DNA from: Aliikangiella coralliicola
GTDB taxonomy: Bacteria > Pseudomonadota > Gammaproteobacteria > Enterobacterales > Kangiellaceae
Length of the DNA: 64,000 bases
NCBI RefSeq assembly: GCF_007004725.1
Contig: NZ_ML660163.1
Coordinates: forward strand, 140,905 to 204,904
Direction: 5' to 3'
Shown: positions 1 to 64,000 of the stretch, in pieces
Numbering within the stretch: position 1 is the first letter of the stretch
Layout: each line of letters begins with the position of its first letter
Made by a program: the position numbers and the translations under genes
The notes under the pieces: model-generated
Told to the model about the DNA's origin: nothing
Seen by the model: the letters and a program-made list of their open reading frames with translations, nothing else
Databases searched by the model: none

Positions 1-2214
1 GGCACCGTTACCGATGGGCTGAGTGAAGTCACCACAGCAATCAATCGCGTTAATGAAATGTATGAAAGAGATCTGGCGATTAAACTCGTGTTAGTCGAAA
101 ACAATGATCTGATAATATTCACTGATCCAAGTACCGACCCTTTTGATAATAACACTGGCGATATTAATAAAAATAAAGCTGCCATCGACGACGCAATCGG
201 CAATAGCAACTACGACATCGGACACGTTTTCAATACCGCTGGCGGCGGACTGGCAGGACTAAGAGTCGTTTGCGGCAGCCGAAAAGCCGACGGTGTGACT
301 GGAAGAGGCCGTCCTGTGAACGATGCTTTTTATATTGATTATGTTGCCCATGAAATAGGTCATCAATTTGGCGGCAATCACACTTTCAATGGTGGCGACG
401 GAAGTTGTGGTGGTGGAAACCGCGCATCGAACGACGCTTTTGAACCTGGTAGTGGAACAACGATTATGGCTTATGCGGGAATTTGTAGTAGTCAAAATAT
501 ACAAAATAATAGCGATGCATTATTCCATAGCAATAGCATTGACGAAATCCGTCATTACATCACGCAATCAAATGGCGCCAGTTGCGGCACTCTCTCTTCA
601 CTGGACAATAGTATCCCCACGGTGGAAGCTGGCGACAGTCTAACGATTCCCATGCAAACCCCTTTCACACTAACCGGTGTCGCTAGCGATGCAGACGCGC
701 AAGATAGAGATAACCTTAGCTATGCCTGGGAGCAAATGGATCTTGGCCCACAAACATTTAGCGCCTCAGAGATGATTGATGATGGCAGCCGGCCATTGTT
801 TCGAAGTTTTCTTCCGAGTAGCAGTCCGAGTAGAACATTTCCACAGCTAAGCGCAGTAGTTAACGGCACTTCTTCAATACAAGAAGTATTACCGACGACT
901 AACCGTACAATGAATTTTCGTTTAACGGTTCGCGATGGTCGTGGCGGTGTAAGCATGGATAGTACCACAGTGACGGTTGATAATACGGCAGGTCCCTTTA
1001 TCGTGACCACCCCAGCAACAAATATCAACGCTGACGGTGGCAAGCTAATGACCACCGACTGGAATGTCGCGAATACAAACGGCGGTAGTGTTAACTGTAG
1101 TTCCGTTAATATCAGTGTATCGGTAGATGGTGGTACAACGTTTGAATACATGGTTGCGGAAGAGACGCCAAATGACGGTAGTCAAGCGATCACTTTGCCA
1201 AACATTAATACTCAAAATGCGCGCGTAAAAGTCGCCTGCTCTAACAATAGCTTCTTTAATATATCGCCGACAAACTTTACAATAACTGAGTCGGTTGGGA
1301 TCCCTGTTATCAACGGTCAGCAACCTGCCACTACCGCCGAAGAACAACCAATAACAATCACTCTGAATGACTTAACTGTCACCGATGAAGATAGTAATTA
1401 TCCTGACGACTTTACGCTAAGTATTGCGGATGGCGAAAACTATAGCGTCAATGGGACAGAGGTTACTCCTGATTTAGATTTTAACGGTGAGCTGAGTGTT
1501 AGCGTAACAGTGAATGATGGTGAATGGGATAGTCTGGCATTTCCTTTTGTCATTTCGGTAACGCCTGTTAATGACGCGCCGACAATTAGTGATGCTGGGA
1601 ATACACTGAGTACCGATGAAGATAATAGCCTCACACTCAATCTGAGTGACTTGATCATTAATGACGTAGATGATACCGATTTTACACTGGAAATTAGCGA
1701 TGGAAGTAATTACTCAGTGACTGATAACCAGATTTCACCGGACGCTGATTTTAATGGAAACCTCCAAGTTTCCGTTGTCGTCAATGACGGTGAACTCGAC
1801 AGTAACTCAGTAACATTGAATGTAACAGTAAACGCGGTTAACGATGCACCAGTTGCGAGTGATGATACAATAAGCATTACTGAAGACAGCGAAAACAACA
1901 GCCTTAATGTTATGTCCAACGATACCGACGTCGATGCTGGCGATCAACTGACAATTAGCAACGTCAATTATAGTGGAACAGGTACTTTAAATGTTGCCAC
2001 TGATGGACAATCGCTAACTTATACACCAGCTAAAGGATTCGTTGGTAGCGAAAGTTTTTCTTACACCATTACTGATAGCGCCGGTCTAACAGCAAATGCA
2101 ACCGGTAACATCACTGTCAACAAAAAAAGTAGTGGGGGCGGCGGAAGCCTCAACGGATTGTGGTTAATTCTTCTGATTATTGCGAGTATAAAAAGGTCGG
2201 CGACAAAAAACTAA
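1..2214 (+). CDS. Secreted reprolysin-like zinc metalloprotease with GlyGly-CTERM tail (5' end outside window)
   Basis: The frame is open from base 1, so the gene starts upstream of the window; the ATG at 58 is internal. The extended metzincin zinc motif HEIGHQFGGNH begins at base 349, and a Met-turn-like TTIMAYAG follows near 463-486. This is the arrangement of M12B/reprolysin-like peptidases: three His ligands, a Glu base and a Met turn. Downstream lie several cadherin/Ig-like repeats, including two copies of the type with DGxNYSV and DxDFNG, and a last repeat of the type found in large adhesins. The C-terminus has SSGGGGS, a hydrophobic segment (LWLILLIIAS) and basic residues, which is the GlyGly-CTERM signal processed by rhombosortase. 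It probably degrades extracellular protein at the surface or after release. The signal peptide and propeptide are not visible. The function is sure at family level; the substrate is unknown. Confidence 0.88.
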   Translation, partial: GTVTDGLSEVTTAINRVNEMYERDLAIKLVLVENNDLIIFTDPSTDPFDNNTGDINKNKAAIDDAIGNSNYDIGHVFNTAGGGLAGLRVVCGSRKADGVTGRGRPVNDAFYIDYVAHEIGHQFGGNHTFNGGDGSCGGGNRASNDAFEPGSGTTIMAYAGICSSQNIQNNSDALFHSNSIDEIRHYITQSNGASCGTLSSLDNSIPTVEAGDSLTIPMQTPFTLTGVASDADAQDRDNLSYAWEQMDLGPQTFSASEMIDDGSRPLFRSFLPSSSPSRTFPQLSAVVNGTSSIQEVLPTTNRTMNFRLTVRDGRGGVSMDSTTVTVDNTAGPFIVTTPATNINADGGKLMTTDWNVANTNGGSVNCSSVNISVSVDGGTTFEYMVAEETPNDGSQAITLPNINTQNARVKVACSNNSFFNISPTNFTITESVGIPVINGQQPATTAEEQPITITLNDLTVTDEDSNYPDDFTLSIADGENYSVNGTEVTPDLDFNGELSVSVTVNDGEWDSLAFPFVISVTPVNDAPTISDAGNTLSTDEDNSLTLNLSDLIINDVDDTDFTLEISDGSNYSVTDNQISPDADFNGNLQVSVVVNDGELDSNSVTLNVTVNAVNDAPVASDDTISITEDSENNSLNVMSNDTDVDAGDQLTISNVNYSGTGTLNVATDGQSLTYTPAKGFVGSESFSYTITDSAGLTANATGNITVNKKSSGGGGSLNGLWLILLIIASIKRSATKN

Positions 2215-2247
2215 AACTATTTGTCTAAAAGCTGACTAAATACTTTA

Positions 2248-2290
2248 GCCTGACTGAGTTTTATCTAAGCATTCAGTCAGGCATTTTAAT
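2248..2290 (+). terminator. Rho-independent terminator after the metalloprotease
   Basis: A perfect 10-bp inverted repeat GCCTGACTGA / TCAGTCAGGC (2248-2257 and 2273-2282) encloses a 15-nt loop and is followed by ATTTTAATT. It lies 34 bases after the stop codon. Confidence 0.8.
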
Positions 2291-2326
2291 TGATCGTTTT
2301 TTAAATTTTAATAATGCGAATTTACT

Positions 2327-2815
2327 ATGAAAATCAACACCCCAAAATTAGCAGCGATTACATTAGCCTTAATGACATTGAGTGCCTGTCAAGAAACTCC
2401 CAGTGAATCGAAGGAGGAAATAAAAAAAGAGCCTCAACAAACTCAAGAACACCCCGACAAAGTTAAACAAGATAGGCAAAACCAGCAAGCGGTTGAACAA
2501 CTAAGGCAAGAAGAGAAAAGCGCAATTGAAGCGTTAGAGTGGGCGCAATCAGCCGATCTGGACAAAGAATATAACGAAGCGATCGAGAAAAAAGACTTTC
2601 GAGTTTGGATGATTGCAGGTAGAGGCGCCAGCATGCCAGGCATTGATTCATCCCTTCAAGCCAAAATAGATAAAAATTGTGGGCACAAATATCTACCTGG
2701 TGTTGGTGACATTTTGCGCGGCGATACACATCGGGCCTACCGTAAGAAAGCAGTCGAATACGCGGAAAAATACAATCAGAAGATGCAAACTCACTGTTTG
2801 TCTGGCGAAGAGTAA
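2327..2815 (+). CDS. Small lipoprotein of unknown function
   Basis: The 162-residue protein begins with a lipoprotein signal peptide whose lipobox LSAC places the acylated cysteine at residue 21. A strongly charged Glu/Lys/Gln-rich linker follows (about residues 22-75), probably a flexible or helical spacer from the membrane. The C-terminal part (about 85-162) contains two cysteines (KNCGHKYLPG and THCLSG) that could form a disulfide in the periplasm. I recognise no family. It has its own downstream terminator and follows a terminator, so it is probably monocistronic. The Shine-Dalgarno sequence is poor. The coding status rests on the clean lipobox and the absence of any competing frame. Confidence 0.7.
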   Translation: MKINTPKLAAITLALMTLSACQETPSESKEEIKKEPQQTQEHPDKVKQDRQNQQAVEQLRQEEKSAIEALEWAQSADLDKEYNEAIEKKDFRVWMIAGRGASMPGIDSSLQAKIDKNCGHKYLPGVGDILRGDTHRAYRKKAVEYAEKYNQKMQTHCLSGEE

Positions 2816-3225
2816 TCTTTGCCAGTTACTTGTACTCCCCCTCGAAAGTTCAAGCAACTATACATAAATAGAAAAACTTACAGAATTCATAATGTTTCCA
2901 TATTGATAGCGTTTTTAATGAACAAAAACGAACGCTATTTTTAAATACAGTTGTGAAATATTACCATTATTCCTCACTTCAACTATCAATTGTCGGTTTT
3001 CAAACAAAAATTGTCGCTTCTCTACTAGCTCAATTCTGGCAGCCAGTGCTAAAAACTATTCCCTCGGCGAAATACTCAAGTTAAATCGTTTTATTAAGTA
3101 AAAACATCACTTTGAAATCGCTGATTGTTCACAAGCCTGTATCTGGTCGAACAAATACGACTCATACAATAAATACAAACGGACAACAGGCTTAACAACT
3201 CCTTAAAACAGAAAAGGTAGGAATA
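2816..3225. other. Intergenic region upstream of the subtilase
   Basis: The 410 bases hold the lipoprotein terminator at 2906-2945 and, just before 3226, the subtilase ribosome binding site (AGGTAGG). I see no convincing ORF and no GCTTATAG box or GG-N10-GC promoter like those seen elsewhere in the window. Confidence 0.5.
2906..2945 (+). terminator. Rho-independent terminator of the small lipoprotein gene
   Basis: The stem ATAGCGT / ACGCTAT (2906-2912 and 2932-2938), extended by a TTTT/AAAA pairing, is followed by a run of T residues. Confidence 0.65.
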
Positions 3226-5406
3226 ATGAAATCCAAAATAACAACAGTCGCTGCCGCCACTTTATTGGCACTTGGCGCTACTTCAGGTGTCACACTGGCA
3301 AGCAATTTAAAGCTAAATTTAGTTAATAAAGAAACCGCAGAGAGCGCAAAATCGAATGGTACAGCTCTTGAACGCGTCATCGTTAAATTTTCACCGGGAA
3401 AAGGTCGCGATACTAAAGCGCTTGCGAAAAGTGTCGGCGGTGAAATCAAAATCGATTTGCAAAAACACGATGCTTTTGCGATGGAAGTTCCATCAGCAGC
3501 TTTAAAAGGGCTTCGTAACAATCCGAATATTGAATTCATTGAAACTGATGCTAAACGTCAACTACTTAGCACCAACTTAAACACAACAGAACTAGAACCA
3601 TGGGGAATTAGCGCTGTTGAAGCAGATGTTGCCTCTGATAGCTTAGCCGGTAACCGCACCGTTTGTATTATCGATTCAGGATACGATATTCGTCACACAG
3701 ATTTAAGCGGTAACACGGTTTCGGGAACAAATGACTCCGGAACCGGAAACTGGTCTACGCCAGGCGGCTCGCACGGTACTCACGTTGCCGGCACGGTAGC
3801 GGCTGTTAACAACGGTTCAGGTGTTGTGGGTGTAATGCCCAATGGCAATATCAATTTGCATATTATCAAAGTGTTTAACGAGTCAGGCTGGGGTTACTCA
3901 TCAAGCCTGGTTTCTGCAGTTGATAAATGTGTAAATGCTGGAGCCAATGTTGTAAGCATGAGCCTGGGCGGTGGCGGTAGCAGCCAAACAGAAAGAAATG
4001 CGTTCACTAACTACTATAATCAGGGCGTGTTAAGCATTGCCGCGGCAGGTAACGATGGTAACACAGCCCACTCTTACCCGGCATCTTACGACGCAGTTGT
4101 TTCTGTTGCAGCGGTAGATTCTGGAAAAATGCACGCTAACTTTTCTCAACGCACAAATCAGGTCGAAATATCCGGTCCTGGTGAAGCTGTATTATCTAGC
4201 GTTGGTCTAGGCGACGGGCAATTAGCACAACTTACCGTTGGTGGTGTTGACTACTTTGCTAACGGTGTTGTTCCTCACATCTTCTATAACAGCAGCCTGT
4301 CTTATGATCCTAGTGGCAATAACGGCTCAGCTTCAGGTAATTTAGGCGTTTGTACGACCTCTGGCACATCTTATTCTTGCGGCGATATGAGCGGCAAAAT
4401 CTGTTTAGTTGAACGTGGTGAAAACCAGGGCGATAACACCACTTCAACTGAAAATTCTTATCCTGAATACCGTGGTGCGAATGCTTGCGCTGACGCAGGC
4501 GCGGCAGGCATTGTGGTTTACAGTAATGCAGCTCGTCCAGGATTACAGGCACCATTTATGGTCGACTTTAACAATAAAATATCAGGTATTCCGACAGCTT
4601 CGGTTGATCGTGCAACGGGACTTGAGTTGGCAACAAAAGCAGGTCAGTCAGCTAGTTTCTCCAAGTCGGGTAATCAAGATTGGGATTATTACAACGGAAC
4701 GTCTATGGCGACGCCTCACGTGAGCGCGGTTGCAGCGCTTGTCTGGTCTCACCATACTGGCTGTACCGCAACGGAAGTTCGAAATGCACTAAACTCGACA
4801 GCTGAAGATTTGGACACTGCAGGCCGTGACAATAAAACCGGTTATGGATTAGTAAAAGCGCAAGCCGCGATCAACTACCTTGCAGGCCAGGCCTGTGGTG
4901 GTGGTTCGGTTGATAATCCTCCGTCGGCGAGCTTTAGTTACTCTTGTAATGAGTTAGCATGTAACTTCAATGATAACAGCTCTGACGATAATGGCATCAA
5001 TAGCTACAGTTGGAATTTCGGTGATGGCGCAAGCAGCACATCACAAAACCCAAGTCACACTTACTCGGCAGACGGTTCATATTCTGTCACACTGACAGTA
5101 ACGGATACTGCCGGCCAAACGGATACTTCAACACAAACGGTAACTGTTACCAGTGCCAGCTCAGGTGGTGTTGAACTTTCAGCTTCAGGTTACAAAGTCA
5201 AAGGGCGTCATAGCATAGACCTTACGTGGAGCGGCGCAACCACTTCAAATGTTGATGTTTATCGCAATGGTTCAAAAATTGCGACAACAGCAAATGACGG
5301 AGCTTACACTGATGCAACAGGTAATCGTGGCGGACGGACTTACACCTATAAAGTGTGTGAAGCAGGTTCTTCAACTTGCTCTGCGGAAGTCAATGTAATT
5401 TTTTAA
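3226..5406 (+). CDS. Secreted subtilisin-like serine protease with PA and PKD domains (S8 family)
   Basis: The 726-residue protein has a Sec signal peptide (residues 1-26) and an I9-type propeptide/inhibitor (about 44-105, starting ERVIVKFSPG). The catalytic domain has Asp150 (IIDSGYD), His183 (GSHGTHVAGT), oxyanion Asn276 (AAAGNDGN) and Ser493 (YYNGTSMATPHVSA). A PA (protease-associated) domain is inserted between the Asn and Ser blocks (about 340-455), as in many large secreted subtilases. A PKD domain (about 565-640, WNFGDG motif) and a fibronectin/Ig-like C-terminal domain follow. It lacks a GlyGly-CTERM tail, so it is probably released, possibly by type II secretion. A good ribosome binding site (AGGTAGG) precedes the ATG. 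All catalytic residues are intact. It is probably a monocistronic exoprotease for nutrient acquisition. Confidence 0.93.
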   Translation: MKSKITTVAAATLLALGATSGVTLASNLKLNLVNKETAESAKSNGTALERVIVKFSPGKGRDTKALAKSVGGEIKIDLQKHDAFAMEVPSAALKGLRNNPNIEFIETDAKRQLLSTNLNTTELEPWGISAVEADVASDSLAGNRTVCIIDSGYDIRHTDLSGNTVSGTNDSGTGNWSTPGGSHGTHVAGTVAAVNNGSGVVGVMPNGNINLHIIKVFNESGWGYSSSLVSAVDKCVNAGANVVSMSLGGGGSSQTERNAFTNYYNQGVLSIAAAGNDGNTAHSYPASYDAVVSVAAVDSGKMHANFSQRTNQVEISGPGEAVLSSVGLGDGQLAQLTVGGVDYFANGVVPHIFYNSSLSYDPSGNNGSASGNLGVCTTSGTSYSCGDMSGKICLVERGENQGDNTTSTENSYPEYRGANACADAGAAGIVVYSNAARPGLQAPFMVDFNNKISGIPTASVDRATGLELATKAGQSASFSKSGNQDWDYYNGTSMATPHVSAVAALVWSHHTGCTATEVRNALNSTAEDLDTAGRDNKTGYGLVKAQAAINYLAGQACGGGSVDNPPSASFSYSCNELACNFNDNSSDDNGINSYSWNFGDGASSTSQNPSHTYSADGSYSVTLTVTDTAGQTDTSTQTVTVTSASSGGVELSASGYKVKGRHSIDLTWSGATTSNVDVYRNGSKIATTANDGAYTDATGNRGGRTYTYKVCEAGSSTCSAEVNVIF

Positions 5407-5461
5407 GCGCACGAGAACACAATAGCCAAATAATAACGATTAGAGTTTATTTTTAATTTAG

Positions 5462-5488
5462 AGCGACTCATTAGAGTCGCTTTTTTTT
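5462..5488 (+). terminator. Rho-independent terminator of the subtilase gene
   Basis: The stem AGCGACTC / GAGTCGCT with a 4-nt loop is followed by eight T residues; it lies between convergent genes. Confidence 0.88.
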
Positions 5489-5537
5489 GAGTGGCGTTCG
5501 CGAATATTTGACTAAACAAATAAGTACTTTTCATTCG

Positions 5538-7184
5538 CTAATTTTCAACCGAAATAATCTGATTACGTCCACTTGATTTGGCTTTATATAGTGCGCGGTC
5601 TGCGCGAGAAATACTTTCTTCAATATTGTTATCGTCAATAGTTATTGCGGTCAACCCAATACTAACGGTTAAGTTTAGTAACTGCTTTTCTATCACAAAC
5701 TCTTGTTGATTAATTTTATTGAGAATTCTTGCCATTATTTTTTGAGCATCTTTCAGCGGTGTTTGTGGCATGATAATGAGGTATTCTTCGCCACCGTATC
5801 GTCCTAAAATATCTTGTTCTCTAAGCGCGTGTTTTAGCCGCATTGAAACGGCCTGAAGTACCTTATCCCCGGCTAAATGACCAAAGTTATCATTAACCTG
5901 TTTGAAATGATCAATGTCAACCATAGCGAGGGCTGATTCGCTATTCATTGTTTTACTCATCTCGAAAACCTTACCCCCCTCTTCCTTAAGCGCTCGCAAG
6001 TTATTGAGTTGGGTCAGCTCGTCAGTTAACGTTCTCTCATAGAGCCGAGTTTCTCTCTTTTTAAATTGGACGAGCTTATCTCCCAAAGCTAAAGACAACA
6101 GCAAAGACTCAAATAAGGAAGCAACAGCAACACCGTAAATGACCAGGTTAGACAACTCAGAGACACCAAGTCCATAACTTACCCTGGCGATTATAGCCAA
6201 CAGGATAATCGACCACGCCACAAATACATATTCAATCGAAAACACCTGTTTTTTAAGTAGTGGGATCAACATTGGGAAAGTCACTATCGACAGCCATAAT
6301 GACATTAGCTGAATAACAACCAGTCCAATATTAATATGGAAGAGCGCGATTACCCCAAAACTGATACATAGTCGCGCAGGAACTTTTAACGCCCACAATG
6401 TTAGTTTTGGATAATAAAGATCTAACTGCGTAAAACGAATAATAAATCGATTAGCGAAGAAAACTGAACTAGCAGCGATTAGCCAGGTAACCGCCGCTCC
6501 CAGCTGATCAAACCATTCCCAATTTAAATATCGATATACGCCTTCAGATAAAAAGATAAAAATGGCGTTTAAAAACAGGAAGGGCAGATAGGCTGCGTAA
6601 TCAGAGTCTCCGCTTCTAAAGTAGATGAGGCTATTAAATATTGCGATTGTAATAAAAGCGCTAAACAATATCGCATAATACACAACGGCATTGTGATTTG
6701 ACTGGATAAACTCAGCTTGATTGACCAGGTAGAAACTAATTCGCGAACTCACTTTTGTTCTAACTTCAACCACGATCTTGTCGAGTTGAGAATCTAGCTG
6801 ATAAGCTTGAAATCTTGAGGAAGGATAGTTAACAACTTTTAAATCGATCTCGCTTTTTTCATCTCCTGGCTTACCGGGAGTCATGAACTTAATTGCTTTG
6901 AAGTATAACAACTCAATCACAATCAGTTCATAGTCTTTTGATGAGCAATGTTCGAATGTTAAGAGATACTGGTCAAACTGATTGTTACCCGACGTTTTAA
7001 ATTGCGATTTATTTTCTTCTTTCACTGTTTGCAAAGCGTTAATCTGCTCCGCTTTTGGCTCACAGTAATTTTCGACCTCGCGTTCAAAAAAACTATCTGG
7101 CATTAGACGGATTACAGAAAAAAATAAACCGACAACAAGCAGTAATTCTAACCAAATGACAAACGCTTTCCGAGAAACCACCAT
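5538..7184 (-). CDS. Membrane diguanylate cyclase with 7TM sensor (7TMR-DISM type) and GGDEF domain
   Basis: The 548-residue protein has an N-terminal membrane anchor (about residues 10-28) and a periplasmic domain (about 30-165). A block of seven or so hydrophobic segments follows (about 165-385), then a short coiled linker and a C-terminal GGDEF domain. The active-site loop is GGEEY (464-468), a catalytically acceptable variant of GGEEF. An intact product-inhibition RxxD motif (REQD, 455-458) lies five residues upstream. It should make cyclic di-GMP from two GTP in response to an extracellular cue sensed by the 7TMR-DISM module. The phenylalanine-to-tyrosine change at the last GGEEF position is the only unusual residue. 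It is transcribed alone, convergent with the subtilase. The family assignment is firm; the ligand is unknown. Confidence 0.9.
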   Translation of the reverse strand: MVVSRKAFVIWLELLLVVGLFFSVIRLMPDSFFEREVENYCEPKAEQINALQTVKEENKSQFKTSGNNQFDQYLLTFEHCSSKDYELIVIELLYFKAIKFMTPGKPGDEKSEIDLKVVNYPSSRFQAYQLDSQLDKIVVEVRTKVSSRISFYLVNQAEFIQSNHNAVVYYAILFSAFITIAIFNSLIYFRSGDSDYAAYLPFLFLNAIFIFLSEGVYRYLNWEWFDQLGAAVTWLIAASSVFFANRFIIRFTQLDLYYPKLTLWALKVPARLCISFGVIALFHINIGLVVIQLMSLWLSIVTFPMLIPLLKKQVFSIEYVFVAWSIILLAIIARVSYGLGVSELSNLVIYGVAVASLFESLLLSLALGDKLVQFKKRETRLYERTLTDELTQLNNLRALKEEGGKVFEMSKTMNSESALAMVDIDHFKQVNDNFGHLAGDKVLQAVSMRLKHALREQDILGRYGGEEYLIIMPQTPLKDAQKIMARILNKINQQEFVIEKQLLNLTVSIGLTAITIDDNNIEESISRADRALYKAKSSGRNQIISVEN

Positions 7185-7310
7185 ATCGAGTAATAAAGAG
7201 AGAGCCGAATATAAATTGTAGTTGCTTTATATTTAATCTGCTATCAAATAGCCCATCTAATATGGTTAGTTAAAAAATGGGTTCCGGCAAAGTGTCAAAA
7301 TTTTTATCAA

Positions 7311-8285
7311 TCACTCTTTGTAATACCTCATTGCTACGTCGCAGCGTTGATATTTTTTTCCATAATTTTCCATAATTTCAACATCGTGCTCAAAACCCAG
7401 TTTTTCATACAAATGAATGGCCGCCTGACATTTCCTGTTCGTCAACAGATATAAATTGTTTACCGACATTTGGTCAGCCTGCTTAATAACATGTTCTAGC
7501 AAAACTTCACCAACTTTTAATCCTCGAGCACTTTTTAATACACCCATTTTGGTGAGTTCAAATCGGCCTGGTCCCTGTTTTAATAAAGCACAGGTTCCAA
7601 CGATCCCCAGTGTGGGGTGTTTGGCAAAATAGATTTTACCGCCGGGTTCGATAACGACTTTTTGTGGATTATCTAAAATCTCTCGATCGCTACTTTCTAA
7701 CTCAAACATATCGACTATCCATTCATTGTTGATGGACTTAAAATAACCAGCCAACGCAGGCGTGAAATCCACAATTTCCACTTCAGAGTTAACATCAGGA
7801 TTTTCCATAATTTCAACGTACCTTTGAAACAAAGAACGACGCTCAAACGCTTTTTCCAGCGCTTTCAAGGATTCAAAGAAATTTTCGCCAGCCTCAGCAC
7901 ATAATTGCTTTGCTGCTAATTCGACTGAATGACACATAGGTTGAATTTCCTCTACCAAAGAAACACCTTGAGTTGTCAGTGACATCACCCTACGCCTCGA
8001 GTCATCCTCACATGGCAAGCTTAATACTAGTCCTTTAGCAACCAGCTCTTTACAAAAATGGCTTATGGCTGGCTGGGTTAACCCAAGTAACTCTGCGGCA
8101 TCAACTACAGTAACTTTCTGTCGCTGATGTAATAGTGATAATAGCGTAAACCATTTGGGTTGAGTTTCATGTCCTGCGTGCATATAAACCTTGTTGGCAT
8201 CATTAAGTAATCGCTCACTTAGCCTTTTTAGTCGGCTACCAAGGGCTACTTCACCCAGTTCATCTAAGAAGTCTATTTTTTGCAT
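7311..8285 (-). CDS. MarR-type regulator fused to a GNAT acetyltransferase
   Basis: The N-terminal half (about residues 1-145) is a MarR-type winged helix: the recognition segment around VVDAAELLGLTQPAISHFCKEL and the wing with DDSRRRVMSLT are typical. The C-terminal half (about 165-324) is a GNAT fold with the acetyl-CoA-binding region KSARGLKVGEVLLEHVI and a late AIHLYEKLGFE motif. Such bifunctional MarR/GNAT proteins are known in proteobacteria. They probably couple transcription control to acetylation of a small molecule, but substrates are mostly unknown. The ribosome binding site GGAGA precedes the ATG. A near-palindrome at 8307-8324 just upstream may be its own operator. Confidence 0.86.
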   Translation of the reverse strand: MQKIDFLDELGEVALGSRLKRLSERLLNDANKVYMHAGHETQPKWFTLLSLLHQRQKVTVVDAAELLGLTQPAISHFCKELVAKGLVLSLPCEDDSRRRVMSLTTQGVSLVEEIQPMCHSVELAAKQLCAEAGENFFESLKALEKAFERRSLFQRYVEIMENPDVNSEVEIVDFTPALAGYFKSINNEWIVDMFELESSDREILDNPQKVVIEPGGKIYFAKHPTLGIVGTCALLKQGPGRFELTKMGVLKSARGLKVGEVLLEHVIKQADQMSVNNLYLLTNRKCQAAIHLYEKLGFEHDVEIMENYGKKYQRCDVAMRYYKE

Positions 8286-8592
8286 AATATTCTCCAGATA
8301 CGGAAATATATTATTAATTATATAAACACTAATATATAAGTCAAATATTTTTGCCTTATCATTGAAAAATACTCAAGAACTAAAAACACCTTGATAATTT
8401 TAACCCGGTTAAAATTGGCTCTCGTTTTGACTTTTCCTACACTGAGAACTTGGCGGGATTAACTTGATAGAACAAAGTAACGATAACAAAATAAACAGAA
8501 ACAAAATAACCAGACACTCAACTAATAGCCAATCAGCTACAGATTCATATGCTGAGTGTCAGGCCATCTCTTACCCTTTCGAACTTAAATGC
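8286..8592. other. Region between MarR-GNAT and S9 peptidase genes
   Basis: About 307 bases contain the promoter side of the MarR-GNAT gene and the space downstream of the S9 peptidase gene. A 67-codon plus-strand frame starting at 8464 overlaps the S9 gene end, is low-complexity and is not supported. Confidence 0.4.
8307..8324. promoter_or_regulatory. Possible MarR operator (AT-rich palindrome)
   Basis: The 18-bp TATATTATTAATTATATA is a palindrome with one mismatched pair, centred about 30 bases upstream of the MarR-GNAT start. MarR proteins commonly bind such dyads to repress their own promoters. AT-rich palindromes also arise by chance, so this is tentative. Confidence 0.35.
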
Positions 8593-10674
8593 TTAGTTTT
8601 TCTTTTCTTCTTCCGACTCTCGATACTTGTCAAACCAAGCCAAAATATACCCAATCTTTCTCGCTAAATTAGAAGGCTTGGCCGCAATCCCATGATAAGC
8701 CCCTTGAATACGCACAAACGAACTTTCCACACCTTCCAACCGCAAAGCACCATAATATTGCTCACTTTCACTCATAGGAGTACGGACATCGAGTTCGCCC
8801 GTTAACACCATGGTTGGTGTTTCCACGTTCCCCACCAGCGCTAAAGGTGAACGTTTCCAATATTGCTCGTAATCTTTCCACGGCAAATCGGTAAACCAGT
8901 ATCGGGTCATAAATGTATAAATATCGGAGGTACCAATCATACTAATCCAGTTAATCACTGGCTTGGCGACAACCGCGGCTTTAAATCGATTCGTTTTGCC
9001 AATAATCCAGGCGGTTAAAACCCCACCACCAGAACCACCGGTAACAAATAAATTTTTCTCGTCTACATAGCCTTTGGCAATCACACCATCCACCATATCC
9101 ATCAAATCATCATAATCATTTGACGGATAATTTTTATTAATTAAATTAGCAAACTCACTTCCCTGAGAAGTAGAACCACGCGGGTTGCCATACACCACGA
9201 CATAACCGGCTGCTGCAAAGAGTTGCACTTCCGATGAAAAACCAGGGCCGTAGGCTGTGTGAGGGCCGCCATGAATTTCCAAAATCATTGGATACTTCTT
9301 CTTGGGATCAAAATCCGGCGGGGTCACAATCCAGGCTTGTAAATCCCGTCGATCGACAGAGCTTTTTACAGTGAGTAACTCTGGCTTATTCACAGTTTTA
9401 TGATCAAACACATCACCGTTAAGATCAGTGAGCATGGTAACTCGACCACGTCTATCAACTACCGCTAAATCAGCCGGTTTATTCCCGCTGGAATGAGTGT
9501 AAACCACATCACCATTATCAGTGACATCGTATTGACCTGAAGTGTAAGGTCTACCAAGGCTCATGCCCCCCAACAAACTGGTCTTATTGTTAAGTTTGCC
9601 AGACAGATTGACGTAAGCCACCCGCTTTTTACCGTCTTTATCGTAACTAAAATAAATTCCTTTGCTATTCTCCGCCCAGCGAATATTTTGCACTGAACGA
9701 TCCAGTTTTGGGGTTAACTGTTTAATGTTGCTGCCATCAGCATTCATCACATACAGCTCGCTATTTTGAAAAGACTTTCCGTCATCTTCAAATCCCGTAA
9801 ATGCAATTCTTTTTCCATCAGGACTCATTTTAGGTGAGCTTTCTGGGCCAGTGGCCTTGGTTAATTGGGTGACCTTACCGCTTAGTACATCAATGGCTAA
9901 TAAGTCGCTGTTAAAAATATCGAATTCAAAATTTTCTCTAGTGTTGGCCGACACAATAATTTGCTTACTGTCTTTGGTCCAGGCCAAAGAACCTGCATAA
10001 TTGTGAGCGCTCGAAGTAATTTGTCGGGGAGTGCCACCAATGGCCGGTACCACATAAATCTGAAGGTTCCCGGGTTTATTCATCCCAGCACCGTCTTGTT
10101 GGTATAAGGTCTTATCAATATATTGTGCATCATTCGCCCACTTTGCACCTTTAGGTTTAAATGACAGGCTAAATAAAGGTTTGGCTTTGGCAGGCGTAAA
10201 CATAGCAAAAGCAATCTGCTTACCATCAGGCGAAAAACTGAGGCTGTTAGGGCTCATCGTCACATCAGTAACTCGGGCAGTGTTACCACTTTTCACATCT
10301 CTTACATAAATTTGCACCTTACCTTCTTTGCTCGACAGGTACGCCATTTTAGAACCATCGCGAGAAAAAACGGGACTATAGTGATTTTTTGAATCCGACA
10401 ACAGCGGCATATGAGCACTGCCATCTAAAGCCACTGTCCATAAATTTCTGCGCACACTATCGGACATAATATCCATACTACGGCGTTCGTAAACCACATG
10501 GTCACCATCAGGCATGACCACCGGGTTCGCGGCATACTCTAAACTGAAAAGGTCCTTGTAGTTGAGGAGTTTTTTATTCTCTTCCTTGGACTCTGGCTTC
10601 GCGGATAAATTTGCAGTTAATAAAAGACTTGCGACCAGTGTGGTAATGGTTCGCAACGAGAGAGTTTTGTTCAT
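8593..10674 (-). CDS. Secreted S9-family peptidase (acylaminoacyl-/dipeptidyl-peptidase-like)
   Basis: The 693-residue protein has a cleavable signal peptide (about residues 1-25, ending near LSAKP). A TolB/WD40-like beta-propeller with repeated DGSKMAY, SPDGKQIAF and SPDGKRIAF motifs spans about 45-420. A C-terminal alpha/beta-hydrolase domain contains the triad Ser548 (GGSGGG), Asp629 (GELDVRTP) and His661 (GAYHGIA). The oxyanion-side motif EIHGGPH is present. The propeller limits access to short peptides, so the likely role is periplasmic or extracellular oligopeptide cleavage, complementing the secreted endoproteases in the window. The gene diverges from the 5'-nucleotidase gene. The family is certain; exact specificity cannot be read from sequence. 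Confidence 0.92.
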   Translation of the reverse strand: MNKTLSLRTITTLVASLLLTANLSAKPESKEENKKLLNYKDLFSLEYAANPVVMPDGDHVVYERRSMDIMSDSVRRNLWTVALDGSAHMPLLSDSKNHYSPVFSRDGSKMAYLSSKEGKVQIYVRDVKSGNTARVTDVTMSPNSLSFSPDGKQIAFAMFTPAKAKPLFSLSFKPKGAKWANDAQYIDKTLYQQDGAGMNKPGNLQIYVVPAIGGTPRQITSSAHNYAGSLAWTKDSKQIIVSANTRENFEFDIFNSDLLAIDVLSGKVTQLTKATGPESSPKMSPDGKRIAFTGFEDDGKSFQNSELYVMNADGSNIKQLTPKLDRSVQNIRWAENSKGIYFSYDKDGKKRVAYVNLSGKLNNKTSLLGGMSLGRPYTSGQYDVTDNGDVVYTHSSGNKPADLAVVDRRGRVTMLTDLNGDVFDHKTVNKPELLTVKSSVDRRDLQAWIVTPPDFDPKKKYPMILEIHGGPHTAYGPGFSSEVQLFAAAGYVVVYGNPRGSTSQGSEFANLINKNYPSNDYDDLMDMVDGVIAKGYVDEKNLFVTGGSGGGVLTAWIIGKTNRFKAAVVAKPVINWISMIGTSDIYTFMTRYWFTDLPWKDYEQYWKRSPLALVGNVETPTMVLTGELDVRTPMSESEQYYGALRLEGVESSFVRIQGAYHGIAAKPSNLARKIGYILAWFDKYRESEEEKKN

Positions 10675-11026
10675 TATTTTTTAGCCTCACAATTTAATTC
10701 CGATACATTGTATCAAAACCTCTAAAACATAGGGTAGTGCGTCCTGTTTCAAAATGTATCTGTAGGCAGGGTTGTTGATCAAGAGGGCAAATTCGCTGAA
10801 TCTGAACTCATTGTCAGAGAGCCTAATTCCAACCTACCAATAGTGATTAAAAGAACAACTTGATCCATTTTGGATAATATTTCTGTCATTAAACATTCAC
10901 AAAAATAAACATTTTCACAAACTATACTGCGCCCAACAAATATCTCAGAACTCAAATATTAGGTGAGTTTTTTAAAAGCACTTCAACTATTTGAGCAAAT
11001 TTCAGGAAAAATCAGGTTGCAGAAAA
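10675..11026. other. Divergent promoter region between S9 peptidase and 5'-nucleotidase
   Basis: About 350 bases separate the divergent starts and must carry promoters both ways. A TATACT at about 10922 is a possible -10 for the plus-strand gene, but I see no well-spaced -35. No ORF is supported here. Confidence 0.4.
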
Positions 11027-12997
11027 ATGAATAAAATAATGAAGAGCTCATTAAAATCATTAACAAGTTTAGTATTAGGGACCGTTTTGTTGACTGGTTG
11101 TAGTTCCGACGGAGAAGACGGTGTTCAAGGTCCTCAAGGCGAACAAGGAATCCAGGGATCTGCGGGTCAAAATGCGGATATGACGCTTGACTTAACCATC
11201 CTACATATGAACGATCACCACTCGCATATTGCAAAAGATGATTTCGATCTTGATGTGACTGGTCTCGGATTAACAACCACAATAGATGGTGGCAATCCGC
11301 TTGAAGAAGTCACTGTTAATTATGGTGGTTTTCCAATGTTAGTGAGCCTGTTTAATACTTTAGAAGGTCAGTCAGAAAATGTATTGAAACTTCATTCCGG
11401 CGATGCAATTACTGGAACCTTATACTACAGCTTGTTTAAAGGTCAGGCCGACGCGGCAATGATGAATCAAGTTTGTTTTGATGCATTCGCGTTAGGTAAC
11501 CATGAATTCGACGACGGCGACTCTGGTTTAGCAAACTTTTTAAACTGGTTAAATTCGACTGCGTGTGAAACGCCTACTTTAGCAGCTAACATTGTTCCCG
11601 GCGAAACTTCTGCAGTGTCTTCTGGTTATATTCAGCCTTACACTATCATAGAGAGAAGCGGCCACAAAATTGGCATTATCGGCATCGATATCGCAGGAAA
11701 AACACAAAACTCTTCTAGCCCAGATGCAACCACTGAATTTCTGGACGAAACAACCACAGCACAACAATACATCGATGAATTGACAGCGATGGGTGTTAAT
11801 CACATTGTATTAATGACTCACTATCAGTACGAAAATGATTTAGCGTTAGCTGCAGCCTTAACTGGTGTTGATGTGATTGTTGGTGGTGATTCTCACACAT
11901 TATTAGGCGACAGCACATTTAGTGATTTAGGTTTCAATCCAGTTGCTGATTATCCAGCAGAAGCTACCAATTTAGACGGCAATAAAGTCTGTGTTGTTCA
12001 AGCTTGGGAATATGCTCATATCATGGGTAAACTGGATGTAAGTTTCGATGAGAATGGTCATGTGACTTCTTGTGGTGGTCACCCTTATATGCCAATAGAA
12101 GCTGAAATTAGTTATGAACATGCTGACGATGACGACCGGGTTCTCTCTGGTGCAGATTACGGGACAGTAATTGCTTCACTAACAAGTCATCCTGAAGTTG
12201 TGGTTACGCCTTCTGATGCAACGACTCAAGTCATGCTTGAAACTTTTGACGCAGATGTCGATATTTTGCGCCAAACTATCATTGGCACCATAGCGGAAGA
12301 TCTTTGTTTAGAACGTTTCCCTGGACAAGGTCGTTCAAACTTATGCGATGTCTCAGCAAACTATGTTTATGGCAGCGATATTTCTAATGTCGTCGCAAAA
12401 GCTTTTCTAACGGTTACTCCTACAGCTGATATTGCAATTCAAAATGGTGGTGGTGTTCGTGTTGATGTTGCTGCTGGTGATTATTCAATCGGTGACGCTT
12501 ATACCTTGCTACCTTTCTCAAACACACTAGTCACTTTAGAAATGACAGGACAGCAAATTGTTGATGTATTAGAAGAAGCATTAGCAAATACACTCGACAA
12601 TGATGGTTCAAGCGGTTCATATCCCTATGCTTCTGGTTTACGTTTCTCAGTTGATGCTTCTCAAGCACATGGTAGCCGCATTAGTAACGTTGAAGTCAAT
12701 TCACGAGTGGCCGGCGATTGGACAGCTATCGAATTAGCGGCGACTTATACGGTGGTTACTAATGACTTTATTGCGTCGGGTCGTGACGGATATACAACTT
12801 TTGGCGAAGTCTTCGAAGCCGGTGATTTTGTTGACACTTACACAGAATACGCTCAGGGCTTTATCGACTATGTTGAAAGTTTAACCAATGCCGCACAGCC
12901 AGTTCAAAAATTGCCAGTTTCTGAGTATTCAACTCAAAACTATATAGGCCGCGATGGATGCGACCATGGTACTAATAACGATTGTGTTGGTTACTAG
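11027..12997 (+). CDS. 5'-nucleotidase/metallophosphatase lipoprotein
   Basis: The ATG at 11027 is preferred over an in-frame TTG at 10991, because it gives a normal lipoprotein signal peptide with lipobox LTGC. A short collagen-like stretch (GVQGPQGEQGIQG) follows the acylated cysteine as a spacer. The calcineurin-like metallophosphatase domain has HMNDHHSH, the GDAITGT block, GNHEFDDG, THYQYEND and GGDSHT, so metal ligands are all visible. The C-terminal 5'-nucleotidase domain carries the substrate-binding region (NGGGVR; SNTLVTLEMTGQQI). It probably hydrolyses extracellular or periplasmic nucleotides to nucleosides and phosphate for scavenging. A terminator follows directly. The collagen-like spacer is the only uncommon element. 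Confidence 0.9.
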   Translation: MNKIMKSSLKSLTSLVLGTVLLTGCSSDGEDGVQGPQGEQGIQGSAGQNADMTLDLTILHMNDHHSHIAKDDFDLDVTGLGLTTTIDGGNPLEEVTVNYGGFPMLVSLFNTLEGQSENVLKLHSGDAITGTLYYSLFKGQADAAMMNQVCFDAFALGNHEFDDGDSGLANFLNWLNSTACETPTLAANIVPGETSAVSSGYIQPYTIIERSGHKIGIIGIDIAGKTQNSSSPDATTEFLDETTTAQQYIDELTAMGVNHIVLMTHYQYENDLALAAALTGVDVIVGGDSHTLLGDSTFSDLGFNPVADYPAEATNLDGNKVCVVQAWEYAHIMGKLDVSFDENGHVTSCGGHPYMPIEAEISYEHADDDDRVLSGADYGTVIASLTSHPEVVVTPSDATTQVMLETFDADVDILRQTIIGTIAEDLCLERFPGQGRSNLCDVSANYVYGSDISNVVAKAFLTVTPTADIAIQNGGGVRVDVAAGDYSIGDAYTLLPFSNTLVTLEMTGQQIVDVLEEALANTLDNDGSSGSYPYASGLRFSVDASQAHGSRISNVEVNSRVAGDWTAIELAATYTVVTNDFIASGRDGYTTFGEVFEAGDFVDTYTEYAQGFIDYVESLTNAAQPVQKLPVSEYSTQNYIGRDGCDHGTNNDCVGY

Positions 12998-13009
12998 CAT
13001 CGAAAAATA

Positions 13010-13040
13010 AAATAGCTGTTCTATTGGACAGCTATTTCAA
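13010..13040 (+). terminator. Rho-independent terminator of the 5'-nucleotidase gene
   Basis: A perfect 10-bp stem AAATAGCTGT / ACAGCTATTT with an 8-nt loop begins 13 bases after the stop; the T tract is short. Confidence 0.65.
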
Positions 13041-13197
13041 TTCTATCAATCCTCCAGGTCGGGTTGATGCAAGAATACTCACAGCACTCCGTGGGCACAC
13101 TGACTTAACATCTACGCCCAGAATTGGGGTATTCTTTCACTATCAGGTCCACATCTTTCTCGAGCTTCAGTCCTTAAAAGTTCCCTAACTGAATCCA

Positions 13198-14274
13198 ATG
13201 AAATCTAAGCTCTTTGCCGAGTCTGGATTAGTTTTTGGATTAATTGCAACAGTGTGGTTAGTGATAATGTATCATCGTTTGCACATTGCCAAGCAAATTC
13301 TGGAAGCATCCGACCAGGCGAAAAGCCGTTTTATGGCTAATGTAACGCACGAACTTCGCACTCCCTTGAATGCGATTCTCGGATACACTCAGTTATACAA
13401 ACGAGATCTGGAAATGATGAATAATTATGGCCAGGGCATCAAGGCGATCGATAGAAGTGCCGATCACCTGCTACTAATGATCAACGACATCCTTGAGTTT
13501 TCACGAGCCAATGAAGAAAACCTGACACTTCATCCTGTAGAAGTTGATTTACATAGCTTTTTAAAAACCATGATCGAAATGACACAAATAAGTACTCAGA
13601 TTAAAAACCTGCCTTTCGCATATAATTTTGATAAAGATTTGCCTTCAATAGTGAAAATAGATGATAAAAGGTTACGCTAGGTTTTGTTAAATCTTCTGAG
13701 CAATGCGGTTAAATTTACCAGTTCAGGACATGTATCATTTTCGGTTAGGCTAAAATCCATTAAGTCAGATATTTGCCGCCTCAAATTTGAAATAGAAGAT
13801 ACCGGAATCGGTATTGAAAAATCACAACTGCAATCTATTTTCATACCCTTTCAGCAACTTGACAATGCAATAACGCGCGCGGAAGGTACATGTCTGGGCC
13901 TTACAATTAGTCAAAGACTCGTAAAACTGATGGGTTCAAAACTACAACTAAAAAGCGAACCTAAAAAAGGTAGCAAATTTTGGTTTGAGTTAAATATACC
14001 CGTAATCGGAAAAGAAAATATTAATTCTGATGATGTGTCAATCTCAGCTACGACAGCTCAACAAAATGAGCCAATTATTCTCCCTCAAAAACATCAACTT
14101 GATGCTTTAATTGAGCAGACTAAGCGTCACAACATTCTAGGTATCCGCTCAATTCTAAAAGAACTTGAGCTGCAACGGGAGCTTGCCCCATTTCTTAATA
14201 AAACACGCCCATATGTTGAGAAGTATCGGTTTAAAGAGCTCGCGGAGTGGTTGGAAAAACACGAAACCAGTTAA
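13198..14274 (+). pseudogene. 5'-truncated, nonsense-mutated copy of the histidine kinase at 60306-61892
   Basis: The sequence matches the last two thirds of the intact kinase nearly base for base, starting at its internal Met169. The first membrane segment and the sensor domain are missing. The reading frame is broken by TAG at 13678-13680, where the intact copy has CAG (Gln). The same frame continues after it. A second lesion is in the ATP-binding G2 box: GTCLGLT instead of GTGLGLT. Two residues are also lost in the second membrane segment. The phosphoacceptor His51 (NVTHELRTPLN) is preserved, but no complete kinase can be made. It arose by duplication of the kinase 3' end together with about 200 bases of downstream sequence. 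Confidence 0.92.
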
Positions 14275-14397
14275 GCTCCTAAGTAGTTCAACCTGCAGAG
14301 TAAATGTCGCAACTATAGTTTCATATAAACCATAAACGTAGTGATACACTATAACGATGCTTAGAAAGAAAAGAAAACTTTGGGTTTGCCGCAAAAA

Positions 14398-14470
14398 TAG
14401 TGGGCCCTCACAGACTTGAAGTCGTGCGCGACCCCGGGTGGGCCAACCGATTATGAGTCGGATCCGACGT
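14398..14470 (-). other. tRNA-like remnant (Ile2/Met CAU type), copy 1
   Basis: On the minus strand an anticodon arm CCGA-CTCATAA-TCGG (anticodon CAU) is followed by TTGGTCC, a TTCAAGTC T-loop and an acceptor-like GGGCCCA. No D arm or matching 5' acceptor strand is visible, and extra bases separate the variable loop from the T arm. The terminal CCA of the partner copy is changed here. It is therefore a decayed fragment, not a working tRNA. Confidence 0.4.
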
Positions 14471-14480
14471 AGTATTTTGT

Positions 14481-14940
14481 TCTTGAAACCATAATGTGGC
14501 CAACAATTGAAAGCATAATATGGCCATCTAAATTATCCTATTGAATGCTCCAGACCCTTTAGTTCAAACTCATCATTCGCGAGTCGTACTAAATCACTCA
14601 AAGATTAAGAGTTTTATACAAGTGCATTGCGAAAACACATGGGATTTTAATTAGATATTCAACTTAAAACAATGTCTTACAGAAACAATCGTTGAGAACT
14701 GAATCGACTCTCATTTGATAGTCGATCACTTACTTCTTACTTGAATGAGTTAATTTTGGTATTTAGCCCTTATAAAGATAGTAACGGCCGAATTTTTTAG
14801 CCGTCCAACAATTTCTCATAACAATACCGGCATTAAAGAAAACCTATCGACATCGTTAATCCGTTGGAGTTAATCAATTCATTAAATAGTAAACCAACTA
14901 TATCGGTGTCTAGTACAACCGACTCCACTATAGCTCTAAG
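14481..14940. other. Gene-free stretch between the kinase pseudogene and the M60 protease regulatory region
   Basis: No supported ORF. It includes a TGGCC-N19-TGGCC pair at 14497-14525 that has a counterpart at 62119-62147. The remainder is AT-rich sequence without recognisable structure. Confidence 0.4.
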
Positions 14941-14948
14941 CGTTTAGT

Positions 14949-14976
14949 GCTTATAGATCAGCATTTTTCTTATAGA
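14949..14976 (+). promoter_or_regulatory. GCTTATAG box pair upstream of the M60 protease gene
   Basis: GCTTATAGA (14949-14957) and CTTATAGA (14969-14976) lie 99 and 79 bases upstream of the -24 GG of the sigma-54-type promoter. The same arrangement, with the same 99-base distance, occurs upstream of the gene at 19204. I read it as an enhancer-like binding site for the AAA+ response regulator encoded at 55190-56809; that link is inferred. Confidence 0.6.
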
Positions 14977-15045
14977 AAATAGAAATATGAGTTCTATATC
15001 TTATATTTTTCCCCTAACCCTCTGTTTATTAAATAATAATCATAA

Positions 15046-15062
15046 TTGGCACATAAATCGCT
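15046..15062 (+). promoter_or_regulatory. Sigma-54-type promoter of the M60 protease gene
   Basis: TTGGCACATAAATCGCT matches the -24/-12 consensus with GG at 15048-15049 and GC at 15060-15061, exactly ten bases between. The start codon is about 150 bases downstream. A further GCTTATAGA box lies at 15088-15096, beyond the expected transcription start. Confidence 0.72.
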
Positions 15063-15213
15063 TTATTTGACCTAGTGAAAAGCAATTGCTTATAGACGAT
15101 TTGTTATTCAGAAGATGACTATTCTGCCATCAAAATCGATGGCGGTGATAGTAATTCCGGAATTTCTTCCATTAATACAGATCGTAAAAACATTTTTGTA
15201 GTCAGGTGAATCC

Positions 15214-18200
15214 ATGAAACATTCAATCGAAAATTTCTTTCAAAACCTAGGTTTAAGAAAATCGCTATTACCTTTAATTTCCTTTTTTGCATTGATACCC
15301 TATGCAGCTGTTGCACACGGACCGGCAACTAAATATAACCAAGCGCAAGATGGTGTGATTAAGAAAAACAATAAAGTGGTTGCTCATCCACAGGTTGCAT
15401 CTAAGACTTTAGCTACCATCGACTCTAATTATCGTTTTGAAAATGATTTATCTGACGAATCTAGCCAATATGCATTAACTCTCCATGGCGACGAAAGCTA
15501 CCTGCAATCTGAAAATGGCATGGGGCTCAACATGCCTGGAAAGCGTTGGATAGATCTGCCGCTACAACTAAGTCAAGACATCGACAGAGACCAATCTTTT
15601 TATATTAGTGTTGATTTTATGATCCCGAACACCGGCATTGACGAAAGTGCCAGAGTGATAGTGAGTAATAAGACTTGGGATTATTCAGAACCCGGATTCA
15701 AAGTCACCGCATACAACGAGAAAATCGAGTGGCAAGCTGAAGGTATGCTTTTCGTCGATTTTAATATTGGGGTTGGCGACACTGAAATTGCCGCTCGCTT
15801 TTATGATATTCCAATGGATGAATGGCATACTGTTTCAGTTGACGTAGATTTTGCTGAAGAAGTGGTTTCTTTTGGCATGAACGGCAGAATATATCAGCAA
15901 TCCCTGACAGCTAATATCAATGGTAACACCATTGACCCTTCTCTTTTCATTGACTGGTTAGCAACAAGAAAAATTCGGGTTGGTGCTCACTATTCACCGG
16001 ACGGAGAAACACCGCCCTGGCACTACGAGTCTGAAATTGATGGTGGGGTAAACACGACAGTGACAGTTGCAGATTTTGTGGTCGATAACCTTATCATCCA
16101 ATCTCCCAAACCTCCAGGGGACGCTAATATAGTTCGTGCAGCACTGGTTAGTTTAACAGAACATCTTCAAGGCACAGCCACTCTTTCAGAAGCCGATCAA
16201 GAGCAACTATTAGTCAGCATTCGAGCAAATCTGGAAGGGACTAATTTTGCCGATTTTAGCTCAGAAGCAAAAGCTTTTATCGATGCTCACGCGCAATCAA
16301 ATGGTTCTCTTTATGTAATCATCAATCGGGACAATACAGATTATAGTCGATATGATGATTTCACAGCGATTTCAAAAGCCTACGTAGATTTAGGCGTGTG
16401 GATGATGAAGAGTGGTTTAACTCCCGCAAATGCTTCTGCGGCGGAAAATATCACATTCACAGAGCACTCTTACTTTCCCGGTCAGTTACCAAACAACGCC
16501 GCACGAATTGAAAATGGTTCTGCAGAAGTTTTAGCGCAATATGTGCTCGACCCTGGTTATTTAATGGGTGGTATGCAACTAAACCCGAACAGCGAACTCA
16601 CGTCATATGTGTATCGCCCTACCGGTTTTTATGCGCCTGCTGGAGAAACTGTCACCATTACAGTTGATCCCGCGCTGGTCGATTCTGGCTTACATATTCG
16701 TGTTGGTGGACAACATGAAAACCACACACTCATATCCTCGACCAATCGCTTTCCGCTTATAAGCGTCGACTACCGAATTGAAGCGGCTGAATTTGACGTT
16801 ATTAATCCGTTTGGCGGCGGCATCTATGTTCTTGTTCCTCAGGGCACAGATTTAGGATGGATAGATATTGGTATTAACAACGCCGTAAGGGCACCGTACT
16901 TTTCAACCAAAACGGGTCGTGAAACCTCGCTGGTAGAATGGAATACAATTAAACAATATCCTGGGCTTTTTGCAGAATTTGAATCTGATAAATTTGTAAT
17001 TACAGTACCGACTTCAGACATTCAAAATTTTGATCAGCCTGACGTGTTATTGGAAAAATGGGATCAGATTATGGATATTTTTCAAGTTCTCCATGGTCGC
17101 CCTCTCGAAAGAGTCAGAGCTGAAGGCTATATGTTAGATTCCGCTTCCGCTGTGGTTGGTTCTTACCCGGGAGGCTATCCAGTTACACCCGGTTTTTGGG
17201 CAGAAGGTTCAAATGGGATCACCGATGGGAATTACTCACCGTTTGGCGTGCTAAACAGTGGTGATTGGGCCGGCGGTGAAGAGTTCGCGATTATGTTGCA
17301 CGAATTGGGTCACCACCACTATGGTCGATTTATCAATGTCGGCGAACAAGAATCCTTTGTTAACGTGCCTGGGGCAGCCGTTTTTAATGAGCTATTTGGA
17401 CTCGATTATGACGAAGCTCTAGCAGTATCAGGTTATCAAAAATTTAGTCGTGCTGATGCCGCAATCGATTGGATGGTGACGCATAACTTTAGGAACGGAA
17501 ACCCTATCGGCATGGACCCTACAACAGACTTTGAACCCATTGAAACTTCATACCAAGCAAGAGGTCACGCTAAGTTTGTCGATCTCGCTGATATTTTTGG
17601 TGGATGGGAAGCCATTGGTACTATTTATGAAAAGTTCTACGTACAAGATACACTTAGCGGAACACCAGCGGATACCCAATATGGCGTTTCGCATGACGAA
17701 TTTTTATTAACCGGCTCTGATGCGCTTCAATGTAATTTGGCGAGTTTGTTTCACTTTTGGGGTATCCATCCATCAACTGACACGGCTAATCAACTATCTG
17801 CCTATCCAGCTTGTGACGGTGCACTCGAGCGAGTGACAAGCTACTTGGATCAAGCCCCTCGAACCAATGAAGATTTAACTTTGTTCCATGAAGAAAAAAC
17901 CGCATTGGGTGAAAACCAATTGAAGTTCCAAATTTATGATCAGTTACTCGAAGATTTTGATCATTCGTACGGACAACAAATTAGAGACGCTGGTGCTGCC
18001 ATTCTTGAAACATACTTTGGTGTGCAAGCGGATCAAGCGCCATCGGCACCGGTTTTACAAACCGCAAGCTTCAATCATAAAAGTTCGCAAACAACAGAAT
18101 TCTCATGGTCTCCAGCAGTCGATCCAGAAGGTCACAATTTAAAATATAGCTGGCGATTAGTCGATGCTTCTACCGGTACGGTGCTTTTATTTAAATCCTG

Positions 18201-18711
18201 GTTAGAGGGAAGTAGCGTGACATTTAACAGTACAGAGCTAAGTCAGGCACTCAATAGTTATGAGAATTTAGACAGCTCTACTACGCTCATTCAAGAAGTA
18301 ACGACTTCAGACTTATTTACTGTAGTAAAAAGTGAACAGTTAGAGTCAATCTATCGCAAAGGTAATGCTGTTTTGAGAGGCGAGGTTCTCGCAGACTTTG
18401 ATTATTCCGTATCGAGTAAAACGGTAAACTTTAGTGAGCAAGCTGTCAGTGCTAATCCTAGAAGTTACTCTTGGGACTTTGGTGACGGTAACACTTCCAC
18501 ACAATCAAACCCATCGCATACTTTTGCCGACGATGGTACTTACACTGTCACTTTAACGGTTAATGATGAGCTCGACGGCAGTGCAACAACGACTAAAACA
18601 ATTACCATTGATGCAGAGACGCAAACTCAACCTGATGAAAGCGACGGCGGCGGCGGTAGCTTCGGTGCATGGATGTTATTAGCAGGTCTTTTATTTTTTC
18701 GTCGAAGGTAA
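15214..18711 (+). CDS. Secreted M60-like metalloprotease with PKD domain and GlyGly-CTERM
   Basis: The 1165-residue protein has a signal peptide (about residues 1-33) and a LamG/concanavalin-like domain (about 70-300). A peptidase M60 region follows (about 480-800): its N-terminal beta part has the PAGETVTI and NPFGGGIYVLVPQG motifs. The zinc site HELGH is at 696-700, with a likely glutamate ligand at 711 or 713 (GEQESFVN), consistent with the HExxH-x(8-28)-E gluzincin pattern. A PKD domain (SYSWDFGDG, about 1070-1145) precedes the GGGGS/hydrophobic/FRRR GlyGly-CTERM tail. M60 enzymes cut mucin-like glycoproteins, so a host- or algal-glycoprotein role is plausible but inferred. The start has a good AGGTGA site. 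A sigma-54-type promoter and GCTTATAG boxes precede it. Confidence 0.88.
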   Translation: MKHSIENFFQNLGLRKSLLPLISFFALIPYAAVAHGPATKYNQAQDGVIKKNNKVVAHPQVASKTLATIDSNYRFENDLSDESSQYALTLHGDESYLQSENGMGLNMPGKRWIDLPLQLSQDIDRDQSFYISVDFMIPNTGIDESARVIVSNKTWDYSEPGFKVTAYNEKIEWQAEGMLFVDFNIGVGDTEIAARFYDIPMDEWHTVSVDVDFAEEVVSFGMNGRIYQQSLTANINGNTIDPSLFIDWLATRKIRVGAHYSPDGETPPWHYESEIDGGVNTTVTVADFVVDNLIIQSPKPPGDANIVRAALVSLTEHLQGTATLSEADQEQLLVSIRANLEGTNFADFSSEAKAFIDAHAQSNGSLYVIINRDNTDYSRYDDFTAISKAYVDLGVWMMKSGLTPANASAAENITFTEHSYFPGQLPNNAARIENGSAEVLAQYVLDPGYLMGGMQLNPNSELTSYVYRPTGFYAPAGETVTITVDPALVDSGLHIRVGGQHENHTLISSTNRFPLISVDYRIEAAEFDVINPFGGGIYVLVPQGTDLGWIDIGINNAVRAPYFSTKTGRETSLVEWNTIKQYPGLFAEFESDKFVITVPTSDIQNFDQPDVLLEKWDQIMDIFQVLHGRPLERVRAEGYMLDSASAVVGSYPGGYPVTPGFWAEGSNGITDGNYSPFGVLNSGDWAGGEEFAIMLHELGHHHYGRFINVGEQESFVNVPGAAVFNELFGLDYDEALAVSGYQKFSRADAAIDWMVTHNFRNGNPIGMDPTTDFEPIETSYQARGHAKFVDLADIFGGWEAIGTIYEKFYVQDTLSGTPADTQYGVSHDEFLLTGSDALQCNLASLFHFWGIHPSTDTANQLSAYPACDGALERVTSYLDQAPRTNEDLTLFHEEKTALGENQLKFQIYDQLLEDFDHSYGQQIRDAGAAILETYFGVQADQAPSAPVLQTASFNHKSSQTTEFSWSPAVDPEGHNLKYSWRLVDASTGTVLLFKSWLEGSSVTFNSTELSQALNSYENLDSSTTLIQEVTTSDLFTVVKSEQLESIYRKGNAVLRGEVLADFDYSVSSKTVNFSEQAVSANPRSYSWDFGDGNTSTQSNPSHTFADDGTYTVTLTVNDELDGSATTTKTITIDAETQTQPDESDGGGGSFGAWMLLAGLLFFRRR

Positions 18712-18780
18712 AGACATTTAAGTATAAAGAGTGCTCTGTTAATAATCGGTATTCTGTTAATAAATCTATCAAAACTAAAA

Positions 18781-18809
18781 GGGCAGCGGATTTAATGCTG
18801 CCCATTTTA
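18781..18809 (+). terminator. Terminator of the M60 protease gene
   Basis: The stem GGGCAGC / GCTGCCC (18781-18787, 18797-18803) with a 9-nt loop is followed by ATTTTAG. The T tract is modest. Confidence 0.6.
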
Positions 18810-19008
18810 GCTCATATTCAATCACGGTTTGTGGCTCCTACCAACGCAGGGTATAGATTAATCAATTTTGTAAGAAAGGGCATGTTTGGTATTAGTAACA
18901 TGCTATCCTCTCCTCCCTTCACTTTCTCCCTTCATTTAGCCCCACTCTGTTACTTGTTAATACCGTTAGCAGTCGCTCAACTGAGGTTTTTAGGTTTAAG
19001 CATTTAGT

Positions 19009-19036
19009 GCTTATAGATCAGCATTTCTCTTATAAA
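19009..19036 (+). promoter_or_regulatory. GCTTATAG box pair upstream of the beta-helix/Calx-beta gene
   Basis: GCTTATAGA (19009-19017) and CTTATAAA (19029-19036) stand 99 and 79 bases before the -24 GG, the same spacing as upstream of 15214. The surrounding sequence is recognisably homologous to 14939-15120. Confidence 0.6.
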
Positions 19037-19105
19037 AAGTACGCATATCAGTGCCATCAGTTAAGTTTTTTAGCTAACTCTTTGTTTATTAAAGAAAATT
19101 CAAGA

Positions 19106-19122
19106 TTGGCACATAAATCGCA
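19106..19122 (+). promoter_or_regulatory. Sigma-54-type promoter of the beta-helix/Calx-beta gene
   Basis: TTGGCACATAAATCGCA has GG at 19108-19109 and GC at 19120-19121, exactly N10 apart. Sixteen of 17 bases equal the promoter at 15046-15062. A third box GCTTATAGA follows at 19158-19166. Confidence 0.72.
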
Positions 19123-19203
19123 ATAAATGAGCAAAACGAACTAATTAAAAAGCAATCGCTTATAGACGATTTGCTATTCAAAAGAAACGATGTAGGAATT
19201 AAT

Positions 19204-22200
19204 ATGTCATCCCCAATAACACTCAAGAAAAGTCTTTTAGCTTTAGCGGTTAGCCAAGCGCTATTGGTTGGTTCAACAGAGGCCGCAACCATTACGGTAA
19301 CCAGTACTGATGATACCACTGTTGATGATGCGGTTTGTACGCTACGCGAAGCCATCATTTCAGCCAACAATGATGATAACAGTGCGGAAGATGACTGTGC
19401 TGCTGGCAGTGGCGACGATACCATTGTGTTTGACAACAGCTTAAGTGGAAGTACTGTCACTTTAGCCTCTAATTTAACAAGAATCACAGAAAATACCGCT
19501 ATCGACGGGGATATTGATGGTGATAATACCCCTGATATCACAATCGATGGCGACGATAGCTATACCGCAATTTCTTCCAGAAACGTTAGTGGTAAAACCA
19601 TTGATCTAAACGGATTGACGATTACTAATACAAGAAACAGCGGGAGTGGTTCAGCTGTTTATATAGACGCGAATTCACTTAGCACTTTGACATTGAGCAA
19701 TTCGGTGATTACTGCTAATAATTGTGGAGGAAGGGGCTGCGGTGTTTTTGGTGCTATCACAAACGTTACAATCGACAATTCAACCATCAGTGAGAATACG
19801 AGTTCAGGTAGTTTTATCAATGGTGGTTCCGGAGCAGGTATTCGAGTAAGTAGAGGTGATTTAACCGTTAATAACAGTACGATTTCTGGTAATCGAGGTA
19901 CACGGGGAGCAGGAATCCATGTTTTCCATAGTGCTAACGGTAATCACATAACCATTAATAACTCAACAATAACTAATAATTACTCATCCGACACAGTCGG
20001 CGGGGCATACCTCGGCGCTAATAATGTAACAGTTACCAATAGCACTATTTCAGGCAATAGTGCTGCTAGCACAACAGCCTACAGTGGTGCCGTAGGTGGA
20101 AATGCCCCTTTTGCTCAAGGCTTGCACGTATATCAACCAAGTAACGCGACAATATCCAATACGGTTATAGCAGGAAATTCACTGGATTGTACTAGGGAAG
20201 GTAGTACCCCAATAACCCAAGTGAATAATTTAATAGAAGACGGTGGCACAGGAGATGGAACCTATGCTACGAGTTATTATTGTGGTACCCCCGCTTTAAG
20301 TGGCGATCCCAATTTAGGAGCGTTGGCTGATAACGGCGGAGATACCTATACACTCGCCCCCGCTTACACAAGCAGCGTGATCGATGCTGGAGATAACACT
20401 AATTGTGGTATCGGCTTAGCCACTGATACCGATCAACGCGGTTTAGCTCGTGACGATGGCAACTGTGATATCGGTGCGGTTGAATATCGCCCACGTTTTT
20501 CATGGGATAATGAGAATTACAGCGTCAATGAAGGCGATGGTACGATAACCTTGACGGTTAATTTTACTGGTAGCAATGATGCCACTACCGTCGACTATGC
20601 GACTAGCGATAATACAGCCACTTCAGGTGATGATTATACGGCGGTGACTAACACCTTATCTTTTGCCGCCGGTGTGACTTCACAATCCATTACTTTGAAT
20701 ATCGCTGAAGATAGTATTTTTGAAGGGGATGAAGATTTTTCTGTCACCTTATCGAATCCCGCCTATAGCTCAAGCGGTACACATAGCTTAGATATCGATG
20801 AAACATCAGCCGCCACAGTGACCATTGAAGAGAATGATTTAATTGCTGTCAGTAGCAGTAATTTGAGTACCGGTGAGAGTGGTACTGATAGCTCATTTAC
20901 GGTGGTTTTAAATAGGGCACCTACCAGTAATGTCGATATTACACTGACGAATAATGACACCACGGAAGGGCTGCTTGATGTTAGTTCACTGACTTTTACA
21001 ACCAGCGATTGGAATATGCCACAAACAGTCACAGTGACGGGAGTTGATGATGATGTTGTTGATGGCGATATCACCTATTTAATTAATCTGGATGCAAGTA
21101 GCGCTGATGGTGATTATTCTGGCCTTTCAGGCCCTGACGTTTCAGTGACTAATATGGATGAAGGGGAAACCGTTGGCATTAGTGTTAATAAAGGTACTTT
21201 ATTAACCGCTGAAGATGGCACCAGTGATAGTTTCACTGTTGTGCTTGATTCCGAGCCGACCAATGATGTGACGATTACATTAACCAATGGCGATAGCACT
21301 GAAGGTAGTTTAAGTACTTCGAGCTTAACTTTTGACTCAGGCAATTGGTCTATTCCGCAAACAGTCACAGTGACAGGGGTTGATGATGACATTGTTGATG
21401 GCGATATCACTTATTTAATTAATCTGGATGCAAGTAGCGCTGATAGCAATTATTCTGGACTTTCAGGCCCTGATGTTTCGGCGACTAATGAGGATGAAGG
21501 GGAAACTGTTGGCATTAGTGTCAATAAAAGTACTTTATTAACCTCTGAAGATGGCACCTCAGATAGTTTTACAATGGTACTTGATTCAGAACCAACCAAT
21601 GATGTGACGATTACATTAACCAATGGCGATAGTAGTGAAGGCACCTTAAATACTTCAAGCTTAACTTTTAACTCAGGCAACTGGAGTACCCCGCAAACGG
21701 TCACAGCTACCGGTGTCGATGATGCCATCGACGATGGTGATCAAGCGTATAGCGTGAGTTTTGGTGTGAGCAGTAGTGATGCGAACTACAATGGTTTTTC
21801 AATCGCCAATGTCACCGTGTTAAACAACGATAATGAATCATCAGGGATCTCTTTGAGTAAAAGTACCTTAGTAACTTCAGAGGACGGCACCAGTGATAGC
21901 TTTATGGTTGTGCTGGATTCCCAGCCAACGAGTGATGTCACTATCACATTAACGAATGGCGATAGTACTGAGGGGACATTAAGTGCTTCGAGTTTAACCT
22001 TCACCTCAAGTAATTGGTCAACCGCACAAACAGTCACAGCTACCGGCGTAGATGATGCCATTGCAGATGGAGATCAAGCGTATAGCGTGAGTTTTAGTGT
22101 GAGCAGCAGTGATGCGAATTTTAATGGTCAATCAATTTCTGATGTCACAGTTCTTAATACCGACAATGAATCATCAGGCATTACATTAAGTCAAAGCACT

Positions 22201-25200
22201 CTTGTCACTTCAGAAGATGGTACCAGTGATAGTTTTACCGTTGTGTTGGATTCCCAGCCAACCAATGATGTGACAATTACATTAACCAATGGCGATAACA
22301 CTGAAGGCACATTAAATACTTCGAGCTTAACTTTTAATTCAAGCAATTGGAGTACGGCTCAAACAGTTACAGCGACCGGTGTGGACGATGCGATAGAAGA
22401 TGGTGATCAAGCTTACAGCATCAGTTTTAGCGTTAGCAGTAGCGACAATAATTTCAACGGCCTTTCAATTGCCGATGTCACCGTATTAAACAACGATAAT
22501 GAATCATCGGGGATTTCTTTGAATAAAAATACCTTAGTGACTTCAGAAGATGGTACCAGTGATAGCTTTAGTGTTGTGCTGGATTCAGAGCCAACGAGTG
22601 ATGTGACCATCACATTAACCAATGGTGATAACACTGAAGGCACGTTAAGTACTTCGAGCTTAACTTTTAATTCAAGTAATTGGAATGCAGCTCAAACGGT
22701 CACGGCGACCGGTGTGGACGATACGATAGAAGATGGTGACCAGGCTTATAGTATCAGTTTTAGCGTCAGCAGTAGTGATGCGAATTTTAATGGTCAATCA
22801 ATTTCTGATGTAACAGTTCTTAATACCGATAATGAATCATCAGGCATTACATTAAGTCAAAGCACGCTAGTCACTTCAGAAGATGGTACTTCAGATAGCT
22901 TTACGGTTGTGCTTAATTCTGAGCCCACCAATGATGTCACGATTACTTTAACTAATGGTGATAACACCGAAGGCACCTTAAGTACTTCAATCCTTACTTT
23001 TAATTCAAGCAATTGGAGTACGGCTCAAACGGTTACAGCTACCGGCGTGGATGATGCGATTGCAGATGGTGACCAAGCTTATAACATCAGTTTTAGTGTG
23101 AGCAGCAGTGATGCAAACTTTAATGGTCAATCAATTTCTGATGTGACAGTTCTTAATACCGACAACGAATCATCAGGCATTACCTTAAGTCAAAGCACGC
23201 TAGTCACTTCAGAAGATGGTACTTCAGATAGTTTTACTCTAGTACTGAATTCTGAGCCTACCAATGATGTGACAATTACCTTAATTAATGGCGATAGCAC
23301 CGAAGGTACATTAAGCACTTCAAGCTTAACTTTTAATTCAAGCAACTGGAGTACCGCTCAAACGGTCACAGCGACCGGTGTGGATGACGCCATTACAGAT
23401 GGCGACCAAGCTTATAGCGTGAGTTTTAGTGTCAGTAGTAGTGATAATAATTTCAATGGTCTATCAATTGCCGATGTAACAGTTCTTAATACCGATAATG
23501 AATCATCGGGGATTTCTTTGAGTAAAAATACTTTAGTGACTTCAGAAGATGGCACCAGTGATAGTTTTACGGTTGTGCTGGATTCTGAGCCAACCAATGA
23601 TGTGACGATCACTTTAACCAATGGCGATAACACTGAAGGGACATTAAGTACTTCGAGCTTAACTTTTAACTCAAGCAATTGGAATACCCCTCAAACAGTC
23701 ACGGCTACCGGTGTAGACGATGCGATCGAAGATGGCGACCAAGCTTATAGCATTAGCTTTAGTGTCAGCAGCAGCGATGTGAACTTTAACGGCTTATCAG
23801 TCGCTGATGTCACTGTTTTAAATAACGACAATGAATCATCAGGCATTACATTAAGTCAAAGCACTTTAGTGACTTCTGAGGACGGCACCAGTGATAGCTT
23901 TACCGTGGTACTCGATTCCGAGCCTACCAATGATGTCACAGTGACATTAACTAATGGCGATAACACTGAAGGCACATTAAATACTTCGAGTTTAACCTTT
24001 ACCTCAAGCAATTGGTCAACCCCACAAACTGTCACTGCGACCGGTGTGGACGATAATATCGATGATGGTGATCAAGCTTACAATATTGCGTTGATTGTTA
24101 GCAGTATGGATAGTCTGTTTGATGGTTTATCTGTGAGCGATGTAAAAGTTCTAAATTTAGATAATGAAACTTCCGGTATTGAGGTCAGTAAAAATACTTT
24201 ATTAACTTCGGAAGATGGAACTAGTGATAGTTTTTCCATGGTTCTAAGCTCTGCTCCAACAGCCGATGTGACTATTAACTTAACCAATACAGACGCGACT
24301 GAAGGTATATTAAGCACATCAAGTTTAACCTTTACTTCAAGCAATTGGTCAACAGCGCAAACCGTGGCAGTGACTGGCGTAGATGATAGTATCAATGACG
24401 GCGACCAAGCTTATAGCATTAATTTTTCAGTGAGTAGTATTGATAGTCAATTTAATAACCTACCACTTGCAGGAGTCACGGTATTAAATACTGACAATGA
24501 AAACTCAGAAATCCGTATCAGCAAGAACACGCTCGTTACTTCAGAAGGCGGCAACCAGGATCAATTTTCCGTTACGTTGAATTCTGAACCAACTGCTGAG
24601 GTCACTATTACTTTAACCAATGACGATCCAAGCGAAGGCGCTTTAAGTGTTTCTAGTATGACGTTTGATGCCAATAATTGGCAGACAGCGCAAACCATTA
24701 CCGTTAGCGGTGTTGATGATAACCTGAATGATGGCGATATTGCTTACAACATCAGTTTTGGCGTGAGTAGTCTTGATACTAATTTCGATGGACAGTTGCT
24801 ATCGAACGTAACCGTGATCAATTTAGATAATGAAAGTAGTAACAATAACAATGGCTCTGATAAAACGATCGAAGTGAGCAAAACGCTGCTATCGACTAAT
24901 GAAGATGCCACTAGCGATAGTTTTGAAATCGTTCTTAGTTCAGCCCCCACCGATGAAGTGATTATTACTTTGACCAATAACGATCGGACAGAAGGTACAC
25001 TGAGTACAACGAGCTTAACTTTTTCTCCTGATAATTGGTCAACGGCTCAAACAGTCATGGTCACAGGTGTTGACGATATTCCTGTCGATGGTGACATTGC
25101 CTATAGCATTAGTATTACCGCTAGCAGTGATGATGCCGATTACAATGGCCTACCAATCAGTTCAGTCACCGTCATCAACAATGATAACGACTTTGCATCT

Positions 25201-25284
25201 TCATCCGGTGGAGGTTCGCTTAACTTGTGGTTGTTAATGATAGCTGCACTAGCCGCAGCAAGACGTCGGTTAGTGATTAAGTAG
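19204..25284 (+). CDS. Giant secreted CSLREA/beta-helix protein with 13 Calx-beta-like repeats and GlyGly-CTERM
   Basis: The ATG at 19204 (ribosome binding site AGGA) is chosen over an in-frame TTG at 19171, since it starts a normal signal peptide; the product is 2026 residues. After the signal peptide come a CSLREA domain (CTLREAIISANN), a right-handed parallel beta-helix with many NSTI/NNST repeats, and a choice-of-anchor Q-like segment (DQRGLARDDGNCDIGAVEY). One classical Calx-beta domain (NEGDGTITLTV) is followed by 13 tandem 111-residue repeats with signatures EDGTSDSF, LTNGD, and TGVDDxxxDGD. The Asp-rich turns suggest calcium binding. The tail SSGGGSLNLWLLMIAALAAARRR is a GlyGly-CTERM signal. 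It is probably a surface adhesin or stalk. A sigma-54-type promoter and GCTTATAG boxes precede it. The exact ligand is unknown. Confidence 0.88.
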   Translation: MSSPITLKKSLLALAVSQALLVGSTEAATITVTSTDDTTVDDAVCTLREAIISANNDDNSAEDDCAAGSGDDTIVFDNSLSGSTVTLASNLTRITENTAIDGDIDGDNTPDITIDGDDSYTAISSRNVSGKTIDLNGLTITNTRNSGSGSAVYIDANSLSTLTLSNSVITANNCGGRGCGVFGAITNVTIDNSTISENTSSGSFINGGSGAGIRVSRGDLTVNNSTISGNRGTRGAGIHVFHSANGNHITINNSTITNNYSSDTVGGAYLGANNVTVTNSTISGNSAASTTAYSGAVGGNAPFAQGLHVYQPSNATISNTVIAGNSLDCTREGSTPITQVNNLIEDGGTGDGTYATSYYCGTPALSGDPNLGALADNGGDTYTLAPAYTSSVIDAGDNTNCGIGLATDTDQRGLARDDGNCDIGAVEYRPRFSWDNENYSVNEGDGTITLTVNFTGSNDATTVDYATSDNTATSGDDYTAVTNTLSFAAGVTSQSITLNIAEDSIFEGDEDFSVTLSNPAYSSSGTHSLDIDETSAATVTIEENDLIAVSSSNLSTGESGTDSSFTVVLNRAPTSNVDITLTNNDTTEGLLDVSSLTFTTSDWNMPQTVTVTGVDDDVVDGDITYLINLDASSADGDYSGLSGPDVSVTNMDEGETVGISVNKGTLLTAEDGTSDSFTVVLDSEPTNDVTITLTNGDSTEGSLSTSSLTFDSGNWSIPQTVTVTGVDDDIVDGDITYLINLDASSADSNYSGLSGPDVSATNEDEGETVGISVNKSTLLTSEDGTSDSFTMVLDSEPTNDVTITLTNGDSSEGTLNTSSLTFNSGNWSTPQTVTATGVDDAIDDGDQAYSVSFGVSSSDANYNGFSIANVTVLNNDNESSGISLSKSTLVTSEDGTSDSFMVVLDSQPTSDVTITLTNGDSTEGTLSASSLTFTSSNWSTAQTVTATGVDDAIADGDQAYSVSFSVSSSDANFNGQSISDVTVLNTDNESSGITLSQSTLVTSEDGTSDSFTVVLDSQPTNDVTITLTNGDNTEGTLNTSSLTFNSSNWSTAQTVTATGVDDAIEDGDQAYSISFSVSSSDNNFNGLSIADVTVLNNDNESSGISLNKNTLVTSEDGTSDSFSVVLDSEPTSDVTITLTNGDNTEGTLSTSSLTFNSSNWNAAQTVTATGVDDTIEDGDQAYSISFSVSSSDANFNGQSISDVTVLNTDNESSGITLSQSTLVTSEDGTSDSFTVVLNSEPTNDVTITLTNGDNTEGTLSTSILTFNSSNWSTAQTVTATGVDDAIADGDQAYNISFSVSSSDANFNGQSISDVTVLNTDNESSGITLSQSTLVTSEDGTSDSFTLVLNSEPTNDVTITLINGDSTEGTLSTSSLTFNSSNWSTAQTVTATGVDDAITDGDQAYSVSFSVSSSDNNFNGLSIADVTVLNTDNESSGISLSKNTLVTSEDGTSDSFTVVLDSEPTNDVTITLTNGDNTEGTLSTSSLTFNSSNWNTPQTVTATGVDDAIEDGDQAYSISFSVSSSDVNFNGLSVADVTVLNNDNESSGITLSQSTLVTSEDGTSDSFTVVLDSEPTNDVTVTLTNGDNTEGTLNTSSLTFTSSNWSTPQTVTATGVDDNIDDGDQAYNIALIVSSMDSLFDGLSVSDVKVLNLDNETSGIEVSKNTLLTSEDGTSDSFSMVLSSAPTADVTINLTNTDATEGILSTSSLTFTSSNWSTAQTVAVTGVDDSINDGDQAYSINFSVSSIDSQFNNLPLAGVTVLNTDNENSEIRISKNTLVTSEGGNQDQFSVTLNSEPTAEVTITLTNDDPSEGALSVSSMTFDANNWQTAQTITVSGVDDNLNDGDIAYNISFGVSSLDTNFDGQLLSNVTVINLDNESSNNNNGSDKTIEVSKTLLSTNEDATSDSFEIVLSSAPTDEVIITLTNNDRTEGTLSTTSLTFSPDNWSTAQTVMVTGVDDIPVDGDIAYSISITASSDDADYNGLPISSVTVINNDNDFASSSGGGSLNLWLLMIAALAAARRRLVIK
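20842..25190 (+). repeat. Thirteen tandem 333-bp coding repeats
   Basis: The repeat period is 333 bp (111 residues), measured between equivalent TGVDD positions at 22042 and 22375. Units 3-9 are the most alike, while the first two and the last four have drifted. This suggests recent expansion or gene conversion in the centre of the array. The array is in frame throughout. Confidence 0.9.
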
Positions 25285-25320
25285 AATCTAGTTTCTTAAG
25301 TGGATTAGTTACGATGAAAT

Positions 25321-25356
25321 CTGACAGTTACCCATTTTCATACAGGTATCTGTCAG
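25321..25356. terminator. Hairpin between convergent genes, possible bidirectional terminator
   Basis: CTGACAGTTACC (25321-25332) pairs with GGTATCTGTCAG (25345-25356) with one mismatch around a 12-nt loop. No T tract follows at once, although ATTTTTTAG occurs about 15 bases later. It lies between the convergent ends at 25284 and 25440. Confidence 0.45.
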
Positions 25357-25439
25357 GTTGAGTTTGAGCTAATTTTTTAGCAATGAATTTTGAAAGCGGC
25401 TTTTACTTTAATTTACACTTTAAATGGTAGAGCAACTTT

Positions 25440-26936
25440 TTACTCATTCACTTTTTCATTTAAAGCCTTCAAGTTAGATTTTGCTTGCTCATAATTAGGT
25501 CTAATTTGAATCGCTCTTTCAAAATACTCTCTAGCCTTTTCTGTATTACCTAGTTTGCTGTGACTAAACCCAATACTGTTGATTGCTTCGGCGTGACCGA
25601 TATCTTCTTTAAGCACTTTTTCAAGCTCAATAATGGCTTCTTCATGACGGTCTAAATTACCCAATGCAACACCATAGTTGTATCGTGCGGGAACATAGTT
25701 ATCCATCATTTCGAGACATTGCTTATATTTCTCAATAGCCTCCTTAACTTTTCCATCATTAAATAACCGGTTGCCTTCTTCAAAATGAATTTCAGCGGTC
25801 GACCAGTTCTTGTCTGGTTGACAGGTATTATTAAGTACTTCATCCGTTAACACATAAGTGCTACCGAGCAAGTTTAAATCATCGTTAATAACATCTGGGA
25901 ATTTCCAGGGTAATACTGATACGGCGAAGATTTCTTGAACTCCTTTTTCAAACTTTAGAAAAGCTTTAATTTCACCATCTTTTAAATCGACAATCCACAC
26001 ACCACTATGGCGCACCGGTTGAGTTTGGGTTAATGGTAAACCGGCAAATACTGCGGTTTCACGGACTTGTGATAAACCAATCACCGCGTATTGACCGATA
26101 AAATCCAAGCCACGAGTAAAACCGGGTAGCTCTGCGTGAACAATATTTTCTCCGGTTACTGGATCAACATAATTTAATGTGCCACGACCAGATTCCAAAA
26201 ACCACAACTTGTTATTATGCCAGCGTGGGGAGTGAGGCATTGATAATCCTCGAAGAATAAATTCATTGCTTTCAATATCCATTAAAATACCGCCAGCGGC
26301 TTTATTTTTGCGCCAGCCTCCTTCGGTATCGGTTTCACCTAATGCGGTAATATAACGGGGCTTGCCATCGCGTATTGCCAAACCATTTAAGTGACAACGA
26401 TCACGCATATCATATTCTGTAATAAAGGGTGGTCGCCAACGCGGATTAAAACTAAAGCCAGGCTTAAAAGTACACAAGCAGGAAAAACGCGTATTAATAA
26501 ACCATAACTCTTCATCCACCCATGCCATTTCGTGAATATCGATATCACCTGTTGTCTTAACATCACGCATTAAATAGCAAGCGTCATGTTTTTTAACCGG
26601 GCTTATTCTATGCGCCGCTGTTGGGACGTTTCTAAAATCCCAAATTTGCGCAGCTGTTCCTAATGTTAAGCGATCAGCCGAAGCAACCATACCCATCGGT
26701 TTATTAAATTGTCGAAAATGAGTGTTAGTGACACCATCCTCTTCGCGCGCTAAAATCAGCTTGCCGGCTTGGTAAGTACTAATTGCCAAACTAATGCCGA
26801 AGTATTTTAGTAGTTCAGTAAAACCATTGGTATGGACACTGGCAAGGTTTTCCAATTGTTGCTGATTGGCTAACTCCTGATTTTTATTTTGCTCTTGTTG
26901 TTCAGGGGTTAATTCTTGTTTATTCGTTTCTGTCAT
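25440..26936 (-). CDS. TIGR03032-like beta-propeller protein with C-terminal TPR repeats
   Basis: The 498-residue cytoplasmic protein has no signal peptide. Residues about 25-360 match my recollection of TIGR03032-family proteins, with FGISLAISTYQAGKL, HEMAWVDEELWFINTRFSCL, HLNGLAIRDGKPRYITALGETDT and SMPHSPRWHNNKLWFLESG. The repetitive blocks suggest a beta-propeller. Residues about 380-498 form three TPR repeats (AIEKYKQCLEMMDNYVPARYNYG and two similar), a protein-interaction module. The family has no established biochemical role that I know. The gene stands alone on the minus strand and shows no GCTTATAG box. Domain identity is good; function is unknown. Confidence 0.82.
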   Translation of the reverse strand: MTETNKQELTPEQQEQNKNQELANQQQLENLASVHTNGFTELLKYFGISLAISTYQAGKLILAREEDGVTNTHFRQFNKPMGMVASADRLTLGTAAQIWDFRNVPTAAHRISPVKKHDACYLMRDVKTTGDIDIHEMAWVDEELWFINTRFSCLCTFKPGFSFNPRWRPPFITEYDMRDRCHLNGLAIRDGKPRYITALGETDTEGGWRKNKAAGGILMDIESNEFILRGLSMPHSPRWHNNKLWFLESGRGTLNYVDPVTGENIVHAELPGFTRGLDFIGQYAVIGLSQVRETAVFAGLPLTQTQPVRHSGVWIVDLKDGEIKAFLKFEKGVQEIFAVSVLPWKFPDVINDDLNLLGSTYVLTDEVLNNTCQPDKNWSTAEIHFEEGNRLFNDGKVKEAIEKYKQCLEMMDNYVPARYNYGVALGNLDRHEEAIIELEKVLKEDIGHAEAINSIGFSHSKLGNTEKAREYFERAIQIRPNYEQAKSNLKALNEKVNE

Positions 26937-27214
26937 AGTGGAACTAGTACTTTAAGAAGTTAATGGAGGACAGGTTAAAAATGTGAATCTAAAGCATTAG
27001 GAATTGACCTGAGCAGTGTACAAATGACTCTAACAATATAGAATTCAAATTTAAGCGTCTACCTAAACGGCATTCTCATGGCATATAGTTGAGTCATTTT
27101 ATCGTATAACTACTTTTATGGGACAAAACCAAAAAGCAGATACTATTGTGAAATAAATTTAGCACAATGGGTATCAATTTAAAGTATTTTTCGAATATTT
27201 ACTCTCAATTGAAA

Positions 27215-27775
27215 TTATTGTTTGATTGGAGAAGAAGCAAAATCAGCCAAGTGAAATTTTTCTCTATCGCGCTGAATGGCAATTGAAGCCAAAATCTGCT
27301 GTTCCTTGTAAGTCCAAACATTATGATTATGCGCGTTTAATGAAACCATCACCATATTAATGCCCTCTTTAAACATCTCATGCGGTAAATGCACATATCG
27401 TCCATAAACACGTTGAACTTTTTTACCATTAATGTAGAGATGCGCATGACCTTCCAATATTCGCCCAAGTGTTTTTTCAAACTCGGGCGGTGCGATATTA
27501 AAATTGGCAAGTCTTAGATGTAGATTAAATCCTGACATTTCATCCCTGAATAGTCGAATCTCTAATTGGGGAACAGCAGCGCCATCTGGCACTGCTACAG
27601 GTTGATGATCATGTACCATACCAGCCATATTATGTCCCATTGGCATATTTTGATTCATGGGCATTTTATGATTCATCGGCATTTGGTGATTCATGGGCAT
27701 CGATTGTTCAGCAGAGTGGGCACTAAGTGCCCAGCTGAACAAACCGATAAATAGAACGATTTTATTTATCAACAT
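27215..27775 (-). CDS. Secreted Met/His-rich protein, possibly copper-binding
   Basis: The 186-residue protein has a signal peptide (about residues 1-21, cleavage near SAHSA). A mature N-terminus follows made of five hexapeptide-like repeats (MPMNHQ, MPMNHK, MPMNQN, MPMGHN, MAGMVH). Met- and His-rich repeats of this kind bind Cu(I)/Cu(II) in periplasmic copper proteins. The remainder (about 65-180) is a globular beta-rich domain with EGHAHLYINGKKVQR and NAHNHNVWTY, which adds more histidines. The gene begins 9 bases after the upstream YHYH lipoprotein gene ends, so the two are probably cotranscribed and work together. Copper handling is inferred from composition only. Confidence 0.72.
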   Translation of the reverse strand: MLINKIVLFIGLFSWALSAHSAEQSMPMNHQMPMNHKMPMNQNMPMGHNMAGMVHDHQPVAVPDGAAVPQLEIRLFRDEMSGFNLHLRLANFNIAPPEFEKTLGRILEGHAHLYINGKKVQRVYGRYVHLPHEMFKEGINMVMVSLNAHNHNVWTYKEQQILASIAIQRDREKFHLADFASSPIKQ

Positions 27776-27784
27776 TTCGCTGAC

Positions 27785-29926
27785 CTACTCGCAGGAAGTG
27801 ATACCATCGCTTGGTAACTCACCATAAAAAGTCGGCCCGACTTGATAAGGAAATACTGGTGTTAGTGTTCCATTCACATCTTCCACAGTAATATGATAAT
27901 GATAGCCAAGATTATCGTGTTCATGTCCATTATGCTGGTCCAGATACTCATTACCTTGTGCAGTTAAGCTGGCATCATAATAATAATCTTCAAAATAAAC
28001 GCCTTCACCTGCATCAATAGGATTTCTTGAAATAGATTCCAACTCTTCGCTCGTAGTCGGACCGGCAGTTACGTTAACCGTCCCTTTTGACAAGTCGTAT
28101 TGATCAACCAACTGACAAGTACGTTCACCGGCAACCCCACAACCACTGGCTGAATTCGGATCATCATAGTCACGTTCAACCCAAGCGGTCTTAGCTAAAA
28201 CACCTTGCATTTGATAAGGTCCATGAATTGGATAACCATCTGCTGCAAAACCATAAATAGGTGAGTGATTAGAGCCATCATCTCCCATTAAATCTTGCAA
28301 GCAACTGGAAAAAGTGTGGTGATGATATTCGCCTTGAACCTCGGCATGGCCTGAACAAATATCCACATCATAAACTTCAAATTTCGGCGCAAGATTATTC
28401 CAAACACCTTCGTCGTTGTAGCTCATGGCATCGCCCCAGTTAAAAACCGAAGTTCCGTTAAGCATGACACCCACAGTACCTAAACCAACCTGGCAGGTTT
28501 GTGTCGCCGGTTTTGGTGACGATGGAATTTTATTATCTTTATTTTTGAGAACTGGACATTCGGGGCCAGGAGGCCAATAGCCCAAATCACAGGTGCGGTC
28601 GGAGTCGTAATTAATGTCCTGACCAAATTCAATCACATCGCCAACTTGTGCAGTCGTTCTTTGCGTAGGCGACTTAAAATCTCGATTTACATTGGGTCGA
28701 CTATCTAATTTGTCGATCATATCCTGAGTTATGGTCACGGTATAGTTCGGAATACCAGTCGCGGTGAATGAAGTAAATTCTTCATTATTTTGTCTGGTCG
28801 CCAAAACCGATTGAACATTAACTAACACGCCTTCGCCATTTTCTTCAATATGGTTAGAACGGGTTGAGGTATTGATTTGCCAATTAGCAACATTAATAAT
28901 GACACTATCAGAACTAGAATTTTCAGTACCATCATTGACAACCAGAGAAACGACATAGCTCCCTTCTGCATCGGGAACCAAAACTGGGATTGCAGAATCA
29001 GGATTAATCAGAGAAACATTACTATCAACCGGCTTTTCATCTAAAGTCCAACTATAACTCAAAGTATCACCATCAGCATCACTGCTGTCATTACCATCAA
29101 GTGATAAGTCGTTACCAATGAAGGTCAGTTTATCATCACCTGCGCGAGCAACAGGCGGCGTGTTTTGCTGTGACGAACTAGCAGCGATGATCACCGTATC
29201 TGGCGAACTATCTTGAGTACCATCGTTAACGACTAATTGCAACACATAATCACCAACTTCATCAGCAGTAAACGTTGGAGACTCTAAGCTCGCATCACTT
29301 AAAGAGGCATTACTGTTAGGCGGCACACTGTTAAAGCTCCAAGCATAAGTTAAATTATCACCATCTGCATCGGAACTTCCAGAGCCATCCAGGCTAACTA
29401 AATCTCCTATGACAACGGTTTGATCACTACCTGCATTTGCAACTGGTGCATTATTACCTGTGGCATCCACAAAGATAGAAACAGTGTCTGGCGTGCTGTT
29501 GCCAGTTCCATCGTTCACGACCAACTGGATAACATAAGTTCCAACAACATCAGGTGTAAAAGTTGCCGAAACATTGGTATCGTTACTGAGCGTTGCACTG
29601 CTGTTGTTAGGAGCGCTATTGATTGACCACTGATAAGTTAAAGCGTCACCATCTTGATCAGAGCTTCCACTGCCGTCTAATGTAACCACAGCGCCCAAAT
29701 TTATGTTTTGATCCGCACCAGCATTTGCCACCGGTAATGTATTTGCAGAACCGCCGCCATTATCAGATCCGCCGTCAGAGTCATCGGCAGAACCACCTCC
29801 ACCGCCTCCACAGGCAGACATAACAAATATCAGAGAGAAAACTAACGCGATACCAGGTACTGAAAATAGATTTACCTGGCGAGTAGTTTGCTTACCTGAT
29901 CTTACTTTACAACTAGACAACATCAT
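27785..29926 (-). CDS. YHYH-domain lipoprotein with three PKD/REJ-like domains
   Basis: The ATG at 29926 (ribosome binding site AAGGAG six bases upstream) is chosen over an in-frame ATG at 29983, which would add 19 non-signal residues. The 713-residue product has a lipoprotein signal ending in MSAC followed by a Gly-rich spacer. Three tandem PKD/REJ-like Ig domains follow (PVANAGADQ, PVANAGSDQ, PVARAGDDK starts). The C-terminal YHYH domain has HAEVQGEYHHHTF, GFAADGYPIHGPY and the name motif GYHYHITV. YHYH proteins are secreted and of unknown activity; the dense histidines suggest metal binding. The neighbour downstream is the Met/His-rich protein, which supports a shared metal-related task. 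Confidence 0.85.
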   Translation of the reverse strand: MMLSSCKVRSGKQTTRQVNLFSVPGIALVFSLIFVMSACGGGGGGSADDSDGGSDNGGGSANTLPVANAGADQNINLGAVVTLDGSGSSDQDGDALTYQWSINSAPNNSSATLSNDTNVSATFTPDVVGTYVIQLVVNDGTGNSTPDTVSIFVDATGNNAPVANAGSDQTVVIGDLVSLDGSGSSDADGDNLTYAWSFNSVPPNSNASLSDASLESPTFTADEVGDYVLQLVVNDGTQDSSPDTVIIAASSSQQNTPPVARAGDDKLTFIGNDLSLDGNDSSDADGDTLSYSWTLDEKPVDSNVSLINPDSAIPVLVPDAEGSYVVSLVVNDGTENSSSDSVIINVANWQINTSTRSNHIEENGEGVLVNVQSVLATRQNNEEFTSFTATGIPNYTVTITQDMIDKLDSRPNVNRDFKSPTQRTTAQVGDVIEFGQDINYDSDRTCDLGYWPPGPECPVLKNKDNKIPSSPKPATQTCQVGLGTVGVMLNGTSVFNWGDAMSYNDEGVWNNLAPKFEVYDVDICSGHAEVQGEYHHHTFSSCLQDLMGDDGSNHSPIYGFAADGYPIHGPYQMQGVLAKTAWVERDYDDPNSASGCGVAGERTCQLVDQYDLSKGTVNVTAGPTTSEELESISRNPIDAGEGVYFEDYYYDASLTAQGNEYLDQHNGHEHDNLGYHYHITVEDVNGTLTPVFPYQVGPTFYGELPSDGITSCE

Positions 29927-30018
29927 TTTTCTCCTTCTAAAGGTCGCAGGATTAATTTCATAGAGCACTATCCCGAAATACACTGATACAAAATTTCAGT
30001 GCATCATTATTATTAATA

Positions 30019-30294
30019 TTATTTAACGAGGCTTACTTTCGCGCCTCTTTGGTATAAAGTTTTATAGAGAAAGAAATACTCTTGGCATTCTCCATAAAAA
30101 ACAAAATTGAACTCACTAAAAACGGGTGAAACATTCTTTTCAAACCATCGAATAAATCTCTCGCCATAACAACTACTCTCTAAAGGTTCAAATGAGAAAG
30201 CTTTAACCAGTTCATCATCCACAAGAGACACATGGACTCGCGGCAAAGCTTCTTTCTCATTCAAAAAATACAAACTCACTTCTTTTTTAATCAT
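30019..30294 (-). CDS. Small protein of unknown function
   Basis: A 91-residue protein with no signal peptide or membrane segment, rich in Phe, Tyr and Glu. It contains a central SSCYGERFIRWFEKN segment and a C-terminal LYKTLYQRGAKVSLVK. I recognise no family. It lies 92 bases upstream of the YHYH lipoprotein start on the same strand and could share its transcript. The ribosome binding site is weak, so coding status is moderate. Confidence 0.5.
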   Translation of the reverse strand: MIKKEVSLYFLNEKEALPRVHVSLVDDELVKAFSFEPLESSCYGERFIRWFEKNVSPVFSEFNFVFYGECQEYFFLYKTLYQRGAKVSLVK

Positions 30295-30446
30295 TTTTAA
30301 TTTTTATCCAATTGCGGCTCTCAACAACGCTTTAGAAATCAATGTGATTCGACATTTTTTCTTATTTACTACCTCAGAAAATTCATATAGCAAAAGGAGT
30401 TAAAATAGAGGTAAAACTCGCAAATCATATTAAATATTTAACTCAA

Positions 30447-33400
30447 TCAAAATTCTGTTTTTTTACTAGTGCTAGTAACTTTTCGCATAACAAACTTTTG
30501 CATAGCGAGCTTCCTAGCCCCAACCAAAATTAATAACACAAATAGAATTTGATACATTGCACCACCACCGGAAGATGCTGTCTGTTCCTCTTCATCTTCT
30601 GCTGAGACATCATTGTCGGTGATAGTTATCGTAGCGCTATTTTCGCCTGTGATAATGGTGTTAGTGGGATTAGTTAATGCGATCTCAAAAGACTCATTGG
30701 TTTCATCCTGAGTGTCATCAACAATACCAATCGTTATCGTTTGGCTTGTCTCTCCATCGGCGAAAAACAAAGTCCCGTTAGTTGCGTTAAAGTCTTCACC
30801 ATTAATAGCGGTACCATTAGTAAATTCATAGTCAAGGCTAATGTCACCAAAACTACCATTGGCTCTTAAAACGGTTATGGTCAATTCACTAAACGACTCA
30901 CTAATGCTAAATGAGCTTCCGCTGAATTGAATATCACCACTTGCTGGGACCGGATCATTTTCAGCAATAGTAATAGTGGTTTGTTCGATACTGCCTAAAC
31001 TCGCATCACCATTTAAGTGAGTTAATCGCAATGTTAAATTTTCTTCGCCTTCATACTCACTATCATCAAGAATTAAAATTGTGAACGATAGACTGGTTTC
31101 ACCATCAACAAAGGTCAGTTGTTCATCACTCAATCGATAATCTAAAAGATTAGTAGCGCTACCACCCTCGACACTAATACCAATACTTGCATCACCAAAG
31201 CTTCCATTAGAGCGAACTACCGTGACCGTTAAACTGCCATCACCTTCATCAACTGAATAAGTCGCGCCACTAAATTGAATCACGCCTGCTGGTGGAACGG
31301 CATCATCTTCTAAAATGGTGACTGTTGAGTTGTTCGGATTATTAATTGAGGTACCAACTACATTCGTCAGCTCTAGATTAAAACTCTCATCACCTTCATA
31401 GGTTGAATCATCAATTAAGTTAACAGAGACTGTTTTAGCAATTTCACCATCAGCAAAAGTTAAAGTTTGATTGATACTTTGATAATCATCACCTGCAGTA
31501 GCTGAGTCATTCTGCGAAACAATATCAACACTAATTGTTCCAAAGTCTCCGCCAGTTCTGATAACAGATATATCGAATGAACTATCATTTTCATTTACTT
31601 GATAACTGTCATTTTCAATGGATAACACACCCGCAGGTGGCACAGGTTCATCATCTAATATGGTTACGGTTGCAGTCGAAGTACCTAAGGTAGCACCACC
31701 AGTCACATTTGATAGAACTACGCTAAATGACTCGTCGGATTCATAGACATTGTCATTTACTAAACTAATGGTGATAACTTTTTCAATTTCCCCATCAGCA
31801 AAAGTCAGTGTCTGACTTGAAGCCACATAATCGTTAGTGGCCGTCGCACTATCATCTTGAGTCACTAAAGAAACGGAAACTTCACCATAACTTCCCCCAT
31901 CACGCACAACCTTAAGAGAAATATCACCATCATTTTCATTCACTTGATCAGCAGCAAACTCAAAACCGATTTCACCAGCTGGTGGAACCGGGTCGTCTTC
32001 TTGAATAGTAATCGTTGTGGTTGCTACTGAACCGAGTGAAGAATCACCAATACTTTGCAAATTGTTTAAAGTGACGGTAAAAGATTCATCGCCTTCATAA
32101 GTCGAATCATCAACAACGTTAACAGTAATGGTTTGTTCCGTTTCACCATCAACAAAAGTCAGAGTATCAGCCACAAAGATATAATCATTGGTCGCCGTCG
32201 CTGAGCTATCTGGATCACTACCATCTTGCATGGTGTAATCAACGGTGAGTTCTTCATAATCACCATTAGTTCGAGTGACTTTTACATCAACACTGAAACC
32301 ATTTTCCGCAACCACATAATCGGTGAATTCAAAATTTAGATCACCTGAGTAGGGATAAGGTGTGCTATCACTGTTATCACCAATACCATCGCCATCGGAA
32401 TCTTGCCACTCAGAATCATCTAACGGAAAGGCATCGTCGTCATCTAAAACTCCGTCATTATCATCATCGGTATCTGCATTGTTACCAATACCATCTCCAT
32501 CGGTATCTATTGTTTCAGAATCATCATTTGGAAAGTCATCGTCATCATCGTTAACGCCGTCATTATCATCATCTAGGTCACTGTTATCTTCAATTCCATC
32601 GATATCATTATCACGATAAGCTAGATTATTAAGAATAAGCGCCGGGTATTGATCGCTAGTGCCAAAATCCCAAAGGGTAGTAGACCAGTTTGAATAAACT
32701 AAAGCGGAACAAGTTGCATCACCTGCAGAAGTTGGGCATTGTAATTCGCTAGTGGTAAATCCGGTGCCACTATCGTTGAAGGTTGATAATTGCCCTGTTG
32801 ACTCGGTATCCCAGTAGGCTTCAATCGTGGTAAAGGTTCCGGAGCCTCCTCCTATTAAACCACCTATATTCACATCGGCGACTTCTCCGGTATCGGTTAC
32901 GCTACCGTAGGCAAGCACCGATTCTAGGGTCATATCTGAATAAGCAACCCCAATAATCCCTCCAACAATGTCTTTCCCATGAACTTTAGCAGCAGAATAG
33001 CTATTGCGAATTTCAAAGACGTTAGGGGCTGAGGCATAACCCAAACCAAATAATCCACCGACATTTTCTAAACCGGAAACAGACCCCATGACAAAACTGT
33101 TTTCGATAATATTATCGATACTACCGGTACCATTAGATTGCCCTGCTAATCCACCGACATAATTGCCGGTTCCAGTAATTTCAGCAATCACATAACTGTC
33201 AGAAATTTGTAAGCTCTTGGAAAAACCAACGAATCCACCAACTATTTGAGATCCGTCCACAGTCCCGGAAAAACTAGAATTTTTAATAGTAGAATCCGCA
33301 TCAATGCTTCCAAAATATCCCCCCACCAAACTGCCGGGAGAAAACACTGAAACATTCACAACACAATTAGAAACTGTCACGCCTCTAGCATAACCACCTA

Positions 33401-36400
33401 TACCACCAGCAACATGAACCGTCGATATGACTTCGCCGGAGAAATAGCAGTTAGTCAAAGTAAAATTGTCGTTATATGCTTGTCCAAATAACAAGCCGAT
33501 ATTAGAAACACCTTGGACCCTAGTATGCTCTCCTTCTATCGAAATATTTCGAAACTCGGCACCATCTATAACCTTAAATAACCCTATCAATCCACTAGAA
33601 CTTTCAATGACCAAGTTGAGGATTTTAAATCCATTGCCTTCAAAAATTGCAGTAAAGGGATTATTAAAATCTCCGATAGGTTGCCATCCATCTGCAATAC
33701 TGGTTGATTCCCAATAATCGTCATTGGCATCAACAACACCATCGCCATTGGTATCAAAATCTAAATCGGTGGTTAATTCAAAACCGTTACAACCGGAGCT
33801 TAAACAACCTGCGCTAGAACCATAAAGTCCAGTTCCATCCAAATGATTATTAATTTCTTTCAGATCATCAAGACTGTCGATTTCGATCAGACCATCATTA
33901 TCTAAATCAACATCACTGTTATCACCGACGCCATCAGCATCACCGTCAGCTGACTCTGAAGCATCTTCTGGAAAAGCATCGTCGCCGTCTAAAACGCCGT
34001 CATTATCATCATCCGTATCGGCATTGTTACCGATTCCATCACCATCAGTATCGACTGTTTCTGTTGGATCATTTGGAAAAGCATCTTCACTATCCCATAC
34101 GCCGTCATCATCGCTATCACGATAGACAAAACCGTTAATTGTTAAGACGGGGTATTGAACGTCTGTACCAAAATCCCAATTACTGGAAGACCAGTTTGAA
34201 TAAACTGGAGTTAAACAGGTTACATCACCTGGAGAAGTTGGGCACTGCAGTTCGCTAGTGGTTAGCCCTGTGCCGTTATTGCCAGAAGTAGAAGTTTGCC
34301 CGGTTGTATCAACATCCCAATAGGCTTCAATTGCAGTAACACTAAAGCCGTCTCCTACTAAACCACCTATTTCTGGGTTGGCTTTCACGCCGTTATCAGT
34401 CACGCTGCCAAATGCAAGGACTGACTCTAGAGTAACATCCAAAGACGCAAGTCCTATTATCCCTCCTATAAGGTCACTGCCATCAACACTTGCTGCTGAA
34501 TAACTATTGCGGATGTCAAAGGATTGACTGGAACTACCGAAGCCAACAAAGCCACCGATAAACTCGGAGCCTGAAACCGATCCCATTACAAAACTATTTT
34601 CGATTATTGTTGAGTTTGCGGCAAATAGTTGCCCAACTAGTCCGCCAACAAAATCACTGGATCCCTCAATTTTTGCAATAACATAACTATCTCTAATTTC
34701 TATATCATTAGATTCCCCTGTCAATCCACCAACACGTCTTTGACCATTCACTGTTCCATTAAAAAATGAATCTGAAATTGTCGAGTAGCTGATAAGTTGA
34801 GAGAAAAATCCGCCGGCATAACTTCCTGTTGTAGAAACAGATACATTCACTTTGCAATTAGTAACATCAGCACTTGCAGTGTAACCTCCAATGCCGCCAA
34901 CATTACTTATAGTCGAAACGACTTTACCTGAGAAATAACAAGTGTAGAGAGATGGGCCAGCATTATCCGCTTGTCCAAATAATAAACCAGTATTCGCTCC
35001 TCCCTGGACACTGGTAAGTTCGCCGTCAATTGAAAAGTTACGAAAAACCGCACCATCAACTGTTCGGAATAAACCGATACTTGATGTTGCGTTACTACTC
35101 TCAATAACTAAATTTAGGATTTTAAAATCATTACCTTCAAAGATTGCGGTAAAAGGATTGCCTTCTCCTCCGATAGGTTGCCAACCATCGGCAATACTGG
35201 TTGATTCCCAATGATCATCATTGGCATCAACAACGCCATCACCATTGGTATCAAAATCTAAATCGGTGGTTAATTCAAAACCGTTACATCCAGAATTTGG
35301 ACAACCCGCACTAGAACGGTAAAGTCCAGTTCCATCTAGGTTGTTTTCAATTTCTCTCAGGTCATCAAGGCTGTCTATTTCGATAAGACCATCATCGTCC
35401 AGGTCAACGTCGATAACATCCGGAATACCGTCGTTATCATTATCAGTGTCATGATAAACAATATTGTTAATAATCAGGCCCGGATATTGACTGGTTCCTC
35501 CAAAATCCCAGTCGTCTGTTGACCAAGTTGTATAGAGCGCGACAGAGCATCCATCATCACCCGGTTTTTGTGGGCATTGTAATTCGCTAGTAGTGAGTCC
35601 GGTTCCGTAATTGCCGTAGGTTGTAGTTTGTCCGGACGTATCTGTATCCCAGTAAGTTTCGGTAGCTGTGATTACCGAGTCACTATAGCCAACTAATCCA
35701 CCCACCTCTGCATTGCCGAATACCTGACCATAGGCTAATACACGATTTAAAGTGACGCTAAGGTCATTGTAACCAATAAGCCCGCCAACCCAATCCGTAC
35801 CAATCACCGAACTGCCGACATTCACATCTCTAATCTCTAGTGCTTGATTAGTAGATTGCAAACCGATAAGCCCACCGATCAGTAAGGTGCCTTTCACCTC
35901 GCCTAATACAAAACTATTATTGATCAACGAGTCCGGAGTATTAGCACTAGAACGAGTAGTTATATCACCGACTAATCCACCAGCTGAATCGGTGGTTGCA
36001 GTCACATCTGCGATAACATAACTGTTGCTAATCGAGATGCTATCGCTAGAACCAATCAACCCACCAATAGTATGAAGCCCGGATACATTACCAATAAACT
36101 GGCTAAATTCGATATTTAAATCAGCAACTGACGTTGCGACTAATCCCCCCACTCGAGATCCAGTTCCAGTAATTGTCGCTTCTACTCGGCAATTCTCAAT
36201 ACTACCGCCCTCTGTATAAGCAATTAGACCACCAAGCGTTGAAACTCCCGATATAACACCATTAAATGAGCAATTTTGAAATTTACTTCCGACAGTACTA
36301 CTTTCTCCAGCAAAGCCAGCAGTGAAGGAATCGCCAGCAATACTTGTTAACTCACCGCCAATATGAATATTCTGGAATGTCGCATTATCCACATAAGCAA

Positions 36401-36851
36401 ATAAAGCAACATTACTATTAGAGGTCCTATTGATGTAAAGATTTAAGATTGAATAGTCATTGCCTTCCAAAGTTGCAGAGAATGGTTCAACCTGACTCCC
36501 CATCGGTTCCCAACCTGCCCCACTATTCCAGTAGGTATCGTTGGCATCCATCACACCATCACCGTCAGTATCAAAATCCAAATTTGTGGTTAACTCAAAA
36601 CCAGTACAACCAGCAATGGGACAGCCAGCACTACTACCATAAAGCGCGGTACCATCAAGATGATTGCGAATTTCATTGAGGTCTTCCAGATCATTAATTT
36701 CAATTAAGCCATCGTCATCTAAATCATAATCAGAACGACCACTTTCAGCTGAAAGCATTGGGCTAATTAAAAGGCTGACCAATGCCAGATTAAGCAATAC
36801 AACAAATTGGCTTAACTGACGGACTTTAAGAATAAAGAGTTTTAACTGCAT
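30447..36851 (-). CDS. Giant GLUG/TSP3/Calx-beta surface protein with GlyGly-CTERM (paralogue A)
   Basis: The start at 36851 is preferred to ATG 36896: it has an AAGGA ribosome binding site and aligns with the paralogue at 42564 (MQLKLFILKVRQ versus MQFNLFILKVRQ). The product is 2134 residues. After the signal peptide (ending LSAES) come three rounds of DDDGLIEI thrombospondin-type calcium loops. Each is followed by long arrays of GLUG-type motifs (GGLVG/GGLIG with NSYV or NSFV), giving a beta-solenoid adhesin-like stem. Next are tandem TSP3 repeats ([20 protein letters not shown]), five Calx-beta domains, and SSGGGAMYQILFVLLILVGARK, a GlyGly-CTERM tail with an unusually long basic end. It is probably a calcium-stabilised surface adhesin. 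A sigma-54-type promoter and CTATAAGC boxes precede it. Confidence 0.87.
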   Translation of the reverse strand: MQLKLFILKVRQLSQFVVLLNLALVSLLISPMLSAESGRSDYDLDDDGLIEINDLEDLNEIRNHLDGTALYGSSAGCPIAGCTGFELTTNLDFDTDGDGVMDANDTYWNSGAGWEPMGSQVEPFSATLEGNDYSILNLYINRTSNSNVALFAYVDNATFQNIHIGGELTSIAGDSFTAGFAGESSTVGSKFQNCSFNGVISGVSTLGGLIAYTEGGSIENCRVEATITGTGSRVGGLVATSVADLNIEFSQFIGNVSGLHTIGGLIGSSDSISISNSYVIADVTATTDSAGGLVGDITTRSSANTPDSLINNSFVLGEVKGTLLIGGLIGLQSTNQALEIRDVNVGSSVIGTDWVGGLIGYNDLSVTLNRVLAYGQVFGNAEVGGLVGYSDSVITATETYWDTDTSGQTTTYGNYGTGLTTSELQCPQKPGDDGCSVALYTTWSTDDWDFGGTSQYPGLIINNIVYHDTDNDNDGIPDVIDVDLDDDGLIEIDSLDDLREIENNLDGTGLYRSSAGCPNSGCNGFELTTDLDFDTNGDGVVDANDDHWESTSIADGWQPIGGEGNPFTAIFEGNDFKILNLVIESSNATSSIGLFRTVDGAVFRNFSIDGELTSVQGGANTGLLFGQADNAGPSLYTCYFSGKVVSTISNVGGIGGYTASADVTNCKVNVSVSTTGSYAGGFFSQLISYSTISDSFFNGTVNGQRRVGGLTGESNDIEIRDSYVIAKIEGSSDFVGGLVGQLFAANSTIIENSFVMGSVSGSEFIGGFVGFGSSSQSFDIRNSYSAASVDGSDLIGGIIGLASLDVTLESVLAFGSVTDNGVKANPEIGGLVGDGFSVTAIEAYWDVDTTGQTSTSGNNGTGLTTSELQCPTSPGDVTCLTPVYSNWSSSNWDFGTDVQYPVLTINGFVYRDSDDDGVWDSEDAFPNDPTETVDTDGDGIGNNADTDDDNDGVLDGDDAFPEDASESADGDADGVGDNSDVDLDNDGLIEIDSLDDLKEINNHLDGTGLYGSSAGCLSSGCNGFELTTDLDFDTNGDGVVDANDDYWESTSIADGWQPIGDFNNPFTAIFEGNGFKILNLVIESSSGLIGLFKVIDGAEFRNISIEGEHTRVQGVSNIGLLFGQAYNDNFTLTNCYFSGEVISTVHVAGGIGGYARGVTVSNCVVNVSVFSPGSLVGGYFGSIDADSTIKNSSFSGTVDGSQIVGGFVGFSKSLQISDSYVIAEITGTGNYVGGLAGQSNGTGSIDNIIENSFVMGSVSGLENVGGLFGLGYASAPNVFEIRNSYSAAKVHGKDIVGGIIGVAYSDMTLESVLAYGSVTDTGEVADVNIGGLIGGGSGTFTTIEAYWDTESTGQLSTFNDSGTGFTTSELQCPTSAGDATCSALVYSNWSTTLWDFGTSDQYPALILNNLAYRDNDIDGIEDNSDLDDDNDGVNDDDDDFPNDDSETIDTDGDGIGNNADTDDDNDGVLDDDDAFPLDDSEWQDSDGDGIGDNSDSTPYPYSGDLNFEFTDYVVAENGFSVDVKVTRTNGDYEELTVDYTMQDGSDPDSSATATNDYIFVADTLTFVDGETEQTITVNVVDDSTYEGDESFTVTLNNLQSIGDSSLGSVATTTITIQEDDPVPPAGEIGFEFAADQVNENDGDISLKVVRDGGSYGEVSVSLVTQDDSATATNDYVASSQTLTFADGEIEKVITISLVNDNVYESDESFSVVLSNVTGGATLGTSTATVTILDDEPVPPAGVLSIENDSYQVNENDSSFDISVIRTGGDFGTISVDIVSQNDSATAGDDYQSINQTLTFADGEIAKTVSVNLIDDSTYEGDESFNLELTNVVGTSINNPNNSTVTILEDDAVPPAGVIQFSGATYSVDEGDGSLTVTVVRSNGSFGDASIGISVEGGSATNLLDYRLSDEQLTFVDGETSLSFTILILDDSEYEGEENLTLRLTHLNGDASLGSIEQTTITIAENDPVPASGDIQFSGSSFSISESFSELTITVLRANGSFGDISLDYEFTNGTAINGEDFNATNGTLFFADGETSQTITIGIVDDTQDETNESFEIALTNPTNTIITGENSATITITDNDVSAEDEEEQTASSGGGAMYQILFVLLILVGARKLAMQKFVMRKVTSTSKKTEF

Positions 36852-36921
36852 GATTTCGCTTATCCTTTTCCACCTATCGGCGATGGGTAATAGCATTTAT
36901 ATTCAACAATGACACCTACAC

Positions 36922-36938
36922 AGCTAGAACCATGCCAA
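36922..36938 (-). promoter_or_regulatory. Sigma-54-type promoter of paralogue A
   Basis: On the minus strand TTGGCATGGTTCTAGCT has GG and GC exactly ten bases apart. It sits 71 bases upstream of the chosen start codon and is matched by an equivalent element for the paralogue at 42635-42651. Confidence 0.66.
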
Positions 36939-36973
36939 AATAAAAAGCTATTAATTTTCAATAAGTTAAGAAA

Positions 36974-37021
36974 TCTATAAGCAATAGATTTATCGGTAAT
37001 TGCTTATAAAATTCTATAAGC
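36974..37021 (-). promoter_or_regulatory. Cluster of CTATAAGC boxes upstream of paralogue A
   Basis: TCTATAAGC (36974-36982), GCTTATAA (37002-37009) and TCTATAAGC (37013-37021) lie about 38-85 bases beyond the -24 element. CTTATAA also occurs near 37044-37050. Distances agree within one base with the cluster upstream of the gene at 42564. Confidence 0.62.
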
Positions 37022-37077
37022 AATAATTTGAGGATGTTTTTTTCTTATAAGGGAATTTAGGGGGAATTGTTATTATG

Positions 37078-37233
37078 GTCATCTCGACCAACGTGGAGAG
37101 ATCTCCCGCCGACATTTACTAGCTCAATCTCTCGTCAATAATTGAAATAAGAAAGACTATCTGAATTAAAAACTGCGATCGGGTTGAGACTGTCAATACC
37201 TTTAGGAGATCTCTCCATTCCAGTCGAGATGAC
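37078..37233. repeat. MITE-like element with terminal inverted repeats, copy 1
   Basis: The 156-bp element begins GTCATCTCGACC and ends GGTCGAGATGAC-like (CAGTCGAGATGAC). The outer 29 bases of each end are inverted repeats with few mismatches and include GGAGAGATCTCC. A related longer copy is at 42792-43008. There is no coding capacity. Confidence 0.7.
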
Positions 37234-37287
37234 AGAACAATTCGGGAAGATGGAGCTTTTTTATTCATTCAAAAATGCGAGCTAAAC

Positions 37288-37327
37288 CCTCCGTAAAAAA
37301 TGAAATCAAATTCACTGAATACGGAGG
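37288..37327 (-). terminator. Inverted repeat after paralogue B, probable terminator
   Basis: CCTCCGTA (37288-37295) and TACGGAGG (37320-37327) form an 8-bp stem around a 24-nt AT-rich loop, just beyond the stop of the gene at 37348. An equivalent element follows the gene at 43107. The T tract is weak. Confidence 0.5.
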
Positions 37328-37347
37328 ATTGTTTTTACGCTAACTAG

Positions 37348-40300
37348 TTAAACTTCTCGTCTGTTAAGATTGAACCGTTTACGCGCAAAAAATATTAATC
37401 CTAACAACAACCATGAAATGGAACCACCACCAGATGATGATTCAGTCTCAACCTCCGGCTCTACTTCAGTCTCATCATTATCACTAATGTTAATAGTTGC
37501 TGTTGCTTCACCTGCGATGATTGTGTTGACTGGATTAACCAATGCAATCTCAAAAGATTCATCACTTTCATCCTGACTGTCATCAACAATACCAATCGTT
37601 ATCGTTTGACTTGTCTCTCCATCAGCAAAAAATAAAGTGCCGTTAGTTGCGTTAAAGTCTTCACCATTAATGGCAGTACCATCAGAGTATTCATAGTCAA
37701 CGCTAATGTCACCAAAACTACCATTGGCTCTTAGAACTGTTATAGTCAATTCACTGAATGACTCACTAATGTTAAATGAGCTTCCGCTTAGTTGAATATC
37801 ACCACTTGCTGGAACCGGATCATTTTCAACAATGATGATAGTGGTTTGTTCGATACTTCCTAAACTTGCATCACCGTTTAAGTGAGTTAATCGCAGCGTT
37901 AAATTTTCTTCACCTTCATACTCACTATCATCAAGAATTAAAATTGAGAACGATTGACTGGTTTCACCATCAACAAAGGTCAGTTGTTCATCACTCAATC
38001 GATAATCTAGAAGATTAGTTGCGCTACCACCATCGACACTAATGCCAATACTCGCGTCACCAAAACTTCCATTAGAGCGAACTACCGTGACAGTTAAACT
38101 ACCATCACCTTCATCAACTGAATAAGTCGCGCCACTAAATTGAATGACACCTGCTGGTGGAACGGCATCATTTTCTAAAATGGTGACTGTTGAAGTGATT
38201 GGATTATTAATCGAGGTACCAACTACATTGGTCAGCTCTAGATTAAAAGTTTCATCGCCTTCATAAGTTGAATCATCAATTAAGTTAACAGTGACCGTCT
38301 TAGCAATTTCACCATCAGCAAAGTTTAAAGTTTGATTGATACTTTGATAATCATCGCCTGAAGTAGCTGAATCATTTTGTGAAACAATATCGACACTGAC
38401 TGCACCAAAGTCTCCGCCAGTTCTAATCACAGTGATATCCAATGAAGTATCATTTTCATTGATTTGATAGCTATCATTTTCAATGGATAACACGCCAGCC
38501 GGTGGCACAGGTTCATTATCTAGAATGGTTACCGTCGTAATTGAAGTTCCTAAAGTCGCACTACCAGTGACATTCGAAAGTAAGAGGCTGAATGATTCAT
38601 CAGACTCATACGCATCATCATCAACTAAACTAATGGTGATAACTTTTTCAATTTCTCCATCAGCAAAAGTTAGCGTCTGACTTGAAGCGACATAATCATT
38701 CGTTGCCGTTGCGCTATCATCCTGAGTAACTAATGAAACTGAAACCTCACCAAAGCTACCACCATCACGAACAACCTTAAGAGAAGTATCACCATCATTT
38801 TCATTCACTTGATCAGTAGCAAACTCAAAACCGATTTCACCAGCCGGTGGAACCGGGTCGTCTTCTTGAATAGTAATTGTAGTGGTGGCTACTGAACCAA
38901 GAGAAGAATCACCAGTACTTTGCAAATTGTTTAAAGTGACAGTAAAAGATTCATCGCCTTCATAAGTTAAATCATCAACAATACTAACCGTAATAGTTTG
39001 TTCCGTTTCACCATCAGCAAAAGTTAAAGTATCAGCCACAAACACATAATCATTGGTAGCCGTCGCAGAGCTATCCGGATCAGCACCATCTTGCATTGTG
39101 TAATCAACGGTGAGTTCTTCATAGTCACCGTTAGTTCGAGTGACTTTTACATCAACACTGAAACCATTTTCCGCAACCACATAATCGGTGAATTCAAAAT
39201 TTAGATCACCTGAGTAGGGATAAGGTGTGGTATCGCTGTTATCACCAATACCATCACCATCGGAATCTTGCCATTCAGAATCATCTAACGGAAAGGCATC
39301 GTCGTCATCTAAAACACCATCATTATCATCATCGGTGTCAGCATTATTACCGACACCATCTCCATCGGTATCTGTTGTTTCAGAATCATCTAAAGGAAAT
39401 GCATCATCGTCGTCACTTACACCGTCATTATCATCATCGGTATCAGCATTATTACCAATCCCATCGCCATCTGTGTCTTGCCATTCTGTATTGTCAAACG
39501 GGAAAGCATCCTGGTCGTCAGTTACGCCATCGTTATCATCGTCGGTATCAGCGTTGTTGCCAATTCCGTCACCGTCAGAATCTAAAGTTTCATCCGCGTC
39601 GTTAGGAAATGCATCCTCTTCATCAATCACACCATCGCCATCATTATCATTAGTATTGGCAAACACTAGAAAATAGTTGAATGAATAGTCATCAGCAGAA
39701 CCGGCCATCACAATATTATGATCATCGGTTAAGGCGACCGATTCAGGACTGTTGAAATCATCTAAACTGTATGTAGCAAGCCCATTGATACCAAAATCGC
39801 TTACCAGCTCACCTGTCTCTGTCAGCTTAGCCAACACTGCAATAAAGCTACCAGTAGCATCGTTATGGTAATAGTAGGTCGCCAATAGATGACCATCTTC
39901 CTGTTGAAATATGCCTGTCAAAAACACAAAAGTATTATCGGTAGGGTTCAGCAGTGCGGCGTACCCATCAGCACCAAAGTTTGTATCTATTGTCCCGTCG
40001 GAATTTAAACGATAGAGATAAACACCTTTATCATCATCTGACCAATCACTAGTGAGAACAATAAAACCACCAGCCTGATCTGAAATGATAAAATCAGGCG
40101 TACGATCGTTTCCTAAAACATCATTGATAATACCACTGCTTCCAAACGAATCTATCAGTAACCCCTGACTATCAATTTTGGCAAAATTGAGAGTTCTACT
40201 CTGTCGAGAAGCAAGCAAAAACTCATCGTCTGCCGTTTCAATCACTGCAACAGTACTTTCCGGGCCGCTTCCGGAGTAAAAATCAAAGTTTCTGTAAGTG

Positions 40301-42564
40301 TTATCTTCATAAAAGGTGGTGTCTAACTCATCGTTTTCATCGAGTCGAAATACTCGAGTTGCGCCATCGCTTCCTCTAACACTGCTGTACACCAACATCC
40401 CACCATTACTACTAGAAGCAGCTAGCACCTCATCGTCTGAGGAGTTTGCAAGTTTATACTGACCAGGTGTGGGCTGGGTTGTGAAACGTTGCGAAGATAA
40501 ATTGCCAGCGTCATCTAGTGCTAATAGACAAGTTGCTTTATCGCATTCAGGTAGCACGAGTATTCGACTCCCATCGGCTTCAAAGCCTATGTCTCTTGGC
40601 TGGTAAGTTTCAACTCCCAGATCATAGCCATAAACAAATCCATCGCTTGCGTAATTTGTATCTATCGTCATATCAGCATTAAAACGAGAAAGATAGAAGG
40701 AGATTTCATCACCTCTTAATGTCCCAACTACATAGAGATGTCCATCATCACCATTTTTCAACAATGGAGAATTATTTTCGAAATAGTCAGCAGAAGGAAA
40801 TACCGACAGTTCAAAGTAGCCGCCACCATTTACACTTTCATCAAGCGGCGTCAGGAAATCATTGGCATCATTTAGGTCTGTGCCCTGCAAAACTTCATAT
40901 CCATCGAGGATATGGTCCCCATCGGAATCTTGATAAAAATCGTCCGCGTCATTTGGATCCATTCCTTGTGCTATTTCAGTGTTATCACCTAAACCATCGC
41001 CGTCACTATCGGTTGTTTCAGAAGCATCATTAGGAAAGGCATCCGCATTATCACCCACGCCGTCACCATCGCTATCAGTTGTTTCAGAAGCATCATTGGG
41101 AAAATCATCATCGTCATCAGAAACACCATCAGCATCATTATCACGATAAATCACACCGTCGATGATTAGTCCTGGATACTGATTAGTATCACCAAAATCC
41201 CAATCATCGGTTGACCAGGAGCCATATGGCGTAACGAGACATCCATTATCGCCTGGATTTTGTGGGCACTGTAATTCGCTAGTGGTCAATCCTGTGCTAT
41301 TACCATCTGCGCTAGATGATTGCCCAGTTGACTCAATATCCCAGTAGGTTTCATTCGTAGTAATGGTTGCCAAACTTGCCCCAACTAAACCACCGATTTC
41401 AACATCGGCAACTTCTCCGGTATCAGTAACACTACCATAAGCTAATACTGATTCTAGAGTCAGGTCAGCAAGTACAAGTCCTACAATGCCTCCGATTGTA
41501 TCTTCACCATGGACACTTGCCGCGGAAAAACTATTGCGGATTTCAAATGAACCGTTGGGAGTGGCCTGTCCAATAAATCCACCAACACTTAGAAGCCCAG
41601 AAACCGATCCCATCACAAAACTATTTTCAATAATCGTGTCTTTGGTCTGGAAACCAAATAATCTACCGACAAACCCACCGGTATAAATGCTGGTTCCTGT
41701 TATATCAGCGTTTACATAGCTTTGGTATATTTCAATATCCCTGGAAGAACCAATGAATCCCCCCACATCTTCTTGACCACTCACAGATCCAGTAAAAACA
41801 GAATTCGAAATTGTAGACTTGCCGCTAAGTTGAGCTAAAAATCCACCTGCAAAATCCCCAGTTGTTGAAACAGAAACATTAACTTCGCAATTGGAAATGT
41901 CTGCTTCACTAGCATAACCCCCAATCCCACCGACACTTGCAAGTGTTGCAACAACTTCACCAGAGAAATCACAATTGGAAAGAGTTACACCAGCATTATC
42001 GCCTTGTCCAAATAACAAACCGATATGCCCTCTCCCCTGAACCCTTGTATGCTCACCTTCAATTGAAAAGTTTTGAAATACTGCGCCATCAACCGCTCGG
42101 AATAAGCCGATAGTTGTTGTAGAACCAACACCTTCAATCACTAGATTGAGAATCTTAAAGTCATTACCTTCAAAGATTGCTGTAAAAGGCGCGTTGGTGT
42201 CTCCGATGGGTTGCCAACCCTCTGCAATACTCGTTGATTCCCAATAGTCATCATTGGTATCAACAACGCCATCACCATTAGTATCAAAATCTAAGTCAGT
42301 GGTTAATTCAAAACCGATACAACCCGTGTTAGGGCAACCAGTGCTCGAACCATAAAGCGCTGTACCATCAAGATGATTGCGGATTTCATTTAAATCATCC
42401 AAATCATTAATTTCGATCAGACCATCGTCGTCCAGGTCATAATCAGAACGGCCACTTTCGGCCGATAGCGTTGGGCTAATTAAAAGACTGACCAAAGCCA
42501 GGTTAAGCAATACAACCAATTGACTTAACTGACGGACTTTAAGAATAAAGAGATTGAACTGCAT
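37348..42564 (-). CDS. Giant GLUG/delta-60/TSP3/Calx-beta surface protein with GlyGly-CTERM (paralogue B)
   Basis: The 1738-residue protein starts with the same signal peptide and DDDGLIEI calcium loop as paralogue A, and has one GLUG-type solenoid (GGIGGY, GGFIG, GGLVG motifs). In the middle (about residues 600-1010) it differs. There it carries delta-60-like repeats (SRFNADMTIDTNY, YRLNSDGTIDTNFGADGY), expected to form a beta-propeller. TSP3 repeats, five Calx-beta domains and the tail SSSGGGSISWLLLGLIFFARKR follow. The Calx-beta part is nearly identical to paralogue A at the DNA level. The ribosome binding site AAGGAT supports the start. It is probably an adhesin with a module swap in the middle. 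A sigma-54-type promoter and CTATAAGC boxes precede it. Confidence 0.88.
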   Translation of the reverse strand: MQFNLFILKVRQLSQLVVLLNLALVSLLISPTLSAESGRSDYDLDDDGLIEINDLDDLNEIRNHLDGTALYGSSTGCPNTGCIGFELTTDLDFDTNGDGVVDTNDDYWESTSIAEGWQPIGDTNAPFTAIFEGNDFKILNLVIEGVGSTTTIGLFRAVDGAVFQNFSIEGEHTRVQGRGHIGLLFGQGDNAGVTLSNCDFSGEVVATLASVGGIGGYASEADISNCEVNVSVSTTGDFAGGFLAQLSGKSTISNSVFTGSVSGQEDVGGFIGSSRDIEIYQSYVNADITGTSIYTGGFVGRLFGFQTKDTIIENSFVMGSVSGLLSVGGFIGQATPNGSFEIRNSFSAASVHGEDTIGGIVGLVLADLTLESVLAYGSVTDTGEVADVEIGGLVGASLATITTNETYWDIESTGQSSSADGNSTGLTTSELQCPQNPGDNGCLVTPYGSWSTDDWDFGDTNQYPGLIIDGVIYRDNDADGVSDDDDDFPNDASETTDSDGDGVGDNADAFPNDASETTDSDGDGLGDNTEIAQGMDPNDADDFYQDSDGDHILDGYEVLQGTDLNDANDFLTPLDESVNGGGYFELSVFPSADYFENNSPLLKNGDDGHLYVVGTLRGDEISFYLSRFNADMTIDTNYASDGFVYGYDLGVETYQPRDIGFEADGSRILVLPECDKATCLLALDDAGNLSSQRFTTQPTPGQYKLANSSDDEVLAASSSNGGMLVYSSVRGSDGATRVFRLDENDELDTTFYEDNTYRNFDFYSGSGPESTVAVIETADDEFLLASRQSRTLNFAKIDSQGLLIDSFGSSGIINDVLGNDRTPDFIISDQAGGFIVLTSDWSDDDKGVYLYRLNSDGTIDTNFGADGYAALLNPTDNTFVFLTGIFQQEDGHLLATYYYHNDATGSFIAVLAKLTETGELVSDFGINGLATYSLDDFNSPESVALTDDHNIVMAGSADDYSFNYFLVFANTNDNDGDGVIDEEDAFPNDADETLDSDGDGIGNNADTDDDNDGVTDDQDAFPFDNTEWQDTDGDGIGNNADTDDDNDGVSDDDDAFPLDDSETTDTDGDGVGNNADTDDDNDGVLDDDDAFPLDDSEWQDSDGDGIGDNSDTTPYPYSGDLNFEFTDYVVAENGFSVDVKVTRTNGDYEELTVDYTMQDGADPDSSATATNDYVFVADTLTFADGETEQTITVSIVDDLTYEGDESFTVTLNNLQSTGDSSLGSVATTTITIQEDDPVPPAGEIGFEFATDQVNENDGDTSLKVVRDGGSFGEVSVSLVTQDDSATATNDYVASSQTLTFADGEIEKVITISLVDDDAYESDESFSLLLSNVTGSATLGTSITTVTILDNEPVPPAGVLSIENDSYQINENDTSLDITVIRTGGDFGAVSVDIVSQNDSATSGDDYQSINQTLNFADGEIAKTVTVNLIDDSTYEGDETFNLELTNVVGTSINNPITSTVTILENDAVPPAGVIQFSGATYSVDEGDGSLTVTVVRSNGSFGDASIGISVDGGSATNLLDYRLSDEQLTFVDGETSQSFSILILDDSEYEGEENLTLRLTHLNGDASLGSIEQTTIIIVENDPVPASGDIQLSGSSFNISESFSELTITVLRANGSFGDISVDYEYSDGTAINGEDFNATNGTLFFADGETSQTITIGIVDDSQDESDESFEIALVNPVNTIIAGEATATINISDNDETEVEPEVETESSSGGGSISWLLLGLIFFARKRFNLNRREV

Positions 42565-42634
42565 ATTTTTGCTTATCCTTTTTCACCTATCTACTGCGGG
42601 TGATAGCAATTTCATTTAACAATGAGGTTCGCAA

Positions 42635-42651
42635 AGCTAAATTTATGCCAA
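42635..42651 (-). promoter_or_regulatory. Sigma-54-type promoter of paralogue B
   Basis: On the minus strand TTGGCATAAATTTAGCT has the GG-N10-GC spacing and stands 71 bases upstream of the start codon, the same distance as for paralogue A. Confidence 0.68.
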
Positions 42652-42685
42652 CAATTAAAACATTTATATTTCAATAGGTTAGCAA

Positions 42686-42735
42686 TCTATAAGCAATATT
42701 TTTACGGTAATTGCTTATAAGAAAGCTTTATAAGC
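42686..42735 (-). promoter_or_regulatory. Cluster of CTATAAGC boxes upstream of paralogue B
   Basis: TCTATAAGC (42686-42694), GCTTATAA (42713-42720) and TTTATAAGC (42727-42735) lie about 37-86 bases beyond the -24 element. Order and spacing equal those upstream of paralogue A. Confidence 0.62.
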
Positions 42736-42791
42736 AATAAGTTGAAATTGAGAATTCTTATAAGGGGTTTGAAAGGGGAGTTGTTTCTCTC

Positions 42792-43008
42792 GTCATCTCG
42801 ACCGTAGTGGACGACTGCATGGATGCAGGAGGTAGAGTAATTCAGTGGTCCGGCACACCGGAGCAATTACCGAGAGATCTCCCACAGACATGTTCCAGCT
42901 TAACCTCTCATCAAAATTTGAAATAAGAAAGGCTCACTGCTTTGAAAACTACAATGGGGTGAGCTTGTCGATACCTTTAGGAGATCTCTCCACGTTGGTC
43001 GAGATGAC
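42792..43008. repeat. MITE-like element with terminal inverted repeats, copy 2
   Basis: The 217-bp element begins GTCATCTCGACC and ends GGTCGAGATGAC. It shares ends and most of the core with 37078-37233, but carries an extra internal segment of about 60 bases near the left end that includes a GGTCCGGCACACCGGAG hairpin-like stretch. Confidence 0.7.
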
Positions 43009-43044
43009 GGTGCTTTCTAATTGATTCAAAAATGCGAGTAAATC

Positions 43045-43083
43045 CCTCCGTAAAAATAAAATCAAATTCATTTAATACGGAGG
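43045..43083 (-). terminator. Inverted repeat after the fibre operon, probable terminator
   Basis: CCTCCGTA (43045-43052) and TACGGAGG (43076-43083) pair around an AT-rich loop, about 24 bases after the end of the gene at 43107. It is homologous to the repeat at 37288-37327. Confidence 0.5.
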
Positions 43084-43106
43084 ATAATTTTTTTCTCTAA
43101 CGACAG

Positions 43107-46100
43107 TTAAACTTTGCTCTGTAAAACTTTTGTCCGTTTACGTGCAAGAAACATCAACGCTAACCACAACCAAGAAAGTGAACCACCACCAGAAGAAGTA
43201 CTCTGCTCTTCCTCATCTTCGACTTTAACGTCATTGTCAGTAATAGTTACCGTGGCATTGCTTTCATCCAAAATGGTGGTGTTAACAGGATTGTGTAATA
43301 CGACATTAAAAGTTTCATCGCTTTCATCCTGTGTATCATCGGTAATATTAATCTGAATTTGTTTTTGAACTTCACCATCGGCAAAGTACAAACTTCCTTC
43401 TGCAACATTAAAGTCTTCACCATTAACCGCGCTACCGTTATTAATTTGATAATCAACACTAATATCGCCATAACTGCCATCGACTCTCACCACAGTAATA
43501 GTTAATTGATCGAATGATTCATTGATAGTGTACTGAGTTCCACTAAACCGAACATTACCGCCTTCTGGAACTAATTCGTTTTCTCGAATGGTGACAACTG
43601 ACTCACTTACTGATCCGATGCTGGCGTCACCATCTAAGTTAGCTAAACCCAAGGTAAAATATTCATCGCCTTCATAGTCCCTGTCATCAAAGATAACAAT
43701 GGATACCGATTGACTCACTTCGCCATCCGGGAATGTCAAACTGGAATTCGCAATACGGTAATCAATACCATGAGTGGCATCACCGGATATCACCGATAAA
43801 TCAGCACTGACTTCCCCGACACTGCCAAGTGTTCGAGTGACAGTGACAATTAAGTCAGTCGCATCTTCATCCGCTTGATAAGCAACGCCACTAAATTGAA
43901 TAATGCCGGCCGAAGGTATTGGTTCGTCTTCATTGATAATCACCTTGGCCACTATTTGATTAGCCAGCTCAGTTCCCGCAACATTGGTCAATTGCAAATC
44001 GAAACTTTCGTTGCCTTCATATTCAGAGTCGTCAATTAAACTCACACTGATAGTTTGACTGATTTCACCGTCTGCAAAGCTCACTGTTTGATTAACAATT
44101 TGATAATCTTCTGCGGCGGTGGCCGAATCATTTTGCGAAACGACATCCACACTCACCTCACCTAAGCTACCACCTTCTCGAATAACAGTTACCAGCAACG
44201 AGTGATCATTTTCATTGACCTGGTAACTATCAAACTCAAAGGATAAAACACCGGCTGCCGGTACAGGGTCATTGTCTAAAATGGTCACCTTGATTACTGA
44301 AGTGCCCAAGGTGGCACCACCAGTAATATTGGATAATGCTAATTCAAAAACTTCATCTGATTCATAAAGCTCATCGTCAACCAAATCAATCGTGATATCT
44401 TTTTCCAGTTCTCCATCAGCAAAGATTAAAGTCTGACTAGTTGCTAAATAGTCACTCACCGAATGTGCACTAGAATCTCGCGTGGCATAGGCAACAGAAA
44501 CTTCACCACTGCTACCGCCTTCACGAAGAATTTTGATGGTTACCGTACCATCATTTTCATCAACAATCGCACTATCAAATTCAAATCCAATTTCACCAGC
44601 AGCTGGCACTGGGTCGTCTTCTTGAATGGTAACTATCGCGATCGAGTCCAAGCCGATCGAAGACTCGCCCACACTTTGTAAATTACTTAGATTAAGCGTA
44701 AATGATTCATCACCTTCGTAAGTTGAGTCATCAACAATGTTAACCCAAATAGATTGTTCGGTTTCACCGTTTGCAAATGCTAAGGTAGCTGCCGCAAATT
44801 CATAATCATTAGTTGCGGTCGCAGAGCTATCTGGATTACTCCCGTCTTGCATTGCATAGTCAATGGTCAACTCTCCATAATCGCCATTGCTACGGATTAC
44901 TTTTACTTCAACAGATAAACCATTCTCAGCAACAACATAATCAGTCAGTTCAAAATTAACATCACCGGAATAAGGATAAGGGGTGTCATCACTGTTATCG
45001 CCGATACCATCTCCATCAGAATCCTGCCATTCGGTTCCATCTAATGGGAATTCATCTTCGTCATCTGCAACACCATCATTATCGTCATCAGTGTCTTGAT
45101 TATTACCTATGCCGTCACCGTCAGTATCAAGCCATTCATTTTCATCAAATGGGAACGCATCTTCGTCATCTGAAACACCATCATTATCGTCATCAGTATC
45201 TGCATTATTACCGATACCATCACCGTCAGAATCTTCCCATTCATTTTCATCATAAGGGAATGCGTCTTCTCTATCGTCGATACCATCATTGTCGTCGTCC
45301 GGATCAACAGAATCTCCGATGCCGTCACCGTCCCAATCAGTATCCTGAATCTCAATTTCTCGGATGACAGTCGTTGCTGAATTTCCTGCAGCATCGCTAA
45401 CGTCATAACTTAAGATATAGGTCCCAATGGTATTAGTATCTATCGCACCGCTGATCACAATATCAGCAGAGATATCGCCATCGTTGTTATCGGTCGCAAT
45501 AGCTCCCTGCTCTACGTAACTATTGCCAACGGTCAGCAACATCGTAGCGTCACCATTGAGGGTAATTTCCGGCGCGGTTTGATCGGTTACATTGATAATC
45601 CTAGTGACTGATGTGGCCGCATTATTCGCAGCGTCTACAACGTCATAAGTTAAGGTATAACTGCCGACAATATGGGTATCCACGCTACCACTCACAGTGA
45701 TTACACTGCTTAAATCACCGTCAACATTATCGCTGGCGTTGGCCCCATCATCGATGTAGCTGGAACCTTGCGCAATCGTGATTTCTGCATCGCCAATTAA
45801 AGTAATCACCGGTGCAGTTTGGTCAGTTACAGTGACAATTCGTTCAACTTCCACTGCACCATTATTCGCAGCATCGCTCACATTAAATGCTAATCGATAG
45901 CTACCTAATTGACTGGTATCAACTGTACCAGTCATCACAATTTGTGCCGTTAAATCGCCGTCGACATTATCATTGGCACTAGCTCCTGCATCGACATAAT
46001 TGTCGCCTTGGGCGATAATCAAGGCGGCATCACCAGACAAGGTAATAACAGGCGCAGTTTGGTCAGTGACCGTCACCGTCGCCTGGGCGACTCCCGTGTT

Positions 46101-49100
46101 GCCGGATAAGTCAGTTGCACTAAATGTGACAGTGGTAATCCCCAATGGAAACACAGTAGGGGCATCATGAGTTACCGCCAAATCACCGTCAACTAGATCG
46201 TTAGCTGTGGCGCCCGAGAGGAAATTCGCGATTGTAGTTTCAGAATCTGGAGTGCCGTTAGCATCAACCGCAGCCACAGTAATATTCGCAGGAACGGTGA
46301 CCACCGGCGCGTCATTGTCTTGCACGGTTACTTGACGAGTTAACGCAGTCGCGGCATTACCGGAGGCGTCACTAATTCGATAAGTCAGAATGTAAATTCC
46401 CAGGCTACTTGTATCAACACTGCCATTAATATTCACTTGGTGACTAATATCACCGTCCACATTATCGTTAGCAGTTACGCCTTGTTCTGTATAAGTATCC
46501 CCGACAGATAATGTAATCGCACTGTCACCATTTAAGGTCATCACTGGAGCCGTTTGATCAGCAATAGTCACTGTCGCTTGTGACTGTCCGGTATTGCCTG
46601 AACTATCAGTTGCACTAAAAGTCACCGTGGTGACGCCTAATGGAAAAATGCTGGGCGCATCATGGGTCGGCGTTAAGGCGCCATCCACATCATCGTTAGC
46701 GGAGGCTGCGGCTAAGAAAGTTTGGATGTCTGTGTCTGTTGCCGGTGTTCCGTTAGCATCGACTGCCGCAACAGTAATACTGGTTGGTGCAGAAACAACT
46801 GGTGCAAACGCATCTTGTACACTCACCGAACGAGTCACTTCCACAGCATTATTGCCGGCGGCATCGGCGACATTGTAGCGTAAGGTATAAACGCCTAGAT
46901 TAGTCGTATCAACGCTACCACTTTCCACAATATTAACCGTGATATCACCATCCACATTATCGCTCGCAGTAGCACCGGCATCAGTATAGGTATCACCAAT
47001 ATTGACGGTAACAGAAGCATCGCCGGTTAAACTAATTACTGGTGCAGTTTGATCAGTCACGGTGATAGTTGATTGCGCGCTACCAATATTTCCTGCCGCA
47101 TCGGTTGCGCTAAAAGTGACAGTGGTTGTGCCTAACGGAAAAATACTTGGCGCATCATTGTTGACCGTCGCAATCACTCCATCGTTAACATCGGAAGCAG
47201 TTGCTGAGGCTAAAAATAAAGTGATATCAGTATCTGTTTTAGCGGTGCCATTTGCATCGGTAGCGGCAACAGTTAAAGCCGCGGGCGGTGTTACGACCGG
47301 TGCCGTTTGATCTGTAACCGTTACTGTTCGAGTGACTTCAACTGCGGCATTTCCAGCTGCATCAGTAACATTGTAAGTGATGGTGTAACTACCCACGATA
47401 TTGGTGTTTACTGGATTCACCGTGACAATTGAACTGGTAATATCGCCGTCGTTATTATCACTGGCAGTTGCACCTTGATCGCTGTAAACATCACCTTGCG
47501 CGAGAGTAACCGAGGCATCGCCGGTTAAGGAAATCACTGGCACAGTTTGGTCCGTCACATTGACGGTTCGTGTTACTTGAGCCGCGGCATTTCCGGCAGC
47601 ATCGGAGACATTATAAGTAATCGTATAACTTCCGACTGTGCTGGTATCTACCGGATTAACTGTGACGATGGAACTCGAAATATCGCCATCGTTATTATCG
47701 ATAGCGGTGGCACCTGCGTCCGAATAAATTGAATCTTGGGCGATGGTGAGACTGCTATTTCCAATGAGAGAAATTACTGGAATCGTTTGGTCTGCAACAT
47801 TAACAGTTCGGGTTACTTGAGCCGCCGCATTTCCAGCTGCATCGGAAACGTTATAGGTCACGGTATAACTACCGACGGTACTGGTATCCACCGGATTAAC
47901 TGTGACGATTGAACTAGAAATATCGCCATCATTATTATCACTGGCGGTAGCACCGGCATCGGTATAAGTTGAACCTTGCGCGATGGTAAGACTGCTATTA
48001 CCGATAAGAGAAATCACAGGATTCGTTTGGTCTGTGACGTTGACTGTGCGAGTCACTTGAGTCGCCGCATTTCCGGCGGCATCAGACACATTATAAGTCA
48101 CCGTATAGCTGCCAACGGTATTGGTGTCCACCGGATTAACCGTCACAATGGAACTGCTGATATCGCCGTCCACGTTATCGGAAGCCGTCGCTCCAGCATC
48201 ACTATAATTGCTGCCTTGGGCAATAGTAATCGACGCATTGCCCTGTAAGACAATCACCGGCGCTGTCGCATCTAACACGCTAAAGCTTTGCACCACATCA
48301 GTCGCAGCGGAATAATTGGTATCGCCGTTTTGCGACGCAGTGATACTGCAAGTTCCCACATTTAACAAACTCACACTTGTACTAGAAACACTACAGACTG
48401 CCGCTGTACTCGATGCAAAACTCACGGTTAAACCAGAGCTACTTGAAGCACTTAAATTAAAATCTGCATCACCTAAATTTTTATTTGCCAGCGCTGCAAA
48501 AGTAATATTTTGGCTAGCCTTATTGACGCTAAAACTTTGCGCAACATTGGTTGCTGCCAAGTAGTTAGTATCACCCGCTTGTGATGCTGTAATTGAACAA
48601 CTACCACTCGCAACAATAGAAACAGTTGAGCCACTAACAGTACAAACCGCTGTGGTTGAAGAAGTAAAACTCACGGTTAATCCAGAAGAAGCTGTTGCGC
48701 TAATGGCAAAGTCGGCATCGCCATAAGTTTTATCGGCAAGACTATTAAAGGTAATGGTTTGACTAGCTTGAGTCACACTAAAACTTTGCGTGACATCATC
48801 GGCAGCCAGGTAATCTGAGTCACCCGATTGGGATGCAGTAATTGAACAAGTGCCCAAACTAATTAAAGAAACGAAACTGCCGCTGACGGTACAAACTGAT
48901 GTGGTCGTCGAAGTGTAAGAAACAGTTAGACCAGAACTCGCTGAGGCGGAAAGTGTTAGCGAGTCACCATATTCTTGATTGCTAATGGAATTAAAACTAA
49001 TAATTTGTTTTAAAATTGTAGTCAGCGTGACATCGTTACCGTCTCCACCTTGGTAACTAATTGTTAAAACATAACCGCTTTGATCAACTTGTCCACCTTC

Positions 49101-49538
49101 AGCCAAACCGTTAAAAATGCCACTCACACTATCAGCAGCATCATTATCAATTACTGTGAAAGTATCGCCGGCATTTGCTGTATAGTTAGTGGTATCGATA
49201 TCTAAAGTCGCCGAGCCCAAACTAACGCTGCCTGTAATATCAAGTTGATCGTATTCACTACAAGCAGTACTGCCTTCGATTTCAATTTCTAACGAACCGC
49301 CGCTGCTTAAGGATAAATTCCCCGCGGCAATACATCCAGGACTAGAACCCGGCGCAATAGCACCGCCAGATTGTAAATTGACAGTACCACCGCTAACGGT
49401 GCCACTGCCTTTTAATTTACCGCCGCTTTGAATATTTAAATTACCGGCGAGCGCAGAATGGCAACCAATAAAGCCAACCAAAAAAATAATTTTTTTCAGA
49501 GAATTTAAAAACTTTTTATTCAGGCTAAGACATCTCAT
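43107..49538 (-). CDS. Giant multi-Ig surface protein with GlyGly-CTERM, last gene of fibre operon
   Basis: The 2143-residue protein has a signal peptide (about residues 1-31). A beta-strand repeat region of autotransporter type follows ([23 protein letters not shown]). Three MBG-like repeats ([13 protein letters not shown] and similar) precede nine DUF5011-like and three HYR-like Ig domains ([29 protein letters not shown]). TSP3 calcium repeats, five Calx-beta domains and the tail [21 protein letters not shown] complete it. It is a long rod-like surface protein with many Asp-rich calcium sites. Its ATG overlaps the previous stop by one base (TAATG), so it is translationally coupled to the S74 fibre genes. 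The Calx-beta/TSP3 end is homologous to paralogues A and B. It may anchor or present the fibres; this is inferred. Confidence 0.9.
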
Positions 49539-51295
49539 TATTTAAGTCCCACCTGGTTTGCTAACTGCTCAATTTCTGCTTCGAGTTGCGCAATTTCTTC
49601 GTCAATTTCTACGCTTTCTGCATCGAGTTGTTGTAGTGCTTGAATTAGTAAAGGGGTGACTTCAACATAGTTAACCGATTTAATTCCTTGGTCATTTTCA
49701 GTCACTAATTCAGGTAAAACTGCTTCAACTTCCTGAGCGATAAATCCATAATGCTCACGATCATCGCGATGCAATTCTTCTTTCCATCGATACTTTACGC
49801 CTCGCAATAATGAAACTAATTGCAAGCCATTTTCGATTGGTGTGACCGCTGTTTTTAAACGGGCATCGGAAGCTAAAGTGAGATCGCCGCTAATAGTTAA
49901 ATCACCATTGTTGGCTAAAGTAAGTGCAGCTATGTAACTACCACTAGCGTCGTTGTTAAAAGTAAGATCGCCGTTATCTGCAGCGCTGATTTGCCAGCTG
50001 TCGCCAGCGTCTTCGCCATTGTCGGCAGTTAATGTCCAGGTGGCTGCGCTGTCGATATCACCTAAAGTTGTGAAGGTTTTTGCGATGGAGTCTGCAAATC
50101 GATAGCTGCTACTGCCAAGAGCGGTTTGTCCATCACTGCCAGGATTCCAGGCAACAGTACTATCATTACCGAAAACAACCGTATTATCAGCGTGGCTAAC
50201 AGCACCATAACCGATGACAACAGCGTTTGAATGACTTACAGATGAGTTGGCACCGATGACTATTGAACCATTATTAGCAGTCGAAGTTGCTTTAGCGCCA
50301 TAACCGATCACGATACTATCATTGACTTCTGCTACTGCTCTAGCACCCATCACAGTTACACGACTTATATCAAGATTGGAGGCTGATGGCATTCCCGTAT
50401 CTGTACCGCGATCTCCTAGAAACCCGGTTTCAATATTTTCATCAGTATCGGTCCACTCTGCAAAGTCCGCGAATGCCCCTAAAACCACATTGTCTGACCC
50501 GGTTCGATTTGTCGAGCCCGCGCCGACTCCAAGGTAAGTGTTCCGGCTTGCCGAATCAGAAGTTCCGGTCCTGCCGTTTTCTCTTCCAGCCAAGGTTCCT
50601 ACAAAGGTGTTGAAGTGTCCACTCTCGGTATTTTCTCCTGCGCGCGCTCCCACCATGGTATTGAAGTTACTTAAATCAGCATCGGCCCCTGCCTGTTTTC
50701 CAATAAAAGTATTTCGGATACCTGCTCCTAGTTCTTCACCTGCCTCCATACCAAAGGCAGTGTTCCCCCAGCCATCATGACTATCAGCAGCAAAACCTCG
50801 CAAAGCATTAAAACCCAGCGCAGTATTTCGATAGCCTGACTGATTGTTTCTACCCGCATCCTCTCCAAAAAAGGAATTGTCATCACCAGTTGTGTTGTCC
50901 TCACCAGACTCTTCACCAATAAAAGTATTGCGCGAGCCTGTAGTATTGGCATAACCAGATTTTGTACCAAAGAAAGAATTATCTTCTCCCGTCGAATTGT
51001 TGTAACCGGCCTGAGTTCCGACAAAGCTATTACGAACACCGGTGGTGTTGCTATAACCACTTTGATAACCAACAAACACATTTTCGTCGACCTGATTGTT
51101 ATAACCGGCCTGATTGCCAACTAAGGTATTTCCACTTTGAGTCGTTGTATTACGACCGGCATCAACCCCGATTAAAGTATTTTTGTCTCCAGTTGTTATT
51201 GTGGCATTAGAATTAAGCTCAGTATTATCTGCAGCGACATTAAGCGACAGGCATATTAAACTTGTAGCCAACCAGTATGGTTTATTAAAGTTCAT
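49538..51295 (-). CDS. Secreted fibre-like protein with YadA-head-type repeats and S74 chaperone domain (third of three)
   Basis: The 585-residue protein has a signal peptide (about residues 1-22). An array of 12-14-residue repeats follows ([40 protein letters not shown]), of the type forming trimeric beta-rolls in YadA-like heads. A beta-rich neck follows, then a C-terminal intramolecular chaperone (peptidase S74) domain. The self-cleavage site is SDARLK with Ser476 and Lys481, followed by RGVKYRW and [18 protein letters not shown] coiled-coil end (about 555-585) fits the trimeric chaperone. In phage tail spikes and related proteins this domain drives trimer folding and then cuts itself off. 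There are no phage structural genes nearby. The start lies 11 bases after the previous gene. Confidence 0.87.
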
Positions 51296-51306
51296 ACTTC
51301 TCCCCC

Positions 51307-53106
51307 TTAATTTCGCTTGATGACTAGTGCAGCTTCTATGGCATCTAATCTTTCGTCGAGCGAATCTAATTGTTGCTGCTGCTGATTTTGTTTAACATTC
51401 AATTCACCGCCGGCTTGTGCCAGTACCGGTAAAAGCGCCACATAATTGATAGACTTCATGCCGTCGCTTCTGGTCGAAACAGTTTCCGGTAAAATAGTTT
51501 CGACTTCTTGAGCAATTAAACCTGAGTGCTGTCGTTCATCACGGAAGGTTTGTGGACGCCAGATATAACTCACTGGACGTAATTGGTTGATCAAGTTTCG
51601 AGCGTCGTCAATTGGAACAATATTTTTTTTGAAGTTGGCGTCGGAAAGTACATTGACGTCGCCGGTGACAGTTAGCCCACCGTCATTGCGTAAGCTAATT
51701 AAAGTTGATTGACTGCCGCTAATATCATTATTGAAAGAAAAATTGCCATTATCTGCAACGACAACTTGCCAACTATCACCGGCATCCGACGCAGCATCTG
51801 CAGCAATAGTTAATGCGGCTGAACTGCCACTATCAGCGATAGTAGTAAGCGACTGACTGAACAAATTAGTAAAGCGATAGTCAGTGCGCCCTAATGTAGT
51901 CACTCCATCGGCATGGGGATGCCAACCGGTAGTGCTGTTATTGCCTATCACTGCGATATTATCGCCATGACTAGAAGCGCCATAACCTATGACAATTGAT
52001 TTCGTATGAGTCGCGTTAGCTCCAGCACCAATAACAACACTGCCTGTGCCTGACGCATTAACGTTATAGCCAACTGCTAAGGCAAAATCAGCGCTAATAT
52101 TTCCATAGGAACCTATCAAGGTTCCATTGCTAATGTTTGAACTTGATGGTGTCAATCCGGTCGCCGTGCCACTAGCAGATTTAAAAATCGTTTCGACCTG
52201 TGCTTCAGTTAATTGGCTCCAATCGGTAAAATCTGCGAAAGCACCAATAACAACATTGCCATCACCTGTTTGATTATTGGCGCCTGCTGCTGCACCAAAA
52301 AATGTGTTACTTTTCGCACCACTGGCAGACTCCAAACCCGACAATGTTCCCACCATTGTGCTAGCTTCTTCGCTTGTCGGATAGCTATTGTCTTGTACAT
52401 TTTCTCCAGCACGAGCACCGACTAAAGTATTGTAGGTACCGTCTCCCAAAAAATATCCCGCTCCTTCACCTACAGCAACATTTCCTTCGCTGCTGCCAAT
52501 GCCATACGCAGCCCGAAAACCGAAGGCAACTGTCTCAGTCGGTAACGCGTCTGAAACATTTCCATAAAGTGACTCACTACCAATGGCCACATTGAAATTC
52601 CCGGAAATGTTATACGCAGCTCGATATCCTAAGAAGCTGTTGTAAGGAGAGGCATTAGTTCCATCATTAGCGTAACCGGCACTACTTCCAGCTATCGCGA
52701 GACCGCGTTGGTTTGAAGCATTTTGGCCGGCTTCAAAACCGAAAAGAGTGTTGTAGCTATTTGTATTATTGAGTCCGGCACGTGTACCAATAGCGGTTAT
52801 TCCGTATATCGATTGATCTTGAGAAGCTGCCTGGTATCCAAAAATTACCCCCTCACCAGAATATAATACGGCTTGCCCAGCCTCTGCTCCAACAAAGACA
52901 TTCTCACTTCGAGTACCAATTGATGCGCCGGCACTTTCACCAAGTAACACATTATGATCTCCGGCGGTAATCGAAGCACCGGCATTTGTACCATAGAGGG
53001 TATTTTCTGCAGCCACCTCAAAAGTCAGTGCTGAAATTATTAACAAACCAGCGGCAAAACCTCTCGGCAACACATGAAGTTCTCGTTTTGAGACAAGTGA
53101 TTTCAT
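51307..53106 (-). CDS. Secreted fibre-like protein with YadA-head-type repeats and S74 chaperone domain (second of three)
   Basis: The 599-residue protein has a longer basic N-terminus with signal peptide (cleavage near TFEVAA). It then has head repeats (NTLYGTNAGA, NVLLGESAGA, NVFVGAEAGQ, NTLFGFEAGQ), less regular than in its neighbours. The S74 domain has SDANFK (Ser488, Lys493), RPVSYIW and HSGLIAQEVETILPETV, and ends in a Gln-rich coiled coil. The Arg-Leu to Asn-Phe change next to the catalytic Ser is the main difference from its paralogues; the Ser-Lys pair is kept. Its ATG overlaps the previous stop by four bases (ATGA), giving translational coupling. It probably forms homotrimers, or mixed trimers with its operon partners. 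Confidence 0.86.
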   Translation of the reverse strand: MKSLVSKRELHVLPRGFAAGLLIISALTFEVAAENTLYGTNAGASITAGDHNVLLGESAGASIGTRSENVFVGAEAGQAVLYSGEGVIFGYQAASQDQSIYGITAIGTRAGLNNTNSYNTLFGFEAGQNASNQRGLAIAGSSAGYANDGTNASPYNSFLGYRAAYNISGNFNVAIGSESLYGNVSDALPTETVAFGFRAAYGIGSSEGNVAVGEGAGYFLGDGTYNTLVGARAGENVQDNSYPTSEEASTMVGTLSGLESASGAKSNTFFGAAAGANNQTGDGNVVIGAFADFTDWSQLTEAQVETIFKSASGTATGLTPSSSNISNGTLIGSYGNISADFALAVGYNVNASGTGSVVIGAGANATHTKSIVIGYGASSHGDNIAVIGNNSTTGWHPHADGVTTLGRTDYRFTNLFSQSLTTIADSGSSAALTIAADAASDAGDSWQVVVADNGNFSFNNDISGSQSTLISLRNDGGLTVTGDVNVLSDANFKKNIVPIDDARNLINQLRPVSYIWRPQTFRDERQHSGLIAQEVETILPETVSTRSDGMKSINYVALLPVLAQAGGELNVKQNQQQQQLDSLDERLDAIEAALVIKRN

Positions 53107-54845
53107 CCCTGCTCTCCTCTTTGCGAAGAGACTTTCGATGTCTGTAATTCAAAAAACCGCTGAAGTTTCAATCTCCTTGCTTTGAGTTGTTCCAACTGTG
53201 CGCGACGGGATTTATTTTGCTCCGCAAGTTCTTTTAATGACTCGACCAAAAAGGGGACCAGGGCAATGTAGTTGACAGTTTTACGACCACTTTTTTCTGT
53301 TTTAACGATATTAGGAAAAATGGATTCTACTTGCTGTGCAATTAAGCCTAAATGTTTCGAAGTGCTGTCACTTTCTTTAATAAAATCATAATGCACAGCT
53401 GATAACCGAGAGGTTGCTGACAAAGCCTTATCAATCGGATTAACTTTCTTTTTTAAGCGTGCATCTGAATTTAGGTAAAGGACGCCAGCAATTGTTAAAT
53501 CGCCACTTTTGTTGATACTCAAAGTGTTTGACTGACTACCACTGATGTTGTTGCTGATATTGAATTGGCCATCATCTACTGCAGAAATTTGCCAAGTATC
53601 TCCATTATCCTCAGCAGCATCAGCGCTAATTACCCAACTGACAGTATCATCGGTATCAGCTACACTCACAATATTAGCGCTAATCAGGCCGCTAAAACGA
53701 TAATCACTATTGCCTAAACTGACCGTGGCATCACTCGCGGCATCCCAACTTAGTGTGTCACTATCACCTAACAATAAGGAGTTGGAATAGATACTCGTAC
53801 TGCCCAAACCAATGTTGATAGATTGATCATCAGAAACAACTCCCCCAAGCGAAATGGCTCCCGCAGCTTTTGCATCGGTATATTGACCTAATGCTATCCC
53901 CTCATCCCGCGTAACTTCAGCACCAATCCCAACTCCAACCGCCTTAAAAATTTCACTTTCTGACGCATCTGCACCTGTCCCAATAAATAAATTATCTGCT
54001 CCTGTCTTATTATCATAAGCAGCGAACGCACCTAAGGCCGTATTACGGTTCGCACTATTAGCACTCGAGCTCCGGTCATTTGTCCATCCAGCCTGAGCCC
54101 CAACAAAAGTGTTATAATCTGTATCAGCAAGGCTAGCTCCTGCTTTAACCCCAACAAGTGTATTGAAGTTACCTGCTGTTATGAAATTAATATTAGAACC
54201 AAGCAGTGTATTGTGAACACCGCTTGTAAGATAATGTGCAGCGTCATACCCTATTACAGAATTACCATAACCTGTTACTTTCGACCCATTTGCAGCCCCC
54301 CGCAACGCACTGTAACCAACAGCAGTATTATCGTTTCCATCGGTAAGGCCTGCCCCAGCAGTATAACCAAATGCTGTATTGTTACTCCCAGCCGTATTGT
54401 CTTCTCCTGACCTATAACCAAAAAAAGTATTGTCTGAACCTGTAGTGTTAGCTAAGCCCGATTCATAACCAAAAAAAGTATTGTCCGAGCCACTGGTACC
54501 GCTTGTACAGTTTGCTAATCCTGTCTGAAAACCTGCAAAGGTGTTATCGGAACAAGCTACATTGACTAACCCAGATTGGTGGCCCAGAAAAACATTATCG
54601 CTGCCACTCGTGTTTGCCATACCTGCTTGAGCCCCGATAAAGGTATTGTTATCTGAGGTAACAATAGATTTTCCAGCACTTTCTCCAATCAAGGTGTTGC
54701 CTTCGGCACTTGTACTCAAATTTGCACCGGCATCAGTTCCCAAAGTCGTGTTGTCAGCAAAAACAAATCCACTCGTTGTCGCCATCAACAAAGCCATCGA
54801 CAAACGCCGCGGCGAAAACTTATTTTCACTATTCATATGAGCCAC
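53103..54845 (-). CDS. Secreted fibre-like protein with YadA-head-type repeats and S74 chaperone domain (first of three)
   Basis: The 580-residue protein opens the four-gene operon. It has a signal peptide (about residues 1-30) and very regular head repeats (NTLIGESAGK, NTFIGAQAGM, NVFLGHQSGL, NTFFGYESGL, NTFFGYRSGE). An insertion with two cysteines (NVACSDNTF, GLANCTSG) could disulfide-link the head. The S74 domain has SDARLK (Ser460, Lys465) and HLGLIAQQVESIFPNIV, followed by an Arg/Lys-rich coiled coil longer than in the other two. A sigma-54-type promoter and CTATAAGC boxes lie upstream, so the whole operon should be controlled together. Trimer formation and self-cleavage are family knowledge; the surface role is inferred. 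Confidence 0.87.
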   Translation of the reverse strand: MAHMNSENKFSPRRLSMALLMATTSGFVFADNTTLGTDAGANLSTSAEGNTLIGESAGKSIVTSDNNTFIGAQAGMANTSGSDNVFLGHQSGLVNVACSDNTFAGFQTGLANCTSGTSGSDNTFFGYESGLANTTGSDNTFFGYRSGEDNTAGSNNTAFGYTAGAGLTDGNDNTAVGYSALRGAANGSKVTGYGNSVIGYDAAHYLTSGVHNTLLGSNINFITAGNFNTLVGVKAGASLADTDYNTFVGAQAGWTNDRSSSANSANRNTALGAFAAYDNKTGADNLFIGTGADASESEIFKAVGVGIGAEVTRDEGIALGQYTDAKAAGAISLGGVVSDDQSINIGLGSTSIYSNSLLLGDSDTLSWDAASDATVSLGNSDYRFSGLISANIVSVADTDDTVSWVISADAAEDNGDTWQISAVDDGQFNISNNISGSQSNTLSINKSGDLTIAGVLYLNSDARLKKKVNPIDKALSATSRLSAVHYDFIKESDSTSKHLGLIAQQVESIFPNIVKTEKSGRKTVNYIALVPFLVESLKELAEQNKSRRAQLEQLKARRLKLQRFFELQTSKVSSQRGEQG

Positions 54846-54962
54846 CCGCTACAGTGGTAATTGCTCGACAACATAAACTTTGCCCTCTAAACACTCTTTT
54901 CTCTCGAAAAATTTTGACAAGATCGATTGGTATAAGCGATTGATTTCAATGAGTTCGAATAT

Positions 54963-54979
54963 TGCGATATATATGCCAA
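54963..54979 (-). promoter_or_regulatory. Sigma-54-type promoter of the fibre operon
   Basis: On the minus strand TTGGCATATATATCGCA has GG-N10-GC spacing and lies about 120 bases upstream of the first start codon. A GCTTATA box (minus strand, 54931-54937) lies downstream of it, as in the promoters at 15046 and 19106. Confidence 0.68.
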
Positions 54980-55038
54980 CTTTAATTTTTATTGACTAAA
55001 CAATTAGTTAGATAAAAATTGATGTCGTGATAGGAATT

Positions 55039-55066
55039 TCTATAAGAAAAAGACTGCTCTATAAGC
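55039..55066 (-). promoter_or_regulatory. CTATAAGC box pair upstream of the fibre operon
   Basis: TCTATAAGA (55039-55047) and TCTATAAGC (55058-55066) lie about 62-89 bases beyond the -24 element. The two are 19 bases apart, about two helical turns, as in the pairs at 14949 and 19009 (20 bases). Confidence 0.6.
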
Positions 55067-55189
55067 GCTGATTGCTTAGATAGCTTGGCTTAGCAGAAAA
55101 ATTTGATGGCAGTCCGGCCGTGATCAGCAGATATCAGGAATGGCTCGAAGATAAGTTGGGCGTTAACACCCGCTAATGAACTTGTAGTC

Positions 55190-56809
55190 TTAGTGAGCAG
55201 CTACGGTATAGTAAGTCCAACGTCGTTGCCCTTGTTTGTTTAACAAACCTTCTTTATGGAGTTTTTTTAATAGATAAGAAGCGCGACTATGATCAACTTC
55301 CAGGACTTGTTGCGCAATCGTATTATCAATTTTTCCATGGGTTTTGGCATACTCGATAATTAAATTTTCTTGAGAATTAGCTTTAAGGTGTTTCCAGTTA
55401 ACCGATTCTGACGTTTGAATTGATGCGTCTTCAACTTGCTCTTGCGCTAAATCGACATCACTCTCCGCTCCAGAGACACTATTCTCTCCAGCCAGACTTT
55501 GTCGCGGCTCTTCCATAAAATGTAAGTGCCTTTCAGTGATCATTTGGCCCCGACTAGCGATCAGCGCATATTCAATAAGATTCTTAAGCTCTCGTACATT
55601 TCCTGGAAAATGATATCGACCGATTGCACTTAGCGCTTGCGGTGAAATCTCAGGTTGTTCCCGCCCCATTTGCTCACCAAGCAACACTAAAAAATGCTCC
55701 GCTAATAATTCGATATCACCCTGTCTCTCTCTTAACGGCGGCAAGGAAACTTGATAGCCAGCTAATCGGAAAAACAGATCTTGTCGGAACTCTTTAGTTT
55801 GCAGTTTGCTGCGCAAATCCAAATTGGTTGCGGCAATCACTCTGACATCAACCTTACGGCTTTGCCGGCCGCCGATTGGCGTCACCAAACCATCTTCTAA
55901 AACCCGTAATAACTTAGCTTGCAGCGACAAAGGCATATCGCCAATTTCGTCTAGAAATAACGTTCCGCCATCCGCTTGCACAAAATAGCCGCTTCTATCT
56001 GTCGTCGCACCGGTATAGGCGCCTTTGGTGTGACCAAATAATTCTGCATCGGCAAGTTCCGCTGGTATTGCGGAACAATTGACCGCCACAAAAGGTTTGT
56101 TACTTCGGGCACTGCCATAGTGAATAGCGCGTGAAATCAACTCTTTGCCCGTGCCGCTTTCCCCTAATACCAATACATTCGTTTTTGGCGCGGCCTGCAA
56201 GTTGCGGACTTCTTCAATCAGCTCTCGTGTTGCCAGGCTTTGGCCAACAAATGCATCTATTTTCCAATGCTCCGCTTCCCTTCGGGTTATTGTCGATAGC
56301 CTTTCATCAGCAAGGTTAAGTGCTTGCTCGGCCTGTTTACGTTTGCTGATTTGTTCTTGCAGTTCTGTATTTAACCGCTCTAAAAGCCGGTTCTTTTCCA
56401 TTAACATTTGCTGCTGATGGCGAATTGTCAGATGCGCCTTGATACGTGCCAAGACTTCTTCTCGCTGTAACGGCTTGATAACGAAATCGATGGCGCCGGC
56501 TTTAAAGCCTTCCAGTCGTTTGTCGATGTCGGCAAGCGCACTCATAAAAATGACCGGAGACTGCTCGGTTTTTTTATTCGCTTTTAATTCAGCGCAAACT
56601 TGATACCCATTTAGCCCGGGCATCATCACGTCTAGCAATACAATATCCGGCGTTCTTTCGAAGGCGAGAGAAAGCGCTTGCTCGCCATCGGTAGCAACCA
56701 TAAGTTCCAAACCACTATCAGAAAGATAATTAACCAAGATGTCTAAATTATCCGGCTGATCATCGACGATTAGCACCACGGCAGAAGTAGAATTCTGCGG
56801 AATATTCAT
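55190..56809 (-). CDS. Sigma-54-dependent response regulator with REC, AAA+ and winged-helix output
   Basis: The 539-residue protein has a receiver domain (residues about 10-125, phosphoacceptor Asp60 in LLDVMMPG, acidic pair Asp16-Asp17, FVIKP lysine) and a coiled-coil linker (about 130-180). The sigma-54 activator AAA+ domain (about 185-420) has Walker A GESGTGKE, the sigma-54-contacting loop GAYTGA (variant of GAFTGA), Walker B GGTLFLDEIGD and the arginine-finger region LFFRLAGY. The C-terminus (about 455-539) is not a Fis-type helix-turn-helix. Instead it looks like a winged helix (DNTIAQQVLEVDHSRASYLLKKLHKEGLL). Phosphorylation should let it bind upstream sites and open sigma-54 promoters. 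The region upstream has four GCTTATA boxes, suggesting autoregulation. Its natural partner is the kinase at 60306. It is functionally analogous to PrsR, but orthology is not shown. Confidence 0.9.
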   Translation of the reverse strand: MNIPQNSTSAVVLIVDDQPDNLDILVNYLSDSGLELMVATDGEQALSLAFERTPDIVLLDVMMPGLNGYQVCAELKANKKTEQSPVIFMSALADIDKRLEGFKAGAIDFVIKPLQREEVLARIKAHLTIRHQQQMLMEKNRLLERLNTELQEQISKRKQAEQALNLADERLSTITRREAEHWKIDAFVGQSLATRELIEEVRNLQAAPKTNVLVLGESGTGKELISRAIHYGSARSNKPFVAVNCSAIPAELADAELFGHTKGAYTGATTDRSGYFVQADGGTLFLDEIGDMPLSLQAKLLRVLEDGLVTPIGGRQSRKVDVRVIAATNLDLRSKLQTKEFRQDLFFRLAGYQVSLPPLRERQGDIELLAEHFLVLLGEQMGREQPEISPQALSAIGRYHFPGNVRELKNLIEYALIASRGQMITERHLHFMEEPRQSLAGENSVSGAESDVDLAQEQVEDASIQTSESVNWKHLKANSQENLIIEYAKTHGKIDNTIAQQVLEVDHSRASYLLKKLHKEGLLNKQGQRRWTYYTVAAH

Positions 56810-56828
56810 AGGTTGCCCAGAGTTTATA

Positions 56829-56880
56829 CGCTTATAGTTGCCTCTAGTATAAGCGAAAACGCTTATAAAAACCTATAAGC
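56829..56880. promoter_or_regulatory. Four GCTTATA boxes as two dyads in the divergent regulatory region
   Basis: CGCTTATAG (56829-56837) faces TATAAGC (56848-56854), and GCTTATAA (56861-56868) faces CTATAAGC (56873-56880). Both pairs are inverted, so the natural site may be a dyad GCTTATA-N(6-10)-TATAAGC. The cluster is 20 bases from the regulator start and could act on both divergent units. Confidence 0.65.
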
Positions 56881-56970
56881 AGAATCCAATTTGATAAATA
56901 AATCGATGAAATATTAATGCTATCTACTTGATTCAAAAGAAAAATAAATTGACACATTCATGAATTAAAA

Positions 56971-56987
56971 TTGGCTTGATAATTGAA
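56971..56987 (+). promoter_or_regulatory. Weak sigma-54-type promoter candidate for the signalling operon
   Basis: TTGGCTTGATAATTGAA keeps the -24 TTGGC but has TTGAA instead of TTGCA at -12, so the second half of the GG-N10-GC pattern fails. It lies 50-66 bases upstream of the start at 57037. Confidence 0.35.
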
Positions 56988-57036
56988 GGTTACTCAAGAC
57001 CAATGATTTAACGATAAAACATGTTTTTGATTACTT

Positions 57037-57450
57037 ATGGAAACAGCTCTTAATAAACCGCAAGGACAGGCCGGCGTCTTGCCAACGGTCTTAGCGGTGG
57101 ACGACGTTCCAGACAATCTGGATATCTTAGTAGCGCATCTCGAGCAAGAGGAAATCGAGCTGATAGTCGCACTGTCAGGGGAGGAAGGCGTTACCCTGGC
57201 CACCCGAATCAAACCGGACTTAATCCTTATGGACGTCATGATGCCGGGCATTGATGGATTTGAAGCCTGCCGACAGCTAAAAGAGAATCCGGAGACGGCT
57301 AAAATTCCGCTGATATTCTTGAGCGCCAGAAGCGATGAAAAGTATATAGAACGCGGCTTATCGCTAGGCGCAGTCGACTATATTTACAAGCCGGTATCAG
57401 TGCCGCTTTTAAAAGCTCGGTTGAGAAATCACCTGGCGCCAAAGTATTGA
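57037..57450 (+). CDS. Single-domain response regulator (CheY-like)
   Basis: The 137-residue protein is a receiver domain alone. It has the acidic pair in LAVDDVPDN, phosphoacceptor Asp66 (LILMDVMMPG), a Ser in place of Thr in IFLSARS, and the conserved Lys118 (YIYKP). It has no output domain, so it may act by protein contact, as a phosphate sink, or as a relay competing with the DNA-binding regulator encoded divergently. It shares the VDDxPDNLDILV segment with that regulator, which suggests common descent or the same kinase partner. It is probably the first gene of an operon with the TonB receptor, periplasmic protein and kinase, although 187 bases separate it from the receptor gene. Confidence 0.88.
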   Translation: METALNKPQGQAGVLPTVLAVDDVPDNLDILVAHLEQEEIELIVALSGEEGVTLATRIKPDLILMDVMMPGIDGFEACRQLKENPETAKIPLIFLSARSDEKYIERGLSLGAVDYIYKPVSVPLLKARLRNHLAPKY

Positions 57451-57525
57451 AGTCGAAGTACTTAGGTCGAAGTACTGAAGTCAAATTACTGAAGCGAAAA
57501 TACTGAAACGAAACAACCGAAGCAA
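57442..57525 (+). repeat. Six tandem copies of a degenerate 14-bp repeat
   Basis: Units such as AAGTACTGAAGTCA repeat every 14 bases from 57442 to 57525, and diverge towards the 3' end. The first unit contains the stop codon of the response regulator. Confidence 0.75.
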
Positions 57526-57637
57526 TGGGCGAGAGGAAACGCGTGACTGAACACATACGACTAAAAGTTTGTTTCTTTCCGCTTTAGGCATTACTCTCCG
57601 TTTTGATAAACCCAATAATTAATGAGGAATCCATTCG

Positions 57638-59689
57638 ATGCTTGCAGTAATTAAAAAAGCTTCTTTGCTCCTAATGTTGTCAGGGCCTTTTTTTGAGGTA
57701 GTTGCCGACGATCTGGAAGACCAGGAAATGGCCAATCTACTGGCTCTGCTTGAAGAAGAAACCGAGTTGGCCACACAAAGTAAAATGAACGCCGATTATG
57801 TACCCGGTATGGTGACCATACTCCATGGTAAAAGGCTACAATCATACGGTGTTTCCACTGTTATGGATGCACTGAACCAAGTTGCCGGCTTTTACTCTTC
57901 AGTTAACAATGTGGGCGACCCTGTCGCTATAGTACGTGGCGTTGGCACCAGCTTAAATGCTAGCAACATAAAAATATTGATCAACGGTGTAGCGGTCAAT
58001 CGACCGGTAGATGCCTCTGCCGATTGGGCATTGCGCCTTCCCATCAACCAGGTGGATCGCATCGAAATTATTCGCGGCCCAGGCTCTGCGCTCTACGGCG
58101 AATATGCCTTCTCAGGCGTGGTCAATATCATCACCCGAGAAGATAACGGTGTCGGATTAAAACTGGGCAGCTATCAATCTAAACAGGGGGACGTTCTTTA
58201 CCACCGAACCTTTAATACAGGAGCACAGTTGTCAGTTAACCTTTCCGTCTGGGATCGCGATAACAGCGGGTTAACAACCAATGAAGATAGTTTCGCCGCC
58301 CGTGGTCTCGGTCATTCTCCTGGATTCATTTACGATCACGAACAAGGGCAAGTGTTATTTGCTGCTGCCAGTCATCACGGGTACGAGGTGCAGTTACAAC
58401 TGGCTGATGTCGAACGAGGTGGGTGGTATGGAGACACGGCAGTCTTGCCAATGGATCTTGAACCACGTGAAGAAAAAGTTTCCATGTTTCAAGTCAAAAA
58501 AGAATGGGAAATTAACAACGATCTGCAACTTGCCGCGTCGCTGAGTAATTTACAAACCGATTTCAAGTTTGCGACTATTCTACCAATCCCTGCAGGTATC
58601 GATCCCCCAGGTCCGCCGCCACCAATTGTCATCGAACGATTTCGCCAGGGCGGCAACGCAGACACCACCAATCGTTTCGGTCTCAATCTTCATTGGTCTG
58701 CTTCTGATCAGCATAAGCTGTTTGTTGAACTGAACCATGTGCGCAACAAAGTAGACTCTGCCTTTGACCTTTTATACGCATTGGGTGAACCACCGGTTAT
58801 CAATCCACCCGATAGAACTAACGTGATAGCCGGCTCAACACGTCGAATAACCAGTGTTACCTTACAAGATCAATGGCAAGTCAATGAACAACTAGAACTA
58901 ACGTTGGGCGCGCGTTACGACGATTACAACGACTGGGGCAGTAATACTTCACCTCGACTCGCAGCAGTTTGGCGGGTTAAAGACAATCATATTTTCAAAG
59001 CTCAATACGCTGAAGCTTTTCGTCCACCGACAATGGAGGAACTCTATCCGGGTCCAAGAACTTTCCCCGGTGCAGAAAACACCAGTCTGGATCAGGAAAG
59101 TTTGCGCTCCAGTGAGTTAGCGTATATTTATCGCAACGCATTTTTTAGTTTCCATGCCACTTTATTTGATACCAAAGTAGAAGACTTAATTGAGTTTGTT
59201 ATTCAACCACCTGGTCCCCCTGTTTGGTTAAACCGAGGTGAAATTGATACCATGGGACTGGAACTGGAGTGGCGACAAAAATTTGAGCGCCACTGGGACT
59301 GGTTTGCTAATTTGTCCTACGTGGACGCCGAGGACCGCCTGGATTTGGATGGAAAAATGACTGGCTCTGTCAATTGGCTACTCAACCTGGGAGTGGATTG
59401 GCAGGCAACCGCAGACACGCGCCACGCTTTACGACTTCATTATGTTGGTGAACAAGAAGGTTGGGATGTAACCCGTACTCCGTCTGCCGATCATTTTGAT
59501 GCCTATAACACATTGGACTACACTCTTTCGGTTGAAAACTTGTTTAATGTTGCTCAACTAGGACTCGCTGTCAGCATCAACAATTTAGCCGACAACCACT
59601 ACGACACAGTCCCCAACCCAGCATTTTATCCCCAGGGATTATCGCAGGGAGAGCGCACAGGCTGGCTGCAATTAACTTATCAGTATTAG
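57638..59689 (+). CDS. TonB-dependent outer-membrane receptor
   Basis: The 683-residue protein has a signal peptide (about residues 1-23). A plug domain (about 50-170) carries DALNQVAGFYSS, IVRGVGTS, the motif DRIEIIRGPGSALYGEYAFSG and VVNIITRE. A 22-strand-type barrel follows, with FRPPTMEELYPG in the middle and a closing strand ending in an aromatic residue (LQLTYQY). The length is short-to-normal for the family. A Pro-rich insertion (PPGPPPP) is in one extracellular loop. It lies between a response regulator and a kinase, so it may act as a transducer-like signal receptor as well as, or rather than, an uptake channel. There is no separate N-terminal signalling (STN) domain visible. The ligand is unknown. 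GAGGAAT serves as ribosome binding site. Confidence 0.9.
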   Translation: MLAVIKKASLLLMLSGPFFEVVADDLEDQEMANLLALLEEETELATQSKMNADYVPGMVTILHGKRLQSYGVSTVMDALNQVAGFYSSVNNVGDPVAIVRGVGTSLNASNIKILINGVAVNRPVDASADWALRLPINQVDRIEIIRGPGSALYGEYAFSGVVNIITREDNGVGLKLGSYQSKQGDVLYHRTFNTGAQLSVNLSVWDRDNSGLTTNEDSFAARGLGHSPGFIYDHEQGQVLFAAASHHGYEVQLQLADVERGGWYGDTAVLPMDLEPREEKVSMFQVKKEWEINNDLQLAASLSNLQTDFKFATILPIPAGIDPPGPPPPIVIERFRQGGNADTTNRFGLNLHWSASDQHKLFVELNHVRNKVDSAFDLLYALGEPPVINPPDRTNVIAGSTRRITSVTLQDQWQVNEQLELTLGARYDDYNDWGSNTSPRLAAVWRVKDNHIFKAQYAEAFRPPTMEELYPGPRTFPGAENTSLDQESLRSSELAYIYRNAFFSFHATLFDTKVEDLIEFVIQPPGPPVWLNRGEIDTMGLELEWRQKFERHWDWFANLSYVDAEDRLDLDGKMTGSVNWLLNLGVDWQATADTRHALRLHYVGEQEGWDVTRTPSADHFDAYNTLDYTLSVENLFNVAQLGLAVSINNLADNHYDTVPNPAFYPQGLSQGERTGWLQLTYQY

Positions 59690-59725
59690 TGCGGTGATTA
59701 TTTAAAAGGATGATTGTTCGCCCCC

Positions 59726-60313
59726 ATGAAACTTGGACGAGGTAAAACTAAAACATTTGCGCTACAACAATTCTTGTTGCTAATGCTGATGTTGTTGGCC
59801 GGCAATGGTTTGTCGCAGGCAGATAGTTTTACCGAACGACGTGCTCATGTGGGGCTCAAATTATTTCGCACACTGGTATCGGCAGATCTTGAGATAAATA
59901 ATAAATCCAACGCTCAAGGCGTTTTACCCATCACCCTGCTCTATGCAAACAAGGACGAACAGGCTAAAGAATACCAACAAAGTTTGCAGCAAAGTTTTAA
60001 AGCAGTAAAAAAGATCCCCACGGAAATCGAAACACTCTCAGCAGTTCAAATGCTAAATAACGCGGAGTTCAAAACCGCCGCTATTTTTATTGCGCAGCCT
60101 CTAAGTAAGTCCGAACTAAATAAAGTCATTCAATACGGAATCAAACACCGAATTATTATTTTTTCCCCTTTCGAAGGAGATGTCGAGCAAGGCGTTCTGG
60201 GTGGGCTATCTGTTCAGGCAACGGTTCGCCCGCTTATCAATAAACACACTCTAAACAAGAGCCAACTTTCCATTAAACCTTTTTATCTTAAAGTGGCCAA
60301 ATATTATGAGTAG
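59726..60313 (+). CDS. Periplasmic YfiR/DUF4154-like protein
   Basis: The ATG at 59726 is preferred to an in-frame TTG at 59714; the product is 195 residues with a signal peptide (about residues 1-36, hydrophobic FLLLMLMLLAG). The remainder resembles the YfiR/DUF4154 layout: an alternating alpha/beta domain, a GVLGGLSVQATVRPLIN strand, and a C-terminal SQLSIKPFYLKVAKYYE segment like the closing helix of that family. YfiR-type proteins are periplasmic and modulate an adjacent membrane signalling protein. It overlaps the kinase gene by 8 bases, so the two are translationally coupled, and the kinase periplasmic domain is its probable partner. The family call is tentative. Confidence 0.68.
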   Translation: MKLGRGKTKTFALQQFLLLMLMLLAGNGLSQADSFTERRAHVGLKLFRTLVSADLEINNKSNAQGVLPITLLYANKDEQAKEYQQSLQQSFKAVKKIPTEIETLSAVQMLNNAEFKTAAIFIAQPLSKSELNKVIQYGIKHRIIIFSPFEGDVEQGVLGGLSVQATVRPLINKHTLNKSQLSIKPFYLKVAKYYE

Positions 60314-61892
60314 ATTCGCCTTGATAAAAATGCTTAGACGCAAGGGCGAACTGCACGGCCAGCTCATTATCAGTGCTATTTTTATAAGCCTTATCCTCAT
60401 CCTTTTATGGTCGCTAGACAGGTACTGGCAAAACACGCTTAAACCCCGTCTCTACCTGGCAGCCGAAACTCAAGCTAAAGTTTTGGCCGAATCACAAGCT
60501 ACAGCGTTAACCGACGCACTCGAACGCGCAGAACCGGAGCGGTTAAAATCGTATCTGCTCGAAACTGTTGAGGAAATGTTAATCGTTGAAGATCCCGCTA
60601 TCGGCGAACGTTTTATTCGCAATTTGCAGCTGCAGCTCGACTACACATCGATTTCAGTCCCTCCAGATTCGTTGGATCTGAATGAAGGTATCGGACCATG
60701 CGATCAGTGTTTTAACGTCGAGGTCCCACTCATAAATCATCAAGGCGAAATTCTGGGAATAGCCACACTCTCCATTAGTGACGGTTACTTTCGTACACTG
60801 AGTCAAGAGATGAAATCGAAACTCTTTGCCGAGTCAGGATTAGTTTTTGGATTACTCGCAGCAGTGTGGTTAGTCATGATGATAATGTTTCACCGTTTGC
60901 ACATTGCAAAGCAAATCCTGGAAGCATCCGACCAGGCGAAAACCCGTTTTATGGCTAATGTAACCCACGAACTTCGCACTCCCTTGAACGCGATTCTCGG
61001 GTACACTCAGTTATACAAACGAGATCTGGAAATGATGAATAATTATGGCCAGGGCATCAAGGCGATCGATAGAAGTGCCGATCACTTGCTACTAATGATC
61101 AACGACATCCTTGAGTTTTCACGAGCCAATGAAGAAAACCTGACACTTCATCCTGTAGAAGTCGATTTACATAGCTTTTTAAAAACCATGGTCGAAATGA
61201 CGCAAATAAGTACTCAGATTAAAAACCTGCCTTTCGAATATAATTTTGATAAAGATTTGCCTTCAATAGTGAAAATAGATGATAAAAGGTTACGCCAGGT
61301 TTTGTTAAATCTTCTGAGCAATGCGGTTAAATTTACCAATTCAGGACATGTATCATTTTCAGTTAGGTTAAAATCCATTAAGTCAGATATTTGCCGCCTC
61401 AAATTTGAAATAGAAGACACCGGAATCGGTATTGAAAAATCACAACTGCAATCTATTTTCATACCCTTTCAGCAACTTGACAATGCAATAACGCGCGCGG
61501 AGGGTACAGGTCTGGGCCTTACAATTAGCCAAAGACTCGTAAAACTGATGGGTTCAAAACTACAACTAAAAAGTGAACCTAAAAAAGGTAGCAAATTTTG
61601 GTTTGAGTTAAATATACCGGTAATTGGAAAAGAAAATATTAATTCTGATGATGTGTCAATCTCAGCTACGACAGCTCAACAAAATGAGCCGATTATTCTC
61701 CCTCAAAAACATCAACTTGATGCTTTAATTGAGCAGACTAAGCGTCACAACATTCTAGGTATCCGTTCGATTCTGAAAGAACTTGAGCACCAACCAGAGC
61801 TTGGCCCGTTTCTTAATAAAACACGCCCATATGTCGAAAAGTACCGGTTTAAAGAACTTTCTGAGTGGTTGGAAAAACACGAAACAAGTTAA
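60306..61892 (+). CDS. Membrane histidine kinase
   Basis: The 528-residue protein has two membrane segments (about residues 16-36 and 173-198) around a periplasmic domain of about 135 residues with two cysteines (GPCDQCFN). It has a HisKA domain with phosphoacceptor His221 (NVTHELRTPLN). The HATPase domain has an N box (LLNLLSNAVKFTNSG), G1 box (EIEDTGIGIE), F box (FIPFQQLD) and G2 box (EGTGLGLTIS), all intact. A C-terminal helical extension of about 80 residues (LDALIEQTKRHNILGIRSIL and following) is of a kind seen in other kinases. It is the probable phosphodonor for the response regulators at 57037 and 55190. The periplasmic protein encoded just upstream may regulate it. A broken second copy is at 13198-14274. 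Confidence 0.92.
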   Translation: MSRFALIKMLRRKGELHGQLIISAIFISLILILLWSLDRYWQNTLKPRLYLAAETQAKVLAESQATALTDALERAEPERLKSYLLETVEEMLIVEDPAIGERFIRNLQLQLDYTSISVPPDSLDLNEGIGPCDQCFNVEVPLINHQGEILGIATLSISDGYFRTLSQEMKSKLFAESGLVFGLLAAVWLVMMIMFHRLHIAKQILEASDQAKTRFMANVTHELRTPLNAILGYTQLYKRDLEMMNNYGQGIKAIDRSADHLLLMINDILEFSRANEENLTLHPVEVDLHSFLKTMVEMTQISTQIKNLPFEYNFDKDLPSIVKIDDKRLRQVLLNLLSNAVKFTNSGHVSFSVRLKSIKSDICRLKFEIEDTGIGIEKSQLQSIFIPFQQLDNAITRAEGTGLGLTISQRLVKLMGSKLQLKSEPKKGSKFWFELNIPVIGKENINSDDVSISATTAQQNEPIILPQKHQLDALIEQTKRHNILGIRSILKELEHQPELGPFLNKTRPYVEKYRFKELSEWLEKHETS

Positions 61893-62104
61893 ACACCTGA
61901 GTAGTTCAATCTGCAGAGTAAATGTCGCAACTATAGTTTCATATAAACCATAAACGTAGTGATACGCTATAACGATGCTTAGAAAGAAAAGAAAAGAAAA
62001 CTTTGGGTTTGCCGCAAAAATGGTGGGCCCTCACAGACTTGAAGTCGTGCGCGACCCCGGGTGGACCAACCGATTATGAGTCGGACCCGACGTAGTATTT
62101 GTTT
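60810..62104 (+). repeat. Long duplicated block, copy 2 (source copy; partner 13198-14480)
   Basis: Shares near-identical sequence with 13198-14480 from kinase Met169 to beyond the gene end. This copy has the intact kinase, so it is probably the parent. Confidence 0.9.
62021..62091 (-). other. tRNA-like remnant (Ile2/Met CAU type), copy 2
   Basis: The minus strand has an intact CCA end, acceptor-like GGGCCCA, T-loop TTCAAGTC, and anticodon arm CCGA-CTCATAA-TCGG (anticodon CAU). The D arm and 5' acceptor strand are not seen and there is an excess of bases between variable loop and T arm. It is a tRNA-like relic or a mobile-element end that mimics a tRNA. Confidence 0.42.
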
Positions 62105-62264
62105 ATATGACCAAAGTGTGGCCGCAAATTGATACCATAGTTTGGCCAAGCTGTTTACTATGTGGTTAGACTACGCCCAAGAGCTCAATAACCCTACATC
62201 GACACCATATAACAATTCCTGACACGCCTCAAGATAAGCTATTTAAAGGATAGTGATTACCAAC

Positions 62265-64000
62265 TCACGTATTTCTTTTCTGATTGCTACTGTAACTAGT
62301 CTCGTGTAGATTTAGCTTTCTGGATTTGAGAAAGTCGAGAAAATCGATCCCTCTTAATTTGCATGTTTCGCTGATACTTAACAAAGCAAGGTATTTTTCT
62401 ATTCCATTCTTAGTAAAACTACCATCAGCAACTCGTCGATATTGAGCAAACACTTTAATCGCATGCTCTGCATAATTATTGTTCCACGTGACATCATCAT
62501 AATCTAAAAACGTAAATAGCTTATCTTTATATTTGGTAAACCGATTTTTGTATTTATTTGTTGCTTCTGAACTACCTTCATAGCAACTGACTTTATTCAT
62601 AAAGTTATCAGCTTTATTTAAATACTTGTGTAGGAAACGCTTACGAAGACCATACTTGTCAACTTTACTAACAATCTCATATAGTAATTTACTAAGCTCA
62701 GTAATTAGGCTTTTATAATCGACATCGAAAGGGTGTGCCCTTAAGTCATCGTTCATATCTCTAACTAAGTGTATGAGGCATTTTTGCTGTGGTCCTTTAT
62801 AAGAGTCATAAGCTGCGTAGAAATCGGACACTAGCACGCCATTAAACTCCGTAAGAACTTCATCAAGTAACTTCTTCTCTCGGGTAGGGGCGAAAATATA
62901 CAAGACTTCCGTCTGGCTAACAAATACCCAGACATAACCTTTAATTCCCTGCAAATTAATCGAAGTCTCATCGGCATATATAGCATTACTTTTATTTAAG
63001 TTATTAATTATCTGCTTCCTTGTAGGTTCATAATGCAACGCCATAGAACGTTTAATTGCATAGCAAAATTGCCTACTAACTTGGTAACCAAATACACTCC
63101 ACAGCTCTTCCACTATTTTTCCATACGTCAGCCCTAAAGCAATCATTTGATAAACAACCCATATTTGTAAGCTTGAACCATATTTGCTTTTAATGGATAG
63201 ATAGTCTGGACTAGTAAATACAGATTTGCACGATCCGCATCTTGCTCTATCACTTCGGTACTTTATGATATAACGACTTACTCCAAAGTTAGTAAATTTT
63301 AAATCAAACACAACTTTTTCAAGTTTTCCATGTCGGTAGACATTACTGCAATGACAGCGATTACATACTCTAAGATACGGAATATCAATAACCGTACTAA
63401 CACGGACATTTTTATGCTTTCGCTTTTTAACTCTCGACTTTCGTTTTTTACTAGGCTTTCGAACGAAGACTTTATCTCGTTGATATTCAAAATATGAGCA
63501 TTTGTTAAAATATTCTAATTCTTTTATTAAATATTCACTGTTTCCAAATTTAAATGTTGCTTTTTTATTCAGACTTTTTGCTGGAACAACTTGTTCATCG
63601 CAAGCTTCTTCAATACAGATTGAATTTTCAATAAAATTAATTACTTCGTAGAGGGCTAGACAGTCCTCTACATTATACTTTCGCAATTTTTCCATTGCTT
63701 TCTTAGATTTAGAGCTCTCCCATTGATATCGCAACGAAATACTTTTGTGGCCAGATAGATTACTACTCCAATTAAAGCCAATTTCTCTTGCAATTTCTTT
63801 TAGGCTATTTCCATATGTTGGAAAATAAACGTACCCATATATCAACGATAATGCATTTAGAAGTCTTTGTTTTATCTTTGATAAAATAACCATCTGGCAA
63901 GAGTTAAACGAATATTTTCGTTCCATATGCAAAACATATTTTTTTTCGTAGTCCCCATAGTGAATTATGTTGTAATCTTCATATTCGCTAACCAAGTCTA
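62265..64000 (-). CDS. RNase_H_2/YprB-like nuclease fused to IS66-type transposase (5' end outside window)
   Basis: The frame is open to the right edge, so the protein continues; residues are numbered from the TTG at 63995. Residues 1-120 match the C-terminal half of an RNase_H_2 (YprB-like, DEDD exonuclease) domain: EDYNIIHYGDYEK, PTYGNSLKEIAREIGFNW, and YNVEDCLAL with the last catalytic Asp at 111. A basic linker (KKRKSRVKKRKHKN) and a CxxC/CxxC zinc ribbon follow. Then comes an IS66-type DDE transposase with Asp342 (YADETS), Asp391 (LVSDFYAAYD) and Glu510 (NNYAEHAIK). The tail has the typical IS66 C-terminal segment (KYLALLSISETCKLRG). The fusion suggests a transposase carrying its own nuclease. 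The missing part may be a RecB-like domain as in TM0106-type proteins; that is inference. Confidence 0.82.
   Translation of the reverse strand, partial: DLVSEYEDYNIIHYGDYEKKYVLHMERKYSFNSCQMVILSKIKQRLLNALSLIYGYVYFPTYGNSLKEIAREIGFNWSSNLSGHKSISLRYQWESSKSKKAMEKLRKYNVEDCLALYEVINFIENSICIEEACDEQVVPAKSLNKKATFKFGNSEYLIKELEYFNKCSYFEYQRDKVFVRKPSKKRKSRVKKRKHKNVRVSTVIDIPYLRVCNRCHCSNVYRHGKLEKVVFDLKFTNFGVSRYIIKYRSDRARCGSCKSVFTSPDYLSIKSKYGSSLQIWVVYQMIALGLTYGKIVEELWSVFGYQVSRQFCYAIKRSMALHYEPTRKQIINNLNKSNAIYADETSINLQGIKGYVWVFVSQTEVLYIFAPTREKKLLDEVLTEFNGVLVSDFYAAYDSYKGPQQKCLIHLVRDMNDDLRAHPFDVDYKSLITELSKLLYEIVSKVDKYGLRKRFLHKYLNKADNFMNKVSCYEGSSEATNKYKNRFTKYKDKLFTFLDYDDVTWNNNYAEHAIKVFAQYRRVADGSFTKNGIEKYLALLSISETCKLRGIDFLDFLKSRKLNLHETSYSSNQKRNT

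Follow-up and report, generated by a model that had tools for sequence, protein, structure and literature searches.

Five units encoding surface proteins lie in the 64-kb stretch of Aliikangiella coralliicola DNA analysed here (the window, taken at its full length), and the locus raises the question of what switches them on. The original prediction was that a regulator encoded beside them controls all five through upstream boxes and sigma-54-type promoters. This proposal held in part: the pairing of regulator and boxes, found again beside the regulator's relatives, and the layout of boxes and sigma-54 sites were retained, and the identity of the regulator as PrsR and a general GlyGly-CTERM scope were not. 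The features are collected in Table 1.

Table 1. Positions of the units, promoter regions, regulator and divergent genes in the window.
Feature	Positions	Strand	Remarks
M60 peptidase-domain protein, PKD domain, GlyGly-CTERM tail	15214-18711	+	TIGR03501 above cut-off
Large choice-of-anchor/Calx-beta repeat protein (beta-helix unit), GlyGly-CTERM tail	19171-25284	+	TIGR03501 above cut-off
Paralogue A, Calx-beta/Glug protein	30447-36896	-	GlyGly-type tail by eye; unlisted in TIGR03501 search
Paralogue B, Calx-beta/Glug protein	37348-42564	-	GlyGly-type tail by eye; unlisted in TIGR03501 search
Fibre operon	43107-54845	-	Three S74-chaperone proteins and a giant Ig/Calx-beta protein
S74-chaperone proteins of the fibre operon	53103-54845, 51307-53106, 49538-51295	-	
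Giant Ig/Calx-beta protein of the fibre operon, GlyGly-CTERM tail	43107-49538	-	TIGR03501 above cut-off
M60 unit promoter region	14949-15095	+	Boxes 14949, 14968; TTGGCAC...GC at 15046; downstream box 15088
Beta-helix unit promoter region	19009-19165	+	Boxes 19009, 19028; TTGGCAC...GC at 19106; downstream box 19158
Paralogue A promoter region	36921-37021	-	Boxes 37014, 37002 (perfect dyad), 36975; TTGGCAT...GC at 36938
Paralogue B promoter region	42634-42735	-	Boxes 42728, 42713, 42687; TTGGCAT...GC at 42651
Fibre operon promoter region	54929-55066	-	Boxes 55059, 55040; TTGGCAT...GC at 54979; downstream box near 54930
Regulator: receiver, AAA+ sigma-54 activation domain (GAYTGA), C-terminal predicted winged helix	55190-56809	-	
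C-terminal 72 residues, predicted winged-helix DNA-binding domain	55193-55408	-	Predicted structure and Foldseek
Four boxes between regulator and divergent operon	56830-56880		Includes perfect dyad 56861-56880
Response regulator, receiver only	57037-57450	+	
TonB-dependent receptor	57638-59689	+	Homologue in 18/27 relatives' loci
YfiR-like (DUF4154) protein	59714-60313	+	Weak: 20.3 bits vs. Pfam cut-off 24.9; homologues beside most relatives' receptors
Histidine kinase, likely partner of the regulator	60306-61892	+	Homologues in relatives' loci

Promoters and Boxes of the Five Units

The sigma-54 promoter consensus is GG-N10-GC with a TGGCA-type -24 element. All five predicted promoters are in place, each with TTGGCA(C/T) and GG-N10-GC, and each is preceded by boxes as proposed. 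Counted from the T before the GG, the M60 and beta-helix units both have boxes at -98 and -79, and the fibre operon at -88 and -69; a direct repeat with a 19-bp period is common to these three. In paralogues A (-84, -72, -45) and B (-85, -70, -44), the common layout is an inverted pair with one further box. Weaker CTTATA cores lie at -115/-113 in both paralogues and at -48 in the M60 unit. An additional box, absent from the original prediction, is located 41-51 bp downstream of three of the promoters (M60, beta-helix, fibre). Identity is 75% over 195 bp between the promoter regions of the M60 and beta-helix units and 79% over 575 bp between the regions upstream of A and B; hence, the five promoters amount to about three independent cases.

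The word GCTTATAR occurs 22 times in the window, against 4.18 expected from shuffles (0 of 100 reach 22). The 7.04-Mb genome contains 347 matches, roughly 3.2 per 64 kb; the backward control word is commoner genome-wide (1001 vs. 347). Fourteen of the window matches are intergenic, all within the promoter regions of the five units or the divergent region beside the regulator gene, where the four boxes described earlier were found again. The remaining eight fall within coding sequence: repeats of 19171-25284 account for five, two overlap at 16755-16764 and one is at 60382. Genome-wide, the perfect dyad GCTTATA-N6-TATAAGC occurs twice, each time in the window (37002-37021 and 56861-56880); allowing up to two mismatches raises the number to 25, a figure exceeded by the backward control. 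A box matrix trained on other genomes only, the host genome being excluded, places all 16 window sites of at least 14 bits in the same promoter and divergent regions; this matrix and the k-mers described below share the CTTATA core, which was first noticed in the window. The window also contains YHYH and TIGR03032 genes (25440-29983); the upstream stretches read for them have no CTTATA.

An Apparently Local Set of Predicted Targets

One rpoN gene is present in the genome, together with 66 sigma-54-pattern sites. A box (matrix score of at least 12) lies within 200 bp upstream of five of them, namely the five island promoters. None of the remaining 61 has a box of at least 12 bits; weak box-like words occur at two sites beyond the island (scores 11.9 and 11.1). 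A composite pattern of CTTATA, a gap of 51-81 and a sigma-54 site, scanned in the forward box orientation only, showed no excess over the backward control in 18 genomes (10 vs. 9 in the host's own genome, with five of the ten in the island; 51 vs. 63 in the other 17 together). Therefore, no wide regulon is visible.

These counts bear on the PrsR/RpoN-like global regulon of GlyGly-CTERM genes that had been put forward earlier. A GlyGly-CTERM-type protein is indeed recognizable by eye in each of the five units, three of them above the TIGR03501 cut-off. However, the genome has 19 tails above this cut-off and 16 of them are outside the box units, and the scan of boxes and sigma-54 sites that had been suggested, run by pattern over the genome and not as a gene-by-gene reading upstream of these 16, finds the two together in the island only at this box score. 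With the PrsR model unmatched as well (see below), a global regulon is extremely improbable; the circuit looks local, because most above-cut-off tails lie outside its units.

The Regulator and Its Predicted DNA-Binding End

The regulator exceeds the Pfam cut-offs for PF00072 and PF00158, the receiver and AAA+ combination of the NtrC type. Residues D16, D17, D60 and K112, the Walker motifs and the GA(Y/F)TGA loop are invariant across 17 aligned proteins. A Fis-type C-terminal DNA-binding domain is usual, not universal, in NtrC-type receiver-bearing enhancer-binding proteins. Pfam gives no Fis-family match for this regulator at 0.001, nor for the C-terminal piece with E values as high as 10, and the matches of this piece in Pfam are all weak. 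The predicted structure of the C-terminal 72 residues (mean pLDDT 88, from 25 sequences) matches winged-helix DNA binders in Foldseek (best E 7.2e-4), and the putative recognition helix is nearly constant among close relatives. A sequence search of the piece against solved structures gave a best E of 0.64, and the viral contigs searched held no relative of the domain. The model of the whole regulator was of low confidence (pLDDT 65.1) and was set aside.

The identification of the protein as PrsR was rejected: it reaches 304 bits against TIGR02915, for a cut-off of 502.6, and has a predicted winged helix and no Fis match. It is also below the respective cut-off in each of the 25 NCBIfam models listed.

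Could the regulator be mainly a repressor or autorepressor on the boxes, another activator opening the sigma-54 promoters? The downstream boxes at three of the five promoters would fit, as would those beside its own gene, where the host has no clear sigma-54 site. The conserved Walker motifs and GA(Y/F)TGA loop, as well as the boxes accompanying GG-N10-GC sites at activator distances, argue against repression, which is considered quite unlikely.

The Same Boxes beside Relatives of the Regulator

The strongest test was a comparison across genera: the 250-bp stretches upstream of 27 relatives contain GCTTATA 40 times, at 16 loci, a 67-fold enrichment over the rest of those loci; the exact word is missing at the other 11. 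Box words rank first among both 7-mers and 8-mers. This set comprises 27 of 30 loci, the near-duplicate L061 (of L057), the truncated L063 and the distant L075 being omitted; the window and L077, which matches L046, were likewise left out, and the gene starts of L046, L056, L060 and L065 were set by hand. Boxes in relatives occupy the same place as those beside the host regulator.

Sigma-54-type sites accompany them. At 29 of the 30 loci (without L061), a box precedes 15 of the 87 GG-N10-GC sites, with a matrix trained on 18 of the 29, vs. 1.7 expected by random placement (maximum 8 in 2000 placements); the mirror control gives 1, N9 spacing 0 and N11 spacing 1. Two loci depart from the pattern, both without a scored promoter: at L054 the boxes follow the regulator and the next gene is convergent, and at L072 a box is present. 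The gene right after the regulator encodes a YHYH protein in five of six relatives examined. A search of 295 genomes from the order, with at most 20 first-look candidates scored in each, gave G217 as the sole match besides the host's own; it adds no new evidence because it is probably the same genome as L049. Another genome search scored at most 36 first-look candidates per genome.

The Divergent Sensory Operon

The regulator comes with a conserved divergent operon (57037-61892) encoding a response regulator, a TonB-dependent receptor, a YfiR-like protein and a histidine kinase. This operon had been missing from the original prediction. In three relatives checked, the response regulator has an added GGDEF domain; the host version consists of the receiver only. 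The host operon lacks a proper sigma-54 site, the only candidate being 56972, with GA replacing GC. In several relatives, a sigma-54 site with boxes ahead of it belongs to the divergent gene itself, an arrangement suggestive of positive feedback.

A different host-encoded factor might bind the boxes, which would then adjoin the regulator only by travelling with the island. Indeed, the pairing of regulator and boxes is a sequence association, and the relatives share more than one gene. Against this, the response regulator of the operon contains no DNA-binding domain (Pfam), locus L066 has five boxes beside the regulator and no receptor operon, the predicted recognition helix hardly varies among close relatives and box pairs are rare elsewhere in the genome; such a factor is very improbable. 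The regulator itself likely binds the boxes, since they precede the five units, adjoin its gene and recur beside its relatives elsewhere. With high confidence, the NtrC-type regulator 55190-56809 is thus proposed to recognize CTTATA boxes that precede five sigma-54-type promoters by ~45-100 bp, and it would activate the five surface-protein units.

The histidine kinase, acting on input from the TonB-dependent receptor and the YfiR-like protein, would phosphorylate the regulator, which would assemble on paired boxes, loop to the RNA polymerase carrying RpoN and open the promoter using ATP. The boxes in the divergent region could let the regulator tune its own supply. More tentatively, these genes may represent a scattered signalling module, previously undescribed, in which the TonB receptor, YfiR-like protein and histidine kinase sense an extracellular compound. 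It would have two outputs: the response regulator, which in relatives has a diguanylate cyclase domain, and the winged-helix sigma-54 activator, which via CTTATAG repeats would turn on the module itself as well as an exchangeable set of surface proteins encoded next to it.

Comparison with Known Systems

Like NtrC, AtoC and other Fis-type response-regulator activators, the host regulator combines a receiver with an AAA+ sigma-54 activation domain; unlike them, it has no Fis-type end recognizable by Pfam, and none of the NCBIfam models listed claims it. A close parallel is the PrsK/PrsR circuit of PEP-CTERM genes. It likewise pairs a kinase with a sigma-54 activator of the response-regulator type, has an upstream motif ~63 nt before a -24/-12 promoter and acts on genes with C-terminal sorting signals (PMC1569441). 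PrsR is described as a Fis-family protein, and the motif of its targets ends in TTTACA (PMC1569441). The host regulator, on the contrary, has a predicted winged helix and fails TIGR02915, its box is CTTATAG, its predicted targets form a local set and a TonB-dependent receptor is encoded in the partner operon. Orthologues of DVU0151, a sigma-54 enhancer-binding protein of Desulfovibrio vulgaris, partly match a winged-helix model instead of Fis (PMC4641369). DVU0151 is a one-component protein with a GAFSEA loop and transport targets (PMC4641369), which sets it apart from the host regulator with its receiver domain, GAYTGA and predicted surface-protein targets. The listed matches in the open-licence PMC literature contain no description of the host's system.

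The host system would be a variant of NtrC-type control not described before, with its operator deduced from sequence, and it points to the winged helix as a possible DNA-binding end for NtrC-type response regulators. Sequence alone yielded both a regulator family and the DNA code that it probably reads; therefore, binding and activation are testable at once in relatives (Shewanella salipaludis, Bowmanella dokdonensis). The circuit also provides a way to study surface proteins whose production may depend entirely on an environmental signal.

Boxes and Promoters in the Window and the Genome

Re-reading of the sequence confirmed every position given in the original prediction for the five GG-N10-GC promoters and their GCTTATA(G/A) boxes. 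The window contains 22 copies of GCTTATAR; shuffles give 4.18, and the genome as a whole about 3.2 per 64 kb (347 in 7,044,713 bp). Fourteen copies are intergenic, all of them in one of the five promoter regions or between the regulator gene and the divergent sensory operon; the other eight are inside coding sequence. Five words, spaced by multiples of 333 bp, belong to tandem repeats of the beta-helix gene and were left out as operators, as they swell the plain box count. The perfect dyad GCTTATA-N6-TATAAGC is found in two places in the genome, both within the window. The island, i.e., the surface-protein units with the regulator, holds six of the eight genomic matches of a first box-pair pattern and four of the eight places of a second, in a window that represents 0.9% of the genome. 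The backward controls gave 32 and 25 matches; hence, the clustering is informative, and the number is not. At three of the five promoters, an extra box lies 41-51 bp downstream and could act in looping or repression across the promoter.

Coordinates of the features in the window
Feature	Position	Strand	Promoter
Gene with GlyGly-CTERM tail	58-2214		
Kinase duplicate, left copy	13198-14526		
M60 protease	15214-18711		15046
Beta-helix protein	19171-25284		19106
Box words in repeats	22744-24416		
YHYH homologue and small neighbour	27215-29983		
Paralogue A	30447-36896		36938 (-)
Paralogue B	37348-42564		42651 (-)
Fibre operon	43107-54845		54979 (-)
Downstream boxes	15088, 19158, 54930	54930: -	
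Regulator	55190-56809	-	
Degenerate sigma-54 candidate	56972		
Sensory operon	57037-61892	+	
Response regulator of the operon	57037-57450	+	
Kinase duplicate, right copy	60810-62148		
IS66-type transposase ORF	62265-63995		

The sigma-54 pattern TGGCAY-N5-TNGCW matched 66 genomic sites (backward control, 18). All were read (30 loci and 36 stretches), and the 200 bp upstream were scanned with a box matrix trained exclusively on other genomes. Boxes of at least 12 bits were present at five sites, the five promoters of the original prediction, and at none of the remaining 61 (top two, 11.9 and 11.1). Given how strict the pattern is, promoters of lower match may exist elsewhere in the genome. Because of paralogy, the five count as about three independent cases; the promoter scoring weights are our own, built on the sigma-54 consensus.

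Boxes and Candidate Targets beside Relatives of the Regulator

The box core was first taken from the window, and k-mer ranking in other genera is an independent check. The C-terminal alignment was used to scan genome_contigs (84,980 species genomes) and yielded 30 loci, including Thalassolituus, Shewanella, Oceanobacter, Bowmanella, Algicola, Gilvimarinus, Pseudoalteromonas and Colwellia, and several MAGs that bear the labels of other phyla. With the window excluded, k-mers were ranked over the 250 bp upstream of the regulator in 27 loci; the top 7-mers by loci were CTTATAG and GCTTATA (16/27 each) and the top 8-mers CGCTTATA (14/27) and GCTTATAG (13/27). GCTTATA is 67-fold enriched there (40 in 6,750 bp vs. 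33 in the remaining 374,231 bp) and 14-fold in the 300 bp downstream (10 copies). A homologue of the TonB-dependent receptor is present at 18 of the 27 loci; GCTTATA lies upstream at 15 of these and at one of the nine others. In eight of the 11 loci without it, the regulator sits behind a kinase gene or the GC content is at least 64%; L052, also without it, has CTTATAG variants in place.

The 29 loci examined for promoters contain 87 GG-N10-GC sites. A box precedes 15 of these, spread over 11 loci, by 15-160 bp, against a mean of 1.7 and a maximum of 8 in 2000 random draws; controls gave 1 (mirror), 0 (N9) and 1 (N11). The window's layout 3' of the regulator is found again in L046, L047, L049, L052 and L064, where four of the box-led genes encode YHYH proteins and that of L047 encodes a 2186-aa protein whose GlyGly-type tail was judged by eye. 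L072 has a YHYH gene and box without a scored promoter, L054 has boxes without a scored promoter before a convergent gene, and L073 has boxes and a sigma-54 site farther downstream, the gene being cut by the contig end. The window carries homologues of the YHYH protein and small neighbour that are box-led in L046 and L049, with no boxes in the upstream stretch read. Past the kinase gene, L060 (2144-2261) and L062 (2123-2250) have Lcl_C-domain genes with lipoprotein-like starts, led by boxes and then a sigma-54 site; putative targets can therefore lie beyond the sensory operon as well.

Sensory Operon and Regulator

The divergent operon encodes a response regulator and a TonB-dependent receptor, followed by a YfiR-like protein (20.3 bits against a Pfam cut-off of 24.9) and a histidine kinase that, from its position, we infer to serve the regulator. 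The divergent response regulator has a GGDEF domain behind its receiver in all three relatives examined; the one in the window is receiver-only, and L050, L055 and L056 have a similarly short one. A box-led sigma-54 site faces this gene in L048, L049 and L051, and a different divergent gene in L066, which suggests that the regulator also activates its own sensory operon in those genomes. The sole sigma-54 candidate of the window's operon is degenerate.

The regulator combines a receiver and an AAA+ sigma-54 activation domain. Conserved features of 17 aligned proteins (the regulator and 16 relatives, 58-75% identical to it) are D16, D17, D60, K112, the Walker motifs and the GA(Y/F)TGA loop. At the C-terminus, Pfam gave no Fis family match, and weak winged-helix and MarR matches, each below cut-off. 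The structure predicted from 25 sequences (mean pLDDT 88) runs helix, helix, helix, strand, strand. Its top Foldseek matches, AspA, PapI, MarR and ArsR-type proteins among them, are winged-helix DNA binders (best E 7.2e-4, the sole one under 0.001). The predicted recognition helix, H-x-RASYLLKKLH, drifts in distant relatives and is near-constant in close ones, which predicts a conserved DNA site. One precedent for a winged-helix enhancer-binding protein, DVU0151 of Desulfovibrio vulgaris (PMC4641369), was found in the literature searched.

Distribution and Scope of the Proposed Circuit

The system is sporadic, occurring in 2/40 family genomes and 2/295 genomes drawn from the order, its own genome counted in both, and in none of six same-genus genomes searched. 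The histidine kinase gene has its 3' part present twice, as direct copies separated by 47.6 kb (93.9% identity over 1340 columns), and the two copies flank the island; the left one lacks the 5' part and has an in-frame stop. An IS66-type transposase ORF adjoins the right copy, which fits the sporadic distribution.

In its working, the proposed circuit resembles PrsK/PrsR of PEP-CTERM genes (PMC1569441); the regulator is not PrsR itself (TIGR02915 score 304 vs. a cut-off of 502.6), and its predicted DNA-binding fold, box and putative targets all differ. A GlyGly-CTERM-type protein is present in all five units, three above the TIGR03501 cut-off. A general GlyGly-CTERM regulon is not supported: 16 of the genome's 19 tails above cut-off lie outside the box units (one, at 17.7 bits, in the window), and the sigma-54-site and box-pair searches of the genome gave no candidate at these 16. 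Outside the island, no box pair falls within 10 kb of any listed tail. The most likely reading is therefore a local circuit that serves a subset of surface proteins.
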